A stretch of DNA of 64,000 nucleotides, from positions 868,001-932,000 of the forward strand of contig NZ_CP108036.1 in assembly GCF_036170895.1 (NCBI RefSeq). Direction: 5' to 3'. Under the pieces are notes generated by a model. The model searched no databases, had not been told where the DNA came from, and worked only from the letters and a program-made list of their open reading frames with translations. The translations under genes and the position numbers were made by a program. Source of the stretch: Streptomyces erythrochromogenes (GTDB lineage: Bacteria > Actinomycetota > Actinomycetes > Streptomycetales > Streptomycetaceae). How positions within the stretch are numbered: position 1 is the first letter of the stretch; each line of letters begins with the position of its first letter. Positions 1 through 64,000 of the stretch are shown in pieces.

Positions 1-857
1 GGGCGGTGGAGCAGGGTTCCGAGCACCCGCTGGGCCGCGCTGTCGCCTCGTACGCGCAGCGCGCCGCGGCCCAGGGCCCGCTGCCGGGGGTCGCCGCCTT
101 CCTGGCCGTCCCCGGCAGCGGTGTCGCGGGGATCGTGGAGGGCCGCCGGGTGGAGGTTCGCACTCCGGGCGAGGGGCTGCCCGCGTCGCTGGCGCAGGCA
201 CTGGCCGAGGCGGAGGCCTCCGCGCTCACCCCGGTCCTGGTCCGGGTGGACGGCTTCGACGAGGCGCTCATCTCGCTGGGCGACGTCCTGCGGCCCGGCA
301 GCTACCGGGCGGTCGACCGGCTGCGGCGCCTGGGCGTGGAGCCGGTCCTGGCCACCGGCGACCGGGAGGCCACCGCGCGGGCCGTCGCCCGCGAGCTCGG
401 CATCACCGAGGTCCACGCCCACTGCACCCCGGAGGGCAAGGCCGCGCTGGTACGGGAGTTGCGGGGCGGGGGCCGGCGGGTGGCCGTGATCGGCGACGGC
501 GTCAACGACGCCGCGGCCCTGGCGGAGGCGGACCTCGGGATCGCGATGGGCAGCGGCACGGACGTGGCCATCGGGGCCGCCGACGTGACCCTCGTACGGG
601 GTGACATCGAGGCGGTCGCCGACGCGGTCCGCCTCGCCCGCCGCACCCTGGCGACGATCCGGCTCAACCTGGTCTGGGCGTTCGGCTACAACGCGGTGAC
701 CGTCCCCCTGGCGGCCGTGGGCCTGCTGGGCCCGATGCTCGCCGCGGCCGCGATGTCCGCCAGCTCGGTCCTCGTGGTGGCCAACAGCCTGCGCCTGCGC
801 ACCTGGCAGCCCGCGCCGAGGCGCCCGGGCTCCCCCGTCGGAAAGGCTTCGCGTTGA
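1..857 (+). CDS. P1B-type heavy-metal (copper-like) ATPase, C-terminal part
   Basis: The gene is cut by the left window edge; only the last ~284 residues are present. They begin in the nucleotide-binding domain at the SEHPLGRAV motif, which carries the HP dipeptide typical of P1B ATPases. The P-domain hinge GDGVNDAAALAEADLGIAMG follows at about residues 161-180, and two C-terminal membrane helices end the protein. P1B pumps export soft metals such as Cu(I) across the cytoplasmic membrane. The metal-selective CPx helix lies outside the window, so copper is inferred from the family and from the PCuAC-like gene that overlaps the stop codon. The first visible GTG at position 6 is not a real start. 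Confidence 0.9.
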   Translation, partial: AVEQGSEHPLGRAVASYAQRAAAQGPLPGVAAFLAVPGSGVAGIVEGRRVEVRTPGEGLPASLAQALAEAEASALTPVLVRVDGFDEALISLGDVLRPGSYRAVDRLRRLGVEPVLATGDREATARAVARELGITEVHAHCTPEGKAALVRELRGGGRRVAVIGDGVNDAAALAEADLGIAMGSGTDVAIGAADVTLVRGDIEAVADAVRLARRTLATIRLNLVWAFGYNAVTVPLAAVGLLGPMLAAAAMSASSVLVVANSLRLRTWQPAPRRPGSPVGKASR

Positions 858-1462
858 TGAACGACCTCGTGCGGACGGTGAACCGGTCGGTGGGCAGGAA
901 GGTGCGGCGGACGGTGCGGCGGACGGTGGGCCGGGCCGCGGCGCGGACGGTGAAGGCGGCGGCGGAATTCCGCGGTCCGGGCCGCCGGAGCCTGCGCGAC
1001 GGGCTGCTCGCCACGCTGGTTCCCGTGACGGCCTGCATGGCGATGCTGGTGGCGCTGACGGCGTGGACCAAGGCGGGGGCCGCGGGCACTCCGGCGCGGA
1101 TCGACGTCGGCGTGGGGCAGGTCTTCCTCCCGTACGCCGGCAGGGAGCGCACCGCGGCCTTCTTCCGGATCGCCAACACCGGCGGATCCGACGACCAGCT
1201 GGTCTCGGTGACCTCGCCGGCCGCGGACGAGATCATGCTGAACCGGCACGAACGCGTCGGCGAGGGCGGCGACGCGATGCGCGCGGTCCCCTCGGCGAAC
1301 ATCCCGGCGGGGTCCGTCGTGCACATGACGCCGAGCACCCTGGACCTGATGGTCAGGGTGAAGACCCGCCGCCAGGTGGGCGACGCCGTCCCGTTCGTCC
1401 TGCACTTCCGCCGCAGCGGCCCGGTGGCGGCGGTGGCGTTCGTGGTGCGCCCCGGCAGCTGA
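857..1462 (+). CDS. PCuAC-like periplasmic-type copper chaperone
   Basis: The protein has 201 residues from an ATG that overlaps the ATPase stop (TGATG), so the two are translationally coupled. The first ~45 residues are very Arg/Val/Thr rich (a repeated RTVRRTV pattern), followed by one membrane segment around residues 52-72 and an extracytoplasmic beta domain. The C-terminal half resembles the PCuAC/DUF461 copper-binding family, with a His/Met-rich stretch and MRAV near residue 141. The family's final H-x-M pair appears here as TLDLM, so the usual histidine is missing. It may pass copper to or from the adjacent pump. A TTG three bases upstream is an alternative start. Family assignment is moderate because the ligand set is incomplete. 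Confidence 0.65.
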   Translation: MNDLVRTVNRSVGRKVRRTVRRTVGRAAARTVKAAAEFRGPGRRSLRDGLLATLVPVTACMAMLVALTAWTKAGAAGTPARIDVGVGQVFLPYAGRERTAAFFRIANTGGSDDQLVSVTSPAADEIMLNRHERVGEGGDAMRAVPSANIPAGSVVHMTPSTLDLMVRVKTRRQVGDAVPFVLHFRRSGPVAAVAFVVRPGS

Positions 1463-1585
1463 CCCCGGGCGGGCCGGCCGGCCCCGGCTCCGGCCAGGAC
1501 AGGGCGGCGGGCCGGGCTTAGCGTGGCAGGTGGGAAGTCGGCCACCCGCCGGCGAACGGCAGACGTCACGGCAGGAGGGTCGGCC

Positions 1586-1828
1586 ATGGGTACGGTGCAC
1601 GGCGACGCGGAAGCCTACGAGGTGGTCTTCGCGGCCGCGGACGGGGTCGGGGAGGACGTCGTCCGGATGACCCGCACCAGCGCGGCGGGACCGGGTGGGC
1701 ACCCCGTTTACGAGGACGCCACCGGCATCGTCCGGGCGGAGATCAGCAGCGGCGGCGAGGTACGGGTGCTGGCGACGGGCGGAGGCCAGCAGCCGGCCCG
1801 CGTGCTGCGGGCCCGGGCGGTGACCTGA
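1586..1828 (+). CDS. small DUF6296-like hypothetical protein
   Basis: An 80-residue protein starting at an ATG preceded by GCAGGAGG; upstream in-frame GTGs have no comparable site. It contains a YEVVF start, GGHPVYEDATGIVRAEI in the middle and an EVRVLATGG turn, a pattern resembling the small actinomycete family DUF6296. No catalytic residues, signal peptide or membrane segment are visible. It stands alone between the copper genes and a convergent anti-sigma-type ATPase. Function is unknown. Confidence 0.6.
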   Translation: MGTVHGDAEAYEVVFAAADGVGEDVVRMTRTSAAGPGGHPVYEDATGIVRAEISSGGEVRVLATGGGQQPARVLRARAVT

Positions 1829-1958
1829 CGCACGTCGGGAACCTCCGGGAGAACGATCACCGCCGGCACGGCGTTCCGCCATCCGGCCGAAGCCGGGCAC
1901 GGCATCGCGGGCTTCCTCGCCCGCCTCGCGGAACCGCCCTGGGGCGAGGTCCCGGCCG

Positions 1959-2357
1959 TCAGCACGGGACGCGGACGTGGATCGTCTTCCCTCCCGCCGC
2001 GTGGTGGCGGATCCCCACGTCGGTCCCCAGCTGGTTGACCAGGTGCCACCCCCAGCCGCCCTCGCCGCACCGGTCGGGCCGCCGGGCCTGCGGCTCCGCA
2101 TCGCTGGTGTCCGTCACCTCGATGTCGATCCCGTCAGACGCGAGGCGCACCTCCAGCAGGCAGCCGCCACTCGTATGGCGGACGGCATTGGTGACGAGCT
2201 CGCTGATCAGCAGGAGCGCCGTGTCCAGCGCGAGGGGCGGGAGGAGCTCGTCGTCGTCCGCCGCCGTTCCGGCGAGGTGGGACCGGGCAGCGCGCCGGGC
2301 CTGCGCCGCGGCGCTCCGGCCGTGCAGGTCGAGGTGCAGCATCAGCTGGAGAGGCAT
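1959..2357 (-). CDS. ATP-binding anti-sigma-factor-like protein (RsbW/HATPase family)
   Basis: A 132-residue stand-alone HATPase_c domain of the type that is very common in Streptomyces and is related to RsbW/SpoIIAB serine kinases. The N box ISELVTNAVRH is at about residues 51-61, the DTSD stretch forms the G1-like region, and GGWGWHLVNQL is the G2-like box. Such proteins bind ATP and regulate sigma factors or anti-sigma antagonists. No partner sigma factor or STAS gene lies next to it. The upstream 150 bp contains two copies of CATTGCG near 2391 and 2408, possibly part of its control region. Confidence 0.85.
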   Translation of the reverse strand: MPLQLMLHLDLHGRSAAAQARRAARSHLAGTAADDDELLPPLALDTALLLISELVTNAVRHTSGGCLLEVRLASDGIDIEVTDTSDAEPQARRPDRCGEGGWGWHLVNQLGTDVGIRHHAAGGKTIHVRVPC

Positions 2358-2507
2358 GAACCCGCTCTCCTGACCACAGAGAATGGTCGCATTGCGAATA
2401 TCGCCGGCATTGCGCTTGCGATGTGCGCCTGCCCGGCCGTTGCGCCTTCACTCACGACTCACGCGAGGCAGCGCCGCACATCCTCGTACACCCCCGGATA
2501 CGGCGCG

Positions 2508-3998
2508 TCAGCGCGTCGGTGCCGGTTCGGCGGACTGCGCGGACAGCGGGGTGGCGATGTCCTCCAGGGAGCGGCCCTCGGCCGCGACCGCGTAGAAGAC
2601 GGCGACCAGCCCGGCCGCCACCATCAGCCCGGCGCCGATGGAGAAGGCGAGGACCGCGTCGGAGACCACGCCGCTGGAGGTGAGCCCGGCGAAGATCAGC
2701 GGCCCGGAGATGCCGCCGGCCGCGGTGCCGACGGCGTAGAAGAAGGCGATCGACATCGCGCGGGTCTCCATCGGGAAGATCTCGCTGACGGTCAGGTACG
2801 CCGAACTCGCCCCGGCGGACGCGAAGAAGAGCACCACGCACCAGCAGGCGGTCATGGTCACGGCGGACAGCCGCCCGGCGCCGAAGAGCCAGGCGGTCGC
2901 GAAGAGCAGCACGCCGGAGAGGATGTAGGTGCCCGCGATCATCGGCCGTCGGCCGAGCGTGTCGAACAGCCGGCCCAGGAACAGCGGCCCGAGGAAGTTC
3001 CCGAAGGCCACGACGGCGAAGTAGTAGCCGGTCACGGAGCTGGAGACGTCGAAGAACGTGACCAGGACGGATCCGAAGCCGAAGGTGATCGCGTTGTAGA
3101 GGAAGGCCTGCCCGACGAAGAGGGACAGCCCGAGCACGGCTCGGCGCGGGTAGGTGCGGAACACCGTCCGCGCGATCTCACCGAAGCCGATGCTGCGCCG
3201 CACGGTGATGGTGATGGCCCGGTCGGCCTCGGGCAGCCGCCGTCCCGTCTCCGCCTCCACGCGGCGTTCGACGTCCGCGACCAGGTCCTCGGCCTCCTGT
3301 GTCCGGCCGTGGATGGACATCCAGCGCGGGCTCTCCGGTACGTGGCGCCGTACGAGCAGGATGACCAGGCCGAGGACGACCCCGAGGGCGAACGTCAGCC
3401 GCCAGCCCACCGACGGTGCGAAGAGCTCGGTGTTGAGGGCGACCACCGACAGCAGGGCCCCGGCGACGGCGCCGAGCCAGAAGCTGCCGTTGATGATCAG
3501 GTCGACGCGTCCGCGGTACTTGCTCGGGATCAGCTCGTCGATCGCCGAGTTGATGGCCGCGTACTCGCCGCCGATGCCGAAGCCGGTCAGGAAGCGGAAG
3601 AGGAAGAACCACCAGGCGGAGAAGGAGAGGGCGGTCAGGGCCGTCGCCCCGAGGTAGACGGCCAGCGTGATCAGGAAGAGCTTCTTGCGGCCGTAGAGAT
3701 CGGTGAGCCGTCCGAAGAACAGGGCGCCGGAGCACGCGCCCGCCACGTAGAGCGCGGCCGCGAGTCCTGTGACCTGCGCGTCGGTGATGGACAGGCCGCT
3801 GCCGTCCTCGGAAAGGCGGCTGGCGATGCTGCCGACGACGGTGACCTCCAGGCCGTCCAGGATCCAGACGGTGCCGAGCCCGATCACGATCATCCAGTGC
3901 CACCGTGACCAGGGCAGCCGGTCCAATCGGGCGGGCACCTTCGTGGTGACGGTCGCCGTGGCCGTTCCCGTGCGCGCAGACACTCCTGTCCTGGACAT
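2508..3998 (-). CDS. MFS transporter, sugar-porter-like
   Basis: About 496 residues with twelve predicted membrane segments. The cytoplasmic loop 2-3 motif GRLTDLYGRKK, the post-TM6 PESPRW motif and a second GRLFDTLGRRP loop are hallmarks of the sugar porter/metabolite:H+ symporter branch of the major facilitator superfamily. The long central cytoplasmic loop (VADVERRVEAETGRRLPEA) is acidic. The ATG at 3998 is chosen; a TTG 11 codons upstream is possible but has no better ribosome site. The substrate cannot be told from sequence. Its 5' end borders the decayed lipoprotein gene on the same strand. Confidence 0.88.
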   Translation of the reverse strand: MSRTGVSARTGTATATVTTKVPARLDRLPWSRWHWMIVIGLGTVWILDGLEVTVVGSIASRLSEDGSGLSITDAQVTGLAAALYVAGACSGALFFGRLTDLYGRKKLFLITLAVYLGATALTALSFSAWWFFLFRFLTGFGIGGEYAAINSAIDELIPSKYRGRVDLIINGSFWLGAVAGALLSVVALNTELFAPSVGWRLTFALGVVLGLVILLVRRHVPESPRWMSIHGRTQEAEDLVADVERRVEAETGRRLPEADRAITITVRRSIGFGEIARTVFRTYPRRAVLGLSLFVGQAFLYNAITFGFGSVLVTFFDVSSSVTGYYFAVVAFGNFLGPLFLGRLFDTLGRRPMIAGTYILSGVLLFATAWLFGAGRLSAVTMTACWCVVLFFASAGASSAYLTVSEIFPMETRAMSIAFFYAVGTAAGGISGPLIFAGLTSSGVVSDAVLAFSIGAGLMVAAGLVAVFYAVAAEGRSLEDIATPLSAQSAEPAPTR

Positions 3999-4037
3999 GT
4001 CCGGGCGTCTGCCCCCGCCGATCAGGGGCAAACGGGG

Positions 4038-4793
4038 TCAGGAGGCGGGCGCGTCCGGGCTCGGGCCGCGCGTCACGTCGGCCACTTCCACGTCCTCGGT
4101 CTCCGGGGCGCCGAACGCCTCGGCGACGGCCCCGCTGCCGCTGGCGGTGACCTCCAGGGCCAAGTGGCCGCCCATCGTGCGCAGGTCGATCCGCATCCGG
4201 GGCGCGCCCGCGTGGTCGGGCATCCGGTGGATCCGCGCGGCGGGGTAGTCGAGGTCCGTCAGCTGCTTGTGCATCGCCTCGTGGCCGGTCGTCCCCTTGT
4301 TCTTGAAGGCGTCGCCGACGCGCTTCACGTGCTCGCCCGCGACGCACTCCTAGACGCCGGTCAGCGGTACCTCCCCGACCGGACCGGACCCGGTGGAGCC
4401 GGCGGCCGGCTTCGCCGGGGGCGCGGGGTCGTCCAGCGGTACGGGAATGTCCCCGTCGGCGTTCGGGACGCCCGGCGGGGTCTGGCCCGGACCGTACCGC
4501 GGCGTGGGTACGGCCTCCGCGCCCGGCAGGTCCTCCGGCTTGGGCACGCCGCCACCGCCCGTGGGATTCGGGGCGTCCGGGGTGCAGCCCTGCGCGGTAC
4601 GGGTCATCAGCGCGAGGAACCGCATCTCCTGATCGCCGCCGGGCGACGAGGGGTCCTGCGGCTGCGCCCCCACCGCACTGCCCGCGGGAGCCTGCTCGGA
4701 GGTTCCCTTCTGGGTGCCGCAGCCGTAAAGGACCAGGCAGCCGAGTGCGGGCGCCAGTACGGGCTTCAAGAGTGTGGCGCCCGGTGCGGACAT
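4038..4793 (-). pseudogene. lipoprotein gene interrupted by an in-frame amber codon
   Basis: The first part (4350-4793, 147 residues) has a lipoprotein-type signal ending LVLYGC and a Gly/Pro-rich linker, then ends at a TAG (4350-4352) after PLTGV. The same frame continues without other lesions through ECVAGEHVKRVGDAFKNKG to 4038, giving 251 codons in total. A single change at the TAG (for example from GAG) would restore one protein. The downstream part starts at a GTG (4328) with no convincing ribosome site, so independent translation is doubtful. The N-terminal ~20 codons overlap, antisense, the start of the subtilase remnant, which suggests the true 5' end was replaced by rearrangement. 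Function unknown. Confidence 0.7.
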
Positions 4794-5290
4794 CGTCGCG
4801 GTCCAGGTGTTCTCGAAGTTCGAGTCGGACGAGTAGTGCGGCGCCGGAGCCAGCCCGTGCGTGCTCAGCTTCACCAGCTCCCAGATCGAGGGACTGGAGA
4901 AGGTCCACGCCCTGAAGAAGGGCGGCACGAACATCGTCGCCGCCAACATGAGCCTGGGCGGCGGACGCTGGACCAGCGCCTGCGCCTCCGACCCCCGCAA
5001 GGCCATCATCGACGGCCTGCTCACCGAGAACGTCGCCACGGTCGTCGCGGCGGGCAACAACGGCTACACCGACGCCGTCAGCGCCCCCGGCTGCGTGTCC
5101 TCCGCCGTCACGGTCGGCTCCACCACCGACGACGACCAGGTCTCCACCTTCAGCAACCGCGGTCCGCTGCTGGACCTGTTCGCCCCCGGCACCTGGATCG
5201 TCTCCTCCGTGCCCGGCAACACCTACGCGAGCAAGAACGGCACCTCGATGGCCGCCCGCACGTGGCCGGCGCCCGGACCGTCCGCTGACC
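4768..5290 (+). pseudogene. S8 subtilisin-like peptidase remnant
   Basis: The forward frame from 4768 reads SVAPGADIVAVQVFSK, then hits TAG at 4834-4836, then continues as CGAGASPCVLSFTSSQ through the oxyanion-hole region (VAAGNNG) to the catalytic-serine motif NGTSMAA near 5235-5260. Just after GTSMAA the frame shifts: restoring one C at about 5260 gives PHVAGARTVR and then a stop. The domain that should carry the catalytic Asp and His is absent. The gene therefore has a lost 5' end, a nonsense codon, a frameshift and a truncated 3' end. An active product is not expected. The open frame from GTG 4861 to 5343 is only a partial view of this remnant. Confidence 0.85.
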
Positions 5291-5314
5291 GCTACCGCCC
5301 GCCCGGCCGTCGGT

Positions 5315-5839
5315 TCACGTGGAGTGGGACACGATCTGGGTGACGACCCACACGGCCCACGCCAGGGGTATGAGGGTCACGTAGGCGAGCGGCCTGCGCA
5401 GTACGGGCGGGCCCGTGTCGAGGTGGGTGCGGCCCGGGGCGGGCGCCGAGGGCGCGAGCGCGCGGTACTTGAGGTGGGCGACCAGGTTCCACACGAGCGT
5501 GAGCGGGTTGAGGATCACCAGGGAGAGCGGTCCCCACCAGCCGATGATGAGGGTCCTGTAGGTCATCTGCCGGACGACGGCCAAGCCGCAGTCCCGGCAG
5601 AACGGTCCGTCCAGGTGCTCGAACCTCATCATGACGAGGATGCCCGTGTGGGCCCGGACCTTGAAGTCCACAGCGCTCCGCCCGCCGCACGCGCGGCAGA
5701 CGACGGGATACGGGTGGCCGTGACCACCGGTCACGGGTGCGGAGCTGCCCCAGGCCGGCGGATGGACCTGGCTGCCGGGAGCGTCGTACTGGTTTCCGGT
5801 GACGGGGCCGTGGCCGGTCGGGTGGTGCGGTGTTGCCAT
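5315..5839 (-). CDS. membrane protein with a two-CxxC zinc-ribbon-like domain
   Basis: About 174 residues. A Pro/Gly/His-rich N-terminus leads to CRACGG (near residue 48) and CRDCG (near residue 81), which together could bind one zinc. Two hydrophobic stretches follow, one around LIIGWWGPLSLVILNPLTLV and one near the C-terminus (LIPLAWAVWVVTQIV). It is probably a small membrane-anchored protein. No family was recognised with confidence. The ATG at 5839 is chosen over a TTG six codons upstream. It is a single gene between the subtilase remnant and the M20 hydrolase. Confidence 0.7.
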   Translation of the reverse strand: MATPHHPTGHGPVTGNQYDAPGSQVHPPAWGSSAPVTGGHGHPYPVVCRACGGRSAVDFKVRAHTGILVMMRFEHLDGPFCRDCGLAVVRQMTYRTLIIGWWGPLSLVILNPLTLVWNLVAHLKYRALAPSAPAPGRTHLDTGPPVLRRPLAYVTLIPLAWAVWVVTQIVSHST

Positions 5840-5929
5840 GATGGGACGGGTCTCCAAGTCTGCTCGTGGTACAGGCGCTGGGACGAGCGGAGCGGAGCCT
5901 CCGGTTCCACCGGATGGGGGGTAATCGGA

Positions 5930-7201
5930 TCAGGCGGAGCCCAGCCGGGCCAGCGCGGCGGCGGTCAGGGCGCGGACGGCGGCCGGCAGGGCGCTGCGGG
6001 CGTCCGGGGCGAAGTCCGGGGCGTGGTTGGCGGGGAGGGCCGCCATCTTCTCCGCCGCCGTCGAACCCGGGGCTCGGGACCAGGCGGCCGGGCCGGCCGT
6101 GCCCAGCATCCAGTAGCCGAGCCTGATGCCCCGCTCGCCGTGCACGTCGACGCCTGCGTCGCCGAAGAGCGCGAAGTCCTCCGTCGCGAGCGAGGGCGGC
6201 CACATCGCCACCCGCCCCGCCCCGAACTCGGCGGCGTGCGCCTCTCGTAGGGCCGCCGTCAGCGCCGGATCCGGATGGGTGACGGGGGAGGCGGAGAGCC
6301 GGACGATCTCCGGATCCCGGGGGCAGGCCGCGGCGGCGCACTCCGCGCGCACGATCCGCTCCACGGACGCGGCGGCCCGGGCCAGCGAGGCCTCGCTCAC
6401 CGCCCGTACGGTGAGGGCCAGTTCGGCGCGGTCCGGGATCACGTTCGCCCGCTCCCCCGCCCTGAACGAGCCCACGGTCACCGCCACCTGGTCCGCCGGT
6501 GCGGCCTCCCGCGCCACCACCGTCTGGAGCCTGGTCACCACGTGCGCGGCCGCCACCACCGGGTCCACGGCGAGGTGCGGGGCGCCCGCATGACCACCAC
6601 GGCCGTGCACCACCACCCGGAAGGTGACGCTGCCCGCCGTCATGGGCCCGTACCCGTGGGCGACCATCCCGGCCGGCAGCGGCGCCGCGTGCTGGGCCAG
6701 GACGTCGTCGGGCCGCCCGCACCGCCGGTAGAGGCCGTCGGCGAGCATCGCCCCGGCCCCCTCCAGCGTCTCCTCGGCCGGCTGCCCGGCCACGACGAGG
6801 GTGCCCCGCCAGGCCCGCGGCGCCCGCGCGAGCAGCAGGGCCGTGCCCGCCGCCGCGGCCAGGTGCAGATCGTGACCGCAGGCGTGCGCTGCCTCCCCGT
6901 CGGCGGCGTACGGCAGTCCGGTCGTCTCCCGGACCGGCAGGGCGTCGAGTTCGGCCCGCAGCAGGACGGTGGGCCCGTCCCCGTTGCGGAGCACACCGGC
7001 CACGCCGTGCCCGCCGATGCCGCGCGTGGTCGCGTACCCCGCCGACTCCAGCCGTGCGGCGAAGCGGTCCGCCGTACGCCGCTCCGCCCCCGACAGCTCC
7101 GGGTCGCGGTGCAGTTCCAGGTAGAAGGTCGTCAGGTCGCGCAGGTGCGCGCCGAGTCGGGCGAGCGGCGCTGCGGGGGGTTCGGGGGCGTGACCGGTCA
7201 T
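5930..7201 (-). CDS. M20 family amidohydrolase/aminoacylase
   Basis: About 423 residues matching the M20D amidohydrolases (N-acyl-amino-acid or hippurate hydrolase type). The metal motif ACGHDLHLA lies near residue 97, GQPAEETLEGAGAML carries the catalytic and ligand glutamates, and HGRGGHAGAPHLAVDP marks the lid/dimerisation domain. These enzymes hydrolyse N-acyl groups from amino acids in the cytoplasm. It is read divergently from the RiPP precursor, with 163 bp between the start codons. The long upstream extension of the open frame has no coding signature, so the ATG at 7201 is used. Substrate unknown; a role in RiPP maturation is not indicated. Confidence 0.88.
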   Translation of the reverse strand: MTGHAPEPPAAPLARLGAHLRDLTTFYLELHRDPELSGAERRTADRFAARLESAGYATTRGIGGHGVAGVLRNGDGPTVLLRAELDALPVRETTGLPYAADGEAAHACGHDLHLAAAAGTALLLARAPRAWRGTLVVAGQPAEETLEGAGAMLADGLYRRCGRPDDVLAQHAAPLPAGMVAHGYGPMTAGSVTFRVVVHGRGGHAGAPHLAVDPVVAAAHVVTRLQTVVAREAAPADQVAVTVGSFRAGERANVIPDRAELALTVRAVSEASLARAAASVERIVRAECAAAACPRDPEIVRLSASPVTHPDPALTAALREAHAAEFGAGRVAMWPPSLATEDFALFGDAGVDVHGERGIRLGYWMLGTAGPAAWSRAPGSTAAEKMAALPANHAPDFAPDARSALPAAVRALTAAALARLGSA

Positions 7202-7243
7202 GGAGCCATGATCGGGCGGCGGCCGGGAGCGGTCACGGCAGGG

Positions 7244-7275
7244 CGCTGACACGTCGTGACAGAGGGGTGTCAGCG
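7244..7275. promoter_or_regulatory. inverted repeat between amidohydrolase and RiPP precursor
   Basis: CGCTGACAC (7244-7252) and GTGTCAGCG (7267-7275) form perfect 9-bp arms around a 14-nt spacer in the divergent intergenic region. A shorter inverted repeat (GCACCC/GGGTGC, about 7299-7318) lies closer to the precursor. Either may be an operator or part of a leader hairpin. No regulator has been linked to it. Confidence 0.4.
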
Positions 7276-7364
7276 GTACGGGGGGTCCGGTGACGGCGGC
7301 ACCCGCTCTGATGGGTGCAGGCACGGCGCACCCCGGCGCCGTCCCCTCACCAGAAGGAGTCACC

Positions 7365-7538
7365 ATGGAGAAGTCGCCCCTCGCCTCGCTCGCGGACGAG
7401 ATCCTGGAGCTGGAGTCCGAGACCTTCGAGATCTCCGACTACTCGGACGCCAGCGAGGTCGTGCTGGCCGGTTCCACGAGCTGCAGCTCCACCTCGACCT
7501 GTTCCTCGACCACCAGCACCACCTCCTGCTCCGCCTGA
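7365..7538 (+). CDS. RiPP precursor peptide (thiazolyl-peptide/LAP type)
   Basis: A 57-residue peptide starting at an ATG preceded by AGAAGGAG. Residues 1-36 form an acidic leader (LADEILELESETFEISDYSD) ending VVLAG. The tail from residue 37 contains ten Ser, seven Thr and three Cys, plus a final Ala: 20 of 21 residues can be cyclised to azol(in)es or dehydrated. Each Cys sits in an S-C-S context (residues 40, 46, 55). This fits leader-guided modification by the adjacent YcaO, dehydrogenase and LanB proteins. The leader/core boundary after Ala-Gly is inferred. The gene is separated from the operon and convergent with its last gene. Cytoplasmic until export. Confidence 0.9.
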   Translation: MEKSPLASLADEILELESETFEISDYSDASEVVLAGSTSCSSTSTCSSTTSTTSCSA

Positions 7539-7560
7539 CCCGACGGGCCGCGGACACCCG

Positions 7561-7597
7561 GATGCCCCGGTCCCCCACGTGCGGGGACCGGGGCATC
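7561..7597. terminator. bidirectional hairpin terminator between precursor and ycaO
   Basis: A perfect 15-bp stem (GATGCCCCGGTCCCC and its complement, 7561-7575 and 7583-7597) with a 7-nt loop lies between the convergent precursor and YcaO genes. It can terminate transcription from both sides. Confidence 0.8.
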
Positions 7598-7614
7598 CGC
7601 CCGTCCGGGGCCTC

Positions 7615-9552
7615 CTACGGGAAGGGGTGCGGGACCCTGCGGACGTCGGCGTCGGCGAGGTCGGCCGTCCGCAGCCCCGCCCGCCGCGGCGCGGTGCGCA
7701 GCCGCGGCAGGTACGGGGCGCGCTGGCGGGCCCAGCCGAAGTCGATCGGCAGCAGCCCCGGCACCACCGCGCAGACCGTGTGCAGTCCGATGCGCCGCTG
7801 CTCCGGGGTGGTCTGGTCGACGACGATGACGTCGTGTCCGGCGCGCACCAACTCGTCCACGACGCAGAGCAGGTCGTCGCGGAGGTCGCCGGTGCGGGGC
7901 CGTCCGCGGTCCGTCCAGGACCGGTAGACCTCTTCCACCGGGCGCACGGCGACCGGCTCCCGGTAGGGCCGGACGTGCTCCGCCATCGCCGGCAGCCCGT
8001 ACAGCTGGGCGTGGTCCTTCAGGTGCAGCACCTTGCCGAAGTCGGCCGCCATCGCCTCCAGTTCGTCCCGCCGTTCCTCGACCTGGCGGGGCAGGTGCGG
8101 GATGTAGGTGAGCACTTCCGACAGGGCGGCCTCCACCGCCGCCGCCGGGTCGAGCGCGGCGCCGGCGCCGAAGGAGAACAGTCCGGGGCCGCCGTCGCGC
8201 CGCACCGCGAGCCCGGTGACGACCGGGACCGCCAGGTCGACGCGGTTGTCGAAGGCGTGCACGTCGTAGCCCTGGAGTGCCGCCCGGTCGGCCATCGTGC
8301 GCACCGCCGTGCCGGGTACGCTCGCCAGGTCGATCTCGGTCAGCGGCAGGCCGCCGTACCAGGCGAGCAGGAACGCGTCCCGCTCCACGAGTTCGAGCAG
8401 TGCGCCGAGCAGCGCCTCCTCCGGGCAGCTGCCGATGGCGCAGCCGTTGGAGCACTCGAAGACGAAGTTGTCGGCGGCGACGCCGGCGCTGTAGTGCACC
8501 AGCCGGGCCGGGACCAGGACGGGCCGGTCGTCGCGCAGGGAGTGCCCGTACACCCACGGGATGGGCCGCTCGGGGTCGAAGGGGGACACGAGGGGGTCGT
8601 CGCGATAGGTCTCGGGCGCGTAGAACCCGCACTCGGCCGGGTCCAGCGCCCGCTCGCCCAGTTCCGCGTAACTGGCGGTGAGCAGGGTGTTCCCGGTACG
8701 GCGGTGGGTGCCGGCGTAGCGTTCCAGCCCTTCCAGGTGGGCGAGGTCGCGGCTGGCGGCGAAGCTGTTGGCCTGCCCGCTCCACGTGACGTCCGTCAGT
8801 CCCGCGTACCCGCGCATGAAGACGCTCCCCGCGACCGGGGCGGTGGTGGGCGAGGTGACGTTCAGCCAGGTCCCGCCGCCGAGCACCCCCGTCACCGGGT
8901 TCGCCAGCGCCGCGTACGGCATCGGGTACGAGGAGGCGGCGCGCAGCCGCTGCGCGCCGGGGTCGGGTTTGGGCCTGGAGGCGGGTGCGAAGGGCCGCGG
9001 CGCGTCGGTGCCCCGCGGGCCGCAGTCCGGGCACAGCGGGTCGGCCAGCAGCGGGTACGTCCGGATGCGCAGCGTCTCCAGGTCCAGCCGCGACACCTGG
9101 GGCAGGGCCCGGTCGGCGGCCGCCCCCGCGGGCGCGGTGACCCCGCCGCCGTGGACGGCCCCGTGCAGCGCGTACACCGCGTCGTGCGCGTACCGGGACA
9201 GCCGCGGCCATTCGGGGCCGGTGGGCGTGCCCGGCCGGCGGCCGGTCTCCAGCGCGTCGCGCTCGCTGCGGCTGCGCAGCCGCTGGCGGCGCATGGCCAG
9301 GCACTGGCCGCACGCCGGTGCGCTGCCGTCGCCGCCCCACGGGCCGACGAGCACCTCCCGCGCGGTGAGGTGGACCGTGGCCCGCGGCCGGACCGCGGCG
9401 AACGGGTCGGCGGCCCGCGGCCCCAGGGCGTCGTGCACCCCGAGGGTCACCACGACGGCGCCGAGCGGCTCCAGCGCTTCGGCCAGGTGCCGCCGGGCGG
9501 CTTCGAGGGGCGTCCCGTCGGGGGCGAGCGGACGCGGCGGGGTCGTCGTCAT
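7615..9552 (-). CDS. YcaO-domain cyclodehydratase 1
   Basis: A 645-residue protein of the azoline-forming YcaO family, which uses ATP to phosphorylate the backbone amide and convert Cys/Ser/Thr to thiazolines or oxazolines. The N-terminal region has CGQC (near residue 79) and CPDC (near 172), which may bind zinc. The catalytic domain has LEGLERYAG, SNGCAIGSCPEEALLGALLE and LVERDAF, matching the Mg/ATP-binding glutamates. The C-terminus ends PHPFP, the PxPxP-type tail of cyclodehydratases. It starts with an ATGA overlap on the ABC permease and is the last gene of the operon. A second protein of the same architecture is encoded at 17879-19813, so the two probably divide the substrate residues. 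Confidence 0.92.
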   Translation of the reverse strand: MTTTPPRPLAPDGTPLEAARRHLAEALEPLGAVVVTLGVHDALGPRAADPFAAVRPRATVHLTAREVLVGPWGGDGSAPACGQCLAMRRQRLRSRSERDALETGRRPGTPTGPEWPRLSRYAHDAVYALHGAVHGGGVTAPAGAAADRALPQVSRLDLETLRIRTYPLLADPLCPDCGPRGTDAPRPFAPASRPKPDPGAQRLRAASSYPMPYAALANPVTGVLGGGTWLNVTSPTTAPVAGSVFMRGYAGLTDVTWSGQANSFAASRDLAHLEGLERYAGTHRRTGNTLLTASYAELGERALDPAECGFYAPETYRDDPLVSPFDPERPIPWVYGHSLRDDRPVLVPARLVHYSAGVAADNFVFECSNGCAIGSCPEEALLGALLELVERDAFLLAWYGGLPLTEIDLASVPGTAVRTMADRAALQGYDVHAFDNRVDLAVPVVTGLAVRRDGGPGLFSFGAGAALDPAAAVEAALSEVLTYIPHLPRQVEERRDELEAMAADFGKVLHLKDHAQLYGLPAMAEHVRPYREPVAVRPVEEVYRSWTDRGRPRTGDLRDDLLCVVDELVRAGHDVIVVDQTTPEQRRIGLHTVCAVVPGLLPIDFGWARQRAPYLPRLRTAPRRAGLRTADLADADVRRVPHPFP

Positions 9553-10304
9553 GTCCGGTTGCTCCAGCGGAAGGTCTTGAGCCCGATCGCGCCGAAGACG
9601 ACGGCGAAGCCGAGGAGTGCCGCACAGCCGGTGCCGATGGCGGCGAGGGATCCGGTGCCGGTGAGCGCACCCGTCGCGGCGTCGTTGAGGTAGCGCAGCG
9701 GCAGGACGCGGGAGACCGACTGCAGCCACGTCGGCATCATGTCGAGCGGCAGGAACGAGCCGGACAGGAACGCCATCGGCACCATCAGGCAGTTGGCGAT
9801 GGCGGCGACTGCCTCCGGGGTGTTCGCGTAGGTGCCGACGATCACGCCGATGGCGAGGAAGGCGGTGATGCCGAGCACCAGGGCGGGCAGTACGAGCGGC
9901 CAGCGGCCGTCCAGGACAAGGCCGAATCCGGGGAGCATGGCCACCGCGACGAACACCGCCGCCTGCACCACGCCCACGGCCAGCGCCAGTACGTACCGCG
10001 AGGCGAGCACGGTCGTCAGCGGGGTCGGCGTCAGCCGGATCAGCCGCAGCAGGTCGTCGCGCCGCCACTGCATCAGGGTGAAGGCGATGCCGAAGACGGC
10101 CGCGTTGGCGACGCCCCAGGACATCACTCCCGGCGCGATGTAGGAGATGTAGGGGCGGCCGGTCTCCTCGACGTCCTGCCCGCTGAAGATGAGGCCGAAG
10201 ACGACCAGGAAGAGCAGCGGGAAGGCGAAGGTGAAGAAGAGGGTGGCCTTGTCCCGGACCTGCGCCCGGTAGCCGGCGGCGGTCAGGGCCGTGTATGCGC
10301 TCAT
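9549..10304 (-). CDS. ABC-2 type transporter permease
   Basis: A 251-residue integral membrane protein with about six helices, of the ABC-2 family. It carries the typical late motif with FLSGSFLPLDMMP before the last helices. It overlaps the upstream ATPase by ATGA and the downstream ycaO by ATGA, so stoichiometric translation is likely. With the ATPase it should export the modified peptide and could also provide self-protection. No fused protease domain is present, so leader removal must be done elsewhere. Confidence 0.9.
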   Translation of the reverse strand: MSAYTALTAAGYRAQVRDKATLFFTFAFPLLFLVVFGLIFSGQDVEETGRPYISYIAPGVMSWGVANAAVFGIAFTLMQWRRDDLLRLIRLTPTPLTTVLASRYVLALAVGVVQAAVFVAVAMLPGFGLVLDGRWPLVLPALVLGITAFLAIGVIVGTYANTPEAVAAIANCLMVPMAFLSGSFLPLDMMPTWLQSVSRVLPLRYLNDAATGALTGTGSLAAIGTGCAALLGFAVVFGAIGLKTFRWSNRT

Positions 10305-11269
10305 GCCTGGTACTCCGTCTGCGTGTGGGGGCCGGCCTGCGGGCCGGTGTGTGCGGCGCCCGTGAGTTCGAGGTAGACGTCCTCCAGCGTCGCCGTGCGG
10401 GTCATCACGCCGTCCAGTCCGGTGAGGGCGTCGACGGCCTGGAGCACCTTGCCGGGCGTCGCGGTCTCCAGGACGAGGGAACCGCCCTGGAGGACGGCCC
10501 GGTCCACGCCGGGCAGCGCCGCGGCCTCCTCGACGCCGAGCCGGCCGACGGGCAGCAGCAGGCGCGAGGGGGCGCCGGCCGCGGTGACCAGGCGGTGCGG
10601 CGAGTCGAGGGCGGCGATCTTGCCGCCGACGAGTATCGCGACGCGGTCGCACAGCGCCTCGGCCTCGTCGAGGTGGTGGGTGGTGTAGACGATGGTGCGG
10701 CCCTGGCTCTTGAGGGCGCGCAGCACCTCCCACAGGTCGCGGCGGGCCTGCGGGTCCAGGGCGGCCGTCGGCTCGTCGAGGAAGATCAGCTCCGGTTCGT
10801 GGACGAGTGCGGAGGCGATGGCCAGGCGCTGGCGCTGGCCGCCGGAGAGGTTCTCCACCAGGACGTCGCGCTGTTCGGTCAGCCCCACGCTCTCCAGGGT
10901 GCGGTCCGCGGCCGCCGGTTCGCGGCGGTACAGGCCGGCGACGGTGGCGAGGTGCTCGCGCGCGCTCTGCCGTACGAAGAAGGCCGAGGCCTGGGTCTGT
11001 ACGCCCATGCGGGGCAGGAGTGCGGTGTTGCGGGGCCAGGGGCTCTGGCCGAGGACGGTGACCGTGCCGCCGTCGGCCCGGCGCAGCCCCTCCATGATCT
11101 CGATGAGGGTGGTCTTGCCCGCTCCGTTGGGGCCGAGGAGCCCGAAGAACTCGCCGCGGCGCACGTCGAGGGAGACCCCGTCCACCGCCCGGCGGTCGCC
11201 GTAGTGTTTGTGGACGTCCTGGACGGCGATGGCCGGGGAGTCGGGCGGCTGGGTGCTGTCTGTCGTCAT
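10301..11269 (-). CDS. ABC transporter ATP-binding protein
   Basis: A 322-residue ATPase. Walker A is GPNGAGKTT (near residue 45), the signature is LSGGQRQR, Walker B is LIFLDEPTAALDP, and the switch histidine follows in TTHHLDEAEALCD. A ~90-residue C-terminal domain (DUF4162-like) is typical of drug/antibiotic exporters such as DrrA. The ATG at 11269 is used; upstream parts of the open frame are out-of-frame shadows of the M50 gene. It pairs with the permease downstream and probably powers peptide export. Confidence 0.92.
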   Translation of the reverse strand: MTTDSTQPPDSPAIAVQDVHKHYGDRRAVDGVSLDVRRGEFFGLLGPNGAGKTTLIEIMEGLRRADGGTVTVLGQSPWPRNTALLPRMGVQTQASAFFVRQSAREHLATVAGLYRREPAAADRTLESVGLTEQRDVLVENLSGGQRQRLAIASALVHEPELIFLDEPTAALDPQARRDLWEVLRALKSQGRTIVYTTHHLDEAEALCDRVAILVGGKIAALDSPHRLVTAAGAPSRLLLPVGRLGVEEAAALPGVDRAVLQGGSLVLETATPGKVLQAVDALTGLDGVMTRTATLEDVYLELTGAAHTGPQAGPHTQTEYQA

Positions 11270-11322
11270 GGGTCGTGCGTCCCTTGGGTGTCTGGCGTGC
11301 GGTGTGTTCTGGCTGGGTGGGT

Positions 11323-12423
11323 TCAGGTGGTGGCGGCGTACCAGACGGCTCCGGTGAGGCCGGCCGCCAGCAGCAGGACCAGGACGGCGGAGCCGATGCC
11401 GTATCCGGCGTAGAGCCTCCTGGCGTGCGGCGGGTACGCGGCGGCGGCCGTCCGGTCGCGCATCCGTAGCCGGAGATACCCCGAACTGGCGGGTGCCAGC
11501 CGGGTGACGCGCAGGCCGTGGCCGAGCATCGTGTAGCCGTCCAGCGGGGGCAGCGGGACCAGGTTGACGAGCGCCTGGGCGCTGCCGATGAGCAGCAGCG
11601 CGGAGAGCGTGCGCCGGGTGGGGTCGTCGCCTGCGGGCAGCGCCGCCCACCAGAGCCAGAACGGCAGCAGGAACAGCAGGTTGGCGAAGGCGCCCGCGGC
11701 GGCGACCGCCAGCTGGTGCCGGCGCCGTTCCAGGAAGCGGTAGTTGTCGACGGTGCAGTACATGATGGCGACGGGCAGCCGCCAGCGCAGCCCGATCTCT
11801 CCCACGGTCCCGCCGACGTGGCGGGCGGCCACCCCGTGCGCGAACTCGTGCAGGGCCGTGCTCAGCCACATGAGGGTGGCCACGGCCAGCAGCGGCACCG
11901 GATGGCGCAGCAACCACCCGAAGGCCGAAGCCAGTTCGCCGAAGGACGCGGCGAGCACGGTCTCCATGGCGAGGCAGCCCAGCAGCAGGACGCCGAGCAC
12001 CGCCGGGTGCAGGAGCGGGCGCAGCGCGCGGTGCAGCCGGGCCGTCGTGGCGTCGGCGTCCGCGACCAGGCGCAGCGTGCCGCGGAGCAGGCCGCCCCGG
12101 AGCGGCGGGCCGGGCGGGGCGGGTGCGGGCGGCGGCGGGCCGCCGGCGAGCAACCGGCGGCTGCCGAGGAGGGCCAGCAGCTGCTGCCAGTTGCCCTCGC
12201 CGAGCCGCCGGCCGAAGGCGCGCCCGTACTCGGTGCCGATCTCCGCCAGGCTGCGGGTGCCGTCCAGCCGGGAGACGAGGAAGTGCTCCTTGGGCCCGAT
12301 CTCGAACGAGGCTCCGGACACCGGGTCCTTGACCAGGTGGACGGTCGCCGGCCCGTCGAGGAGCGGCGGGGACAGCAGGACGTCCGGCCGCAGGGCGGGC
12401 CGGTGGTCCAGCAGCCCGGTCAT
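11323..12423 (-). CDS. membrane M50-type metalloprotease with N-terminal PqqD-like domain
   Basis: A 366-residue protein. The first ~95 residues (FEIGPKEHFLVSRLDGTRS onward) resemble PqqD/RRE-like winged-helix peptide-recognition domains. A Pro-rich linker follows, then a hydrophobic domain with the zinc motif HEFAHG near residue 193 and a second motif NLVPLPPLDG near residue 292 that supplies the third ligand, as in site-2 proteases (M50). Five or six membrane segments are predicted. It overlaps the upstream SpaB_C gene by ATGA. In this operon it is the only protease-like protein, so leader cleavage or immunity are reasonable hypotheses; neither is shown by sequence. Confidence 0.82.
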   Translation of the reverse strand: MTGLLDHRPALRPDVLLSPPLLDGPATVHLVKDPVSGASFEIGPKEHFLVSRLDGTRSLAEIGTEYGRAFGRRLGEGNWQQLLALLGSRRLLAGGPPPPAPAPPGPPLRGGLLRGTLRLVADADATTARLHRALRPLLHPAVLGVLLLGCLAMETVLAASFGELASAFGWLLRHPVPLLAVATLMWLSTALHEFAHGVAARHVGGTVGEIGLRWRLPVAIMYCTVDNYRFLERRRHQLAVAAAGAFANLLFLLPFWLWWAALPAGDDPTRRTLSALLLIGSAQALVNLVPLPPLDGYTMLGHGLRVTRLAPASSGYLRLRMRDRTAAAAYPPHARRLYAGYGIGSAVLVLLLAAGLTGAVWYAATT

Positions 12424-13505
12424 GTGGCGACCGCCGTACCGTCGGCCGGGGCCTCGCTCTCGCGCAGCACCCGCCCCAGCAGGTGGGCCAGGTACGCCTC
12501 GTCGCGGATGGTGACGTGCAGCCGGTTGTTGGTCATGTGCATGTACGGGGAGAGCAGCAGCGGCAGGGCTTCGGCGGGATCCGTCACCCGTTCGTCGCGG
12601 GTGCCGTCCCAGGAGCGGAAGACGAGGTCGCCGGCGACGGCGAGCGCCTCGGCGCGCTCGCGCAGCTCCTGGCAGTGCTGCGCCCACCCGGCCAGGAAGG
12701 CGGGGAGGCGGCCGGTATCCCCGGAGGCGAGCGCGCCGCGCACGGCGGCGAAGCGGCGGCCGAGGCCGGGCGCGGTCCGGCCGTAGGTGCGGTCGTACTC
12801 CTCGGATCCGATGAACCCGGTGCCGGGAAAGGCCTGGTGCCAGAACGCGTAGTACCGGTCGAGATATCCGGCGAGTTCGTCCCGGTCGGGCAGGAACACG
12901 CCCGCCATGACCATCATCAGCTGGGCGGAGGTGCCCAGCAGGACGGTGCGCAGGTGCAGGTTCATGCGGTGCAGCGCGTCGATGACGAGATCGCTGGAGC
13001 GGGCGAAATGCCATTCGGCGAGTTCGATGCCGGCGGGGCCGCCGTACTTTCCGTATTCGGGCTCGTACGGCTCGCGGGAGCAGGAATTGTTCGGCCGCAG
13101 GTTCATCCGGCCGTCGGGTCCCATGAAGGCGGCCCGGTCGCCCTCCGGGAACTCGATGTCGAACAGCGTGTTGTAGAACTCGTTGAGGAATCCGGAGTCG
13201 ACCTCGTAGAGCGCTGGGCGGGCCTTGAGGAAGGCCGCCACGGCCTCCTCGGCGCGGCGGCGCACCTCGGGTTCCGCCTCCGGTGCGGCCGGACGCAGCC
13301 GCAGCCGGACGTGCGGGCCCTCCAGCCAGTAGTTGATGAAGAAGTGGCCGGCGAGCAGTCCGTCGGCCGTGAGTGCGGCGATCAGCGGCCGGACGCACTG
13401 CACCAGCAGGGGCTGCGGGTTGGCGGCGTAGAAGATGTGCAGGGCCTGCCAGGCACCGCGGGTGTCGGCGCGGGCGCCGGTGGTGGACGGGGTCATCTCG
13501 GACAT
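12420..13505 (-). CDS. thiopeptide-type LanB C-terminal (SpaB_C) elimination protein
   Basis: A 361-residue protein of the Lant_dehydr_C/SpaB_C family. The N-terminal WQALHIFYAANPQPLLVQCV and HFFINYWLEGPHVRLRL, with R/H-rich loops, are typical of the glutamate-elimination half of split LanB systems. These enzymes remove glutamate from glutamylated Ser/Thr to give dehydroalanine/dehydrobutyrine. The same fold also includes thiopeptide [4+2] pyridine synthases, but only one such gene is present and its partner glutamylation gene overlaps it by 13 nt, so the elimination role is favoured. Confidence 0.85.
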   Translation of the reverse strand: MSEMTPSTTGARADTRGAWQALHIFYAANPQPLLVQCVRPLIAALTADGLLAGHFFINYWLEGPHVRLRLRPAAPEAEPEVRRRAEEAVAAFLKARPALYEVDSGFLNEFYNTLFDIEFPEGDRAAFMGPDGRMNLRPNNSCSREPYEPEYGKYGGPAGIELAEWHFARSSDLVIDALHRMNLHLRTVLLGTSAQLMMVMAGVFLPDRDELAGYLDRYYAFWHQAFPGTGFIGSEEYDRTYGRTAPGLGRRFAAVRGALASGDTGRLPAFLAGWAQHCQELRERAEALAVAGDLVFRSWDGTRDERVTDPAEALPLLLSPYMHMTNNRLHVTIRDEAYLAHLLGRVLRESEAPADGTAVAT

Positions 13506-16267
13506 CGCGTGCCGCCTTCCTGGTCTTCCGGGTCTTCCTGGTCTTCCGGGTCTGCTTCGTCTCGGACGGTGGTGGTGAAGGTCTCGACGGCCAGTTCGGC
13601 GACGTGCGCGCCGCGCGCCGAGTGCACGTGCAGGCCTCCGGGGTCGGGGAGCACCTCCCGGAAGACGACCCGGTGGGCCGGATCGCGCAGCAGCGTCTCG
13701 AAGGCCGCGAGCGACATCAGGCTCGCGAAGTCGACGTAACTCGGTTTGGCCCCGGCCGCCGACGGGCCGGCCGACACGGTCGCGAACACCTGCTCCGGCA
13801 GGCCGTGGGCGCGGCGCCAGCGCTGCCAGTCGAGGAAGTGCGCGGCCTCCTGCGCCCCTCGGACGGGCAGGTCGCCGGCGGTGGTGGTCCAGCTGCGGCG
13901 GCTCAGGACGACGTCGCCGTGGACCACCCTGGGCCGGGTGGTCACGCCGTCGCGCGCGGCGCCCTCCGGTACGCCCGCCCACACCTCGAGCGGTGACATC
14001 GACGACGGGGACAGCAGCAGGAGCGTGCGGGGGATCGCGGGGAGCGCGAGCGGCACCAGGTAGCCGAGGTAGACGGGGATCACCTCGCGGCCCAGGCGGC
14101 GCGAACGCAGCACCACGCGCCCGGTGGCCGGCACGTGTTCGGCGTACAGGTCGTCCAGGTGCAGCCGGTGCTCCGGCGGGAGGGTGCCGCTCTCGCCGGG
14201 GCAGACGATCTCGTGGTCGGTCAGCCGGCCGTGCAGGTTGAGGTTGGTGGTGACCGGGCCGCCCGTGACCTCGGCGAGGACCGCTCCGGGCGGGGTGATC
14301 CGGTGCGCCGTGGCCCGCAGGGCGTCGGAGAGGTACGCGCCCGTCCCGTCGTAGGCGTGGGTGAAGCGGCTGAAGGGGAAGGACACTCCGCCGTACGAGC
14401 GGTTCAGCACGGTCAGCGGGGTGCCGTCGGCAGGATCGCGGCCGAGCTGGAGGTGGTGGCAGCGCGGTGCGAACCGCGGTGCGATCGTGCCCAGTTCGTC
14501 CGCGACGGCCGCGAGGTCCCCTTCGTCGAGGCGCAGGACGGCCGCTGTGTCACGGCCGTTCGCGTCCTCGTACGCCGTCCAGGCCTGCCGCATGCGGCCG
14601 ATGAAGGCGCGGCGCGCCGCGTCCAGGGCACGGATGCCCGGCAGGCCCAGCCAGTTCTCCTCCGGAACGTACTCGCCGCGCTCGTCGAAGGGCTTTCGCC
14701 GGGCGGTGAACGACAGGTACTGGTCGAAGAAGTCCTCGTGGAAGTCGTGCACCAGGCCCAGGAGGTCCTCGCAGCGGCCGCCGGCCCCGTACCGGGCGGT
14801 GAAGAACCCCTCGAAGGTGATCCGCTGGGCCAGCGTGAGGTCGAAGGCGGGCAGGATCCGCTCGAGCGACCGCAGCGCGGTCCAGTCGCGCGGCGGGCAG
14901 GGCAGCTCGTCGCCGGCGCTCACGTCCTCGTACAGCAGGGTGTGCGGCAGGGCCGCGTCCGGTGCGCCGAGTTCCTCCTGGGCGCGGCGCAGGCCGCTGC
15001 GCAGCACCCGCAGCAGGTCGGCCCGTTCCGCGTGCACCGCGGCCGGGTAGCCGGCCAGGGCGGCGGCGGGCGCTTCGAGCAGGGCGGCGAGCCGGTCGGC
15101 CCAGGGCCGATCCAGCGAGGTCAGCGCCTGCCGGAAGGAGCGCAGCGGGTCGCCGCTGTGCACCTCGGTGTCGAGGCGGGGCACGTGCACCATGCCGAGC
15201 TGGAGGAGGGCGGAGACGTACGCCTCGCACTCCTCGGGGCCGGCGGCGTGCTCGGCCGCGAGCCAGTCGGTCAGTTCCCGGTGGCGCAGCTCGGGGCGTT
15301 CGGCGAACAGGCCGAGAAGGCGCTCCAGGGTGCCGCTGCGGCGCAGGAAGAACAGCCGGTCCTTGACCGCGTCGAAGGTGACGGCGGCCGTGTCGTCGCC
15401 CGCCGTGACCGAGCGCCGTACGTAGCGGATCCGGTCGTCCTCGTGGCCCCAGCCGGAGGCCAGGCGCAGCGGCAGGTCGCGGCGGCGCTCCGGATCGGCC
15501 AGGATCAGCTCGGCGAGCCGGGCGAGGACGACGACGTTGAGCCGTACGTGGCTGCTCCACGCGTCGGCCACCCGCACCCCGATCGTCGCGTCCTCGCCGG
15601 CAGTGCCGGTGAAGCGTCCGGTGGCCACGGCGGTGAGGGTGCTGAACGGGCTCGTCTTGCAGGCCGTGCGGTACACGTACGACAGGACTGACCGTTCGGC
15701 CTTGCGGGCCCGTCCGTTCGGCGCTCCGTCGGCGCGGGCGTATCCGTCGAGCTGCCCTTCGAGTACGGGCGAGGCCAGCAGCAGTCCGCTCCGCAGCCGC
15801 TCGTCGGCGACCAGGGCGCGCAGCGCGGTCCGATTGCGGGCCAGGTCGGCGGTGAGCAGCGGCGGCCCCTCGGCCAGCAGTTTGTCCAGCAGGCGGCGCC
15901 GGTGCAGCCAGCCGGCCAGTTGCTCGGCGGCGGCCTCGTCCACGGCCGCGACGGCTTCCACGGCGGTCTCGGTCGAGGCGTCGGGCCGGGCCGGCAGCCG
16001 GTCGTTGTGGATCTGCCGGCGCAGCCGCAACAGGGCGCGGCGCTGGGCCGCGCCCGGGCCGTCCGGCGCCGGGTCGGTGGCGCCGACGGCCGCATGGAGT
16101 ACGTCTCCCAGCCGTTCGGCGCCCCGGCGCAGGCCGGTCTCGGCGCTGAGGACGGCCTCGGCCCAGCGGCGGGTGCCGTCGGCGCGCAGGGCGTCGACCG
16201 CGGACAGCGGGAGCCCTGCGACGCGCAGCATGAAGCGTTCGCCCGCTCGCCACTCGGTGGTGTTCAT
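13493..16267 (-). CDS. lantibiotic dehydratase N-terminal (tRNA-Glu-dependent glutamylation) protein
   Basis: A 924-residue LanB N-domain protein. The Arg/Thr-rich segment SVLSYVYRTACKTSPFSTLT near residue 200 matches the conserved glutamylation region. Further family segments include NRSYGGVSFPFSRF and the late RVVFREVLPDP. Such enzymes transfer glutamate from glutamyl-tRNA to Ser/Thr of the leader-bound peptide. The ATG at 16267 follows AAGGGAG and lies 14 nt after the dehydrogenase stop; the much longer upstream frame is a shadow. The last ~15 codons contain a small DPEDQE duplication (about 13515-13550). It acts with the SpaB_C protein as a split dehydratase. Confidence 0.9.
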   Translation of the reverse strand: MNTTEWRAGERFMLRVAGLPLSAVDALRADGTRRWAEAVLSAETGLRRGAERLGDVLHAAVGATDPAPDGPGAAQRRALLRLRRQIHNDRLPARPDASTETAVEAVAAVDEAAAEQLAGWLHRRRLLDKLLAEGPPLLTADLARNRTALRALVADERLRSGLLLASPVLEGQLDGYARADGAPNGRARKAERSVLSYVYRTACKTSPFSTLTAVATGRFTGTAGEDATIGVRVADAWSSHVRLNVVVLARLAELILADPERRRDLPLRLASGWGHEDDRIRYVRRSVTAGDDTAAVTFDAVKDRLFFLRRSGTLERLLGLFAERPELRHRELTDWLAAEHAAGPEECEAYVSALLQLGMVHVPRLDTEVHSGDPLRSFRQALTSLDRPWADRLAALLEAPAAALAGYPAAVHAERADLLRVLRSGLRRAQEELGAPDAALPHTLLYEDVSAGDELPCPPRDWTALRSLERILPAFDLTLAQRITFEGFFTARYGAGGRCEDLLGLVHDFHEDFFDQYLSFTARRKPFDERGEYVPEENWLGLPGIRALDAARRAFIGRMRQAWTAYEDANGRDTAAVLRLDEGDLAAVADELGTIAPRFAPRCHHLQLGRDPADGTPLTVLNRSYGGVSFPFSRFTHAYDGTGAYLSDALRATAHRITPPGAVLAEVTGGPVTTNLNLHGRLTDHEIVCPGESGTLPPEHRLHLDDLYAEHVPATGRVVLRSRRLGREVIPVYLGYLVPLALPAIPRTLLLLSPSSMSPLEVWAGVPEGAARDGVTTRPRVVHGDVVLSRRSWTTTAGDLPVRGAQEAAHFLDWQRWRRAHGLPEQVFATVSAGPSAAGAKPSYVDFASLMSLAAFETLLRDPAHRVVFREVLPDPGGLHVHSARGAHVAELAVETFTTTVRDEADPEDQEDPEDQEGGTRCPR

Positions 16268-16281
16268 CGTTGTCGCTCCCT

Positions 16282-17838
16282 TCAGGCGATCTCGTGGCGG
16301 AAGTCGGCCGGCCGCGGGCGTTCGTGGCCCAGCAGCATGATCAGCAGGGGTGCCTCGTCGGTGCCGGTCAGCCCCAGCTCCTCGATGTACGAGATGTTGT
16401 CGAAGCCGAGGGCCACCCCGGCGCCCAGGCCGAAGGCCGCGGCCGTGGTGTAGAAGGTCTGCGCGACGGCTCCGACGGTGCCGCCCACGAGCCGGTAGCC
16501 GCGGTCGCCGACGCGGTCCAGCACGGCGGTGGTGCGGACGGTCGGGACGAGCACCGCGCCGGCCTGCTCCAGGTTGTAGTTGGAGAGGAAGTAGTTGCGT
16601 TGGAGGAAGGGTCCGGGCGGTCCCGCCGTGACCGGGCGCAGGGTGTGCGCGGCCGGGTCGTAGGCGTACGCGCCGGGGGCGATGCCCTCGACGTGGTTGA
16701 CGAAGGCGTACAGCGAGGTGAGGGAGGGGCCGCCCGGGCGCTCGGCCTCGGTCCCGTACCGGGTGGCCGCGCAGTCCGCCAGCGCGGCGGCGAGCTGCTC
16801 GGCGGCGACCGGACGGGAGGCGTCGAAGCGGCCGAAGCTGCTGCGGCGTTCGCGCAGGGCGCGGGTCGTGGCGGTCGGCGGCGCGGGGGGACGCGGCAGC
16901 GCCAGCGGCTGCGCGCCGCGGGGCGGGTGGGCGGCCGCAGCGTCCAGTGCTCCCGGCTCCGGGCGGTCGGCGGCCCGCCCCCGGGTGGCCCGGTGGACGC
17001 GCCGCAGGGTCTCGAACTCCAGGACGCGGCGGGAGCGTTCGACGTCCCGGTGGCGCGCGGCGGCGCCCGTCGCCCCGCCCTCGCCGGGCGTCCGCCCGCC
17101 CTCCCAGGTCAGCGGGACGACGGCGAAGACGCCCTCCTCCTCGGGGGCCGCACCCAGCAGCCGGGCCAGGCGCTCCTCGTCGAACCACAGCACCGGGTCG
17201 ATCCGCAGCCCGTACTGCGCCGCCCACAGCCTCCAGGTCTGTACGAGCGCGCCCACGTCCATGCTGACGGCGTGGAAGGAGAAGCTGTTGTACTTGAAGG
17301 CGTTCTGCCAGTACTTGACGCCGAGAACGAGGTACTGCGTAGCCTGCCCCGCGGTGCCCGCGCCCGCGCCGAGGGCCTCCCGGACGTCGCCGGTGACGTC
17401 GCCCGCCAGCAGCCGGCGCAACCCGTGCTGGTGCGGCGCGTAGTAGTAGAGGCCGGGTGTCAGCGGCCCGCCGGGGCCGGCCGCCCAGTGGACGGCCACC
17501 GGGTACAGGCCGCCGCCCGAGGCGGTGCCGCGCGACCAGTGCGCGTGCGTGTAGTGCGGCAGCGCCGCCAGGTCGGTGTTGGCCTGGACCGCGAGGCGCC
17601 GGCCGGTCAGCCCGTACGAGTCCCTCAGCATCCCGGACAGCAGCGGCAGGGTGAATCCGGGCACGGGCTGCCGCGGTGGCGTGGGCGGGGGCGTCACCGG
17701 CAGGGGGAGCGTCTCGGCGTCCGGGTGGAACTTGGCCTTGCGGGGCCGGTCGGCCCAGTCGGGGACGAAGTCGGCGGGCTCCATCGGCACCCGGCCGCGG
17801 TGCATGATCTCGTGGGCGTAGACATGGGCGTGGCCCAT
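16282..17838 (-). CDS. SagB-type azoline dehydrogenase (tandem nitroreductase fold)
   Basis: A 518-residue protein starting at an ATG preceded by AGGAGG. Two nitroreductase-like halves are visible. The first runs to about residue 270 with SRGTASGGGLYPVAVHW and KYWQNAFKYNSFSFHAVSMD. The second starts near residue 300 with RRSSFGRFD, SLTSLYAFVNHVEGIAPGAY and a late GLGAGVALGFDN. Proteins of this class use FMN to oxidise thiazolines/oxazolines to aromatic azoles. A Pro/Ala/Arg-rich linker joins the halves. It lies between ycaO2 and lanB in the operon. The FMN site residues were not mapped one by one. Confidence 0.88.
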   Translation of the reverse strand: MGHAHVYAHEIMHRGRVPMEPADFVPDWADRPRKAKFHPDAETLPLPVTPPPTPPRQPVPGFTLPLLSGMLRDSYGLTGRRLAVQANTDLAALPHYTHAHWSRGTASGGGLYPVAVHWAAGPGGPLTPGLYYYAPHQHGLRRLLAGDVTGDVREALGAGAGTAGQATQYLVLGVKYWQNAFKYNSFSFHAVSMDVGALVQTWRLWAAQYGLRIDPVLWFDEERLARLLGAAPEEEGVFAVVPLTWEGGRTPGEGGATGAAARHRDVERSRRVLEFETLRRVHRATRGRAADRPEPGALDAAAAHPPRGAQPLALPRPPAPPTATTRALRERRSSFGRFDASRPVAAEQLAAALADCAATRYGTEAERPGGPSLTSLYAFVNHVEGIAPGAYAYDPAAHTLRPVTAGPPGPFLQRNYFLSNYNLEQAGAVLVPTVRTTAVLDRVGDRGYRLVGGTVGAVAQTFYTTAAAFGLGAGVALGFDNISYIEELGLTGTDEAPLLIMLLGHERPRPADFRHEIA

Positions 17839-17878
17839 GGGTCCTCCTGCGTTCGGATCGGACGCCGGCGGTGGCCGG

Positions 17879-19813
17879 TCAGGGGAAGGGGTGGGGTGCC
17901 GGGTTGAGGTCGCCGGGCTCCAGCGGGCGCTCGCGCAGACCGGCGGCGAACAGGCCGGTCCGCATCCGCGGCATGCCGAGCGCCCGCTGCCGGGACCACC
18001 CGAAGTCGATGGGGAGCAGGCCGGGGACGAGCACGCTCACGGTGTGCAGTCCGAGGGCCCGCTGCTCGGGCATCGTCTGGTCGACGACCACGACGTCGAA
18101 CCCCTCGGCCGCGACCGCCGACACGCACCGGTCCAGATCGGTGCGCACGTCGTCGGAGGCGGGCGCACCCCATCCGTCGGGCCACTCCAGCTCGGCGACG
18201 GTCCGCGGACGCTCGCGGCCGGGGCCGCGCAGCAGGAAGTCCGCGTGCACGCCCATCTCCGGGATCCCGTAGACGAGCGGATGGTCGTGCAGCGCCGTGA
18301 CCAGGTCGAAGTCGGCCGCCATGGCGCGCAGCCGGGCCTCGTCGCGTTCGGTGCGCCCGGGCAGGTTGACGGCGTCCGTGGCGATCTCGCAGAGCGCCGA
18401 GTCCAGGGCGGACTCCGGGTCGAGGCCGGCGCCGGCGCCGAAGCACATCCGGCCGGGGCCGCCGTCGAACCGTTCGGCGACCGCCGTCACGACGGGGACG
18501 GGGAAGGTGATCCGCGTGTCGAAGAAGCGGGCCCGGTAGCCGTACATCGCCAGCCGGTCGACCATCGCCCGGGTCGAGGGCCGGGAACTGCTCGCCGGGT
18601 CGATCTCCGGCAGCGGCTGCCGCCCGTACCAGGCGAGCAGGAAGGCGTCGCGCTCGACGACCTCCATCAGGCCGAAGTAGGCCGCCTCGGCCAGACTTCC
18701 GCCGGAGGCGCAGCCGTTGGAGCTCTCCTGCACGAACCGGTTCTCCAGGCCAGGGGCGTGGTAGTACGTCAGGATCTCCGGGACCAGGCGGGGCGTCCGG
18801 TCGCGCAGCGACCAGCCCCACACCCAGGCGATCTCCCGGTCCGGGTCGAAGGGGCGCACGCGCGGGTTGTCCCGGTGGAAGGCATCGCTGTAGAGGCCGA
18901 CGTCCCGCGGGTCGACCGCGTCGGCGCCGAACCGGTTCAGCGAGCCGGTGACGCTCGTGGTCCGGGCGCGGGCCCGCATCCCGGCGTAGCGCTCCAGGCC
19001 CTCCAGGACCCCCACGTGCGCGCTGCGCGCGAAGGAGTCCGTGTGGCCGCCCCAGAACGTCTCGCGCAGGTATTCGCCCGAGCGCATGGAGAAGCAGCCG
19101 ATGGTCGCGGAGGTGGAGGTGGAGGAGACGTCCTGGACGAGGGAGGGCCCCAGCGCCCCGCACAGCGGGTTCGCGAAGGCCGCCACGTCGATCCCGTACG
19201 ACTCGACGGGGCGGGTGCGGAACACCCCGGGCCGGTGTTTCGGCGCGGGCGCCAGGTCGGGCACGGCCGCGGCGGCGGTGTCCTCCTCCGGGGTGGCGCA
19301 GACCGGGCACTGCGGGTCCGGGACCAACGGGTACCGGCGTACGCGGCCGGTCCGCAGGTCCAGCAGCAGGACGTCGGGGAAGACGCCGCCGGGCGCCGCG
19401 CCGCCGGGGCGGGGCTCCTGGGCGGCCGTGACCAGCGCGGCCAGTGCCCCGGCGGCGAAGGGGTGCGCGTACGGCCAGTCCCCCGCGGCCCGGGTGCCGC
19501 CGCCGAGTTCGAGGGCGTCCCGGAGCGCCACGGACCGAACCGCCTGCCAGCGGCGTTCCAGGCAGCGGGCGCAGCCGCCGGGCCGTCCGACGACCGCCTG
19601 GTGGCCGTACAGGTGTACGGGCACGGTCGCGCCGTCGGCGGGCTCGGGGACGGGCCGGGTGAACGCGTCGCCGAGACCGAGGGGGGTGAGCGTGATCCGG
19701 GGCCCGCCGAGCGCGGCGAGGTCGCGGTCCAGCTGCGCGGTGAAGCGGGCCGCCGCTTCGGGGCCGAGCGCGCAGGCGAGGCCGGGGCCTGCTGTCGACT
19801 GGTCAGTGGTCAT
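17879..19813 (-). CDS. YcaO-domain cyclodehydratase 2
   Basis: A 644-residue protein with the same order of parts as YcaO 1: CARC (near residue 80), CPVC (near 167), LEGLERYAGM, SNGCASGGSLAEAAYFGLME and VVERDAF, and an identical final PHPFP. It starts 11 nt inside the upstream E1-like gene, so the two are coupled. All the catalytic features expected of an azoline-forming YcaO are kept, so it looks active rather than a degenerate copy. Divergence from YcaO 1 outside these motifs suggests different residue preference, such as Cys versus Ser/Thr. A thioamide role is less likely because no TfuA partner is present and the PxPxP-type tail is intact. Confidence 0.92.
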   Translation of the reverse strand: MTTDQSTAGPGLACALGPEAAARFTAQLDRDLAALGGPRITLTPLGLGDAFTRPVPEPADGATVPVHLYGHQAVVGRPGGCARCLERRWQAVRSVALRDALELGGGTRAAGDWPYAHPFAAGALAALVTAAQEPRPGGAAPGGVFPDVLLLDLRTGRVRRYPLVPDPQCPVCATPEEDTAAAAVPDLAPAPKHRPGVFRTRPVESYGIDVAAFANPLCGALGPSLVQDVSSTSTSATIGCFSMRSGEYLRETFWGGHTDSFARSAHVGVLEGLERYAGMRARARTTSVTGSLNRFGADAVDPRDVGLYSDAFHRDNPRVRPFDPDREIAWVWGWSLRDRTPRLVPEILTYYHAPGLENRFVQESSNGCASGGSLAEAAYFGLMEVVERDAFLLAWYGRQPLPEIDPASSSRPSTRAMVDRLAMYGYRARFFDTRITFPVPVVTAVAERFDGGPGRMCFGAGAGLDPESALDSALCEIATDAVNLPGRTERDEARLRAMAADFDLVTALHDHPLVYGIPEMGVHADFLLRGPGRERPRTVAELEWPDGWGAPASDDVRTDLDRCVSAVAAEGFDVVVVDQTMPEQRALGLHTVSVLVPGLLPIDFGWSRQRALGMPRMRTGLFAAGLRERPLEPGDLNPAPHPFP

Positions 19814-22067
19814 CGCCCGGCTCCTGGGCGGTGGTCAGCAGCACTCTGGCGGTGTGGAGGCCGACCGAGGCCAGGTCCGGGGTGCCGGTGGGGACGACGT
19901 AGGCGTCGCGGCCCGCAGCCCGCAGCCGGTCCAGCACCTCGGGCCAGCCGGCGGCGGGCCGATCGGCGTCGGCGGAGCGGGCGTCCGGCGAGGTCGTGAG
20001 CGTGCGGGCGTCGAGGTCGGCCAGCAGGGGGTCACCGGTGTCGGCCGGTCCGCCGGGGGCGGCCTCGTCCTGCTCGAACTGCACGGCACCGAGGAGGTCC
20101 CGCAGTGCGGTCAGCGTCGCCGTCCGCCGGTCGAGGCCGGCGCCCACGGCCCAGCGTTCCCCGGCTCGGGCGAGCAGCACCTGGACGCCGGAGCGTGCGG
20201 CCTCGCCGAGGTCGAGGAGCTCGACGGCGAGGCCGAGCCGGTCCGCGGACCGTACGAGGAAGGCGAGTTCGGCGTCGGCGGTGTCGTCCGTCCGCGGTAC
20301 CGGCGCGGCAACGGTTCCGCGGACCGCCCCCAGCAGGGCGTCGTGGGCCAGGGCGGACAGCAGGCCCGCGGCGGCCGCGTCGGCGGGCGAGGGTCCGGCT
20401 CCGGCTCCGGCGCGGGTGCGCTCGAAGAGCCGGTCGCCGTTGTGCGGGCCGAAGGGGCGGACGGCGCCCGCCGGCACGAGGGCGGGCTCCTTCGTGACGA
20501 GCGAGACGGCCCGCTGCCAGGCGGTGGCCGTGCCGGGCAGCCCGGAGGCGACGGTCAGCGCCCCTTCCGCGACCGCTCCCCCGCCCTCGCTCTCGCCCCG
20601 GGTGGCGATGCCGTACGCGGGGACGACGTGCTCGGCGTAGACCACGGCCGCGGCGTCGAGCGCCCGCATCCGGGCCCCGGCGACGTGGTGGACGTCGAAG
20701 GCCGCGATCGCCCGGGGTGCCGCACGGCCGGTGCCGAACTCGACGACGCTCAGCTTGAGGGGGATCTGGGTCAGCGGCTCGTCGGCGTAGCGCGTGAAGA
20801 CGCCGGTGTACGGGCGGACGAGCGCGGAGCGCCGGTTCAGCTCCTCCACGAGGGCGTCCGCTTCGCGGGCGGTGTCCAGGGTCGGCAGGGCGGGGGCGGC
20901 GGTGGTGCCGGCCTCGGCCAGGTCCACGGGGGCCGCGGCCCGTCCCGCCTCCTCCGCGTCCGGGGCGCAGAACGGGCAGCGCGGGTGGGCGAGGAGCGGC
21001 TCGGCCGTCACGTCCAGGGAGGCCATGTCCTGCACGATCACCTGCCCGGCGGTCTCGGCGGGCAGGGCTCCGGAAGTGGTGCGGAAGACCTCGTAGCCCA
21101 GGAGGTTGCCGATCATCGCGGCCAGCGGCCGTCCCGGCTCCGGGCCGGCCCCGGCGGGCCCGCCGGGCAGTGCCAGGGTGCTCCACAGCTCGGCCGCGGC
21201 GGCGCCGTCGCGGCCGGCGGCCGCGCCGAGCCGGAGCGCGGCGCAGGCCCAGCAGCCGGGGGTGCCGGACGTCATGAGCGGGCCGATCACGGCGTCGGCG
21301 CCGTACGCCCAGGCCGGCAGGAGGGTGCGGCCGGCCGGGATGCCGGCGCGCAGCAGCGGCATCAGGCGGGCGGGGGCGGTGCGGCCGCCGGTGACGACCA
21401 CGAGGTCGTAGTCGGACAGTTCGGACCAGGACGGCTCCCGGTCCGGGTCCGTCGGCAGGGTGCGCAGCTCCGCCGGGCAGCCGTCGGCGACGGCCTCGGC
21501 CACCTCGGCGTCGAGCTCCGGCGTGCCGGACGCGGGGGTGCCGGGCGCGGGGGTGCGGAGGGCCGGTGCCACGCCGACGAGCGCGCAGCCGTTGCGTATC
21601 AGGCTCGAAGCGCACCAGCGGGCGACGTCGTCGTCGCCGAGGACGGCCACGCGGGTGTTCCGGAAGCGCAGGAAGCGGGCTTCTGCGTCATCGGAGTAGT
21701 GGTCGGCGTAGGCGATCTGCGGGGCGTACCGGCGGGCCACGTCGGGGTCGGGCGCCGGCTGTCCGGCGGGGGGTCCGGCGGGGGCGGTGACGGGCCGGGC
21801 GAACTCCCGTTCGTACAGCGTCCGGACGAGTTCGCCGACCATCGCCTGCTGTGCTTCGCCGAGGCCCCGGCACAGGTCGGCGACCGAGTGCTCGCCGGTG
21901 AGGTGGGGGACGATCAGCGTCGCGAAGCGGTAGGCGGACTTGGCCGTGAGGCGGAAGCCGCCGTCCGCGTTGTGGAACAGCACGCCGTCGGGCGTCTCGG
22001 TGAACAGCACGTCCCGGCGGATCCGGGGACGGGTCGCGGCAACGGCTTGGTAGCTGGCGTGGGCCAT
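19803..22067 (-). CDS. TOMM leader-binding E1-like (ocin-ThiF type) partner protein
   Basis: A 754-residue protein, first gene of the operon. Residues ~15-90 form a PqqD-like RRE (VLFTETPDGVLFHNADGGFR). A Rossmann-type E1-like region follows with RVAVLGDDDVARWCASSLI, where the canonical glycine loop is degenerate, and then two cysteine pairs CWAC and CPFC that probably bind structural zinc. These features are those of the C-protein partner that delivers the precursor leader to YcaO. The remaining ~300 residues are an Ala-rich extension with short stretches reminiscent of YcaO/F proteins (VGAGLDRRTATLTALRDLLG). It is read from a 141-bp gap containing GA-rich tandem repeats. Confidence 0.85.
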   Translation of the reverse strand: MAHASYQAVAATRPRIRRDVLFTETPDGVLFHNADGGFRLTAKSAYRFATLIVPHLTGEHSVADLCRGLGEAQQAMVGELVRTLYEREFARPVTAPAGPPAGQPAPDPDVARRYAPQIAYADHYSDDAEARFLRFRNTRVAVLGDDDVARWCASSLIRNGCALVGVAPALRTPAPGTPASGTPELDAEVAEAVADGCPAELRTLPTDPDREPSWSELSDYDLVVVTGGRTAPARLMPLLRAGIPAGRTLLPAWAYGADAVIGPLMTSGTPGCWACAALRLGAAAGRDGAAAAELWSTLALPGGPAGAGPEPGRPLAAMIGNLLGYEVFRTTSGALPAETAGQVIVQDMASLDVTAEPLLAHPRCPFCAPDAEEAGRAAAPVDLAEAGTTAAPALPTLDTAREADALVEELNRRSALVRPYTGVFTRYADEPLTQIPLKLSVVEFGTGRAAPRAIAAFDVHHVAGARMRALDAAAVVYAEHVVPAYGIATRGESEGGGAVAEGALTVASGLPGTATAWQRAVSLVTKEPALVPAGAVRPFGPHNGDRLFERTRAGAGAGPSPADAAAAGLLSALAHDALLGAVRGTVAAPVPRTDDTADAELAFLVRSADRLGLAVELLDLGEAARSGVQVLLARAGERWAVGAGLDRRTATLTALRDLLGAVQFEQDEAAPGGPADTGDPLLADLDARTLTTSPDARSADADRPAAGWPEVLDRLRAAGRDAYVVPTGTPDLASVGLHTARVLLTTAQEPGDDH

Positions 22068-22112
22068 GGGAACACCCCTGGGTGCGGTCTGGGCGGGATC
22101 GGGGGATGAAGC

Positions 22113-22177
22113 CTTGAGCGGGGGGAGCTTGGAGCGGGGGGAGCTTGGAGCGGGGGAGGGAGGCTGGAGCGGGGAGG
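22113..22177. repeat. tandem GA/G-rich repeats in the RiPP operon promoter region
   Basis: Four tandem copies of a unit close to CTTGGAGCGGGGGGAG begin at 22113, 22128, 22144 and 22164. They fill the short gap between the SARP stop and the start of the E1-like gene, so they sit in the operon's promoter/leader. SARP proteins bind direct repeats, but the 15-20 bp period here differs from the usual 11- or 22-bp phasing. They may be binding sites or a slippage-prone minisatellite. Confidence 0.6.
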
Positions 22178-22208
22178 TGTGACGGGGGGCGGCGCGGGCC
22201 GGGAGGGG

Positions 22209-23978
22209 TCAGCGTGGCGCGGCCGTGGCCGCCGCCTCGTGCGTGCGCACACGCCAACGCGCGTAGATGCGGAGCAGATCGTGCAGGCGGTACGGGCCGG
22301 GCGGCCCGTCCTCCAACAGCCCTGCCTCCACGAGCTGTTCGAGTACGGATTCGCTCTCCCCGGCCGCCGGGTCGCCGGCCTCGGCGCGTTCGCCCAGCCG
22401 GAGGAACGCCTCCCGCAGCGCGGGAGTGAGCGCGTCGAGGGCCTGCCCCAGCACCTCGGGTACGGAGAGCCCGGCGTCCTCCGCGAGCGCCAGCCGCGCG
22501 GGGGGATCCTCCGCGAGCCAGGCCGCGCAGTCCGCGACGGACAGTCCGGGCCGGGTCAGCAGCCGTCCCGCGGCGATCCGCAGGGCGAGCGGGAAGTGGC
22601 CGCACACGCGGGCCAGTTCACGGGTCGCCGCGGGCTCGGCCGCGATGCGTTCGGCGCCGACGAGGCCGGCGAGCAGCGCGTACGCCTCGGCGGAGCGCAG
22701 CACGTCCAGGCGGTGCACGGCGCCGCCGTGGGTGGCGACGACCGCGGCCAGTTGCCGCCTGCTGGTCACGAGGACGGCGGCGTCCTCCGCCACGGGCAGC
22801 AGCGGCAGCACCTGCCAGGCGCCGGCCGCGCCGTCCAGGACGATCAGCCGGCGGCCGGGGGCGGGCTCGGGCATGAGCCGCGCCGCTTCCTCGACGGCGA
22901 CCGGGGTTCCGTCGGGCCGGGCCAGCTGGAGGGTGAACACACCGCCGGGGAAGGCCTCCTGCACCTCGTGGGCGGTCTGGCGGGCGAGTGCGGACTTGCC
23001 GATGCCCGGCGCTCCCGAGACGACGACCAGGCGCGGTCCGTCGCCGGCGGTGAGCCGGGCCGCCATGGCCCTGCGGTCGGCGTCGCGTCCGGCGAAGGCG
23101 GGGACGGGCGGCACCGCCCGGGGCGGCCGGGCCGGTACGTACGCGCCGGCGGGCAGCGCGGCGGGCCCGGCCGCGACCGCGACCGCGGCGTGCGCGGATT
23201 CCGGCGGGGCGGGCGCCAGCTCCTCGGCGCGCAGGATGGCGAGCTCCAGGCGGCGCAGTCCCGGTCCCGGGTCGATGCCGAGTTCGTCCCGCAGCCGGTC
23301 GCGGACCGTGCGGTACTCGGCGAGCGCTTCGGCCTGCCGTCCGGTGCGGTAGAGCGCCTCGACGAGCTGCTCGGTGAAGCGTTCGCGCACCGGGTGCCGG
23401 CGGGCGCTCTCGTACAGGTCGACCAGGACCTGATGGCAGTTCCCGGCGGCGAGTTCGAGGTCGCAGACACGTTCCAGCACCCGCAGCCGCTCCTGTTCGA
23501 GGGCGGGCACCGCGTCGTCCTGGAGCATGCGCGAGGCCACGTTGGCGAGGGGCTGCCCCTGCCAGAGGGTGAGCGCCTCGCGCAGCCGGTAGAGCTCCTC
23601 CCCCGGGCCGCCCGCCGAGCCGGCCCGGGCCGCGAGCGCGCGGAACTGGACGAGATCGAGGGTCTCGGTGTCGCAGTGCATCCGGTAACCGCCCGGGACG
23701 GCCTCGATGGTGGTCGCGGATATGCCGTACTTGGCGAACAGCCGGCGCAGCCGGAGGACGCACGTCTGCAGTGCGGCACGGGCCGTGGCGGGCGGTTCTT
23801 CGTCCCATACGGCGCGCAGCAAGTAGGTGGTGGACACCACCGTGTTCGGGTGCAGCAGAAGTGCGGCGAGGAGACTGGTCGGCTTGGACGGTTTGAGAAC
23901 GACGGTTTCCGGGCCGTGCGCAATGCTCAAGGGCCCCAAAAGCTGGAACCGGATGATTGATCCCCCGTGTCGGGACAC
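22209..23978 (-). CDS. SARP family transcriptional activator with NB-ARC domain
   Basis: About 589 residues. An OmpR-type winged helix comes first (FQLLGPLSI onward, through WDEEPPATARAALQTCVLRLRR without its usual receiver), then a BTAD domain to about residue 250. A ~300-residue AAA/NB-ARC-type ATPase follows with Walker A GAPGIGKSA. This is the AfsR-like 'large SARP' layout without TPR repeats. SARPs activate antibiotic operons by binding direct repeats near the -35 region. It lies immediately upstream of the RiPP operon on the same strand, so cluster-specific activation is likely. The start is uncertain: GTG at 23978 is used, with a TTG four codons upstream. Confidence 0.9.
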   Translation of the reverse strand: MSRHGGSIIRFQLLGPLSIAHGPETVVLKPSKPTSLLAALLLHPNTVVSTTYLLRAVWDEEPPATARAALQTCVLRLRRLFAKYGISATTIEAVPGGYRMHCDTETLDLVQFRALAARAGSAGGPGEELYRLREALTLWQGQPLANVASRMLQDDAVPALEQERLRVLERVCDLELAAGNCHQVLVDLYESARRHPVRERFTEQLVEALYRTGRQAEALAEYRTVRDRLRDELGIDPGPGLRRLELAILRAEELAPAPPESAHAAVAVAAGPAALPAGAYVPARPPRAVPPVPAFAGRDADRRAMAARLTAGDGPRLVVVSGAPGIGKSALARQTAHEVQEAFPGGVFTLQLARPDGTPVAVEEAARLMPEPAPGRRLIVLDGAAGAWQVLPLLPVAEDAAVLVTSRRQLAAVVATHGGAVHRLDVLRSAEAYALLAGLVGAERIAAEPAATRELARVCGHFPLALRIAAGRLLTRPGLSVADCAAWLAEDPPARLALAEDAGLSVPEVLGQALDALTPALREAFLRLGERAEAGDPAAGESESVLEQLVEAGLLEDGPPGPYRLHDLLRIYARWRVRTHEAAATAAPR

Positions 23979-24510
23979 GCATTCCCCCAATGGGGAGCGC
24001 GGCGGGGGCGGTGGTCTGCCGGTTCTTCGGGGTCGTCACACGCCGGAAATAGTCCGGACCAATCCCGAAGTCGCCGTCCGCCCCCCGTTGGGCGGTGAAT
24101 AACTGGAACACTACATAACGGATCTTGTGGAAGTCGAGCCGACGGAAGGCCCATTTCCTTCCCGCCGACCTTTTCTCCCTTCTCCGTAACCTGGGCGCTT
24201 CGCGGAGTTACCGCCGGTTCGTCAAAACCGTTAATCCGTAAACGAATTACCGTCGGGGCGCCATCCAAGCACGATGTCGTGATCCAATTAAGGTGCATAT
24301 CACGCCACTGATATGGCCGATCCTCACCCTTGTCGCAGGCTCCGCCCCGGGCTTTTCGCAAGCGGCGGTGCACCGGTGGGCAAGTCGCCGGGCACGGACG
24401 GACAACTGGGCTGATCAGAGCCGACCTACGGTGACGAGGCGGCCGGCCGCGGGAACGCCGCGGCGGCCGCTTCCGCTTCTGATTCCGCCCTTTTCCGAGA
24501 GGACACCCTC
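23979..24510. other. 532-bp AT-richer intergenic control region
   Basis: No gene was found here. The stretch separates the divergent SARP and hydrolase genes. It is noticeably richer in A/T than its surroundings, especially 24050-24120 and 24225-24305, where short related elements such as CCGTTAATCCGTAAACG occur. It probably carries both promoters. No clear palindrome could be assigned to a regulator. Confidence 0.5.
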
Positions 24511-26572
<2,062 letters not shown>

Positions 26573-26685
26573 GCGGGTCCCGCTCCGGCGCGCCGGTGGC
26601 CGTCTCCCGCCCGGGAACGGCCGCCGGCGTGATCCTGGGCGCCGTACCGGCAACCGCCCACCACTTCCCCCGAAGGAGTCCCACC

Positions 26686-27639
26686 GTGTCGAGCCGCCCC
26701 GTCCTGGAACCCGCCGCCCAGGCATTCGCCGACGCCACCGCGAAGCCGCCGTTCCTCTACGAGATCCCCGTCGCCGACGGCCGCAAGGCCGTGGACGACG
26801 TCCAGAGCGGCGACGGCGTCGCCCTCCCGCCCGTGGACGAGGAATGGCTCACCGTTCCCGGCGGCCCCACCGGCGAGGTCCGCACCCGCGTCGTCCGCCC
26901 GAGCGGCGCCACCGGCCCGCTCCCCGTCATCCTCTACATCCACGGCGCGGGCTGGGTCTTCGGCAACGCCCACACCCACGACCGGCTGGTGCGCGAACTC
27001 GCCGTCGGCGCCGGCGCGGCCGTGGTCTTCCCCGAGTACGACCTCTCCCCCGAGGCCCGCTACCCCGTGGCCATCGAGCAGAACTACGCCGTCGCCCGGT
27101 GGATCACCGCCGAGGGCGGCCGGCACGGCCTCGACGGCGGCCGCCTCGCCGTCGCCGGCGACTCGGTGGGCGGCAACATGAGCGCCGCCCTCACCCTGAT
27201 GGCCAAGGAACGCGGCGACGTCCGCCTCGTCCAGCAGGTCCTCTTCTACCCGGTGACCGACGCCTCCTTCGACAGCGAGTCCTACCTGCAGTTCGCCGAG
27301 GGGTACTTCCTGCGCCGCGACGCCATGCGCTGGTTCTGGGACCAGTACACGACCGACCCGGCCCAGCGCACGGAGATCACCGCCTCCCCGCTGCGGGCCC
27401 GGACCGAGCAGCTCACCGGCCTGCCGCCGGCACTGGTCATCACCGCCGAGGCCGACGTGCTGCGCGACGAGGGCGAGGCGTACGCCGCGAAGCTGCGGGC
27501 GGCCGGGGTACCCGTCACCGCACTGCGCGCGCTGGGCACCATCCACGACTTCGTCATGCTGAACGCCCTGCGCGAGACCGCGGCCGCGACCCTCGCCATC
27601 GGGCTCGCCGTCGACACCCTGCGCGAGGCCCTGGCATGA
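26686..27639 (+). CDS. alpha/beta hydrolase, HSL-family esterase
   Basis: A 317-residue protein from a GTG preceded by GAAGGAG. The hormone-sensitive-lipase-type oxyanion motif is HGAGW rather than HGGG. The nucleophile motif is GDSVGGNMSA (Ser near residue 166), the acid is in ITAEADVLRDEGEAY, and the base is in GTIHDFVMLN. It should hydrolyse short acyl esters. It is coupled to the following amidohydrolase by an ATGA overlap. The two different esterases in one operon suggest stepwise use of an ester or amide substrate. Confidence 0.9.
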   Translation: MSSRPVLEPAAQAFADATAKPPFLYEIPVADGRKAVDDVQSGDGVALPPVDEEWLTVPGGPTGEVRTRVVRPSGATGPLPVILYIHGAGWVFGNAHTHDRLVRELAVGAGAAVVFPEYDLSPEARYPVAIEQNYAVARWITAEGGRHGLDGGRLAVAGDSVGGNMSAALTLMAKERGDVRLVQQVLFYPVTDASFDSESYLQFAEGYFLRRDAMRWFWDQYTTDPAQRTEITASPLRARTEQLTGLPPALVITAEADVLRDEGEAYAAKLRAAGVPVTALRALGTIHDFVMLNALRETAAATLAIGLAVDTLREALA

Positions 27640-29534
27640 GCGGCGCGCCCAGCATGCCCGTGGCCGGCATACGCCCGGCCCCGGAGCTCCACGACGGCTC
27701 CGCGGCCGACCTCGTCCTGCGCAACGCCAAGGTCTTCACGGGAGACCCCGCCCGGCCCGGGGCCCGCGCCGTCGCCGTCAAGGACGGCCGGGTCCTGGCC
27801 CTCGGCGACGACGACCACGAGCTCGCCGGGCTCGTCGGCCCCGGCACCCGGGTCGTCGACGCGCTCGGCCGCCGCGTGGTCCCCGGGCTGAACGACTCGC
27901 ACCTCCACGTCATCCGCGGCGGCCTGAACTACGTACTGGAGCTGCGCTGGGACGGCGTACGCAGCCTGCGCCGGGCCCTCGCCATGCTGCGCGAGCAGGC
28001 CGGGCGCACCCCCCGCGGCCAGTGGATCCGGGTCGTCGGGGGCTGGACCGCCGAGCAGTTCGCGGAGCGCCGGATGCCGACCGTGGCCGAACTGAACGCG
28101 GCCGCACCCGACACGCCCGTCTTCGTCCTGCACCTGTACCAGTCGGCCCTGATGAACCGGGCCGCCGTCCGGGCCGCCGGGTACACCCGCGACACGCCCG
28201 ACCCGGCCGGCGGGCAGATCGTCCGCGGCCGGGACGGCGAGCCGACCGGGGTGCTGCTGGCGGCGCCGGGCGCCCTCCTCCTCTACTCCACCCTCGCCAA
28301 GGCCCCGGTCCTGGACGAGGCCGCCCGGCGCACCTCCACCCGCCACTTCCTGCGGGAGCTGAACCGTTTCGGGCTCACTTCCGCCCTCGACGCCGCGGGC
28401 GGTTTCCAGAACTTCCCCGGCAACTACGAGACGGTCGTCGACCTGGCCCGCTCGGGCGAACTCTCCCTGCGGATCGCCTACTACCTGTTCCCGCAGACGG
28501 CCGGCCAGGAACTCGCGGACCTCGGGCGCTGGACCGGGACCGTCCGGCCCGGGGACGGCGACGAGTGGCTCCGCCTGGCCGGCGCGGGCGAGAACCTCAC
28601 CTGGGCCGCCGCCGACTTCGAGAACTTCGCCGAGCCCCGGCCCGCGCTCGCCGAGGGCTACGAGGCCGAGTTCGAGCAGGCGGTCCGGCTGCTGCTGGAG
28701 CACGGCTGGGGCTTCCGGCTGCACGCCACCTACGACGAGACCATCCGCCGCGATCTGGCGGTCTTCGAGAAGCTCGCGGCCGAGGGGCTGTTCCCGGGCG
28801 GCGGCCGCTGGCTCTTCGACCACGCCGAGACCGTCTCCGACCGGAGCCTGGACCGCATCGCCGCCCTCGGCGGCGCCGTGTCCGTGCAGAACCGGATGTC
28901 CTTCCAGGGCACCGTCTTCCTCGACCGGTACGGGACCGAGGCCGCCTCCCGCACCCCACCGGTACGGGCCATGCTGGAGCGCGGTCTGACCGTCGCGGCC
29001 GGGACCGACGCCACGCGCGTGTCCTCGTACAACCCGTGGGTGGCGCTGCACTGGCTGGTGACGGGCCGCACCGTGGGCGGTACGGCCCTCTATCCGGCGG
29101 CGAACCTCCTCGGCCGGGAGGAGGCCCTCGGCCTGTACACCCGGGGCGGGGCGCGGCTCACCGGGGAGGAGCACGTCAAGGGCGTCCTGCGGGAGGGGTA
29201 CTACGCCGACCTCGCCGTGCTGTCCGAGGACTACTTCACGGTGCCTGACGCGGCCATCCCCGACATCGAGTCGGTGCTCACCGTCGTCGGCGGACGCATC
29301 GTCCACGCGGACGCGGAGTACGCGGGCCTGGAGGAGGTCCTCCCGCCGGTCGCCCCCGAGTGGAGCCCCGTGGCCCGCTTCGGCGGGTACGCGGGCGGCG
29401 GGGCCCGCCAGGCCGAGGCGATGGCGGAGGCCGTCGCCGAGTCCGAACGGCACCGCCGGTGGCGTGCCGCCCGGGGCGACGCAGCGGTCCCCGGGCCGGC
29501 GCCGGACCTTGTCGACCCCTGCTTCGCGCACTGA
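27636..29534 (+). CDS. YtcJ-like metal-dependent amidohydrolase
   Basis: A 632-residue protein of the amidohydrolase superfamily, YtcJ branch. The metal motif is NDSHLHVIRGG near residue 87. Further metal and catalytic segments are GWGFRLHATYDET (His), LFDHAETVSDRSL (His/Glu) and AAGTDATRVSSYNPW (Asp) near residue 450. A beta-sandwich at both ends carries DLVLRNAKVFTGD and ILTVVGGRIVHAD-like strands, typical of this family. Substrates of YtcJ homologues are mostly unknown amides or N-formyl compounds. It overlaps the esterase by ATGA. Confidence 0.9.
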   Translation: MSGAPSMPVAGIRPAPELHDGSAADLVLRNAKVFTGDPARPGARAVAVKDGRVLALGDDDHELAGLVGPGTRVVDALGRRVVPGLNDSHLHVIRGGLNYVLELRWDGVRSLRRALAMLREQAGRTPRGQWIRVVGGWTAEQFAERRMPTVAELNAAAPDTPVFVLHLYQSALMNRAAVRAAGYTRDTPDPAGGQIVRGRDGEPTGVLLAAPGALLLYSTLAKAPVLDEAARRTSTRHFLRELNRFGLTSALDAAGGFQNFPGNYETVVDLARSGELSLRIAYYLFPQTAGQELADLGRWTGTVRPGDGDEWLRLAGAGENLTWAAADFENFAEPRPALAEGYEAEFEQAVRLLLEHGWGFRLHATYDETIRRDLAVFEKLAAEGLFPGGGRWLFDHAETVSDRSLDRIAALGGAVSVQNRMSFQGTVFLDRYGTEAASRTPPVRAMLERGLTVAAGTDATRVSSYNPWVALHWLVTGRTVGGTALYPAANLLGREEALGLYTRGGARLTGEEHVKGVLREGYYADLAVLSEDYFTVPDAAIPDIESVLTVVGGRIVHADAEYAGLEEVLPPVAPEWSPVARFGGYAGGGARQAEAMAEAVAESERHRRWRAARGDAAVPGPAPDLVDPCFAH

Positions 29535-29554
29535 ACCACGAGGAGACCGCGCTG

Positions 29555-30280
29555 ATGAGTACAGTCCCCGGCGCCACCGCCGACGACGGCCACGGCGGAG
29601 GGCCGTCCGGGCGCCGCTTCGAGCCGGACCTCCGCTCGATGACCCGGATCAACCTGCACCCGATCGCGTCTCCGATGCCCCTCGGATTCTTCACGGTGGC
29701 GATCGCGTCGGTGATGACGGGCTGTCTGCAACTCGGGGTCCTGCAGGCGCAGGACCGCCGGGCGGTCGCCCTGTGCGTGCTGCCCGCCTTCGCCCTGCAG
29801 TTCCTCGTCAGCGTCCTGGCCTTCGGGGCCCGGGACGTGATCGCGGCCACCCTGATGGGCACCTTCGCCGGCAGCTGGCTGGCGTACGCACTGGTCATGG
29901 CCACCGGAGCGGTCGGCGGGCCGAAGGTGCTCGGCGTGTTCAACCTGGCGTTCCTGTGCTTCGGGGCGCTCATGGCGGCGGTGACCCGGCCCAAACGCGC
30001 CCTGTGGCTCGTCCTGGTGGCCTCCTTGCCCCGCTGGGCGGCGACCGGACTGGCCGGGCTGACCGGGGCCGAGTGGCTCACGCGCACCGCCGGGGGACTC
30101 GGCCTCGTGGTGGCGCTCGTGGCCGCGTACGCGGCGTACGCGCTGATGCTGGAGGACATGCGCGGCGAGGAGGTGCTCCCGATCGGCCGCAGCGGACCGG
30201 CGCACCGTGCGGTCGAGGGTGATCTGGCCGTGCAGTTGCGCAACGTGGAGCGGCAGGCGGGCGTACGCCGCACCCTTTGA
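29555..30280 (+). CDS. GPR1/FUN34/YaaH-like membrane protein
   Basis: A 241-residue protein with six hydrophobic segments and a short hydrophilic N-terminus. NLHPIASPMPLGFF before the first helix matches the NPxPLG-type motif of the GPR1/FUN34/YaaH (acetate/succinate uptake) family. The internal segments (LGVFNLAFLCFGALMA) fit less closely, so it is a divergent member. The ATG is preceded by CGAGGAG. It is the last gene of the hydrolase set and could move the small acid released by the enzymes. Confidence 0.72.
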   Translation: MSTVPGATADDGHGGGPSGRRFEPDLRSMTRINLHPIASPMPLGFFTVAIASVMTGCLQLGVLQAQDRRAVALCVLPAFALQFLVSVLAFGARDVIAATLMGTFAGSWLAYALVMATGAVGGPKVLGVFNLAFLCFGALMAAVTRPKRALWLVLVASLPRWAATGLAGLTGAEWLTRTAGGLGLVVALVAAYAAYALMLEDMRGEEVLPIGRSGPAHRAVEGDLAVQLRNVERQAGVRRTL

Positions 30281-30314
30281 GCCGGCGGTGCGGTGCGCCT
30301 GCCGCCCCGCCCGG

Positions 30315-31298
30315 TCAGGCCGTGCCCGGGCCCGGGCCGCTCCGGGTCCGGGCGTCCGCCTGCCACTGTCTGGGCGACATCCCGTAGGCGGCGCGAAAGG
30401 CCCGGCTGAAGTGGGAGGGGCTCACGAAACCCCAGCGCTGGGCCACCGCCGACAGGGACACCGCGGCGGCTCCCGCGGGCCGGGAGAGCTCGCGCCGGCA
30501 CCGTTCCAGCCGCTCCCGGTGGATCCAGCGGCCCACCGTGGTTCCGTCCGACCGGAACAGCTTGTGCAGGTAGCGCACCGAGACGTGGTGCGCGGTCGCG
30601 ATCCGCTCCGGCGAGAGACCGGGGTCGCCGAGGTGGCGCAGGACGTACTCCTTGACGCGGGCCAGCATGCCCCGGGCCGCTTCCGGAGCCTGCGGGTCCA
30701 GCAGCCCGCGCCGCTCGCGGACCAGCACCGCCAGCAGGTCGGCCGTGGTCAGGGCGAGCTGGTGGCCGGTGTACGGGTCGAAGCCGTCGGCCTGCTCGGC
30801 GAGCCGGGCCAAGTAGCCGGCGACCAGCCCCGAGGTCCCGGAACTGCCGCTGAACAGGGTCCCGGTGACGGCCCGCAGGTCGTCGTCCGAGACGCCGAGC
30901 CCCTGCTTGGGCACCCGGAACGCGGTGAAGCGGAAGGCGTCCGGCTGCTCCCTGCGGTAGGGCCGGCCCGCGTCCGAGCAGGTGAAGGTGCCCGGTCGCA
31001 CCAGGGCCTGGCGGCCGTCCTGGGTGAGCCGGGCGGTACCCCGCTGGTGGAGGGTGACGGTCAGGTACTCCGCACCACCCTCGGATATCCGGCGCTCGCT
31101 GCGCGACACCGTCTGCGGGCCGGCCTCGACCACGGAGATCTGCAGCGGTCCGAGCCTGTGGCTGGCGATCGTTCCCGGCGAGGGCTCGCGTTCGTGGAGC
31201 ACGACGTCGAGCGGGATGAAGGTGCCGGACACCAGGGTGTGCCAGTAGTCCGCCCGGTCGGCGGGCGACAGCGGCGAGGTGGACAGTACGACGGACAT
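30315..31298 (-). CDS. AraC family regulator with AraC-binding-like domain
   Basis: A 327-residue protein. The N-terminal ~200 residues are an AraC-binding-like ligand domain (RADYWHTLVSGTFIPLDV, then QDGRQALVRPGTFTCSDAG). The C-terminal ~110 residues hold two HTH units: SPERIATAHHVSVRYLHKLF and VAQRWGFVSPSHFSRAFRAA, ending in the family signature YGMSPRQW. It converges on the hydrolase operon and is the likely specific regulator. The ATG at 31298 is chosen because the upstream codons lack coding character. Confidence 0.88.
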   Translation of the reverse strand: MSVVLSTSPLSPADRADYWHTLVSGTFIPLDVVLHEREPSPGTIASHRLGPLQISVVEAGPQTVSRSERRISEGGAEYLTVTLHQRGTARLTQDGRQALVRPGTFTCSDAGRPYRREQPDAFRFTAFRVPKQGLGVSDDDLRAVTGTLFSGSSGTSGLVAGYLARLAEQADGFDPYTGHQLALTTADLLAVLVRERRGLLDPQAPEAARGMLARVKEYVLRHLGDPGLSPERIATAHHVSVRYLHKLFRSDGTTVGRWIHRERLERCRRELSRPAGAAAVSLSAVAQRWGFVSPSHFSRAFRAAYGMSPRQWQADARTRSGPGPGTA

Positions 31299-31396
31299 GA
31301 GGGGCTCCGAGTGGGGTGCGGTCTTTCCTGTTCCCACTCTCGGACCCGGCGGCGCCGCTGCCATCCGTCACATGACTTGCGTCGTGGCCGGTCGCC

Positions 31397-34105
31397 TCAG
31401 TCGCCCGGCTCCCGCTCGACGACGTCGCGCAGCTGACCGCGCGAGGTCACGCCCAGGACCGGGAAGGCCTGGTAGAGGTGGGTGCCCACGGTCCGCGGCG
31501 ACAGGAAGAGCCGCTCGCCTATCTCGCGGTTGGTCAGGCCCTGCGCCGCCAGCCGGACGATCCGCTGCCGCTGCGGGGTCAGGGACCGCAGCGCGCTGTG
31601 CCGGGCCGACTCGACGGCGACGCCCGCCGCCCGCAGCTCGGCCTCGGCGCGTGCGCCCCAGGGCTCGGCGCCCAGCCCCTCGAAGATCTCCCGCGCCTTG
31701 GTGAGGGCCGCTCGGGCCTCGGCGATCTGCCGCTGCCGGCGCAGCCACTCGCCGTACTCCAGCCAGACCTGGCCGCGTTCGAAGGGCCAGCGCTGTCCGG
31801 CCGGGTCCTGAAGCGCCTCGCGGAAGTACGCACCCGCCCCGGCCGGTCCGGCCAGCAGCGCGGCGGCCCGCAGCAGGATCTGCCGCAGCCGCGGGGAGGC
31901 TCCGTCGCCGACCTCGGCTGTCACCTGCTTCAGGGCGGTACGGGCCTCCTGCGCGTGTCCGGTGAGCACGGCGGCGGCCGCGTGGTCCGCGACGGCGTAG
32001 CAGGACAAGTGGTAATGGGCGGGCGCGCCCGATCCGTCGAAGAGCGCCCGCAGGTGGTGGTGGGCGGCGGCGTGGTCGCCGAGGGCGGTGGCGGCGAAGG
32101 CGGCGGCCCTGCGGGCCCGGACCGTGGTGGCGAGCGCGCAGGCCGGTTCGGTGACGGCCAGCACGGCTGCCGCGTGCCGCTGGGCGGCCGCGGTGTCCCC
32201 GGTCAGGGCGCACAGGGTCGCCAGGACGGCGAGCGCCCGTACGGTTCCGAGGTTGTGCTGCCCGGCGAGGAACCGGTCCGCGAGCCGTTCGACGCCGAGG
32301 CGGGCGTCCGCCCACCGGCCGCCGTCGAGGTTGGCCAGGGCCAGGTCGGCGGCGGCCGTCCCGGCGTGGAAGTCCGCCGCGTCCTCCCACTGCGGGTTGA
32401 CCACGTCGCCCAGCAGGCTCACGGCCGTCTCGGTCTCGTCGAGCAGCATGCACAGCACACCGAGGGTGTGCTTCTGGGTGGGGATCAGGCCGGGGGCCGC
32501 GGTGACCGCGGGGAGGTGGCCGCGCACCGTGTTGCCGTGCAGGTAGGGGTCCGTGGCGCCGATGTCCCAGAGGTGGAAGGGATGCGTGGCCATGCCCTCG
32601 TCGCCGGCGCGGGCGGCCAGCATCGGCCGGATCCGCTCACGCTGGGCGGGGATGCCGGAGTGGTAGACGATGCCCGTCGCGATGGTGGAGACTCCCCCGT
32701 CGATCTGCGCCGACCCGGGCAGCTCGTCGGGCACGACCAGGCAGAACGCCCGTTCCATGCGCAGCATCAGCATTTCGACCAGCCCGCTGAAAGCGGATAT
32801 CCAGCGCAGCGCGTCCGGGTCCCCGTCGAGCCGCGAGGCCTCGGCGGCGAGGTGCTCGGCCTTCGCGATGTCGCCCACGACGACGGCGGCGTAGGCCGCG
32901 GTGGCCTGCAGCCGCGCCCGTTCGGTCGGGGCCGGGTGCAGCTGCGCGGCCCGCTCCAGCCCGGCCAGTGCCTCGGCGACCGCGCCCCGGCCGAGCGCCC
33001 GCATGGCAGCGGCCTCCAGGGCGGTGGCGACCGGCTCCTCGGGGCTCACGGTGGCGGCCGACAGCTGCCAGGCGCGGCGCTCGGGGTGGCTCCCGAGGGC
33101 GTCCGCGAGGGCCAGGTGGGCGCGGCGGCGCTCGGCGAACGGGGCGGAGCCGTAGATCGCCGAACGGATCAGGGGGTGGCGGAAGTCGATGCGGTCGGCG
33201 TGCAGCCGTACGAGCCCCGCCCGCTCGGCGGGCAGCCACACGTCGGTGCGGGAGCCGGGCGGCAGTGCGGCCAGTACGTCGGCCAGGCCCGCGCCCTCGG
33301 CGGCCGCGGCCACGAGCAGCGCCTCGCGGGTGGCCCCGGGCAGTTCGTCGACCCTGGCGGCGAAGGTCCGCTCCAGCAGGTCGGTGACGGGTAGTGGCCC
33401 CACGGCCGGAAGCTGCCCGTCCCGCGCCGCCGACCGGGCGAGTTCCACCAGTGCGAGGGGGTTGCCGGCGGCGGTGGCGAGCACGGCGCGCCGGGTCGGG
33501 CCGACGGGCGGATCGGGCTGGGCGCTGAGCAGTTCCTCCGCCTCGGCGGGCGCGAGGGCGGCCACCACCAGCTGCGGTACCGACGGGTCGAGCCAGTCGG
33601 GCCGATGGGAGCCGCGGGCCGTGACGAGCAGGCCGATCGACTCGCCGGCCAGCCGCCGGGCGAGGAAGCCCAGCACCTGGCAGCTGCCCCGGTCGAGCCA
33701 GTGGGCGTCGTCGACGGCGAGGAGCAGCGGCCCGGTCGAGGCGACCTGTGAGGCGAGGGTCAGGACGGCCAGGCTCATCATCATGGGGTCGGGCGGCGTG
33801 GGGTCCTCGCCCAGCCCGAAGGCGCCGAGCAGCGCGCCGCGCTGACGGACCGGCAGGCCGTCCACGCCGTCCAGTACGGGCAGCAGGAGTTGGTGCAGGC
33901 CGGCGAAGGCGAGCTCGGTCTCGGCGGCGTTCCCCCGGACCCGCAGCACCCGGGTCCCGGCGCGCTCGGCCTCGCCGACCGCGGTGTCCAGCAGCAGGGT
34001 CTTGCCGACTCCGGCCTCCCCGAGCAGCAGCACGGACGCCGCCGCCGCGCGGGGGGAGAGAGCCTCGGCGATGAACGCCCGTTCTTCCTGACGCCCGATC
34101 ACCAC
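31397..34105 (-). CDS. large LuxR (LAL-type) ATPase regulator
   Basis: A 902-residue protein from a GTG preceded by CAGGAG. Walker A is GEAGVGKT (near residue 30) and Walker B is LLLAVDDAHW (near 128). A long Ala-rich helical middle resembles TPR-type repeats. The last ~65 residues form a LuxR HTH (LTPQRQRIVRLAAQGLTNRE, then FLSPRTVGTHLYQ). LAL regulators activate secondary metabolism or sugar-use operons in actinomycetes. It lies behind the AraC gene on the same strand; which genes it controls is not evident from the sequence. Confidence 0.9.
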   Translation of the reverse strand: MVIGRQEERAFIAEALSPRAAAASVLLLGEAGVGKTLLLDTAVGEAERAGTRVLRVRGNAAETELAFAGLHQLLLPVLDGVDGLPVRQRGALLGAFGLGEDPTPPDPMMMSLAVLTLASQVASTGPLLLAVDDAHWLDRGSCQVLGFLARRLAGESIGLLVTARGSHRPDWLDPSVPQLVVAALAPAEAEELLSAQPDPPVGPTRRAVLATAAGNPLALVELARSAARDGQLPAVGPLPVTDLLERTFAARVDELPGATREALLVAAAAEGAGLADVLAALPPGSRTDVWLPAERAGLVRLHADRIDFRHPLIRSAIYGSAPFAERRRAHLALADALGSHPERRAWQLSAATVSPEEPVATALEAAAMRALGRGAVAEALAGLERAAQLHPAPTERARLQATAAYAAVVVGDIAKAEHLAAEASRLDGDPDALRWISAFSGLVEMLMLRMERAFCLVVPDELPGSAQIDGGVSTIATGIVYHSGIPAQRERIRPMLAARAGDEGMATHPFHLWDIGATDPYLHGNTVRGHLPAVTAAPGLIPTQKHTLGVLCMLLDETETAVSLLGDVVNPQWEDAADFHAGTAAADLALANLDGGRWADARLGVERLADRFLAGQHNLGTVRALAVLATLCALTGDTAAAQRHAAAVLAVTEPACALATTVRARRAAAFAATALGDHAAAHHHLRALFDGSGAPAHYHLSCYAVADHAAAAVLTGHAQEARTALKQVTAEVGDGASPRLRQILLRAAALLAGPAGAGAYFREALQDPAGQRWPFERGQVWLEYGEWLRRQRQIAEARAALTKAREIFEGLGAEPWGARAEAELRAAGVAVESARHSALRSLTPQRQRIVRLAAQGLTNREIGERLFLSPRTVGTHLYQAFPVLGVTSRGQLRDVVEREPGD

Positions 34106-34268
34106 TGAACTCCTGAAACTCCTCGCGCGGGGGCGGGGTCCGCCCGTTCCGGAGCATATCCGCCGCTCACACCTCGGTGGACTCCCAGGACTTGGTGCCG
34201 CAGTCGCCCCTCACCGGAGGTCCTGCGCCCGACGGCACCTCGGACCACGCGATGCCCGCGCGCCGGAT

Positions 34269-34823
34269 TCACTGTCCGCGCATCCCCCGACGGATGGTCC
34301 GCACGCCGAACCACTGCTCGGCGCCGAACTCCTCGAACCGCTCCACCTCGGTGAAGCCGAGCTTCGCCGCGAGGCGCACGGAGCGGTCGTTGGCGCTCTG
34401 GGTGCACAGCACCACGGGCTCGCCGGGACGGGCGTCGGCGAACCAGTCGAGGGCCGCAGCGCACGCCTCTGCGGCGTAGCCGCACCCCCAGGCGTGCGGC
34501 AGGAACGTGTAGCCGAGCTCGGCCTCCCCGGCCTCCGGACGGATGTGCCCGGGACGGCCCGGAGCGCGCTGATCGAGCGTGATCATGCCGATCATCGCTC
34601 CGTCGAGCTCGGTCACGAAGGAGCCGGGGCGCCGGCCGGGCACCTCGGGCACGCGCCGCTCCAGCTCGTCACGCGGCCGGGCGCCACCGAGGTAGGTGCC
34701 CACCTTCGCGGAGGCGAACAGCTCGATGAACGCCGGGCGGTCCCGGGCCTCGGACTCGCGGAGCACGAGCCGTTCGGTCCGTAACGGGGCGGGCGGCCAG
34801 TCGACGTGTTCGATTCCGATCAT
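34269..34823 (-). CDS. GNAT N-acetyltransferase (RimJ/RimL-like)
   Basis: About 184 residues. TERLVLRESEARDRPAFIEL at the start and the acetyl-CoA site region ELGYTFLPHAWGCGYAAEAC, followed by NDRSVRLAAKLGFTEVERF, are characteristic of RimJ/RimL-type acetyltransferases that modify protein N-termini or small amines. The ATG at 34823 has GAGGTAGG upstream; a TTG three codons earlier is possible. It is a single gene with no close operon partners. Confidence 0.88.
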   Translation of the reverse strand: MIGIEHVDWPPAPLRTERLVLRESEARDRPAFIELFASAKVGTYLGGARPRDELERRVPEVPGRRPGSFVTELDGAMIGMITLDQRAPGRPGHIRPEAGEAELGYTFLPHAWGCGYAAEACAAALDWFADARPGEPVVLCTQSANDRSVRLAAKLGFTEVERFEEFGAEQWFGVRTIRRGMRGQ

Positions 34824-34861
34824 GGCGGGCAACCTACCTCACGAGCCGGTCGTCGGTCGGG

Positions 34862-35128
34862 TCAGTCGGGCCAGGTGCCGGTGAGGCGCCTGACGGCCAC
34901 GGCTCCGCCCCGGTCGATCGCCGCCTTGACCGCGGCGAACACGGCGCCCTGCAGGATCGCGGCGATGAGGATCTCCCGCCACGACCGGTCCTGGTCGGTG
35001 GCATTCGGTGCGTCGTCCTCGTGGCCGAGCCGCTTCCACACCTGCTTGAACGCGATGCCGGCCAGCACGCCTCCGAGGGCGCCCAGGGTCATCCCCACGG
35101 GCTTGTACGCGACGGTCGAGGCCTTCAT
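34862..35128 (-). CDS. DUF4235 small membrane protein
   Basis: An 88-residue protein starting at an ATG preceded by GGAGGAGGT. The glycine-rich first helix (VGMTLGALGGVLAGIAFKQVW), the central acidic loop and the second helix (ILIAAILQGAVFAAVKAAID) match DUF4235, a small actinobacterial membrane family of unknown function often seen near stress genes. It is divergent from the hemerythrin gene across 155 bp. Confidence 0.82.
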   Translation of the reverse strand: MKASTVAYKPVGMTLGALGGVLAGIAFKQVWKRLGHEDDAPNATDQDRSWREILIAAILQGAVFAAVKAAIDRGGAVAVRRLTGTWPD

Positions 35129-35283
35129 GAGTACCTCCTCCACGGGTTCGCGTGCTGTTCTTCCTCCCCTGCGCCTGCCCGGTCCTGCGCGCGGCTAACG
35201 CGTGCGGGGCCGGGTAGACGCGGAACCGGGCCGGCAGTCCGTGCCGGTCAGCAGGCCGATCCTCGACGGAACGGAGTTTCGCC

Positions 35284-35817
35284 ATGGCACACGCAGTCGA
35301 CGTCATCACCGAACTGACCGCGGACCACCGCGAGATGGACGAGACGTTCGACATCCTCGTACAGGCCGTCCCCGCGGCAGAACGGCAGACGGCGGCGGAG
35401 CGGCTGACGATCGAACTCGTCCGGCACACGGTCGCCGAGGAGGAGCACCTCTATCCGACCCTCCGGGAGGTGCTCCCGGACGGTGATCTCATCGCGGACC
35501 GGGAGATCGCCGACCACGCCCGGATGGAGAAGATCCTCAAGGACCTCGAGGGGCTCGACGCCGACGGACCCGAGTTCGACCAGCTCGTCGCGGCGCTCAG
35601 GGCCGAGGTCACCGCGCACGTCTGGGACGAGGAGGAGAACCTCTTCCCCCGGCTGCGGGAGACCTGCGCGCAGGAGGCCCTGGAACGGATGGGCGACAGC
35701 GTCCGGTGCGCGAAGCTGCGTGCGCCCCGCTCCCCCGGCACCCCGCCGGCGGCGGCCCCGGGCATCGGCCTGGTGGACCACGCCCGCGACCTCGTCACGA
35801 ACCGCGGCCACCGGTAG
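35284..35817 (+). CDS. hemerythrin HHE domain protein
   Basis: A 177-residue protein with a four-helix hemerythrin-like domain. Metal ligands are visible at LTADHREMDE, VRHTVAEEEHLYP, IADHARMEKIL and VTAHVWDEEENLFP. Such proteins bind a di-iron site and sense or scavenge oxygen or nitric oxide; many in actinobacteria are stress-linked. The C-terminal ~40 residues are Pro/Ala-rich and probably disordered. The ATG is preceded by ACGGAG. Confidence 0.88.
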   Translation: MAHAVDVITELTADHREMDETFDILVQAVPAAERQTAAERLTIELVRHTVAEEEHLYPTLREVLPDGDLIADREIADHARMEKILKDLEGLDADGPEFDQLVAALRAEVTAHVWDEEENLFPRLRETCAQEALERMGDSVRCAKLRAPRSPGTPPAAAPGIGLVDHARDLVTNRGHR

Positions 35818-35917
35818 CCCGCGCGGGTACCGAGCGGCGGCCCGCCCGCCGCCGGTCGCCCGGCCGCGCCCGTGCCGCCGTACGGGGCTGCGGCCGCCGC
35901 GTCCGGCGGCGGGTGGT

Positions 35918-37453
35918 TCATTCGCCGGTGGTGGAGGCGACCGGCAGACGGTCCGGGGCCCCGGGCTCGTGCGGGGTGGGGGCCGGGGCAGGGGCGGTGG
36001 TGGGGCGTTCGGTCCAGAACGTGCCGGACGCCGCACGGCGGGCGAGCATCAGGAGCACTCCGACCAGGCTCAGGCCGAAGGCGATGACCAGGGGCGGGCC
36101 CATGCCGAACCAGGCCGCTCCGCCGGATGAGTTGGCCGGATCCGCCATGTCGGCCACCGCCTCCACGAGCAACCAGACCAGCATGGCCGCGCCGACGAGC
36201 GGGCCGGCCCCGATGAGCAGGAACTCGCGCAGGCTCGCGGTGAGCCGGCGCCGGTGGTAGACCGCGCAGGCGATGCCGGTGAGGGCGTAGTAGAAGGCGA
36301 TCAGCAGGGACAGCGCCGTCAGGGAGTCGGCGAGGGCGTTCTCGCTGATCCGGTGGATGAGCAGGTACCAGGCGGTGGCCGTGCCGGCGACCCACCAGGT
36401 GCTGACGGCGGGGGTGCGGTAGCGGGGGTGGATCATGCCGAAACGGCTCGGCAGGGCGTGCCGGCGCGCCATGGAGAGCGCGGTGCGCGACGCCGGGATG
36501 ATCGTCGTCTGGGTCGAGGCGAGTGCCGAGGTGGCGACGGCCAGCAGGACGATCCAGTCCCAGCCGCCGAGGGCCTCACGGGCCAGGGAGGCGAAGACGG
36601 CCTCCTCGTCGTCGGCGTGCGCGGCGAGGTAGCCGGTACCGGCGAAGGCGACGACCGCGAAGGCCACGGAGACGTAGGTGGCCAGGAGGACGACGGTCGA
36701 CCAGATGCCGGCCCGCCCCGGCGCCGAGGAGGGGTCCTTCGTCTCCTCGGTGAGGTTCACGGCCGACTCCCAGCCCCAGTACACGAAGACGCCGAGGAGC
36801 AGCCCGCCGGTCAGCGCCGTTCCGCCCGCCGCGAAGGGGTCGAGCCAGCCGGCGGCCGGCCGTACGGCGTCGAGTGAGGCGGTGCCCGCGTAGACCCGGT
36901 ACAGGGCCACCCCCGCGAACACGAAGAGGCAGACGGTCTGCAGCAGGACCAGGACGTTCTGCAACCGGGCCGCCGCCTGCGTGTCCCGTACGCACAGCGC
37001 CGCCATCACCACGATCACGAGCACGGTCAGCGCCTGGCGGATCAGGGTGTCGCCCGCGAGGGCGTCCAGGCCGACGGCCAGCAGGCCGAAGTTCACGGCC
37101 ACGTCGGCCAGCGAGCCGACGACCAGGACGCCGGTCATCGTGATCGCCCAGCCTCCGAGCCACCCGGCCGTGGGACCCAGCGCGCGCGTCACCCAGGAGA
37201 AGGTCGTGCCGCAGTCGGGATCGGCGCGGTTCAGGTAGTAGAAGGCGGATGCGATGAGGACCATCGGTACGAAGGACGCGAGCATCACCCCGGGAGCGTG
37301 TAGGCCGACCAGCGCGACGATCGGCCCGATCACCGCGGCCAGGGAGTACGCCGGCGAGGTGGCGTTGAGCCCGATGGCGAGCGCGTCGACGAACCCGATC
37401 GCGTTCGGTCTGAGCGTGGCGGCCTGCGGCGTCCGCGGGGTGTCTTCGACCAT
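35918..37453 (-). CDS. APC superfamily amino-acid permease
   Basis: A 511-residue protein with about 12 helices. GLNATSPAYSLAAVIGPIV in helix 1 and CGTTFSWVTRALGP after helix 2 match the APC amino acid/polyamine family. YFYYALTGIACAVYHRRRL lies near helix 10. The C-terminus is a charged Pro-rich tail. A 21-bp site shared with the saccharopine-dehydrogenase-like gene lies 66 nt upstream of the ATG. The two genes flank a TetR regulator, so import of an amino acid or derivative followed by NAD(P)-dependent metabolism is likely. Confidence 0.9.
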   Translation of the reverse strand: MVEDTPRTPQAATLRPNAIGFVDALAIGLNATSPAYSLAAVIGPIVALVGLHAPGVMLASFVPMVLIASAFYYLNRADPDCGTTFSWVTRALGPTAGWLGGWAITMTGVLVVGSLADVAVNFGLLAVGLDALAGDTLIRQALTVLVIVVMAALCVRDTQAAARLQNVLVLLQTVCLFVFAGVALYRVYAGTASLDAVRPAAGWLDPFAAGGTALTGGLLLGVFVYWGWESAVNLTEETKDPSSAPGRAGIWSTVVLLATYVSVAFAVVAFAGTGYLAAHADDEEAVFASLAREALGGWDWIVLLAVATSALASTQTTIIPASRTALSMARRHALPSRFGMIHPRYRTPAVSTWWVAGTATAWYLLIHRISENALADSLTALSLLIAFYYALTGIACAVYHRRRLTASLREFLLIGAGPLVGAAMLVWLLVEAVADMADPANSSGGAAWFGMGPPLVIAFGLSLVGVLLMLARRAASGTFWTERPTTAPAPAPTPHEPGAPDRLPVASTTGE

Positions 37454-37519
37454 GGTCCCTCACTGGTGCGGTGTGAACGGGGCGTGAATGCGATGAGGAA
37501 ACCCGTGCGCCGCCCAGAG

Positions 37520-37540
37520 GGTCAATGGTGTTGGCATAAG
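37520..37540 (-). promoter_or_regulatory. 21-bp operator/promoter element upstream of the APC permease
   Basis: Read on the minus strand this is C followed by TTATGCCAACACCATTGACC, identical over 21 bp to the element at 38338-38358. It ends in TTGACC, usable as a -35 box, and lies exactly 66 nt before the permease ATG. It is probably bound by the adjacent TetR protein. Confidence 0.75.
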
Positions 37541-37602
37541 CCCTGCCGCCCAGGCCCCGTCCCGGCCCCGCCCCCGGCTCAGGCCCACGCCCCGGCCCCC
37601 GC

Positions 37603-38310
37603 TCAGGCCCCGGCATCCGCCAGCTGCCGCTCCGCCGTGTCCAGCAGCATCTCCAGCGCGACCGGGTAGGCGCTGTGCGGCATCCGGGCGGCCAGCAGCC
37701 CGGCGGTGGCCGCGATGTTCGGGTACGCGTCCGCCGGCAGGCGGGCGTACGTCGACTCCCAGCGCTCCTCGTCCGACTCGCGCGCCTTGGCCGACAGGGC
37801 CAGGGGGCCCGCGTCGAGGGCCGCGAAGGCCAGGCTCTGGTCGACGTAGGCGTGGTAGATCCGCACCGCGTCCTCGTCCCCGAACCCCGCACCGCGCAGG
37901 ATGCCCAGGATCGCCTCGTCGGCCGCGATCTCGCGGGGCCGGCCGGTCACCCGGCTCGCGGTCAGCAGGGCGGCCTGCGGGTGGGCGAGGTAGGCGCCGT
38001 GGATGCGCAGCCCGAGGGCGCGGAGGTCGTCGCGCCACCGGCCGGTCGGGGACCAGCCGGCGAGCGCCCGGCCGATCAGCTCCTCGCCGATGGCGAGGGT
38101 GAGCCCGTCCATGCCCTCGAAGTACCGGTACAGGGTGCTCGGGTCCGCGCCCAGCGCGGCGCCGAGCCGCCGGGCGGACAGGCCCGCGCTGCCGTGCTCG
38201 CGCACCATCCGCAGCGCCGTCTCGACGATCAGCTTCTCGGAGAGCACCGTCCCCTGACGGGTCGGTCGCCGCCGCCTGCGGGCCTCCTCGGGGACCACGT
38301 CCTTCGCCAT
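37603..38310 (-). CDS. TetR family regulator (TetR_C-like)
   Basis: A 235-residue protein. The N-terminal HTH is clear: LIVETALRMVREHGSAGLSA, RRLGAALGADPSTLYRYF. The C-terminal domain is a ligand-binding TetR type without a recognised subfamily. It lies between the APC permease and the saccharopine-dehydrogenase-like gene, and each of those genes carries the same 21-bp element at the same distance. The second copy also sits 28 bp upstream of its own start, so autoregulation is likely. Confidence 0.88.
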   Translation of the reverse strand: MAKDVVPEEARRRRRPTRQGTVLSEKLIVETALRMVREHGSAGLSARRLGAALGADPSTLYRYFEGMDGLTLAIGEELIGRALAGWSPTGRWRDDLRALGLRIHGAYLAHPQAALLTASRVTGRPREIAADEAILGILRGAGFGDEDAVRIYHAYVDQSLAFAALDAGPLALSAKARESDEERWESTYARLPADAYPNIAATAGLLAARMPHSAYPVALEMLLDTAERQLADAGA

Positions 38311-38337
38311 CGCCGCCCGCCTCCGTAACGTCCCGGC

Positions 38338-38358
38338 CTTATGCCAACACCATTGACC
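38338..38358 (+). promoter_or_regulatory. 21-bp operator/promoter element upstream of the saccharopine-dehydrogenase-like gene
   Basis: This is the second copy of the element at 37520-37540, identical over 21 bp and in the same orientation relative to the gene it precedes. TTGACC is at 38353-38358 and the ATG is 66 nt further on. It also lies between the divergent TetR and dehydrogenase starts, so one protein could control both. Confidence 0.75.
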
Positions 38359-38424
38359 TTAACTCGGGGCGCCCGGTTCCATCAGCCTCCTGAGGCGGAT
38401 GCCTCACCGAGAGAGGACCAAGAC

Positions 38425-39672
38425 ATGCGTGTTCTGCTTGTGGGTGCCGGCGGTGTCGGGAGCGCGATCACCAAGATCGCCGCACGCCGCGACTTCTTCG
38501 ACCACTTCGTCGTCGCCGACTACGACCTGGGCCGCGCGCAGGCCGCGGTCGCCGCCCTGGGCTCCGCCGAGCAGCGGTTCAGCGCCTGCCGCGTCGATGC
38601 CTCCGACGAGGCGGCGGTGACCGGGCTGCTCGCGGAGCACGGGTGCGACGTGCTGATGAACGCCACCGACCCGCGCTTCGTGATGCCCCTGTTCAACGCG
38701 GCGCTGGCGGCGGGCAGCCACTACGTCGACATGGCCATGTCCCTCTCCCGCCCGCATCCGGACCACCCGCACAGCGAGTGCGGGGTCAAGCTCGGCGACG
38801 AGCAGTTCGAGCAGGCCGCGGAGTGGGAGAAGTCGGGCCGCCTGGCGCTCGTCGGCATGGGTGTCGAGCCCGGGCTGTCGGACGTCTTCGCCCGCTACGC
38901 GGCCGACGAACTCTTCGACGACATCGAGGAGATCGGCATCCGCGACGGGGCAAACCTGGCCGTCGAGGGCTACGACTTCGCCCCGTCCTTCAACATCTGG
39001 ACGACGATCGAGGAGTGCCTGAACCCTCCCGTCGTGTACGAGAGCGGGCGCGGCTGGTTCACCACCGAGCCGTTCAGCGAGCCGGAGGTCTTCGACTTCC
39101 CCGAGGGCATCGGGCCGGTCGAGTGCGTCAACGTCGAGCACGAGGAGGTCCTCCTGGTGCCGCGCTGGGTCGGTGCCCGGCGCGTGACGTTCAAGTACGG
39201 CCTCGGCGACGACTTCATCGGCAAGCTCAAGACCCTGCACGCGCTGGGCCTGGACTCCACGGTCCGGGTCCCGGTCCGCGGCGAGGACGGCGCCGAGGTC
39301 CGGGTCTCGCCGCGCGACGTGGTCGCGGCCTGCCTGCCCGACCCTGCGACGCTCGGGGACCGGATGACGGGGAAGACCTGTGCCGGCACCTGGGTCAAGG
39401 GCACCAAGGACGGCCGGCCGCGCGAGGTCTACCTCTACCACGTGGTCGACAACCAGTGGTCGATGCGCGAGTACGGCTCCCAGGCCGTCGTCTGGCAGAC
39501 CGCCGTCAACCCGGTGGTGGCCCTCGAACTGCTCGCGACCGGCGTGTGGTCCGGGGCCGGCGTCCTGGGTCCCGAGGCGCTGCCGCCGCTCCCCTTCCTC
39601 GACCTGCTGACGGCGTACGGCTCCCCCTGGGCCGTCCGCGAACAGGGTCCCGCCGCCGCCCCGGGCCACTGA
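38425..39672 (+). CDS. saccharopine dehydrogenase-like NAD(P)-binding protein
   Basis: A 415-residue protein. The Rossmann motif VGAGGVGSAI starts at residue 5, then DVLMNATDPRFVMPLFNAAL and ALVGMGVEPGLSDVFARYA follow, as in the Lys9/saccharopine dehydrogenase family. The C-terminal domain carries GKTCAGTWVKG and MREYGSQAVVWQTAVNP. Family members reduce or oxidise lysine-derived or related imino compounds. The ATG is preceded by AGAGAGGACC. It is probably co-regulated with the APC permease through the duplicated 21-bp element. Confidence 0.88.
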   Translation: MRVLLVGAGGVGSAITKIAARRDFFDHFVVADYDLGRAQAAVAALGSAEQRFSACRVDASDEAAVTGLLAEHGCDVLMNATDPRFVMPLFNAALAAGSHYVDMAMSLSRPHPDHPHSECGVKLGDEQFEQAAEWEKSGRLALVGMGVEPGLSDVFARYAADELFDDIEEIGIRDGANLAVEGYDFAPSFNIWTTIEECLNPPVVYESGRGWFTTEPFSEPEVFDFPEGIGPVECVNVEHEEVLLVPRWVGARRVTFKYGLGDDFIGKLKTLHALGLDSTVRVPVRGEDGAEVRVSPRDVVAACLPDPATLGDRMTGKTCAGTWVKGTKDGRPREVYLYHVVDNQWSMREYGSQAVVWQTAVNPVVALELLATGVWSGAGVLGPEALPPLPFLDLLTAYGSPWAVREQGPAAAPGH

Positions 39673-39706
39673 CCGGACCGACCCGTGGAACCGAAATGAT
39701 CTCCTT

Positions 39707-39729
39707 TGACGTCATTGTCACCACGTGAC
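39707..39729. promoter_or_regulatory. two adjacent palindromes upstream of the beta-lactamase gene
   Basis: TGACGTCA (39707-39714) is a perfect palindrome and GTCACCACGTGAC (39717-39729) has 5-bp inverted arms. They lie 24-46 bp upstream of the bla start, in the promoter region. Both may be operator sites. Confidence 0.4.
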
Positions 39730-39752
39730 CGTCGAGGGAGAGGAGAGGCGAC

Positions 39753-40673
39753 GTGGAGCAGACCCGTCGTGCCGTACTGACTCTGGGAGCGGGGGTGGCG
39801 CTGACCGCGGCGCTGCCGGCGGGCGCGGCCCGTGCGGCGACACCAGCCGCGCCCGGCAAGCCCGGCGGAGGCGGCGAGGCCGTCCGGCGACTGCGTGCGC
39901 TGGAGCGCGAGTACGGCGCGCGGGTGGGGGCGTACGCCCGGGACACCGGCACGGGCCGGACGGTGCTGTACCGGGCCGACGAACTGTTCCCCATGTGCTC
40001 GGTGTTCAAGACGCCGGCCGCGGCGGCCGTGATGCGGGACCTGGACCGCGACGGTGAGTTTCTCGCCCGGCGGATCCACTACACGCAGGAGGACGTCACC
40101 TCCGCGGGCGGCGGCTCGGTGACCGGGCGGCCGGAGAACGTCGCCGGCGGGCTGACGGTGGCCGAGCTGTGCTCGGCGGCCATCGCGCAGAGCGACAACG
40201 GCGCCGCGAACCTGCTGCTCCGCGAGTTGGGCGGGCCCACGGCGATCACCCGGTTCTGCCGTTCCGTCGGGGACCGCACGACACGGCTCGACCGCTGGGA
40301 GCCGGAGTTGAACTCGGCCGAGCCCTCGCGGGTGACCGACACGACCAGCCCCCGGGCCATCGCGCGCACGTACGGGCGCCTCGTGCTCGGCGACGCGCTC
40401 GCCCCGCGGCACCGGGAACTCCTGACGCGGTGGCTCGTGTCCAACACGACGAGCGGCGACCGGTTCCGCGCCGGCCTGCCGCGCGACTGGGTGATCGGGG
40501 ACAAGACGGGCGCCGGGTCGTACGGGACCAACAACAACGTGGGCGTCGCCTGGCCTCCCGGGCGGCCGCCCGTGGAGCTGGCCGTGCTGACCACCAAGCC
40601 GGACGCCGCGGCGCCGCGCGAGGACGCACTGGTCGCGAGGGCGGCCGAGGCCCTGGCGGCGGCGCTGACCTGA
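39753..40673 (+). CDS. bla: class A beta-lactamase
   Basis: A 306-residue serine beta-lactamase from a GTG preceded by GAGGAGAGG. The first ~29 residues are a twin-arginine-type signal (TRRAVLTL, then an Ala-rich h-region ending ARA-ATP). The active site motifs are complete: SVFK (Ser near residue 83), SDN (near 147), EPELN carrying the omega-loop glutamate, and DKTGAG. It hydrolyses beta-lactams outside the membrane. No BlaR/BlaI-type regulator was seen next to it. A hairpin terminator follows. Confidence 0.93.
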
Positions 40674-40690
40674 CGGGCGCATCCTCTGGT

Positions 40691-40718
40691 CCGTCCCGTG
40701 GCCGGAACCACGGGACGG
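40691..40718 (+). terminator. hairpin terminator after bla
   Basis: A perfect 11-bp stem (CCGTCCCGTGG and its complement) with a 6-nt CCGGAA loop lies 17 bp after the beta-lactamase stop. Confidence 0.75.
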
Positions 40719-41016
40719 GCGTCGCGCGGGGGGCGTCTCCTCGTCGATGCCCGCGCCTTGCCGGCCTCGTCGGCGGGCGCGATCTGCGGGTCGCCGGGAC
40801 CACCGGCGGGCACGTCGGGGGCAAGCCCGTCATCGCCGTCAACCAGGGCACAGAGCAAGGATCTTGGCGGTACCGTGCTGCTCCAGCGGGCTGACGTGGT
40901 GCCTACGAAGTGCCACGATGGTCCGGGCTTCAACAGTGTGCCTTTTCGGGACGCTACGAGAGCGGCGCCGGCGCCTCCCGGAGGGCAGCCCTACCCCACG
41001 AAAGGGCGGACACCCC
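40719..41016. other. 298-bp gap before the methyltransferase gene
   Basis: Open frames cross this region on both strands, but their composition looks like shadow coding and no family was recognised. The last ~150 bp should contain the promoter of the methyltransferase/terpene synthase pair. Confidence 0.4.
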
Positions 41017-41934
41017 ATGCGCGTTATACCCTTCGTATGGCCCTTAGGCGGCGGCCGCGGCTCGGCCGCGGAGGACCAGGTGCGGCTCTACTACAGCCGC
41101 AAGACACAGGAGATCCTGCACAAGTACGGTCCGGGCCCGCGCGTCCACTTCCACGTGGGGCTGTACCCGGACGGCCCACCGGACACCACCGTTCCCCAGA
41201 GCACGCTGCAGCAGAGCCTGTTCGACTCGCAGGAGCGGATAGTCGACCACGCGGCCCGCACGTGGGGCGCGTACGAGACACCTCCCCGGCGCCTGCTCGA
41301 CATCGGCTGCGGACTGGGCGGCACCTCGCTCTACTGGGCGCAGGAGCACGGGGCGTCGGTCACCAGCCTCACCGTCACGCCGGAACACCTCCCGATCGTC
41401 AACCATTTCGCCCGTCACGCCGGGGTCGCGGAGCGCGTGACGCCCGTACTGGCCGATGTGCACGACCTCGACGAGACGCGCGCGTACGACGCCGTCTACG
41501 CCAACGAGAGCAGCGGCTACACCGACCGGACCCGGCTGTTCGAGGTCGTCGCCAAGGCCCTCGAACCCGGTGGCTGGTTCGGGATCCAGGAGCATTTCGT
41601 GGGCGACTCCGAATGGCGGGAGTTCATGGACGGCTACTACAGAACCCGGCTCGGCCGGCACGGGGAGTACCTGGCCGCAGCCGAGGCAGCCGGCTTCGAG
41701 CTGGTGGAGGACGAGGACGTGACGGACTCGGTGGCGGAGTTCTGGGTGCAGTCCATGGCGTGGAACACCGCCGAACTCGACCGGCTCCGGGCGGACTCCC
41801 GTGCCGAACCCGGCGCCTGGACCGGCGACCGGCTCGAACAGTCGACGATCGCGCACAGCAAGTTCTTCCGGCTCTGGCGGGAGCACGCGGTGGAGACGCG
41901 ACTGCTGCGCTTCCGGATCGGCGGTGGCCGATGA
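41017..41934 (+). CDS. SAM-dependent methyltransferase, prenyl-diphosphate C-methyltransferase-like
   Basis: A 305-residue class I methyltransferase. SAM motif I is [16 protein letters not shown] (near residue 92), followed by [17 protein letters not shown] and [18 protein letters not shown]. The N-terminal [20 protein letters not shown] with HFHVG resembles the sterol/prenyl methyltransferase group, which includes geranyl- and farnesyl-diphosphate C-methyltransferases. It is coupled by ATGA to a terpene synthase, which strongly suggests methylation of a prenyl diphosphate before cyclisation. Chain length (GPP, FPP or other) cannot be told. The ATG has AAAGGGCGG upstream. Confidence 0.82.
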
Positions 41935-43046
41935 CCGCGCCGCCCCGGCCCTCGCTCCTCGGTACGGGCCTGCCGCCCTTCTACTGCCCCCTGCCGCGCG
42001 ACCTCGTCCATCCCGAGGCCAAGGAGGTGGAGTCCCGGGCGGTCGAGTGGCTGGACGCCTTCGGCCTGTACCCCGATCCGGTCGAGCGCGCATGGGGGCT
42101 CGCCACCCACAGTGCGGACTTCTCCTGCCGCATCATCCCCGACGGGGACGTGGAGGCCGTCCTCCTGTTCACCCGGTGGAACTACTGGGCCAACGCCGTG
42201 GACGACTGGCAGGATTCGGGCTCCGACGAGGTGGGGACGGCCGCGGTCGTCGAACACGGGGTGCGGCTGCTGCGGACCATCGAGGATCCCGAAGCGTCCG
42301 TACTGCCCGACGGGCCCATGACCCGCGCACTGCTGGACCTGGTGAACCGCACCCACGCCATGCTCACCCCCTACGAGCTGCGCAGATTCGTCGAAGGGAC
42401 GCGGGACTGGCTGCTCGGGGCGGCCTGGCGGGCCGCCCGGGCGGAGGCGGGGTCGATGCCGGGGCTGAACGACTTCGTCGCCATGGGGCCGCTGGCGAAC
42501 GGCACACGGTTCTCACTGACCTGGTCGGACGTCGCCCGCGGGGACCGGCTGCCGGCGGACGTCCTCTGCTCCCCCGCCCTGACGGTCCTGACGGACGCGG
42601 CCGGTTTCGTCGTCAGCGCGGACAACGACCTGTTCTCCTACGACAAGGACGACCACCTGGAGCCGCGCGAGGTGAACCTCGTCAACGTGCTCGCCCATCA
42701 GGAGGGCTGCTCCCCGGCCGAGGCGGTCCCGCTCGCCGTGGCGCTGCGCGACCGGGTGATGGTCCTGTTCACCGGGCTGCGCGCGCGGCTGGAGGACGGC
42801 GCGGACGGCGGGGAGCACGGGGGTGTCGAACTGCGCCGCCATCTGGCGGCGTTGGGCCACTACGTGGCCGGCTCCATCGCCTGGCAGAACCGAGCACCCC
42901 GGTACGCCAGTCCGCGCAACCGGTTCGAACTGCCTGTCCCGGAAGCGGAGTTCATGGTCCGGTATGCCGAGGAGCCCAGCGCCGCCGGGACGGAGCCGCC
43001 GGATCTGCCGGCCCTGGCGGCCTGGTGGCGGCACCTGCACGGCTGA
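41931..43046 (+). CDS. class I terpene synthase
   Basis: A 371-residue terpene cyclase. The aspartate-rich motif is DDWQD (near residue 88), the NSE/DTE motif is NDLFSYDKD (near 228), and the late RY dyad appears in APRYAS. The length fits a single class I domain without the long Pro-rich N-terminus usual in 2-methylisoborneol synthases. It ionises a prenyl diphosphate with Mg2+ and cyclises it. The methyltransferase directly upstream shares an ATGA overlap, so the substrate is probably a C-methylated GPP or FPP. No terpene-modifying P450 lies in the same operon. Confidence 0.88.
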
Positions 43047-43054
43047 GCGGAAAG

Positions 43055-43091
43055 ACCGAGGTCCCCGGCCGGTGCGGCCGGGGACCTCGGT
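43055..43091. terminator. bidirectional hairpin terminator between terpene synthase and P450
   Basis: A 16-bp perfect stem (arms starting ACCGAGGTCCCCGGCC) with a 5-nt loop lies between the two convergent genes. Confidence 0.82.
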
Positions 43092-43104
43092 ACGGACGTT
43101 GTGC

Positions 43105-44508
43105 TCAGCGGCGGCCGAGCAGTCGGCGCCACCAGCTGACGCCACGGCGCCTGCGGCCGCCGGCGACCGGGGGCGGCGCCGTCGGCTGCGGCGGGATCAC
43201 CGGGTGGACGGGATGCCCGGCCGGATGCTCCACCGGGAGCTGCGGGGCCGGGGCGGGCGCGGAACGCGGGGCGAACCGCACCGGCAGCGACAGCAGGTGA
43301 CGCGACATCAGGGTGCCGCGCCACTGGAGCTCGCTCGCGTCGACCGCCAGCTGGAGGTCGGGCAGCCGGTCCAGCAGGACCTCGATGCCGGTGTCCGCGA
43401 TGGCGCGCCCGATGTCCTGGCCGGGGCACTCGTGCGGGCCGCTGCTGAACGCCAGGTGCGAGCGGTTGCCGTGGACGGACACGGAGGGGTCGGGGCGGAT
43501 CTGGGGGTCGGCGTTCCCCGCGGCAAGGCCGAGCAGGATCATGTCCCCGGCCTTCACCTGCTGGCCGCCGAGCACGGTGTCCCCGGTGGCCCAGCGCCCG
43601 ATGATCGTGTTGATCGGCGGGTCGTCCCAGAGGACCTGCTCCAGTGCGTCGGGCAGGGTCATGTGGCCTCCGGAGAGGCTCGCCCGGAAGCGCGGGTCGG
43701 TCAGGACGGTGCGCAGCGTGTTGGCGATCAGGTTGGCCGTGGTCTCGTAGGCCGCGATCAGCACGACGCGCAGGTGCATGAGCACTTCGGTGTCGGTCAG
43801 GTCCGCGGGGTGCTCGATCAGCCAGGAGGCCAGGTCGCGGGCGGGCTTGGCCTTGCGCTCGACGACCAGGTTCTCCAGCGTGGTCGTGACGTAGCGGTCG
43901 CTCTGGAGTGCCGTCTCCGTCCCCTGGAGCATGTCGCGCGCCGCGTTGACGAGCAGCGGCCCGTGTTCGTCGGGTGCCCCGATGAGCTGCGTCATGACCA
44001 GCATGGGGAGCTGGTCGGAGAAGGCCGGCACCAGGTCGGCGTATCCCTCTGCGGCGATCTGGTCGACGAGCTGGTTGGCGAAGCGCGTCACGTAGCGGCG
44101 GATGCCGCGCTTGTCGAACCGCTCCAGGGACTCCACGACGGCCGAGCGCAGCCGCTCGTGGACGGGGCCGTCGGTGAAGTTGCACACCGGCACCCAGGAG
44201 ACCATGGGGCCGAGCGGGGTGTCGGCCGGCACGCGGCCCTCTCTCATGTCGCGCCAGCCCCGTGGGTCGCGGGCGAACCGCGACGAGGTGCGGGCGACGT
44301 CCAGGTTCTCCCGGTGGCCGAGGACGAGCCACGCCGGGAGGTCCCCGCTCACGAGCACCGGGGCCACCGGGCCGTGCTCGGCCCGCAGCTTCTCGTACAG
44401 GGCGAGGGGGTCCGCCTGGGCTTCCGCTCCGTGCAGGCGGTACAGGCCGCCCGCGGTCGCCGCGGCGTGGGCGGGGCACCCGGGCGGTGGGGTGGGGGTG
44501 GTGCTCAC
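43105..44508 (-). CDS. conservon-associated cytochrome P450, CYP157-like, without ExxR
   Basis: A 467-residue P450. The heme-thiolate motif is complete (FSSGPHECPG, Cys near residue 365) and the I-helix has AAYETT. The K-helix position reads EQVLW, so the arginine of the ExxR motif is missing; the CYP157 family of Streptomyces is known for an EQSLW-type change at this place. A Pro-rich C-terminal tail ends in GRRRRGVSWWRRLLGRR. It starts at a GTG overlapping the stop of the GTPase gene (GTGA), as the fifth gene of the conservon. Its substrate is unknown; the neighbouring terpene gene is convergent and probably unrelated. Confidence 0.88.
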   Translation of the reverse strand: MSTTPTPPPGCPAHAAATAGGLYRLHGAEAQADPLALYEKLRAEHGPVAPVLVSGDLPAWLVLGHRENLDVARTSSRFARDPRGWRDMREGRVPADTPLGPMVSWVPVCNFTDGPVHERLRSAVVESLERFDKRGIRRYVTRFANQLVDQIAAEGYADLVPAFSDQLPMLVMTQLIGAPDEHGPLLVNAARDMLQGTETALQSDRYVTTTLENLVVERKAKPARDLASWLIEHPADLTDTEVLMHLRVVLIAAYETTANLIANTLRTVLTDPRFRASLSGGHMTLPDALEQVLWDDPPINTIIGRWATGDTVLGGQQVKAGDMILLGLAAGNADPQIRPDPSVSVHGNRSHLAFSSGPHECPGQDIGRAIADTGIEVLLDRLPDLQLAVDASELQWRGTLMSRHLLSLPVRFAPRSAPAPAPQLPVEHPAGHPVHPVIPPQPTAPPPVAGGRRRRGVSWWRRLLGRR

Positions 44509-45125
44509 ATTGCCTCCTGGGTGGCTGCCTGGGAGTGCAGGTAGCGCATGAGGGTCAGCAGGACATCGCGGGACGAGTCCCGCCTTCTGGCGTCGCAGAC
44601 GAGGATCGGGACGGCGGGGGGCAGGTCGAGGGCCTCGCGCAGCTCCTCCAGGGGGTGGTCGGGCGCGCCGGGGAAGGAGTTGACGGCCACGACGAAGGGG
44701 ACGCCGCGCTCCTCCAGCCGCCCGATGACGTCGAAGCTGATCTCCAGCCGCCGGGTGTCGAGGAGTACGACGGCCCCGAGGGCGCCCTCGAAGAGCCCGC
44801 GCCACAGGAACCAGAAGCGTTCCTGGCCGGGTGTTCCGAACAGGTACAGGACGAGTTCGTCGTTGATGCTGATGCGGCCGAAGTCCATGGCCACGGTGGT
44901 GGTGATCTTGTGGGAGACGCCCCAGGTGTCGTCGACACCGACGCCGGCCCTGGTCATCGTCTCCTCGGTCGTCAGCGGTTTGATCTCGCTGACGGCACCG
45001 ACCATCGTCGTCTTGCCCACGCCGAATCCGCCGACGACCACGACCTTCACGGCCGCCGCGGCCGACTGCGGGAGTACGTCCGCCTCGCGCGGCCCGGCGG
45101 GCGGGTCAGAGCTTCTGAAGTCCAT
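44505..45125 (-). CDS. cvnD: conservon GTP-binding protein (CvnD-like)
   Basis: A 206-residue Ras-like small GTPase of the Streptomyces conservon type. The P-loop is GGFGVGKTT (near residue 32), the switch II motif is FGTPGQERF, and the base-recognition position reads VNSF rather than NKxD, a usual feature of this group. It overlaps cvnC by 20 nt and the P450 by GTGA. Conservon proteins are thought to form a membrane-linked signalling complex resembling eukaryotic G-protein systems. Confidence 0.92.
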   Translation of the reverse strand: MDFRSSDPPAGPREADVLPQSAAAAVKVVVVGGFGVGKTTMVGAVSEIKPLTTEETMTRAGVGVDDTWGVSHKITTTVAMDFGRISINDELVLYLFGTPGQERFWFLWRGLFEGALGAVVLLDTRRLEISFDVIGRLEERGVPFVVAVNSFPGAPDHPLEELREALDLPPAVPILVCDARRRDSSRDVLLTLMRYLHSQAATQEAM

Positions 45126-45465
45126 CGATCACTGCCTCGATCAGAGCAAGGTCGGGTAGCTGCGCGGCGGGAATGGGCGGGCGGACGTGCACGCGTTGGG
45201 CGGCCATCAGGTCTCCGACCAGCACGGTGACGACGCTCACGGGCAGGCCGACGTACGCGGCGATCTCGGCCACCGACAGCGGTGACTGGCACATCCGCAG
45301 GATGGAGGCCTGCTCGGGCTGCGTCTCGGGTCGGGGAGGCCCTTTGGCCACCACTAAGGTCACGAGGTCGAGCTGGACGGAGGTGGAGGGTCCACTGCGT
45401 CCGCCGGTGATGACGTAGAGCCGTTCGGGACTGCCGTCCTCCCAGCTTGAGGGCGGCTCTTTCAC
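45106..45465 (-). CDS. cvnC: conservon DUF742 protein (CvnC-like)
   Basis: A 119-residue protein starting at a GTG that overlaps the cvnB stop (GTGA). RLYVITGGRSGPS near the start and the helical SPLSVAEIAAYVGLPVSVVT region, which resembles a winged helix, are typical of DUF742. It lies in the invariant order cvnA-B-C-D. It probably bridges the Roadblock protein and the GTPase. Confidence 0.9.
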   Translation of the reverse strand: MKEPPSSWEDGSPERLYVITGGRSGPSTSVQLDLVTLVVAKGPPRPETQPEQASILRMCQSPLSVAEIAAYVGLPVSVVTVLVGDLMAAQRVHVRPPIPAAQLPDLALIEAVIDGLQKL

Positions 45466-45866
45466 GCGGGCTGCCCGTCGTGCCGGGGCGGGCTGCTCAG
45501 GTGGTCCCCCATTCGGGTCACCAGGTTGCGCATCTGCGCGCCCATCAGGCCCGCGTCGACGCCCTCGTCGGCGAGGACCGCGAGGTAGGAGCCGTCCCCG
45601 GCGGCCATGAGGTAGAAGAAGCCGCCGTCCATCTCGATCACGACCAGCCGCATTCTGCCCTCGGAGCTGGGCAGTTCGGCGGCCACCGCTCCGGCAAGGC
45701 TCTGCAGGCCGGCGCACGCGGCCGCCAGGCGGTCGGCCGTGTCCGTCTCGGCCCCGTACTGGGCCACGCAGAGGCCGTCCGCGGACAGCACGATCACGTG
45801 CCGCGTCTGCGGCACGCCGGCGGCCAGGTCCTTGAGCATCCAGTCCATACTGCTTCGCTGAGTCAT
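45462..45866 (-). CDS. cvnB: conservon Roadblock/LC7 protein (CvnB-like)
   Basis: A 134-residue Roadblock/LC7 domain protein. LDWMLKDLAAGVPQTRHVIV-like text (actual start MTQRSSMDWMLKDLAAG) and the VLSADGLCVAQYG strand followed by GGFFYLMAAGDGSYLAVLAD are characteristic. Such proteins act as GTPase-associated regulators. It follows cvnA closely and is coupled to cvnC. A GTG one codon upstream is an alternative start. Confidence 0.9.
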   Translation of the reverse strand: MTQRSSMDWMLKDLAAGVPQTRHVIVLSADGLCVAQYGAETDTADRLAAACAGLQSLAGAVAAELPSSEGRMRLVVIEMDGGFFYLMAAGDGSYLAVLADEGVDAGLMGAQMRNLVTRMGDHLSSPPRHDGQPA

Positions 45867-45872
45867 CACTGT

Positions 45873-47429
45873 TTACGCCCCTTTGGTCGCTGAACCCGAC
45901 GCATCCTGGGCGCCCGGCGCGTCCTGGCCGGGCTCACCCGACAGTCCGCTGTGGAACGCCTCCAGCCACATTCCGGGGCCGTTGTCGTCGGCCGGCTGCG
46001 GCCTCGCGGCCGGCCGGACTTCGGAGGTGGCGACACGGTCCTTCCGGCGCCGTTGCGGCAGGCCGGTCGCGGTACGTTCGGCGGTCGGCCCGCCACTGGC
46101 GGGCATCGGGCCGGGCATCGGGCCCGGCATCGGCCCGGGCGACGGAGCCGGCGTCGGCCGGGGCACGGGGACGCCGGCCGACATCGCGTCGACGGGGTGC
46201 TCCCGCGGTGTGGCGGACACCGCCCTGGGCCCCGAGGAGGAGCCGATGCCGTGGGCGAGACCGGTCGCCGCCGACGCGGTGGTGATCAGGTGCTGCGGCA
46301 CGATGACGACGGCCCGGACACCGCCGTACGCGGACGAGCGCAGGGACACCTGGAACCCGTACGCCTGCGCGAGCCGGCCGACCACGGCCAGGCCGAGCCT
46401 CGGCGTCTCGCCCAGGTCGTTGAGGTCGATGCCGGACTGCGCCTGCGCGAGCATCTTCTCGGCGCGTGCGCGGGCCTCCTCGCTCATGCTCAGTCCGCCG
46501 TCCTCGATCTCCACGGCGATGCCCGACTGCACCTCGACGGCGGTGAGGTGGACCCGGGTGTGCGGCGGGGAGTAGCGGGTGGCGTTGTCCAGCAGCTCGG
46601 CGAGGGTGTGGATCAGCGGCTCGACGACCGGGCCGACGACGGCGACCTCGGTGACCGAGTGGAGCTCGACCCGCTGGTAGTCGATGATCCTCGACATGGC
46701 GCCGCGCATGACGCTGTAGAGGGTGACGGCCCTGCTCCACTGCCGGCCGGGGCGCGCACCGCCGAGGACGGAGATGGAGTCGGCGAGCCTGCCGATGAGG
46801 GCGGTGCCGTGGTCCAGGCGCAGGAGGTCTCCGAACACGTCCGGGTTGCGGCCGTGCCGGTCCTCCATCTCGCGCATCTCGTGCGCCTGCTGGTGGACGA
46901 TCGCCTGCACGCGGCGGGCGACGTTCACGAAGGCCCGCTGCGCCGAGTCGCGCAGGCTCTCCTCGTTGTCGACGGCGTCGATGACGTGGGCCAGTACGGC
47001 CTGCAGCGCGGCTCTGAAGCGCGGCGTGAGGGCGGCGTCGTTGCCCCAGCGGTTGCCGTGTCCGGCGCGGCCGCCCAGGGAGGTGAGCACCTCCTCGGCC
47101 ACCTCGCCCCGGCGCAGTCGCTCGATGGCCTCGGGGAGCACCACCGCGGACAGGCGGGTCGCCTCGGTCTCCTGCCGGGCCAGGGTGTGCCGGAGCGCGG
47201 CGATCTCGGAGCCCCGGGCGGCGAGGGCGCGGCCGCGCCGTAGGGCTTCGACGAACACCGCGGCGGTGCACAGGCCGCCCGCGGCGATCAGGATGGTGCC
47301 GACCGGCCCGGAGGAGGAAACAAGCGCCCCGACCAGACAGACGGCGGCCAGGGACCCGATCGCGGGCAGCGCCCGGCTTGCTCCCGCTTCCGGGTGAGCC
47401 GTTTCGGGTGGAATGTCTCTTTGCTCCAT
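45873..47429 (-). CDS. cvnA: conservon sensor histidine-kinase-like protein (CvnA-like)
   Basis: A 518-residue protein. Two membrane segments are predicted in the first ~60 residues (LPAIGSLAAVCLVGALVSSS and an adjacent one), then a helical dimerisation region. The HATPase domain has N box LAELLDNATRYSPP (near residue 298), a G1 region at EIEDGGLSM and a G2 region at LGLAVVGRLAQAYG. The C-terminal ~130 residues are Pro-rich with a PGPMP repeat. No phospho-accepting His motif of the classical type is evident, as is usual for CvnA. It is the first gene of the conservon; the start ATG is preceded by GAGGA. Confidence 0.9.
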   Translation of the reverse strand: MEQRDIPPETAHPEAGASRALPAIGSLAAVCLVGALVSSSGPVGTILIAAGGLCTAAVFVEALRRGRALAARGSEIAALRHTLARQETEATRLSAVVLPEAIERLRRGEVAEEVLTSLGGRAGHGNRWGNDAALTPRFRAALQAVLAHVIDAVDNEESLRDSAQRAFVNVARRVQAIVHQQAHEMREMEDRHGRNPDVFGDLLRLDHGTALIGRLADSISVLGGARPGRQWSRAVTLYSVMRGAMSRIIDYQRVELHSVTEVAVVGPVVEPLIHTLAELLDNATRYSPPHTRVHLTAVEVQSGIAVEIEDGGLSMSEEARARAEKMLAQAQSGIDLNDLGETPRLGLAVVGRLAQAYGFQVSLRSSAYGGVRAVVIVPQHLITTASAATGLAHGIGSSSGPRAVSATPREHPVDAMSAGVPVPRPTPAPSPGPMPGPMPGPMPASGGPTAERTATGLPQRRRKDRVATSEVRPAARPQPADDNGPGMWLEAFHSGLSGEPGQDAPGAQDASGSATKGA

Positions 47430-47766
47430 CGGCGTCCTCGAATTATCGGAAAAGGGTGACCTTCTGACCGGTGGGCGGGAGCATAACGACGCCCAACTGC
47501 CCGCACGCGCGCTTTCGTTGGAGTTCATCGGACCGGAGGAACCGTTATGCGCCAACGATGGCGACGAATTCCGGCCCCGGCGGTGGACGGCCCACGGGGG
47601 GAGGCGACGTAAGGGGAGGTCGACCGCCCGCCGGCGCCTGGGCAGCACGGGCCTTCACCCCTGAATCCCCTCCGGCGCCGACCGCGCCGCGCGGTCGCGA
47701 GGTGGCGCCGCGGACCCAAATGCGCTAGGCGGGGGGCGGCGCCGGAGGAGTCACCGTTTCGAGTGG
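47430..47766. other. 337-bp gap between conservon promoter and TetR gene
   Basis: No gene was recognised. The first ~130 bp, next to cvnA, is richer in A/T and probably holds the conservon promoter. Short open frames here lack coding character. The TetR gene enters the gap with its 3' end. Confidence 0.45.
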
Positions 47767-48390
47767 TCAGGCACCCGGCGGTGCCGCGTCACCGCGGGGG
47801 GCCGCGAGGCCGGCGAGCAGGACGTCGAGGGCGAGGTCGGTGGCCTCGGACAGCGGGGTGTCCTCCAGGAGGGAGCCGACCGCCAGGGCCGCGAGGCCGT
47901 GCACGGTGGAGAAGGCGACCTGGGCGAGGCGGTCCGGCTCGCCCGCGCGCACGACGCCCTCCTGCTGCGCGAGGGCGACGAGTCCGGCGGCGATGTGCAG
48001 GCTCTGGTGGCCGAGCTCGCGCAGTTCGGCACTGGAGTCGTCGGCGTGCTTGGCCGTGAACATCAGGCTCAGCAAGGGGGCGTTCGCCACGGCGAAGGCG
48101 ATGTAGGCGCGCCCCATGCCGGCGAGCCGGGCGGTGACGGGGCCGGGCGCGTCGACGGCGGCCCGCAGACCCTCGTTGAGGCGGGTGAAGCCGCGCACGG
48201 CGAGCGCGTCGAGCAGCGCCTGCCGGTCGCGGAAGTGGCGCCCCGGCGCGGCGTGGCTGACACCGAGGTCCCGGGCGAGGGCGCGGAGGGACAGGCTGTC
48301 CGCCCCCGTCGTCGCGAGGACCTCCTCCGCGCGCGCCAGCAGGGCCTCGCGGAGGTTGCCGTGGTGGTAGGGCGAATCGGCGTCGGCCAA
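47767..48390 (-). CDS. TetR family regulator of the SDR gene
   Basis: A 207-residue protein from a TTG preceded by GGGAGG; no ATG is near. The HTH spans YHHGNLREALLARAEEVLAT and LRALARDLGVSHAAPGRHF. The C-terminal domain resembles the TetR_C_33/WHG type. It is divergent from a short-chain dehydrogenase gene, with a perfect 7+3+7 palindrome between them, so it very likely represses the SDR gene and itself. Confidence 0.87.
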   Translation of the reverse strand: MADADSPYHHGNLREALLARAEEVLATTGADSLSLRALARDLGVSHAAPGRHFRDRQALLDALAVRGFTRLNEGLRAAVDAPGPVTARLAGMGRAYIAFAVANAPLLSLMFTAKHADDSSAELRELGHQSLHIAAGLVALAQQEGVVRAGEPDRLAQVAFSTVHGLAALAVGSLLEDTPLSEATDLALDVLLAGLAAPRGDAAPPGA

Positions 48391-48410
48391 GGCGGCCTCC
48401 CCTCACTCGA

Positions 48411-48427
48411 TGTTGTCATTGACAACA
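48411..48427. promoter_or_regulatory. TetR operator palindrome TGTTGTC-ATT-GACAACA
   Basis: A perfect inverted repeat with 7-bp arms and a 3-bp centre lies in the divergent TetR/SDR gap. It overlaps the -35 box of the SDR promoter, so binding would block RNA polymerase. Confidence 0.8.
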
Positions 48428-48447
48428 ATGTTTGCTCTGTCTACATT
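48419..48447 (+). promoter_or_regulatory. consensus-like housekeeping promoter of the SDR gene
   Basis: A perfect -35 TTGACA (48419-48424), a 17-nt spacer and a -10 TACATT (48442-48447) lie upstream of the SDR ATG. Such a good match is rare in Streptomyces. Confidence 0.75.
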
Positions 48448-48492
48448 CAAATTATCGTCCATCGGCCGGAACACCGGAACGGAGCGCCGACC

Positions 48493-49281
48493 ATGTCTAT
48501 GACATACCGCGGAACCACAGCCCTGATCACCGGGGCCAGCGCCGGCCTCGGCGTCGAGTTCGCCCGGCAGTGGGCCGAGCGCGGAGCGGACGTCGTACTC
48601 GTCGCCCGCCGCGTCGAGCGGCTGGAGGAGATCGCGGCGGACCTTCGGCGCCGGTACGGGGTGAAGGCGCACCCCGTCGCCGTCGACCTGGCCCGGCCGG
48701 GCGCCGCGGCCGCGCTGCACGCGGAGCTCGACGGGCTCGGACTGCGCATGCAGACCCTGATCAACAACGCGGGCTTCGGCAGCCACGGCCCGTTCGCCGA
48801 CCAGGACCCCACCCGGATCAGCGAGATGATCCAGCTCAACGTGACGGCCCTGACGGAGCTGACCCGGCAGTTCCTGCCGGACCTGACGGCCGACGGCCGG
48901 GGCGCCCTCGTCACCGTCGCCAGCGCCGCCGCCTACCAGCCGACCCCGGCGATGGCGGTGTACGGGGCCACCAAGGCGTTCGTCCTGAACTTCACCGAGG
49001 CCGTCGCCTACGAGACGCGCTCCTCCTCGCTGCGGGTGCTCGCCGTCTCGCCCGGCCCGGTCCGTACCGAGTTCTTCGACGTCGTCGGCAGCCAGGACGC
49101 CGCCGTCGGGCGGATGGCCACCCCCGAGCAGGTCGTCACGGCGACCCGCCGGGCACTGGAACGCGACAGGACGCCGCCCAGCATCGTCGTCGGCCTCGGA
49201 AACCGGCTCTCTGCGACGGCCTCCACGCTGGCTCCGCGCCGCCTGGCCCTGACGGTGGCAGGGCGGGCCCTCAAGGCCTGA
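48493..49281 (+). CDS. short-chain dehydrogenase/reductase
   Basis: A 262-residue SDR. The cofactor motif is TGASAGLG (near residue 14), followed by NNAG, the catalytic Ser of SAAAY and the YGATK motif (Tyr near residue 157). RR after the second strand (VARRVERLEE) suggests NADP preference. The C-terminal part continues past the usual fold (PRRLALTVAGRALKA). It is expressed from a strong promoter under the control of the divergent TetR. Substrate unknown. Confidence 0.9.
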   Translation: MSMTYRGTTALITGASAGLGVEFARQWAERGADVVLVARRVERLEEIAADLRRRYGVKAHPVAVDLARPGAAAALHAELDGLGLRMQTLINNAGFGSHGPFADQDPTRISEMIQLNVTALTELTRQFLPDLTADGRGALVTVASAAAYQPTPAMAVYGATKAFVLNFTEAVAYETRSSSLRVLAVSPGPVRTEFFDVVGSQDAAVGRMATPEQVVTATRRALERDRTPPSIVVGLGNRLSATASTLAPRRLALTVAGRALKA

Positions 49282-49381
49282 CCGGCCCGACTCGTCCGGG
49301 CGGGCCCGCTGCCGCACACTGGGTTCCGGACACCCCCGACGGCGGGGTGCCCGGATTCCGGCGGGTGCGGGGAGGCGCGGC

Positions 49382-49738
49382 ATGGTCATCAGTCACCACA
49401 TCGCCGACGGAACGCTGCACGTGCGGATCCTGCACGAGCTGCACGTCACCGATCGGGCCGCGGCCGCGCTGCAGATCGAATCCCTCGTCCACGCCCACCG
49501 CCCGGCGCGGGTCACCGTCGAGCTGCCGAGCCGCTCCCCCTCTCCCATGACCTTCAGCGCGCTGGCCCGCGCGCGGCGGATGTGCCAGAGCCTCGGCATC
49601 CCCCTGACCGCGACGGGGCCCGGTGAACAGGCCCCCCTGCCCCTCTTCGGCCACGAGGCCGGTGCGGACGGCACGGCCGGCGAGGACGGCTCCGCCGGCG
49701 CCCGGTGGCTGGAGCACGGAGCGCGCCACAACCACTGA
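49382..49738 (+). CDS. STAS-like hypothetical protein
   Basis: A 118-residue protein. Strand-helix alternation (TLHVRILHELHVTDRAAAAL, then ARVTVELPSRSPSPMTFSAL and GIPLTATG) resembles a STAS-like anti-sigma-antagonist fold of the kind common in Streptomyces. No phosphorylatable serine could be fixed with confidence. The C-terminal ~35 residues are low complexity and end in His-rich HGARHNH. It is convergent with the GH64 gene. Confidence 0.55.
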   Translation: MVISHHIADGTLHVRILHELHVTDRAAAALQIESLVHAHRPARVTVELPSRSPSPMTFSALARARRMCQSLGIPLTATGPGEQAPLPLFGHEAGADGTAGEDGSAGARWLEHGARHNH

Positions 49739-49774
49739 CGCGACGCCGGCGGCCCGACCGGCCCCGGCCCGGGA

Positions 49775-50962
49775 TCAGTTGAAGGGTTCCAGCGTCATGA
49801 AGGCCTCCTGGGGGTTGCCCTCGTGCACCAGCGACTCGTGGGCGCCCACGTCGTCGAAGGCGAAGCCGTACGCCTTGCCGTCGGCCATCTGCGCGTGGAT
49901 GATGCGGGAGTAGTGGTTGGTGACGGCATCGCGGTAGAAGCCGGCGCCGTTCGCGTCGGGCTGGTTCGGATTGGTCAGGAGCGTCGAGCGGTTGAAGCCC
50001 GCGCACAGAGTGCGGGAGATCGGGCCGCGGACGGTGTCGTTGGGGGCGTCGAGGAGCTTGTAGCAGCCGAAGACGCTGTCGGAGTCGGGCTTCTGGAAGC
50101 TGGTGACCACCGCACCCGAGCCGTTGGTGAAGTTCATGACGTTGCCCGAGACCCGGCCGTAGTACTTGGTGCCGGGTTCGTTCGCGAACGGCGTCACCGT
50201 GAGGGTGGAGGAGCTGTACTTGCTCCAGACGCGGTTGATGTAGTCGTTCATCGCGCCGGCCGGGATGCCGCCCGCCTCGATGCCGTGGCCGGGGGACAGC
50301 GCCCGCAGCGGGGTACCGTCGGGGCGGCTCTGGATCAGGCCTCCCCAGCCGGCCGAACGCAGCCCGCCGAAGACGGCGCCGTACCCGCCGGCCTTGAGAC
50401 GGCCGGTGTTCTTGACCGAGCCGTCGGCCGCCTTCGCGCCCACCGCGTACGGGGCCGAGAACATGTCGACCTGGGTGCTGTTGATCCACAGGCCGGCGTC
50501 GTTGAGCGTGTACTCGGACCAGTTGAACAGGATGTCGTGGTTGGGGTCTGTGGGGTTCTGCACGGCGGGCTGCACCAGGCCGCCGGTGGTGAGCCTGAAG
50601 ACGAGCTTGCGTCCGACGGAGAAGTAGACGCGTCCGGAGAACTTGGGCATGCGGATCGTCTTGGTCTGCCCGTTGGCCGGGCCGGCGATCGACGCGTCCG
50701 GGGCGGGGGTGGGCGGGTTTCCTCCCGCCGGCCAGGGGTGGAAAGCACCACTGGCGTCGGCCCAGCCCTGCCGGCCCGTCGTGAGCTGGGTGCCCAGGTT
50801 GTAGATGTAGACGGGCTCGCTGCGCCCCGAGTTGTTCTTGATGGTGAGCGGGATGGTGGCCGGCACGGCCTCCGCGGACGGCGGCGGGCCGAAGAACAGC
50901 ACGCCGGCGCCGACCGACAGGGCCGCGACGCCGAACGCCAGCACTCTCGACAAGCGGAACAC
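49775..50962 (-). CDS. secreted GH64 beta-1,3-glucanase
   Basis: A 395-residue secreted enzyme from a GTG preceded by AAGGAGG. A signal peptide of ~32 residues ends near SAEA-VPATI. The body resembles glycoside hydrolase family 64 (laminaripentaose-producing beta-1,3-glucanase): IPLTIKNNSGRSEPVYIYNL, FSGRVYFSVGRKLVF, NWSEYTLNDAGLWINSTQVD and GFYRDAVTNHYSRIIH. It degrades fungal cell-wall or storage beta-1,3-glucan outside the cell. A LacI-type palindrome lies 72 bp upstream. Confidence 0.9.
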   Translation of the reverse strand: MFRLSRVLAFGVAALSVGAGVLFFGPPPSAEAVPATIPLTIKNNSGRSEPVYIYNLGTQLTTGRQGWADASGAFHPWPAGGNPPTPAPDASIAGPANGQTKTIRMPKFSGRVYFSVGRKLVFRLTTGGLVQPAVQNPTDPNHDILFNWSEYTLNDAGLWINSTQVDMFSAPYAVGAKAADGSVKNTGRLKAGGYGAVFGGLRSAGWGGLIQSRPDGTPLRALSPGHGIEAGGIPAGAMNDYINRVWSKYSSSTLTVTPFANEPGTKYYGRVSGNVMNFTNGSGAVVTSFQKPDSDSVFGCYKLLDAPNDTVRGPISRTLCAGFNRSTLLTNPNQPDANGAGFYRDAVTNHYSRIIHAQMADGKAYGFAFDDVGAHESLVHEGNPQEAFMTLEPFN

Positions 50963-51033
50963 TCTCTTCCTCCTTGCGTGGGGGGACCTGCCGATGGAGC
51001 GGTGGGCTAGGCAGGGATGGATTAATTGAAATG

Positions 51034-51047
51034 TGAGAGCGCTCTCA
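51034..51047. promoter_or_regulatory. LacI-type operator TGAGAGCGCTCTCA
   Basis: A perfect 14-bp palindrome upstream of the GH64 gene. It differs from the CebR-type cellobiose operator (TGGGAGCGCTCCCA) by one symmetric base pair, so a related LacI-family sugar regulator is likely. No LacI gene is in the window. Confidence 0.7.
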
Positions 51048-51097
51048 GAGTCTGATTGTGTTCAACTTCTGTCAATGCTCTTGACACAGCCGCCTGT

Positions 51098-52288
51098 TCA
51101 GAAGGCGTATCGGATCCGCAGCCACGGCGCGTGGGCGGCGACGAGCTCACGCACCGCCGCGACGGCCCCGGCCTTGACGTCACTGCGGTAGCGGACGTTC
51201 CAGCTGCCGTTCTGCGAACGCTTCGGCTCCTGGAGGCGGGGCTGCCACAGGACGTCCTCCGCGCGGGGGTGCCAGCCGAGATTGAGCTCGTGCAGGTCCT
51301 TGTTGTGCGTCAGCATGATGACCTCGGCGGCCGCCTGGTCCTTCACCCGGGCGGGCAGCACGTCGTCCATGTGCCGGAGCAGCAGGGACCAGTCGCGCTC
51401 CCAGCCGGGGCGCAGGACGACGGGCGAGAGGTTGAAGTGGACCTCGTAGCCCGCGTCCAGGAAGTCCCCGGCGGCGGCGATGCGGCTCTCCACCGGGCTG
51501 GTGCGGATGTCGAGCAGCCTGGAGTCGCTCGGCGGCATGAGGGAGAACCGCACGCGGGTGCGGCCTCGGGGCTCCAGGAGGAGCAGGTCCGGGTTGACGA
51601 ACTTGGTGGCGAAGGACGCCTTGGCGGCGGGCCACCGCGCGAAGGCGTGCACCAGGTCGGCCACGTTGTCGCTGATCAGGGCGTCGACGCAGCAGTCGCT
51701 GTTCTCGCCGATGTCGTAGACCCAGGCGAGCGGATCGCACTGGTTGGCCTCGGGCTTGGGGCCGAGGCGCGCGATGTGCCGGGAGAGGTGGGCGATGGTG
51801 CGCTCGATGTTGGTGAAGACGGTGACCGGGTTGGCGTAGCCCTTGCGGCGCGGGACGTAGCAGTAGGCGCAGGCCATGGCGCAGCCGTTGGCCGGCCCGG
51901 GGGCGATCCAGTCCGCGGAGCGGCCGTTGGGCCGGGTGGTGAGCGTCTTCTTCTCCCCCAGGACCAGCGTCTCCGTCTTGATCCGGACCCAGCGGTCGAC
52001 GTTCTGCTCGTTCCCGTGGAGGTCGGGGATCCGCCAGTGGGAGTCGACGGGGACGACCTCGGCGTCGGGGTACCGGGCGAGGACCTGCCTGCCGCGCGGG
52101 GAGGCCGCGGCCGCGGGTTCGGCGAAGATCGTGCCTACGGAAAGCAGCCGGCGCGCGGCGGGACCGTCCCGGAACAGCGGGCCGGCGTTCCCCTGCGGGC
52201 GGGGCGCCCGCCCCGGGTCGATGTCCTCCAGGCCGAACAGGGCGTCTGCGCCGTCGTCCGGCCCGCCCCCGGTCTGCTGGGCTCGCAT
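51098..52288 (-). CDS. spore photoproduct lyase-like radical SAM protein
   Basis: A 396-residue protein. CAMACAYC (near residue 135) is the CxxxCxxC site for the radical SAM cluster. Flanking blocks (RPNGRSADWIAPGPANG before it, YVPRRKGYANPVTVFTN after it, and the late VIMLTHNKDLHELNLGWHP) match the actinobacterial 'spore photoproduct lyase family' proteins. The true Bacillus enzyme repairs thymine dimers; activity of this group in Streptomyces is not established. The ATG at 52288 has GGAGACC upstream. Confidence 0.85.
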   Translation of the reverse strand: MRAQQTGGGPDDGADALFGLEDIDPGRAPRPQGNAGPLFRDGPAARRLLSVGTIFAEPAAAASPRGRQVLARYPDAEVVPVDSHWRIPDLHGNEQNVDRWVRIKTETLVLGEKKTLTTRPNGRSADWIAPGPANGCAMACAYCYVPRRKGYANPVTVFTNIERTIAHLSRHIARLGPKPEANQCDPLAWVYDIGENSDCCVDALISDNVADLVHAFARWPAAKASFATKFVNPDLLLLEPRGRTRVRFSLMPPSDSRLLDIRTSPVESRIAAAGDFLDAGYEVHFNLSPVVLRPGWERDWSLLLRHMDDVLPARVKDQAAAEVIMLTHNKDLHELNLGWHPRAEDVLWQPRLQEPKRSQNGSWNVRYRSDVKAGAVAAVRELVAAHAPWLRIRYAF

Positions 52289-52464
52289 GTCGGTCTCCTG
52301 CGGGATCACGGACCGCCCACTGTAGGGCAGCCGGCGGGAGCCGGGCGCCCGCGCCCTCACGGCGGCCGTGGCGGGGCGCCGGGGCCCGGCGCCGCGCCAC
52401 GGCGGCAGGGCGGGGCAGGGGGAGGGCTCGGCGGTGGGCGCGAGCCTAGGATGGGAGGCGTCGA

Positions 52465-54231
52465 ATGCGCAGGTGGGGGCCCGGCAGGAGAGGAAGCGGC
52501 TTGAATCGTTTCGCCCGGCTCGCCACGCGGCTGCTGGCGGTGCCACTGGGACTCGTCTGGCTGGAGCCGGCGGGGGAGGCCGCGGGCGCGGCACCCGAGT
52601 GCTGGCCGGTCGGGGCGGAATCCGACCCGGCCGTGCCGGCGTGCTGCCGGCTGGTCGCGGAGGACGGAATGCCCCGCTTCCTGTCGCATGTCGGGGACGG
52701 TTCCGACGACGGCGACGGCTACGACGGCGGCGCGTCCTTCGCGTTCGCAGGCGTCCCCCTCGTCGGCGGTTCGGGCGAGCTCCTGGGCGTCCTCGCCGTC
52801 ACGGACCGCGCCCCCCGGAAGTGGAGCGAGGACGACGTACGGGACCTGTCGGACCTCGCCGCCGCTTGCAGTGCGCAGATGCGGATGCGGACGCGCTCCG
52901 AGACCGTCCGCCAGGCCCGCGAGGCGGCGGAGGGGGAGGCGACCCGCGTGCACGGGCTGCTCAACCGTTCCGAGCTGCTCCTGCGGGCTTCCGAGGACCT
53001 CGCCGACACCAGCGGACTGGACGACGTCCGCCGGCGGGTCGGGGACCTCGTCGGCGGGGACCTCAAACCGGCCGGTATCGACCTGGTGCTGGTGCGGCAG
53101 GGGATGCTCCACCATGTGACGGGTCCCGTCGACGACGATGTCTTCGGCCCTCCGCCCGGGAGACTCGCCGAGCCCTTCGGCCTCGGTTCGCACTGGCCGG
53201 TCGCGCGGGCGGTGCGCGAGCACCGGTTGATCGTGGTCGACGGGCCGTCGGTGGCGGGCGGGACCGATGCCGCTCCCGGCCACCCGGCCACCCCGGCCTT
53301 CGACGGCCTGCACCTCGCGACCGCCGCCTGCCTGCCCCTGCGCGGTACCCACGACACCCTCGGGGCCCTGGTCCTGGGGTGGGACGCCCCGTACGAGATC
53401 GGCGTGGACGAGCGTGCGGTACTGACCACGCTCGCCGGCTACACCGCCCAGGCCCTCGAACGCGCCCTCCACCTCGACGAACGAGTCACCGTCGCCCGCC
53501 AGCTCCAGCGGGCCATGCTCACCGAACTGCCCGACGTACCAGGCCTGGAGCTGTCCGCCCTGTACCGGCCGGCCGCCCGCGACGACATGGTCGGCGGTGA
53601 CTGGTACGACGCCTACCCGCTGCCGGTGGCACCGGGCGGGGCCGCCACGGGCGCGCTGTCGCTCACCGTCGGCGACATCACCGGGCACGACATGCGGGCG
53701 GCCGCGCTGATGGGCCAGGTCCGCAGCATGCTGCGCCAGGCCGATCACGACCATGCGGGCGAAGGCCCGGACCAGGCGCTCTGCGCACTGGAACGGGCCT
53801 GCCGCCGTCTGAACCTCCCGGCCAGCGGCACCGCCGTCCACGCCCACCTCACTCCGGCGGCCGACGGCCACTGGCGGCTGAGGTGGAGCAACGCGGGCCA
53901 CCCGGCGCCGCTCGTGGTCACCGCGGACGGCGCCGTGGAGACCCTCGCGCGGCACGACGTGCTGCTGCACCACGCCCTGACACCGGGGCCCCGCACCTGC
54001 GACAGCCGTTCGCTGCCCCCGGGCAGCACCCTGCTGCTGTACACCGACGGGCTGGTCGAGGAGCGGGGAGGGGACATCGAGGACAACGTCGACCGGCTCT
54101 CCCAGCAGCTCACCACGGCTCCCCCGGGGGTTCCGCTGGACGCGTTGCTGCGGTCCCTCCTGGGCTCCGTCGGTCCGCGGGACGCGCGGGACGACGCCGT
54201 CCTGTTCGCGGTACGCGTCGCCGCCTCCTGA
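52465..54231 (+). CDS. GAF-domain PP2C/SpoIIE-type phosphatase
   Basis: A 588-residue protein. Two GAF-like regions are visible (about residues 15-145 and 170-335), joined by a short helix (RSETVRQAREAAEGEATRVH). The C-terminal ~240 residues are a SpoIIE/RsbU-type phosphatase with DDMVGGDWYDAY, VGDITGHDMRAAALMGQVRS and LLLYTDGLVEERGG. Such proteins dephosphorylate STAS anti-sigma antagonists in response to signals sensed by GAF domains. The ATG at 52465 has GGGAGG at good spacing; a TTG at 52501 is an alternative. Confidence 0.9.
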   Translation: MRRWGPGRRGSGLNRFARLATRLLAVPLGLVWLEPAGEAAGAAPECWPVGAESDPAVPACCRLVAEDGMPRFLSHVGDGSDDGDGYDGGASFAFAGVPLVGGSGELLGVLAVTDRAPRKWSEDDVRDLSDLAAACSAQMRMRTRSETVRQAREAAEGEATRVHGLLNRSELLLRASEDLADTSGLDDVRRRVGDLVGGDLKPAGIDLVLVRQGMLHHVTGPVDDDVFGPPPGRLAEPFGLGSHWPVARAVREHRLIVVDGPSVAGGTDAAPGHPATPAFDGLHLATAACLPLRGTHDTLGALVLGWDAPYEIGVDERAVLTTLAGYTAQALERALHLDERVTVARQLQRAMLTELPDVPGLELSALYRPAARDDMVGGDWYDAYPLPVAPGGAATGALSLTVGDITGHDMRAAALMGQVRSMLRQADHDHAGEGPDQALCALERACRRLNLPASGTAVHAHLTPAADGHWRLRWSNAGHPAPLVVTADGAVETLARHDVLLHHALTPGPRTCDSRSLPPGSTLLLYTDGLVEERGGDIEDNVDRLSQQLTTAPPGVPLDALLRSLLGSVGPRDARDDAVLFAVRVAAS

Positions 54232-54432
54232 CCGGCCCGCCGTACGTCGGGTCAGGCGGGGGCCGGGAGGGTCAGTTCGAAGCGGCAGCCCCCGGGCACG
54301 TTGTGGACGTCGGCGTGCCCGGAATGGGCCTCGACGATGCCCCGGACGATCGCCAGGCCCAGGCCCGCACCCGAGGGAGGCGTACGGGCCCGCGACCCCC
54401 GCCAGCCGGTGTCGAAGACACGGGGCAGGTCC

Positions 54433-55034
<602 letters not shown>

Positions 55035-55038
<4 letters not shown>

Positions 55039-56399
55039 GCCCGCGCTCGCGTGCGCGCCCGCGTCCGCGTCGCCCGCGAACCATTCATTGCTTGATGCCA
55101 TGGCTCCAGGGTGTCACCGCATCGTGCGGTACCCACCACCGCCTGCCGGGACCTGACGCGACGTCCGCTCGTCCCTGCGGCCGGGCCGGCGGCATCTGCG
55201 GGAGTTCTCGTGCGAGCGGGGGTGCGGGTGCGGGTGAGAGCGAGGGTGAGCAACGCGGCCGTCGCGAGGAGGGCGACGAGGCCGGCGTACAGGTGGGCCG
55301 CCGTCCGCAGCCCGTAGGACTGCGTCAGGACGCCCGCGCCGACGGCCGGCAGGCTCATCGCGACGTAGGAGAGCACGTAGTACGCGGCCAGGGTCGTGCT
55401 CCGGTCCGCCTGCGGGACCCGGGCGAGCACCATGCGCATCGAGCCCTGCGCCACCGCTCCGAAGGCGACGCCGGCCAGCAGGGCCGCGGCGAAGACGGCG
55501 GGCAGGCTGACCAGGTGCATGCCGGCCAGGGAGAGGGCCGCGGCGGCGGGGACCGCGGCGCAGCCGAGGAGGGTGGCGGTGAGGGGGCGCAGGACGCGGG
55601 TCGTCCAGACCGTGACGGCCGCGGAAAGGCTCAGGGCGAAGAAGACCATGCCGCCGGCCGCCTGCGGGGCGCCCGGGGCCACGAGGTGGACGAAGGCCGG
55701 GCCGAGGGAGGAGTAGAAGCCGCCGAGTGCCCAGACGGCGACGACGCCGGCCCCGCTGATCAGGAAGGCCCGGCGGGCGTTCGGGGAGACGGCGACGCGC
55801 GGACGCAGGGAACGCCACGCTCCGGCGTACGGCCGGATCGTCTCGGGCGAAAGGGCGATGGCGGCGGCTTGGAGGAGGAAGACGAGGGCCAGGACGAGGT
55901 AGACGGTGACGGTGGGTCCGGGGGCGTGGCGGATGAGCAGGGTGGCCACCAGGACTCCGGCCGCCATGCCGGCCGCCGGCGCGATGCTGTTGGTGAGGGC
56001 GGACCGGCCGGGGCGTCCCGGTGGGTCGAGGTCGACGAGGGCGGCTCCGGCCGCGCTGGTCGCGGCGCCGGTGGCGAGTCCCTGGAGTACGCGGGCCGCG
56101 ATGAGGGTGTCGGCGCAGTCGGCGCTCGCGAGCACCGCCATGGCGACGGCTTCCAGAGCGAGCGAGCCGACGAGGACGGGGCGCCGTCCGAGGTGGTCCG
56201 ACAGGGCGCCGGTGGTGAGCAGTGCGGTCAGGAGGGCCAGGGTGTAGGCGCTGAAGACCACCGTCACGGACAGGGCGGACAGGCCCCACCGGTCCTGGTA
56301 GACGGGGTAGAGGGGCGTGGGTGCGCTGGAGGCGGCCAACAGCGTGATCAGGACGGATGCGTTGAGGGCGAACGGCGGGCGTTTCCCCGTCGGCGGCAT
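55035..56399 (-). CDS. MFS drug/metabolite exporter
   Basis: A 454-residue protein with ~12 helices. SDHLGRRPVLVGSLALEAVA is the loop 2-3 motif and GLATGAATSAAGAALVD lies in the helix 4-5 region. The last ~70 residues after LLTLALTRTRTP are low-complexity, Arg/Thr/Ala-rich and unusual for the family; they may come from readthrough into former non-coding DNA. The ATG follows GAGGAG. It is divergent from a TetR gene across a gap holding three related operators, so drug-efflux control is likely. Confidence 0.88.
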
Positions 56400-56412
56400 C
56401 AGCAGCTCCTCA

Positions 56413-56437
56413 CTTAAAGCGGATGATTAGCTTTAAG
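56413..56437. promoter_or_regulatory. TetR operator 1, CTTAAAGC-N9-GCTTTAAG
   Basis: A perfect 8-bp inverted repeat with a 9-bp spacer lies 14 bp upstream of the MFS start. The same arms and spacing recur at 56460-56482 and, partly, at 56503-56523. Confidence 0.8.
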
Positions 56438-56459
56438 CAGTCTATCGATCGGCTGGGCA

Positions 56460-56482
56460 TTAAAGCAAACTGTTCGCTTTAA
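56460..56482. promoter_or_regulatory. TetR operator 2, TTAAAGC-N9-GCTTTAA
   Basis: A perfect 7-bp inverted repeat with the same 9-bp spacing as operator 1, in the middle of the divergent MFS/TetR gap. Confidence 0.8.
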
Positions 56483-56502
56483 GGCGTCACGCGGACCCCG
56501 TG

Positions 56503-56523
56503 AAGCAAGAACTTTGCTTTAAG
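56503..56523. promoter_or_regulatory. TetR operator 3, half-conserved
   Basis: AAGC-N9-GCTTTAAG: the right arm is the same as in operator 1 and the left arm matches only partly. It lies 8 bp before the TetR start, so it may mediate autoregulation. Confidence 0.65.
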
Positions 56524-56531
56524 CTGCTGGC

Positions 56532-57140
56532 ATGAGTCGCAAACCGATGGTCCGCCCCGGCGGCCGCAGCGCACGGGTCCAGGAGGCTGTCCACACCGCG
56601 GTGCGCGAACTCCAGGCGGAGGTGGGCCGCCCCGAGTTGACCATTCCGCTGGTGGCGGCACGTGCCGGCGTCACCCCGTCGACGGTCTACCGGCGCTGGG
56701 GCGACCTGCAGGAGCTGCTGTCCGACGTCGCCGTGGAGAACCTGCGGCCGGACACGCCGCCGCAGGACCACGGCGACCTGGCTGCGGACCTGCGGAACTG
56801 GGCCGAGCAGTTCATTGAGGAGATGGCGTCTCCGATCGGCCGCGCCTACATCCGCGACGCCCTGCTCGGGGCCCCCGACGGCGACAACGCGGCGCGGTGC
56901 TCGCAGTACGCGGCGGAGCAGATCGACGTCGTGCTCGCCAGGGCGGCGGAGCGCGGCGAGGACGCCCCGGGGGTCGAGCTGGTCCTCGACCGGGTCGTGG
57001 CGCCCATGATGTACCGCATCCTCTTCCGTCCCGGAGACCCCGCAGCACCCGGAGCACCCGGAGCACCCGGAAGTCTCACCGCCGAGTACGCGCGGGGGCT
57101 CGTGCAGGACCTCCTGGACGGCTTCGGCGCGCCGCACTGA
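56532..57140 (+). CDS. TetR family regulator of the MFS exporter
   Basis: A 202-residue protein. The HTH region is VHTAVRELQAEVGRPELTIP, then LVAARAGVTPSTVYRRWGDL. The C-terminal ligand domain matches the TetR_C_16/C_11-like type seen in drug-efflux regulators. A short GAPGAPG repeat near residue 175 matches GGAGCACCC repeats in the DNA (57040-57070). It is divergent from the MFS gene with three N9-spaced operators between them. Confidence 0.88.
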   Translation: MSRKPMVRPGGRSARVQEAVHTAVRELQAEVGRPELTIPLVAARAGVTPSTVYRRWGDLQELLSDVAVENLRPDTPPQDHGDLAADLRNWAEQFIEEMASPIGRAYIRDALLGAPDGDNAARCSQYAAEQIDVVLARAAERGEDAPGVELVLDRVVAPMMYRILFRPGDPAAPGAPGAPGSLTAEYARGLVQDLLDGFGAPH

Positions 57141-57145
57141 CCCCG

Positions 57146-58063
57146 TCAGCCCGCGGTGTCCGCGGTCCGGCCGGGGACGGGGGCGAGCCGGTAGGCGTCG
57201 CCGTCGGTGACCACGCGGCCGGCGGTCGGCGGGGGGAAGTGCGTACCGAGCAGGAGCGCGCCCGTGTCGGCGAGCGAGGCGAGCAGTGAGCGGCGGGTCG
57301 CCTCGGCCCGCCCGGGGTCGATGTCGACGCAGCTGCCGATCTCCGGACGCGCCAGCTGCACGGGGTGGTGGATGCAGTCCCCGGTGATCAGGGCCGTGGC
57401 GTCGCCACTGGTCACCCGTACGGCCACATGACCGGGAGTGTGACCAGGAGCCGGCACCAGTTCCAGACCGGCCGCCACGGTGACGCCGACGGCCGGCACG
57501 TCGACCGCTTCGAGCAGCCCCGCCTCGTCGACCGGGTGCACGGAGTCGCGGAACATGGCCGCCCGGGCCTCGTCCATGTCGTAGGCGGCCCAGAAGTCGT
57601 ACTCCGCCTTCGAGGCGAGGTAGCGGGCGTTGGGGAAGGTCGGGACCCAAGTGCCGTCGAGCTCGCGCGTGTTCCAGCCGACGTGGTCGGTGTGCAGGTG
57701 GGTCAACAGGACCAGGTCGACGGATTCCGGCGGGAACCCCGCCTGCGCGAGGCGTTCGAGGTAGTCGGTACGCAGGTCGTGCCACGCCGGGTTGGCGCGC
57801 GTCTTGCCGTTGCCGATCCCGGTGTCCACGACGACGCGCAGCCCGTCCACGACCAGCGCGAAGCTGTGGCTGTCCAGGCGCAGGACACCGCCCCGGTCCG
57901 CGAAGTCGGGCCGCAGCCAGTCCTGTTCGGTGACGACGTCGGCGGTGGCGGCCGGCAGCAGCCACGGGCCGGTCTGCGGCGGCAGGGGGACCTCGTCGAT
58001 GCGCCGGACGACGACGGAGCCGACCGTCCAGGACGGGGCGGCGGCGGGCGGTGCTGTGTGCAC
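57146..58063 (-). CDS. metallo-beta-lactamase-fold hydrolase
   Basis: A 305-residue MBL-fold enzyme from a GTG. The metal motif is THLHTDHVGW (near residue 120), with further ligands in PAPGHTPGH (near 210), TGDCIHHP (Asp) and LLGTHFPPP (His). The early DTGIGNGK is typical of lactonase/quorum-quenching or generic MBL hydrolases. It should hydrolyse a lactone, thioester or similar substrate. It is divergent from an amidase pair; two operators related to the MFS/TetR set lie upstream. Confidence 0.88.
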   Translation of the reverse strand: MHTAPPAAAPSWTVGSVVVRRIDEVPLPPQTGPWLLPAATADVVTEQDWLRPDFADRGGVLRLDSHSFALVVDGLRVVVDTGIGNGKTRANPAWHDLRTDYLERLAQAGFPPESVDLVLLTHLHTDHVGWNTRELDGTWVPTFPNARYLASKAEYDFWAAYDMDEARAAMFRDSVHPVDEAGLLEAVDVPAVGVTVAAGLELVPAPGHTPGHVAVRVTSGDATALITGDCIHHPVQLARPEIGSCVDIDPGRAEATRRSLLASLADTGALLLGTHFPPPTAGRVVTDGDAYRLAPVPGRTADTAG

Positions 58064-58102
58064 GGGGGAAGCCTTCCTTCGTCTGCGGAGGGCGAGGGCC
58101 CA

Positions 58103-58129
58103 CCTAAACGCGATTGATTTGCTTTTAGG
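58103..58129. promoter_or_regulatory. N9-spaced operator upstream of MBL hydrolase, CCTAAACGC-N9-GCTTTTAGG
   Basis: A nearly perfect inverted repeat (one mismatch in 9-bp arms) with a 9-bp spacer, in the MBL/amidase divergent gap. The arms resemble the CTTAAAGC/GCTTTAAG sites at 56413-56482. Confidence 0.75.
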
Positions 58130-58148
58130 TACGCTAGGCCCTGCCGCC

Positions 58149-58175
58149 AGCTAACGCAACCTGTTAGCTTTTAGG
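58149..58175. promoter_or_regulatory. second N9-spaced operator, xCTAACGC-N9-GCTTTTAGG
   Basis: The right arm is identical to that at 58121-58129 and the left arm is partly conserved, with the same 9-bp spacer. It lies closer to the amidase-side genes. Confidence 0.65.
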
Positions 58176-58229
58176 GGCGGTGGACGTCCACCGCCCCCTC
58201 CCCCTCAGCCCGTTGCAGGAAGGACACCC

Positions 58230-58439
58230 ATGTCCGCCGACGCCCTCACCCCTCCGGAGGCGGCCCGCTGGGCCGCACGCTCCGGCCTCCCCCTGGCGCC
58301 CGAACGCCACGCGGGAGTGGCGGCCACCGCCGACCACATCCACTCCGTCGTATCCCTCCTGAGGGAACTGGACTTCGGGGACACACCGCCGTCCGCCGCG
58401 TACCGCGCGGGAGAGGAGCAGGACCATGCAGCCGTATGA
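58230..58439 (+). CDS. small AtzG-like/DUF4089 amidase-associated protein
   Basis: A 69-residue protein with an N-terminal helix-rich stretch (TPPEAARWAARSGLPLAPER) and a second one (VAATADHIHSVVSLLRELDF). This size and pattern match the DUF4089/AtzG small subunits that accompany amidases. Its stop overlaps the amidase start by 14 nt. It probably binds and stabilises the amidase. The ATG is preceded by GGAAGGACACCC. Confidence 0.75.
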   Translation: MSADALTPPEAARWAARSGLPLAPERHAGVAATADHIHSVVSLLRELDFGDTPPSAAYRAGEEQDHAAV

Positions 58440-59817
58440 ACTGACCGTGGCCGACGCCGCCGAGGCGGTACGGACCCGCCGGGTCTCCCCGGTCGAGCTG
58501 GTGGACTCGGTGCTGGAGCGCATCGAGCAGGTGCAGCCGCGCCTGGGCGCCTACGCCTCGGTGACGGCGGACCGTGCGCGGGACGCGGCACGACGCGCGG
58601 CGGACGAGATCGCCGGCGCCGGCGCCAGGGGCCCCCTCCACGGGATCCCCGCGGGCCTGAAGGACCTGATCGACGTGGCCGGGACGGCCACATCGGCGAG
58701 CTCGCGGGTACGCGAGGGACACCGGGCGACGGCCGACAGCACGGTCGCCGCGCGGCTCTCAGCGGCCGGCGCGGTGTTCGTCGGCAAGACCCACACCCAT
58801 GAGTTCGCCTACGGTCTGACCACACCCCAGACCGCGAACGCCTGGGACCGCGGCCGGGTGGCCGGCGGCTCCAGCGGCGGATCGGCCGTCGCCGTGGCCG
58901 CGCGAGCGGCCACCTTCGCGCTGGGGACCGACACCGGCGGGTCGATCCGGGTCCCCGCCGCGCTGAACGGCGTGGTCGGCCTGAAGCCCACGTACGGGCT
59001 GGTCCCCCGGCACGGCGTGACCGCGCTGTCCTGGTCGCTCGACCACGTCGGACCCATCACCCGGACCGTGGAGGACGCCGCGCTGGTCCTGGGCGCCCTG
59101 GCCGGCCACGACCCGCGCGACCCCGCGTCCGTCGCGGCACCGCCCGCCGGCCACCGGCCGGGGCCCGGAACGGACCTGACGGGGCTTCGGGTGGGCGTAC
59201 CGGCCAACTACTACTTCGACCATGTGGACCCTCACGTGGAAGCCGCGGTACGGCGGGCGATCGCCCGGCTGGAGGAGCTCGGCGCGCGGCTCGTCGACGT
59301 CGAGATCCCGATGGCGCGCTACATCCGGGCGACCCACTGGGGGCTGATGGTGCCCGAGGCGTCGGCCTACCACGAGCGGACCCTGCGCGCGGTGCCCGAC
59401 CTCTACTCGGCGGACGTACGCGTCCTGCTGGAGGCCGGTGAGCTGATGACCGCCGGGGACTACCTGCGCGCGCAGCGCGCCCGCACGCTCGTGCGGCAGG
59501 CGTGGCTGGACATGGCCGCCACGGTCGACGTGATCGCCGCCCCCACCGTGCCCATGACCGCCGTCGACTCCGGGCGGACCACCGTGACCTGGGGCGACGG
59601 CACCGTGGAAAGCGTCTCCGACGCCTACGTACGGCTGTCGGCCCCGGCCAACGTCACGGGCGTCCCCGCGCTGACCGTCCCCGTCGGCCTGGACCCCCAG
59701 GGCCTCCCGATCGGCATGCAGCTCATGGGGAGGCCCTTCGACGAGGCGACGGTGCTGCGCGCGGGGCACGCGTACGAGCGGACCGGCACCGCGCGCGACC
59801 CGGCACCGGCGGTGTAG
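58426..59817 (+). CDS. amidase signature enzyme
   Basis: A 463-residue amidase. The catalytic Lys is in GIPAGLKDLIDVAG (near residue 82), the cis-Ser in GGSSGGSA and the nucleophile Ser in GTDTGGSIRVPAA (near 175). The C-terminal part (PIGMQLMGRPFDEATVLRAG) is typical of the family. It hydrolyses an amide to an acid and ammonia. The upstream AtzG-like gene and the divergent MBL hydrolase suggest a small catabolic or detoxification locus. The ATG is preceded by AGGAGCAGGACC. Confidence 0.92.
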   Translation: MQPYELTVADAAEAVRTRRVSPVELVDSVLERIEQVQPRLGAYASVTADRARDAARRAADEIAGAGARGPLHGIPAGLKDLIDVAGTATSASSRVREGHRATADSTVAARLSAAGAVFVGKTHTHEFAYGLTTPQTANAWDRGRVAGGSSGGSAVAVAARAATFALGTDTGGSIRVPAALNGVVGLKPTYGLVPRHGVTALSWSLDHVGPITRTVEDAALVLGALAGHDPRDPASVAAPPAGHRPGPGTDLTGLRVGVPANYYFDHVDPHVEAAVRRAIARLEELGARLVDVEIPMARYIRATHWGLMVPEASAYHERTLRAVPDLYSADVRVLLEAGELMTAGDYLRAQRARTLVRQAWLDMAATVDVIAAPTVPMTAVDSGRTTVTWGDGTVESVSDAYVRLSAPANVTGVPALTVPVGLDPQGLPIGMQLMGRPFDEATVLRAGHAYERTGTARDPAPAV

Positions 59818-59830
59818 CGCCGGGGTCGCG

Positions 59831-60199
59831 TCAGGCGTGCTCGATGGCGACGACGCCGTACACGACGAAGGCGGCGGCCAGGAGCACGACAAGAGCGAGC
59901 CGAACGGCCGAGAGCCGCAGGGCGAGGGCGCGCGAGCGCTCGGTCCCGGCCCGCGAGAGGAGGACCGCCGTCCCGGCCAGTGACGAGACCAGCAGGAGGG
60001 CGGCCAGGAAGAGGGCCAGGGCCCTGGGTGACGTGGGCTCGGTGGCGGGGCCGTAGTCCTCAGTGATCCCGGGCAGCAGCAGGCCGGTGGCACACAGCAC
60101 GAGGGCCGCCAGGTTCGTGGCCAGGCAGTCGAAGGCCAGGGTGATGGCCCGGCCGACGGGCAGTCCGCGGGGCGGGCGCGGCATCCGGTTCACCGGCAT
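59831..60199 (-). CDS. small membrane protein of unknown function
   Basis: A 122-residue protein from an ATG preceded by GGAG. It has three hydrophobic segments (ITLAFDCLATNLAALVLCAT, ALALFLAALLLVSSLAGTAV, ALVVLLAAAFVVYGVVAI) and a basic N-terminus. No conserved family was recognised. It is convergent with the amidase. Confidence 0.65.
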   Translation of the reverse strand: MPVNRMPRPPRGLPVGRAITLAFDCLATNLAALVLCATGLLLPGITEDYGPATEPTSPRALALFLAALLLVSSLAGTAVLLSRAGTERSRALALRLSAVRLALVVLLAAAFVVYGVVAIEHA

Positions 60200-60406
60200 G
60201 CGTTTCTCCGTGAGGCGGGAGGGGGCGCGGGCGGACGCTTCGAGCATCTCACAGCGGGGTCCTGGAGCTGAGGCCACCGGGTGTCCTCGGGGCCCAGTCG
60301 GGTGCCGCCGAAGCCTCTTTCGGGTCCGGCTCGCGCATGGTCACGCGCCGGCCGCCCTGTGGTGTGCCGCCGGACCCGCGCGGGGCGGGGCGTCTACGGT
60401 GGGGCC

Positions 60407-60904
60407 ATGCGCCTGCTGCTGACCTCGGACACCCACGTGCCCGCGCGGGCCAAGCGCCTGCCCGAGGCGCTGTTGGCGGCCCTCGGCGAGGTGGATGTGG
60501 TGATCCACGCCGGGGACTGGACCGACGAGGCCACCCTCGACCTGCTGGAGTCGAGGTCGCGGCGTCTGGTCGCCGTGTACGGGAACAACGACGGACCCGC
60601 CCTGCGGCGCAGGCTGCCCGAGACCGCCCGTGCGGAACTCGGCGGGCTGAGGTTCGCCGTCGTCCACGAGACCGGCCCGGCCGCCGGTCGCGAGCGGCGC
60701 TGCGCCGCGCTCTTCCCCGACACGGACGTCCTGGTCTTCGGCCACAGCCACATCCCCTGGGACTCCACGGCCCCGGGCGGGCTGCGCCTGCTGAACCCCG
60801 GCTCCCCGACCGACCGCAGGCGCCAGCCCCACCACACGTACCTGACCCTCACCGCGGAGGAGGGCGCCCTGCGCGACGTCGTCCTCCACCGGCTGACCCG
60901 GTGA
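60407..60904 (+). CDS. YfcE-like metallophosphoesterase
   Basis: A 165-residue protein. Metal-binding motifs run in order: TSDTHVP, IHAGDWTDE, VYGNNDGP, VHETGP and FGHSHIPW, as in the MJ0936/YfcE phosphodiesterase family. It should cleave a phosphodiester with two divalent metals in the cytoplasm. The ATG is followed directly by the first beta strand (RLLLTSDTH). It is a single gene. Confidence 0.9.
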   Translation: MRLLLTSDTHVPARAKRLPEALLAALGEVDVVIHAGDWTDEATLDLLESRSRRLVAVYGNNDGPALRRRLPETARAELGGLRFAVVHETGPAAGRERRCAALFPDTDVLVFGHSHIPWDSTAPGGLRLLNPGSPTDRRRQPHHTYLTLTAEEGALRDVVLHRLTR

Positions 60905-61039
60905 CCGGCTGACCGGGCGACCCCGGCGGGCAGCGCCCCGTCTGTCACTCCGGAACGTTCCGGATGCCGTGCCCGACGCTCCCCCGACTAGCTTGTCGGC
61001 GCCCGTCAGACCGACCCGTCCGGAGCCCGGGGAGCCGCG

Positions 61040-62125
61040 ATGCCGATGCCGATGCCGATGCCGACGACCGCCACCACCGACCGCCCCAGCGCGACCGTGC
61101 TCGGGCAGCAGGAGCGCCGCGTCCTCTCCGCGATCGGTTGCGGGCTGCGGGACGACGAGGTCGCCGCCGCCCTCGCCATCCCCGAGGACGCCGTGGCCGG
61201 GCACCTCGCGCGGATCCTCGTGAAGCTCGGGCTGCGCGACCGCTCCGCCGCCATCGTGCACGCCTTCGACTGCGGCCTGGTCGTCCCCGGAGACGGCCCC
61301 CGTACCCGGCCCGCGGGCCCGGTACCGCGGACCACCGCCGGCCGGGAGGCCGGACCGCAGGTACGGATCTCCCTGCTCGGCCCCCTGCGGGCGACGCTGG
61401 ACGGGCGGCCCCTCGACCTGGGGCACCTGCGCCGGCAGGCCGTACTGGCGGCGCTGGCACTGGGCGCGGGGCGGCCCCTCAGCCGGCAGGAACTGCTCGA
61501 CGACGTCTGGGGGACGGAGCAGCCGGCGGCGAACGTGGTCCCGGTGTACGTCTACCGGTTGCGCAAGGCCCTGCGGGCGGGCGACGGTCCGGATGCGGTG
61601 ATCGAGCACGCCCGGCACGGGTACCGGCTGGTCCCCGGCGCGGTCGACGTGGACGTGGCGCGCATGGAGGAACTGGTCTCCGCCATCGGCGCGGCCGATC
61701 GGGCGGGCGAGCCGGCCGAGGCGGTCCGCCTGTGTGCCCGGGCGCTGGAGCTCTTCCGCGGGGAGCTCCTGGCCGGACTGCCGGGACCGCTCGCCGAACT
61801 GGAGCGGATGAGGCTCGGCGAGCGCAGGATCGCCATCGCGCGGCGGAAACTGGAGGGGCAGCTGCGGCTGGGCCAGGAGTCGGAGGCGATCGCCGAGCTG
61901 TTCGCCCTGTCCACGGCACACCCCCTGGACGAGCCGCTGGCCGCGATGCTGATGCGGGCGCTGTACCGGGACGGTCGGCAGGCCGCCGCGCTGACCGTGT
62001 TCGAGCGGGCCCGCGCCCGCCTCGCCGACGACCTGGGGGTGCCGCCGAGCCGCATGCTGCGGCGGACCCGCCAGATGATCCTGCGCGGCGACGAGGCCGG
62101 CCTCGGCCTCACCCCCACGGCCTGA
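61040..62125 (+). CDS. LuxR-HTH/SARP fusion regulator
   Basis: A 361-residue protein. Residues ~20-85 form a LuxR-type HTH: LGQQERRVLSAIGCGLRDDE, then VAAALAIPEDAVAGHLARIL and VKLGLRDRSAA. Residues ~108-361 form a SARP: winged helix ISLLGPLRATLDGRPLDLG with VPVYVYRLRKALRAGDG, then a BTAD domain to the end. Two different DNA-binding modules are therefore in one chain. Four ATGs in a tandem ATGCCG repeat open the gene (61040-61063); GGGGAG is best spaced for the first. Target genes are unknown; the secreted hydrolase downstream is one candidate. Confidence 0.85.
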   Translation: MPMPMPMPTTATTDRPSATVLGQQERRVLSAIGCGLRDDEVAAALAIPEDAVAGHLARILVKLGLRDRSAAIVHAFDCGLVVPGDGPRTRPAGPVPRTTAGREAGPQVRISLLGPLRATLDGRPLDLGHLRRQAVLAALALGAGRPLSRQELLDDVWGTEQPAANVVPVYVYRLRKALRAGDGPDAVIEHARHGYRLVPGAVDVDVARMEELVSAIGAADRAGEPAEAVRLCARALELFRGELLAGLPGPLAELERMRLGERRIAIARRKLEGQLRLGQESEAIAELFALSTAHPLDEPLAAMLMRALYRDGRQAAALTVFERARARLADDLGVPPSRMLRRTRQMILRGDEAGLGLTPTA

Positions 62126-62166
62126 CCCCCACGGCCGGACGGGCGCGGTCGCCACGCCTGCGGTGA

Positions 62167-62820
62167 CTACGCGGGATACCAGGCGCCGTTGTACCAGACC
62201 TCGTTGGCATTGTCGTTGTGGTGGTCCATGTTGAAGTCCGCAGGGTAGTTCTTGACGTGGTTGTCCGGGTAGGTCCAGATGCCCGCGGACTCGTCGCAGA
62301 CGTAGTCCCAGTGACAGATCGTCTTGACCGGGATGTTGCCGAAGAACTTGTCGGCGCCGGCGAGCGGAGCACCGACGAAGCCGCCGAACGGCACGGCTCC
62401 GCCGTTGGCTCCGGGCGGGCCCTGGCGCTTGGGGTCCGAGATGAGGACGGCGTTGACGTTGTCGAAGGTCTGCCAGTTCTCGGTGACCCAGATGTGCACG
62501 ACCGCGGCGCCCAGGGAGTACCCGCCCATCTTGACGTGCTGGCCGGGGCACGCGGCGCGCTGGTCGCGGACCAGCCGGTTCAGCTCGTTCACACCGGCCC
62601 GGGCGCTCGCCCCGTTGGGGATCTGGGTGGGGTACCCCACGTGCTGCTGGATGTTGCCGTAGAAGCCGTCGTTGTTCCACGAGCTGCCCGTGCCGCCGAC
62701 GACGATCGTGTAGGTGCCCTCGCACGGAGCCGCCGCCTGCGCCGTGGGCGCCTGCACCACCGAAAGCCCGGCCGTCAGCAGAAGTCCGGCCGATGCCGCC
62801 GCGATCCTTCGTGCCCGCAT
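62167..62820 (-). CDS. secreted cutinase-like serine hydrolase
   Basis: A 217-residue secreted protein from an ATG preceded by GGAGGAA. A ~30-residue signal peptide ends AQA-AAP. The nucleophile motif is GGYSLGAAV (Ser near residue 101). CHWDYVCDES and the later NHVKNY fit the cutinase-type Asp and His with a disulfide between the two Cys. It should cleave an ester outside the cell. It is divergent from the lectin remnant, with a strong inverted repeat between them. Confidence 0.82.
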   Translation of the reverse strand: MRARRIAAASAGLLLTAGLSVVQAPTAQAAAPCEGTYTIVVGGTGSSWNNDGFYGNIQQHVGYPTQIPNGASARAGVNELNRLVRDQRAACPGQHVKMGGYSLGAAVVHIWVTENWQTFDNVNAVLISDPKRQGPPGANGGAVPFGGFVGAPLAGADKFFGNIPVKTICHWDYVCDESAGIWTYPDNHVKNYPADFNMDHHNDNANEVWYNGAWYPA

Positions 62821-62908
62821 TCGTTCCTCCCCAAGTAGTCGGCCCACGCGTCCGCCTGCCCGTTCGGGACGCGGTCGGCCGAGGTCACCGGACGACAGTG
62901 GCAGCGGC

Positions 62909-62950
62909 CGATGACATCCCGATGAAACCCGTTCCATCGGCATCTCATCG
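62909..62950. promoter_or_regulatory. inverted repeat between secreted hydrolase and lectin remnant
   Basis: CGATGACATCCCGATG and CATCGGCATCTCATCG form 16-bp arms with two mismatches around a 10-nt spacer. Each arm contains GATG twice. It may be an operator for the divergent secreted-protein genes. Confidence 0.55.
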
Positions 62951-63034
62951 ACGTCTCCTACCGTCGGCCGCCGACGACCGGAGAGCAGCGGTCGGCCGCG
63001 CCGCACACTCCACCTCGCGACGGAGAGGCACACC

Positions 63035-63300
63035 ATGAGAAGAACCGGCTCGTGCCGCGGCGTGTTCACCGGACTCGCCGTCCTGGCCGGCGTCTGGGCC
63101 CTGCCTCGCAGTGGGAGACCTTCGGCGGCGGCACCGCGATCGGCGCGGGCAGCAACGCGGACGGCCGCATCGAGATCTTCGGAACCAGCGGGGCCGGCGT
63201 CCACCACCGGCGGCAGACCGGATTCGCCACCTGGTCGCAATGGAGCTGGCTGAACGGTTCGGGCCCCGCGGTCAACCAGCCGGCCTCACCCCCCTCTGTC
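63035..63300 (+). pseudogene. broken secreted lectin-like gene
   Basis: The ATG frame gives a signal-peptide-like start (CRGVFTGLAVLAGVWALP) and then unrelated residues. From about 63107 another frame reads SQWETFGGGTAIGAGSNADG, RIEIFGTSGAGVHHRRQTGF and ATWSQWSWLNG, a repeat unit like those of tachylectin/fucose-lectin-type beta-propeller proteins. A frameshift or deletion near 63100 separates the two. Only one propeller-like repeat is left and the rest is missing. The long frame 63052-63618 beyond ~63300 is a shadow of the next gene. Confidence 0.75.
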
Positions 63301-63306
63301 CACCGC

Positions 63307-63329
63307 CGGGCCCCGCCGCCCGGGGCCCG
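63307..63329. terminator. hairpin between lectin remnant and aldo/keto reductase
   Basis: CGGGCCCCG and CGGGGCCCG form a 9-bp perfect stem with a 5-nt loop between the convergent genes. It is GC-only and could also be just local base composition. Confidence 0.5.
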
Positions 63330-63353
63330 CCGACAGGGGCCCCGGCGTACGAC

Positions 63354-64000
63354 TCAGGACGCCCCCTCGCCGCGGTGCAGGGACTCCAGAGCGGCCAGTT
63401 CGGCCGCCGTGAGCCGCAGGGCGCCGGCGGCCACGTTGGCGGCGAGGTGCTCCGGGTCCCCCGTACCGGGGATCGCCAGTACGTGCGGTCCCCGGTGCAG
63501 GGTCCAGGCCAGCCGGACCTGGGCGGCGCTCGCCCCGTGCGCCCGCGCGACCTCCAGCACCTCGGCGCTGTCGTCCCCGCCGGCGCCGGCCTGCCGTCCG
63601 GTGCCGGCGATCGAGTAGAACGGCACGAAGGCGACGCCCCGTTCGCCGCAGCTGCGCAGGAACTCGTCCTGCTCGGGCTGTACGCCGATGCCGTACATGT
63701 TCTGCACGCACACCACCGGTGCGATGGCCAGGGCCTCGTCCAGGTGGTGGGGCCGGACGTTCGACAGCCCCAGGTGGCGGACGAGGCCGGCCTGCCGGAG
63801 CTCGGCCAGCACTCCGAAGCGTTCGGCTATCGAGCCGGTGCCGACGATCCGCAGGTTCACCACGTCGAGGTGGTCGCGGCCGAGCTGGCGGAGGTTCTCC
63901 TCCACCTGGCCGCGCAGCTGTTCGGGTCGGGCGTGGGGCAGCCATTCACCGGACGGGTCCCGGCCGGGCCCGACCTTGGTGGCGATCACCAGGTCATCGG
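63354..64000 (-). CDS. aldo/keto reductase, C-terminal part
   Basis: The gene runs past the right window edge. The visible ~215 residues start in the early barrel (DDLVIATKVGPGRDPSGEWL) and show LGRDHLDVVNLR, LVRHLGLSNVRPHHLDEAL, VQNMYGI, FVPFYSIAGTG and the C-terminal VLAIPGTGDPEHLAANVAAG. These are aldo/keto reductase blocks, including the NADPH-binding segment. The catalytic Tyr lies outside the window. The GTG at 63989 is internal, not the real start. Confidence 0.9.
   Translation of the reverse strand, partial: DDLVIATKVGPGRDPSGEWLPHARPEQLRGQVEENLRQLGRDHLDVVNLRIVGTGSIAERFGVLAELRQAGLVRHLGLSNVRPHHLDEALAIAPVVCVQNMYGIGVQPEQDEFLRSCGERGVAFVPFYSIAGTGRQAGAGGDDSAEVLEVARAHGASAAQVRLAWTLHRGPHVLAIPGTGDPEHLAANVAAGALRLTAAELAALESLHRGEGAS

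Follow-up and report, generated by a model that had tools for sequence, protein, structure and literature searches.

The locus described here is a widespread orphan RiPP gene cluster with an unusually fixed core, and we assume, with a probability of about 0.7, that it directs the synthesis of a linear, exported peptide carrying azoles and dehydroamino acids, built with the help of two cyclodehydratases that would use a common F-protein scaffold. It lies in a stretch of 64,000 nucleotides from Streptomyces erythrochromogenes, in the following called the window, to which all positions refer. A preliminary description had delimited a RiPP cluster that combines two full YcaO proteins of the azoline type with a split LanB dehydratase and a SARP regulator. 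Family scans of the sequence support this assignment, and the limits given fall on gene starts: position 7365 is the A of the precursor ATG and position 23978 the first base of the SARP GTG (an alternative TTG start of the SARP gene at 23990 is likewise open). The cluster comprises the following features:

5930 to 7201, minus strand: M20 amidohydrolase (TIGR01891 family; Pfam and NCBIfam models above cut-off; present in 77 of 80 loci)
7244 to 7273, no strand assigned: operator-like repeat CGCTGACAC...TGACAG...TGTCAG between the M20 gene and the precursor (putative function)
7365 to 7538, plus strand: precursor peptide of 57 amino acids (TIGR03892, NF033400; relatives)
7615 to 9552, minus strand: YcaO2, cyclodehydratase fused to a truncated E1-like part (family scans, alignments)
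9549 to 10304, minus strand: ABC-2 type permease (family scans)
10301 to 11269, minus strand: ABC transporter ATPase (family scans)
11323 to 12423, minus strand: M50 intramembrane-type metalloprotease, probable leader protease (PF02163)
12420 to 13505, minus strand: SpaB_C, the C-terminal part of LanB, lyase type (PF14028, TIGR03891, tree)
13493 to 16267, minus strand: LanB N-terminal (glutamylation) part (PF04738; 6ec7)
16282 to 17838, minus strand: SagB-type azoline dehydrogenase (TIGR03605 above cut-off)
17879 to 19813, minus strand: YcaO1, cyclodehydratase fused to a truncated E1-like part (family scans, alignment)
19803 to 22067, minus strand: F protein, an ocin-ThiF-like scaffold and presumed leader binder (TIGR03693, TIGR03882)
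22209 to 23978, minus strand: SARP regulator with NB-ARC part (family scans; position before the F gene)

Nine minus-strand genes lie between the precursor and the SARP gene and follow the latter in the order F protein, YcaO1, SagB, LanB-N, SpaB_C, M50, ABC ATPase, ABC-2 permease and YcaO2. Five of the eight junctions overlap and the remaining three gaps between F and YcaO2 measure 14-53 bases, in agreement with the nine adjacent, mostly overlapping genes reported before. The precursor is located at the far end as described, to which we add that it is encoded on the plus strand and convergent with YcaO2. All reading frames of the cluster are open in the window. Models above the curated cut-off across the cluster were PF02624, TIGR03604, TIGR03882, TIGR03605, PF04738, PF14028, PF02163, PF00005, PF01061, BTAD, Trans_reg_C and NB-ARC, and SagB, LanB-N, LanB-C and the ABC exporter were all recovered in this way at the places assigned to them. 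For the protein described as PqqD-like/M50 the M50 part stands, at a marginal score (PF02163, 27.5 against a cut-off of 27.2), and the PqqD part is not confirmed, as no such model was returned; against the NF041824 daptide protease model this protein reaches 94.6 bits, below the cut-off of 300.

A genome scan with YcaO2 yielded 143 relatives, the best 80 of which were kept with 10 kb of flanking sequence. The gene order equals that of the window in 80 of these 80 loci as far as each of them extends (to YcaO1 in 67, to F in none), which excludes chance. Identity across the 80 loci goes down to 47% (LanB-N) and 43% (M50), with hardly any change in the core. The precursor was recovered from 76 of the 80 loci, L032 contributing two of the 77 copies, and all 77 are convergent with YcaO2. 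Among the loci without it, L052 ends 74 bases past YcaO2. In three others (L029, L031 and L049) the operon is present and a search nearby gave no core run and no leader motif, which counts against our preferred explanation. Genera with the cluster include Streptomyces, Kitasatospora, Actinacidiphila, Streptantibioticus, Micromonospora and Sphaerimonospora. A YcaO1 relative (E 1e-100 or better) occurs in about a quarter of the Streptomycetaceae genomes sampled (71 of 297); 68 of these 71 hold two or more matches, and G089, G430 and the incomplete G500 hold one. In a class-level sample, 19 of 394 genomes match YcaO2 at E 1e-85 or better. With the same order in 80 of 80 loci and two or more matches in 68 of 71 genomes, the view of the cluster as an isolated oddity was not borne out. 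The three loci without a findable precursor, together with an internal TGA in YcaO1 of one relative, would fit a relic or silent cluster that makes nothing, but we consider this very improbable in the face of uniformly open frames in the window and a widely conserved order and core.

The precursor reads MEKSPLASLADEILELESETFEISDYSDASEVVLAG-STSCSSTSTCSSTTSTTSCSA, where the hyphen marks the presumed border between leader and core, and we infer cleavage before residue 37. The presumed core STSCSSTSTCSSTTSTTSCSA (residues 37-57, positions 7473-7535) has 21 residues, 20 of them Ser, Thr or Cys and one Ala. Its mass without modification is 1975.73 Da, and about six azoles (20.03 Da lost for each) together with five dehydrations (18.01 Da each), taken as an example, would lower it to about 1765.5 Da. 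Both NCBI thiazolylpeptide/thiopeptide precursor models score above their cut-offs (TIGR03892 with 49.5 bits against 25, NF033400 with 41 bits against 30), so that the precursor family is already named there. Of 78 precursors, namely the 77 from 76 loci and that of the window, 77 are of equal length, and core positions 3, 5-19 and 21 are invariant in all 77 of these; the extraction demanded a run of Ser, Thr and Cys and left the choice among the three free. At positions 3, 5, 6, 8, 11, 12, 15 and 18 both serine codon families, TCN and AGY, are in use. A switch between these families normally goes via Thr or Cys, yet Ser alone is seen, which points to selection on the exact residue.

Database relatives of the precursor were compared by an ungapped mismatch count without a preset pattern, and among the 120 listed of 155 relatives 20 have an identical core, 65 lie within three mismatches and 90 within five. 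In these 90, Cys is common at core positions 1, 2, 4, 10, 14, 19 and 20 with two further cases at position 17 and a single one at each of 3, 7 and 16; the wider set of 120 listed relatives adds a few more Cys exceptions. LanB enzymes dehydrate Ser and Thr, and YcaO enzymes act on Ser, Thr and Cys. Since YcaO but not LanB enzymes act on Cys, the core positions that tolerate Cys are probably azole sites, and Ser or Thr at positions 3, 9, 13, 16 and 18, directly before likely azoles, are predicted as candidates for Dha or Dhb. These dyads agree with goadsporin, for which the accessible part of PMC5303826 reports that an azole directly after a Ser is required for dehydration of that Ser. The rule is loose, because Cys also occurs at position 1 and in the single cases at 3, 7 and 16 among the 90 relatives. 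A peptide with both azoles and dehydroamino acids, as proposed in the preliminary description, is the natural prediction from the gene set.

The two YcaO proteins score 285 and 277 bits with PF02624, both exceed the cut-offs of TIGR03604 and TIGR03882, and they share 43.7% identity on the alignment used. In the 47 alignment columns with a conservation of 95% or more (row L187 left out) neither departs from the consensus, and both end in PHPFP; a PxP C-terminus is given as a mark of azoline-forming YcaO proteins in the available sections of PMC7136475. In a FastTree analysis of 63 sequences YcaO1 and YcaO2 form two clades with support values of 0.985 and 1.0, and single-YcaO relatives are placed with almost none (0.087). 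As each of the two clades holds members from several families, the proteins are thus best described as old paralogues, and either the duplication would predate these lineages or the cluster would have moved as a unit. One YcaO alone might form azolines while the other makes a different backbone change, for example an amidine. For this there are precedents in bottromycin, with one of its two YcaO proteins responsible for the macroamidine (excerpts of PMC8442711), and in the lactazolicins with a second YcaO without the PxP motif (PMC7136475, same sections). However, neither protein of the window deviates at a widely conserved residue, both are fused to an E1-like part and end in PHPFP, and among the cluster proteins scanned none gave a TfuA match, which makes such a split unlikely, and we keep to two azoline-forming cyclodehydratases.

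The alignment of YcaO2 with TruD begins at TruD residue 293. As YcaO2 is without a TruD-like leader-binding front, the F protein is the likely supplier of this function. Its earlier designation as E1-like partner can be refined to ocin-ThiF-like, with TIGR03882 above cut-off, although TIGR03693 remains below its cut-off (E 1.5e-20, 73 bits against 562); the first 93 residues match PbtF weakly (E 0.045). The assignment of F has to be counted as a weak point, because these matches are below the curated cut-off or weak. Nevertheless, an F-like neighbour, even with an F model below cut-off, and fused YcaO proteins without a leader-binding front are the constellation of the F-protein-dependent type. 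A precedent for one scaffold with two enzymes is micrococcin, where, according to the part of PMC10634744 at hand, two enzymes successively make use of the F-type scaffold TclI. The last third of the F protein also contains a weak YcaO-like match (19839-20546); its interpretation as a novelty was rejected, since other clusters show similar weak matches, and an F-like ORF (G291:C4) carries at least one of these.

The dehydratase is split into LanB-N, which matches the solved dehydratase 6ec7 (E 5e-36), and SpaB_C, which is above cut-off for PF14028 and TIGR03891. A thiopeptide-like macrocycle, for which SpaB_C or another enzyme would have to join two Dha residues, could be supported by the precursor with its hits to the NCBI thiopeptide precursor models and by the similarity of SpaB_C to TbtD (E 1.6e-10) and to the NF045556 pyridine synthase model (98.5 bits against a cut-off of 325, and at positions 1-276 only). 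An earlier quick tree, whose model included out-of-frame ORFs and from which 35 rows were dropped, also placed the SpaB_C of the window near two pyridine synthases. Comparators for the decisive tree were 15 clusters with two SpaB_C proteins each, one matching the pyridine synthase model over its full length and one over its first part only. Of the 15 full-length proteins, eight are above the cut-off and the other seven (124-161 bits, cut-off 325) were assigned by coverage alone. In this IQ-TREE analysis of 42 rows, 15 of 15 full-length-match proteins are split at 100/99 from the other 27 rows, which are the 15 short-match partners, two goadsporin-like proteins and the SpaB_C family of the window. 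By score, the short-match partner is closer to the latter family in seven of eight pairs, the scores coming partly from a model that included out-of-frame ORFs. Furthermore, a second, short-match SpaB_C stands beside the pyridine synthase in eight of eight clusters with an above-cut-off pyridine synthase, whereas the cluster of the window has one SpaB_C and no second was found within it; the other SpaB_C of the genome sits in a separate goadsporin-like cluster. SpaB_C, which we read as an elimination lyase, groups with the lyases and not with the pyridine synthases, so that a thiopeptide becomes unlikely; this split led us to reject the thiopeptide class, as no [4+2] pyridine synthase is present in spite of the precursor models. 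A pyridine ring in the product is unlikely from the predicted enzymes, a macrocycle formed in another way appears quite unlikely too, and a linear peptide remains the preferred product.

Beyond the precursor, divergent from it and outside the range originally given, lies the M20 gene, for which the ATG at 7201 was chosen as start (the open frame extends to 7366). It is found in 77 of the best 80 of 143 loci, whereas eight further ORFs on the same flank, perhaps not all of them genes, occur in one or two of 80; it is missing from the two Micromonospora loci and from L052, which ends early. Therefore, we assign M20 to the cluster; a search of 15 regions belonging to related subfamilies did not find it, and a role in product trimming or self-protection is a guess. 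The repeat at 7244-7273 is conserved in an alignment of 16 chosen upstream regions, and the pattern derived from this same alignment has one match in the window and none in 100 shuffles. A stricter form of its core is exact in only 18 of 80 loci, plus L118 as the second copy of one of those, which makes the repeat a feature of part of the family; it may be a putative operator, perhaps for the SARP. A promoter and terminator scan of 7150-7650 and an Rfam scan of 4000-26000 found nothing. At the other edge, all 20 two-YcaO regions examined have a SARP relative immediately ahead of the F gene, and the single-YcaO genome G089 showed none in that place. The isochorismatase gene of the flank on this side was not found in 21 upstream regions, so that the SARP marks that edge.

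From this gene set we infer the following pathway. The SARP would switch on the operon, and the F protein would bind the acidic leader and offer the core to YcaO1 and YcaO2, both of which would act on this one core and convert chosen Cys, Thr and Ser to azolines. SagB would oxidise the azolines to azoles, and the split LanB pair would then glutamylate and eliminate the Ser and Thr preceding azoles, giving rise to Dha/Dhb-azole pairs. The M50 protease, perhaps with the M20 hydrolase, would take off the leader and the ABC pair would export the product.

It is conceivable, though rather doubtful, that the two YcaO proteins divide their labour by residue type, such as Cys versus Thr/Ser, and that the second copy is kept for the Thr-rich core. 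Related subfamilies bear on this question. Single-YcaO versions (L198-L202) come from another family (four genomes) and from that of the window (one genome); they have one to three precursors that are richer in Cys and poorer in Thr. Three regions (L204-L206) combine two YcaO proteins with three or four precursors, and in L207-L209 YcaO2 is relocated between M50 and the exporter and the cores are short; no precursor was found in G089 (L178, L179, L210) or in L203. With core borders set by hand, all 12 single-YcaO cores (L198-L202) have a Thr share of 0.10-0.17, and for the window together with L204-L206 the share is 0.20-0.33 in each of 11 cores, which would be in line with a division by residue. 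However, the groups are few and related, so the comparison is not independent, the four cores of the two-YcaO loci L207-L209 have a Thr share of 0.13-0.20, and Thr/Cys exchange at single positions (2, 14 and 17) suggests that one enzyme may accept both. As single-YcaO relatives have similar Ser/Thr/Cys cores, a second YcaO is not generally needed for them. The comparison of single- and two-YcaO versions agrees only in part with a strict split between Cys and Thr/Ser, and a second YcaO specialised on Thr remains a guess.

Tentatively, and with no great confidence, we suggest that the product may be a nearly fixed polyazole/dehydro peptide maintained in distant actinobacterial genera under selection for each Ser, Thr and Cys, which would act as a conserved signal, a morphogen or a metal or target ligand and not as a diversifying bacteriocin, and which would be built by twin cyclodehydratases of different residue or region choice on the shared F scaffold. 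A RiPP so conserved and widespread, with no product found for it, invites the question whether some RiPPs serve as signals and not as weapons. Furthermore, two old paralogous cyclodehydratases with one scaffold and a Ser/Thr/Cys core offer a clean system for the choice between azole and dehydroamino acid.

In open-access papers we found no gene-for-gene match to a cluster with a characterised product, which the preliminary description had named as a finding that would speak against its proposal; likewise, open-access PMC papers gave no product for this core, and a search there with strings of the core returned no paper. Some thiopeptide clusters carry an additional fused cyclodehydratase according to the part of Cox et al. 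2015 (PMC4603692) available, and the present kind of cluster may be counted among the thiopeptide groups of that study. The coryneazolisins described in the same excerpt are similar in their two YcaO proteins, LanB-like dehydratases without a [4+2] enzyme and contiguous Cys/Ser/Thr cores. They differ, by this published description, in one discrete and one fused YcaO and an Ile in the core; both YcaO proteins of the window are fused, and its core has no Ile. The spongiicolazolicins are linear azole/Dha peptides as well, and their producer S. pacificus CWH03 also carries the cluster of the window (L065). As far as two later papers (PMC8838263, PMC11583998) describe them in the parts accessible, they have 28-29 residues made of Dha-azole-X tripeptides. 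This product was rejected on these descriptions, as the presumed core of 21 residues does not correspond and a second YcaO and SpaB_C cluster of CWH03, with four tripeptide-type precursors, fits better. The dehydrazoles share azoles and dehydroamino acids and a dehydration dependent on the following azole; in the available portion of PMC10676384 they have DUF4135 LanM-like dehydration and nitrile-hydratase-like leaders, in contrast to the split LanB and short leader of the window. We rejected this class because no Pfam model for a DUF4135 LanM-like dehydratase was returned among the cluster proteins scanned.

The difference from lactazole, with its one YcaO, is real in gene content. Thiopeptide clusters of the thiomuracin/GE2270 type have in common with the window the precursor models, an F-like protein, fused YcaO, SagB, LanB-N and a lyase-type SpaB_C, and the window differs from them by the second YcaO, M50 and M20 and by having no pyridine synthase. 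Goadsporin, as presented in the accessible part of PMC5303826, follows the same logic of a linear peptide with azoles and Dha, and has a cyclodehydratase, a dehydrogenase, a split LanB and a short precursor with acidic leader. Goadsporin acts on both sporulation and secondary metabolism. The contrast drawn before, that YcaO and its partner are fused in goadsporin, does not set the two apart, since both YcaO proteins of the window are fused too (TIGR03882), but the gene content does differ. Split LanB and SagB are present in both, whereas the single cyclodehydratase GodD, the peptidase-ABC fusion GodB, the N-acetyltransferase GodH (a Pfam model for this function was not returned among the cluster proteins scanned) and the mixed core of 19 residues reported in that part of the paper are set against two cyclodehydratases, a separate F protein, M50, M20 and a core composed almost only of Ser, Thr and Cys.

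We searched for a precursor gene between the operon and the M20 amidohydrolase gene at L029, L031 and L049, three loci among the best 80 of 143 YcaO2 relatives in named genomes, and found none, while the operon and M20 were present at each. At L029 the M20 gene starts about 160 bases past YcaO2, which looks like a loss of the precursor. Another relative, L032, carries a tandem pair of precursor genes around positions 11961 and 12404, whose cores differ slightly, with Cys or Thr as the fourth residue. The single-YcaO relatives (L198 and L199-L202) have between one and three precursors, rich in Cys and arranged in tandem, and in L199-L202 the exporter ATPase gene is located before that of the F protein.

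The YcaO1 frame of one relative (G301:C1:9304313-9305959) is interrupted by a single internal TGA, reflecting either decay or a sequencing error; unlike it, the YcaO2 frame of this genome is open.

S. pacificus CWH03 has a YcaO/LanB/SpaB_C cluster with four precursor ORFs of the tripeptide type next to it (L121, 18800-19667); this is probably the spongiicolazolicin cluster. The genome of the window itself harbors, outside the window, a second cluster (L122, G000:C1:7384863-7394651) that has one YcaO together with LanB-N and SpaB_C relatives, as well as two precursor-like ORFs with GTx/Sx repeats, resembling goadsporin or spongiicolazolicin.
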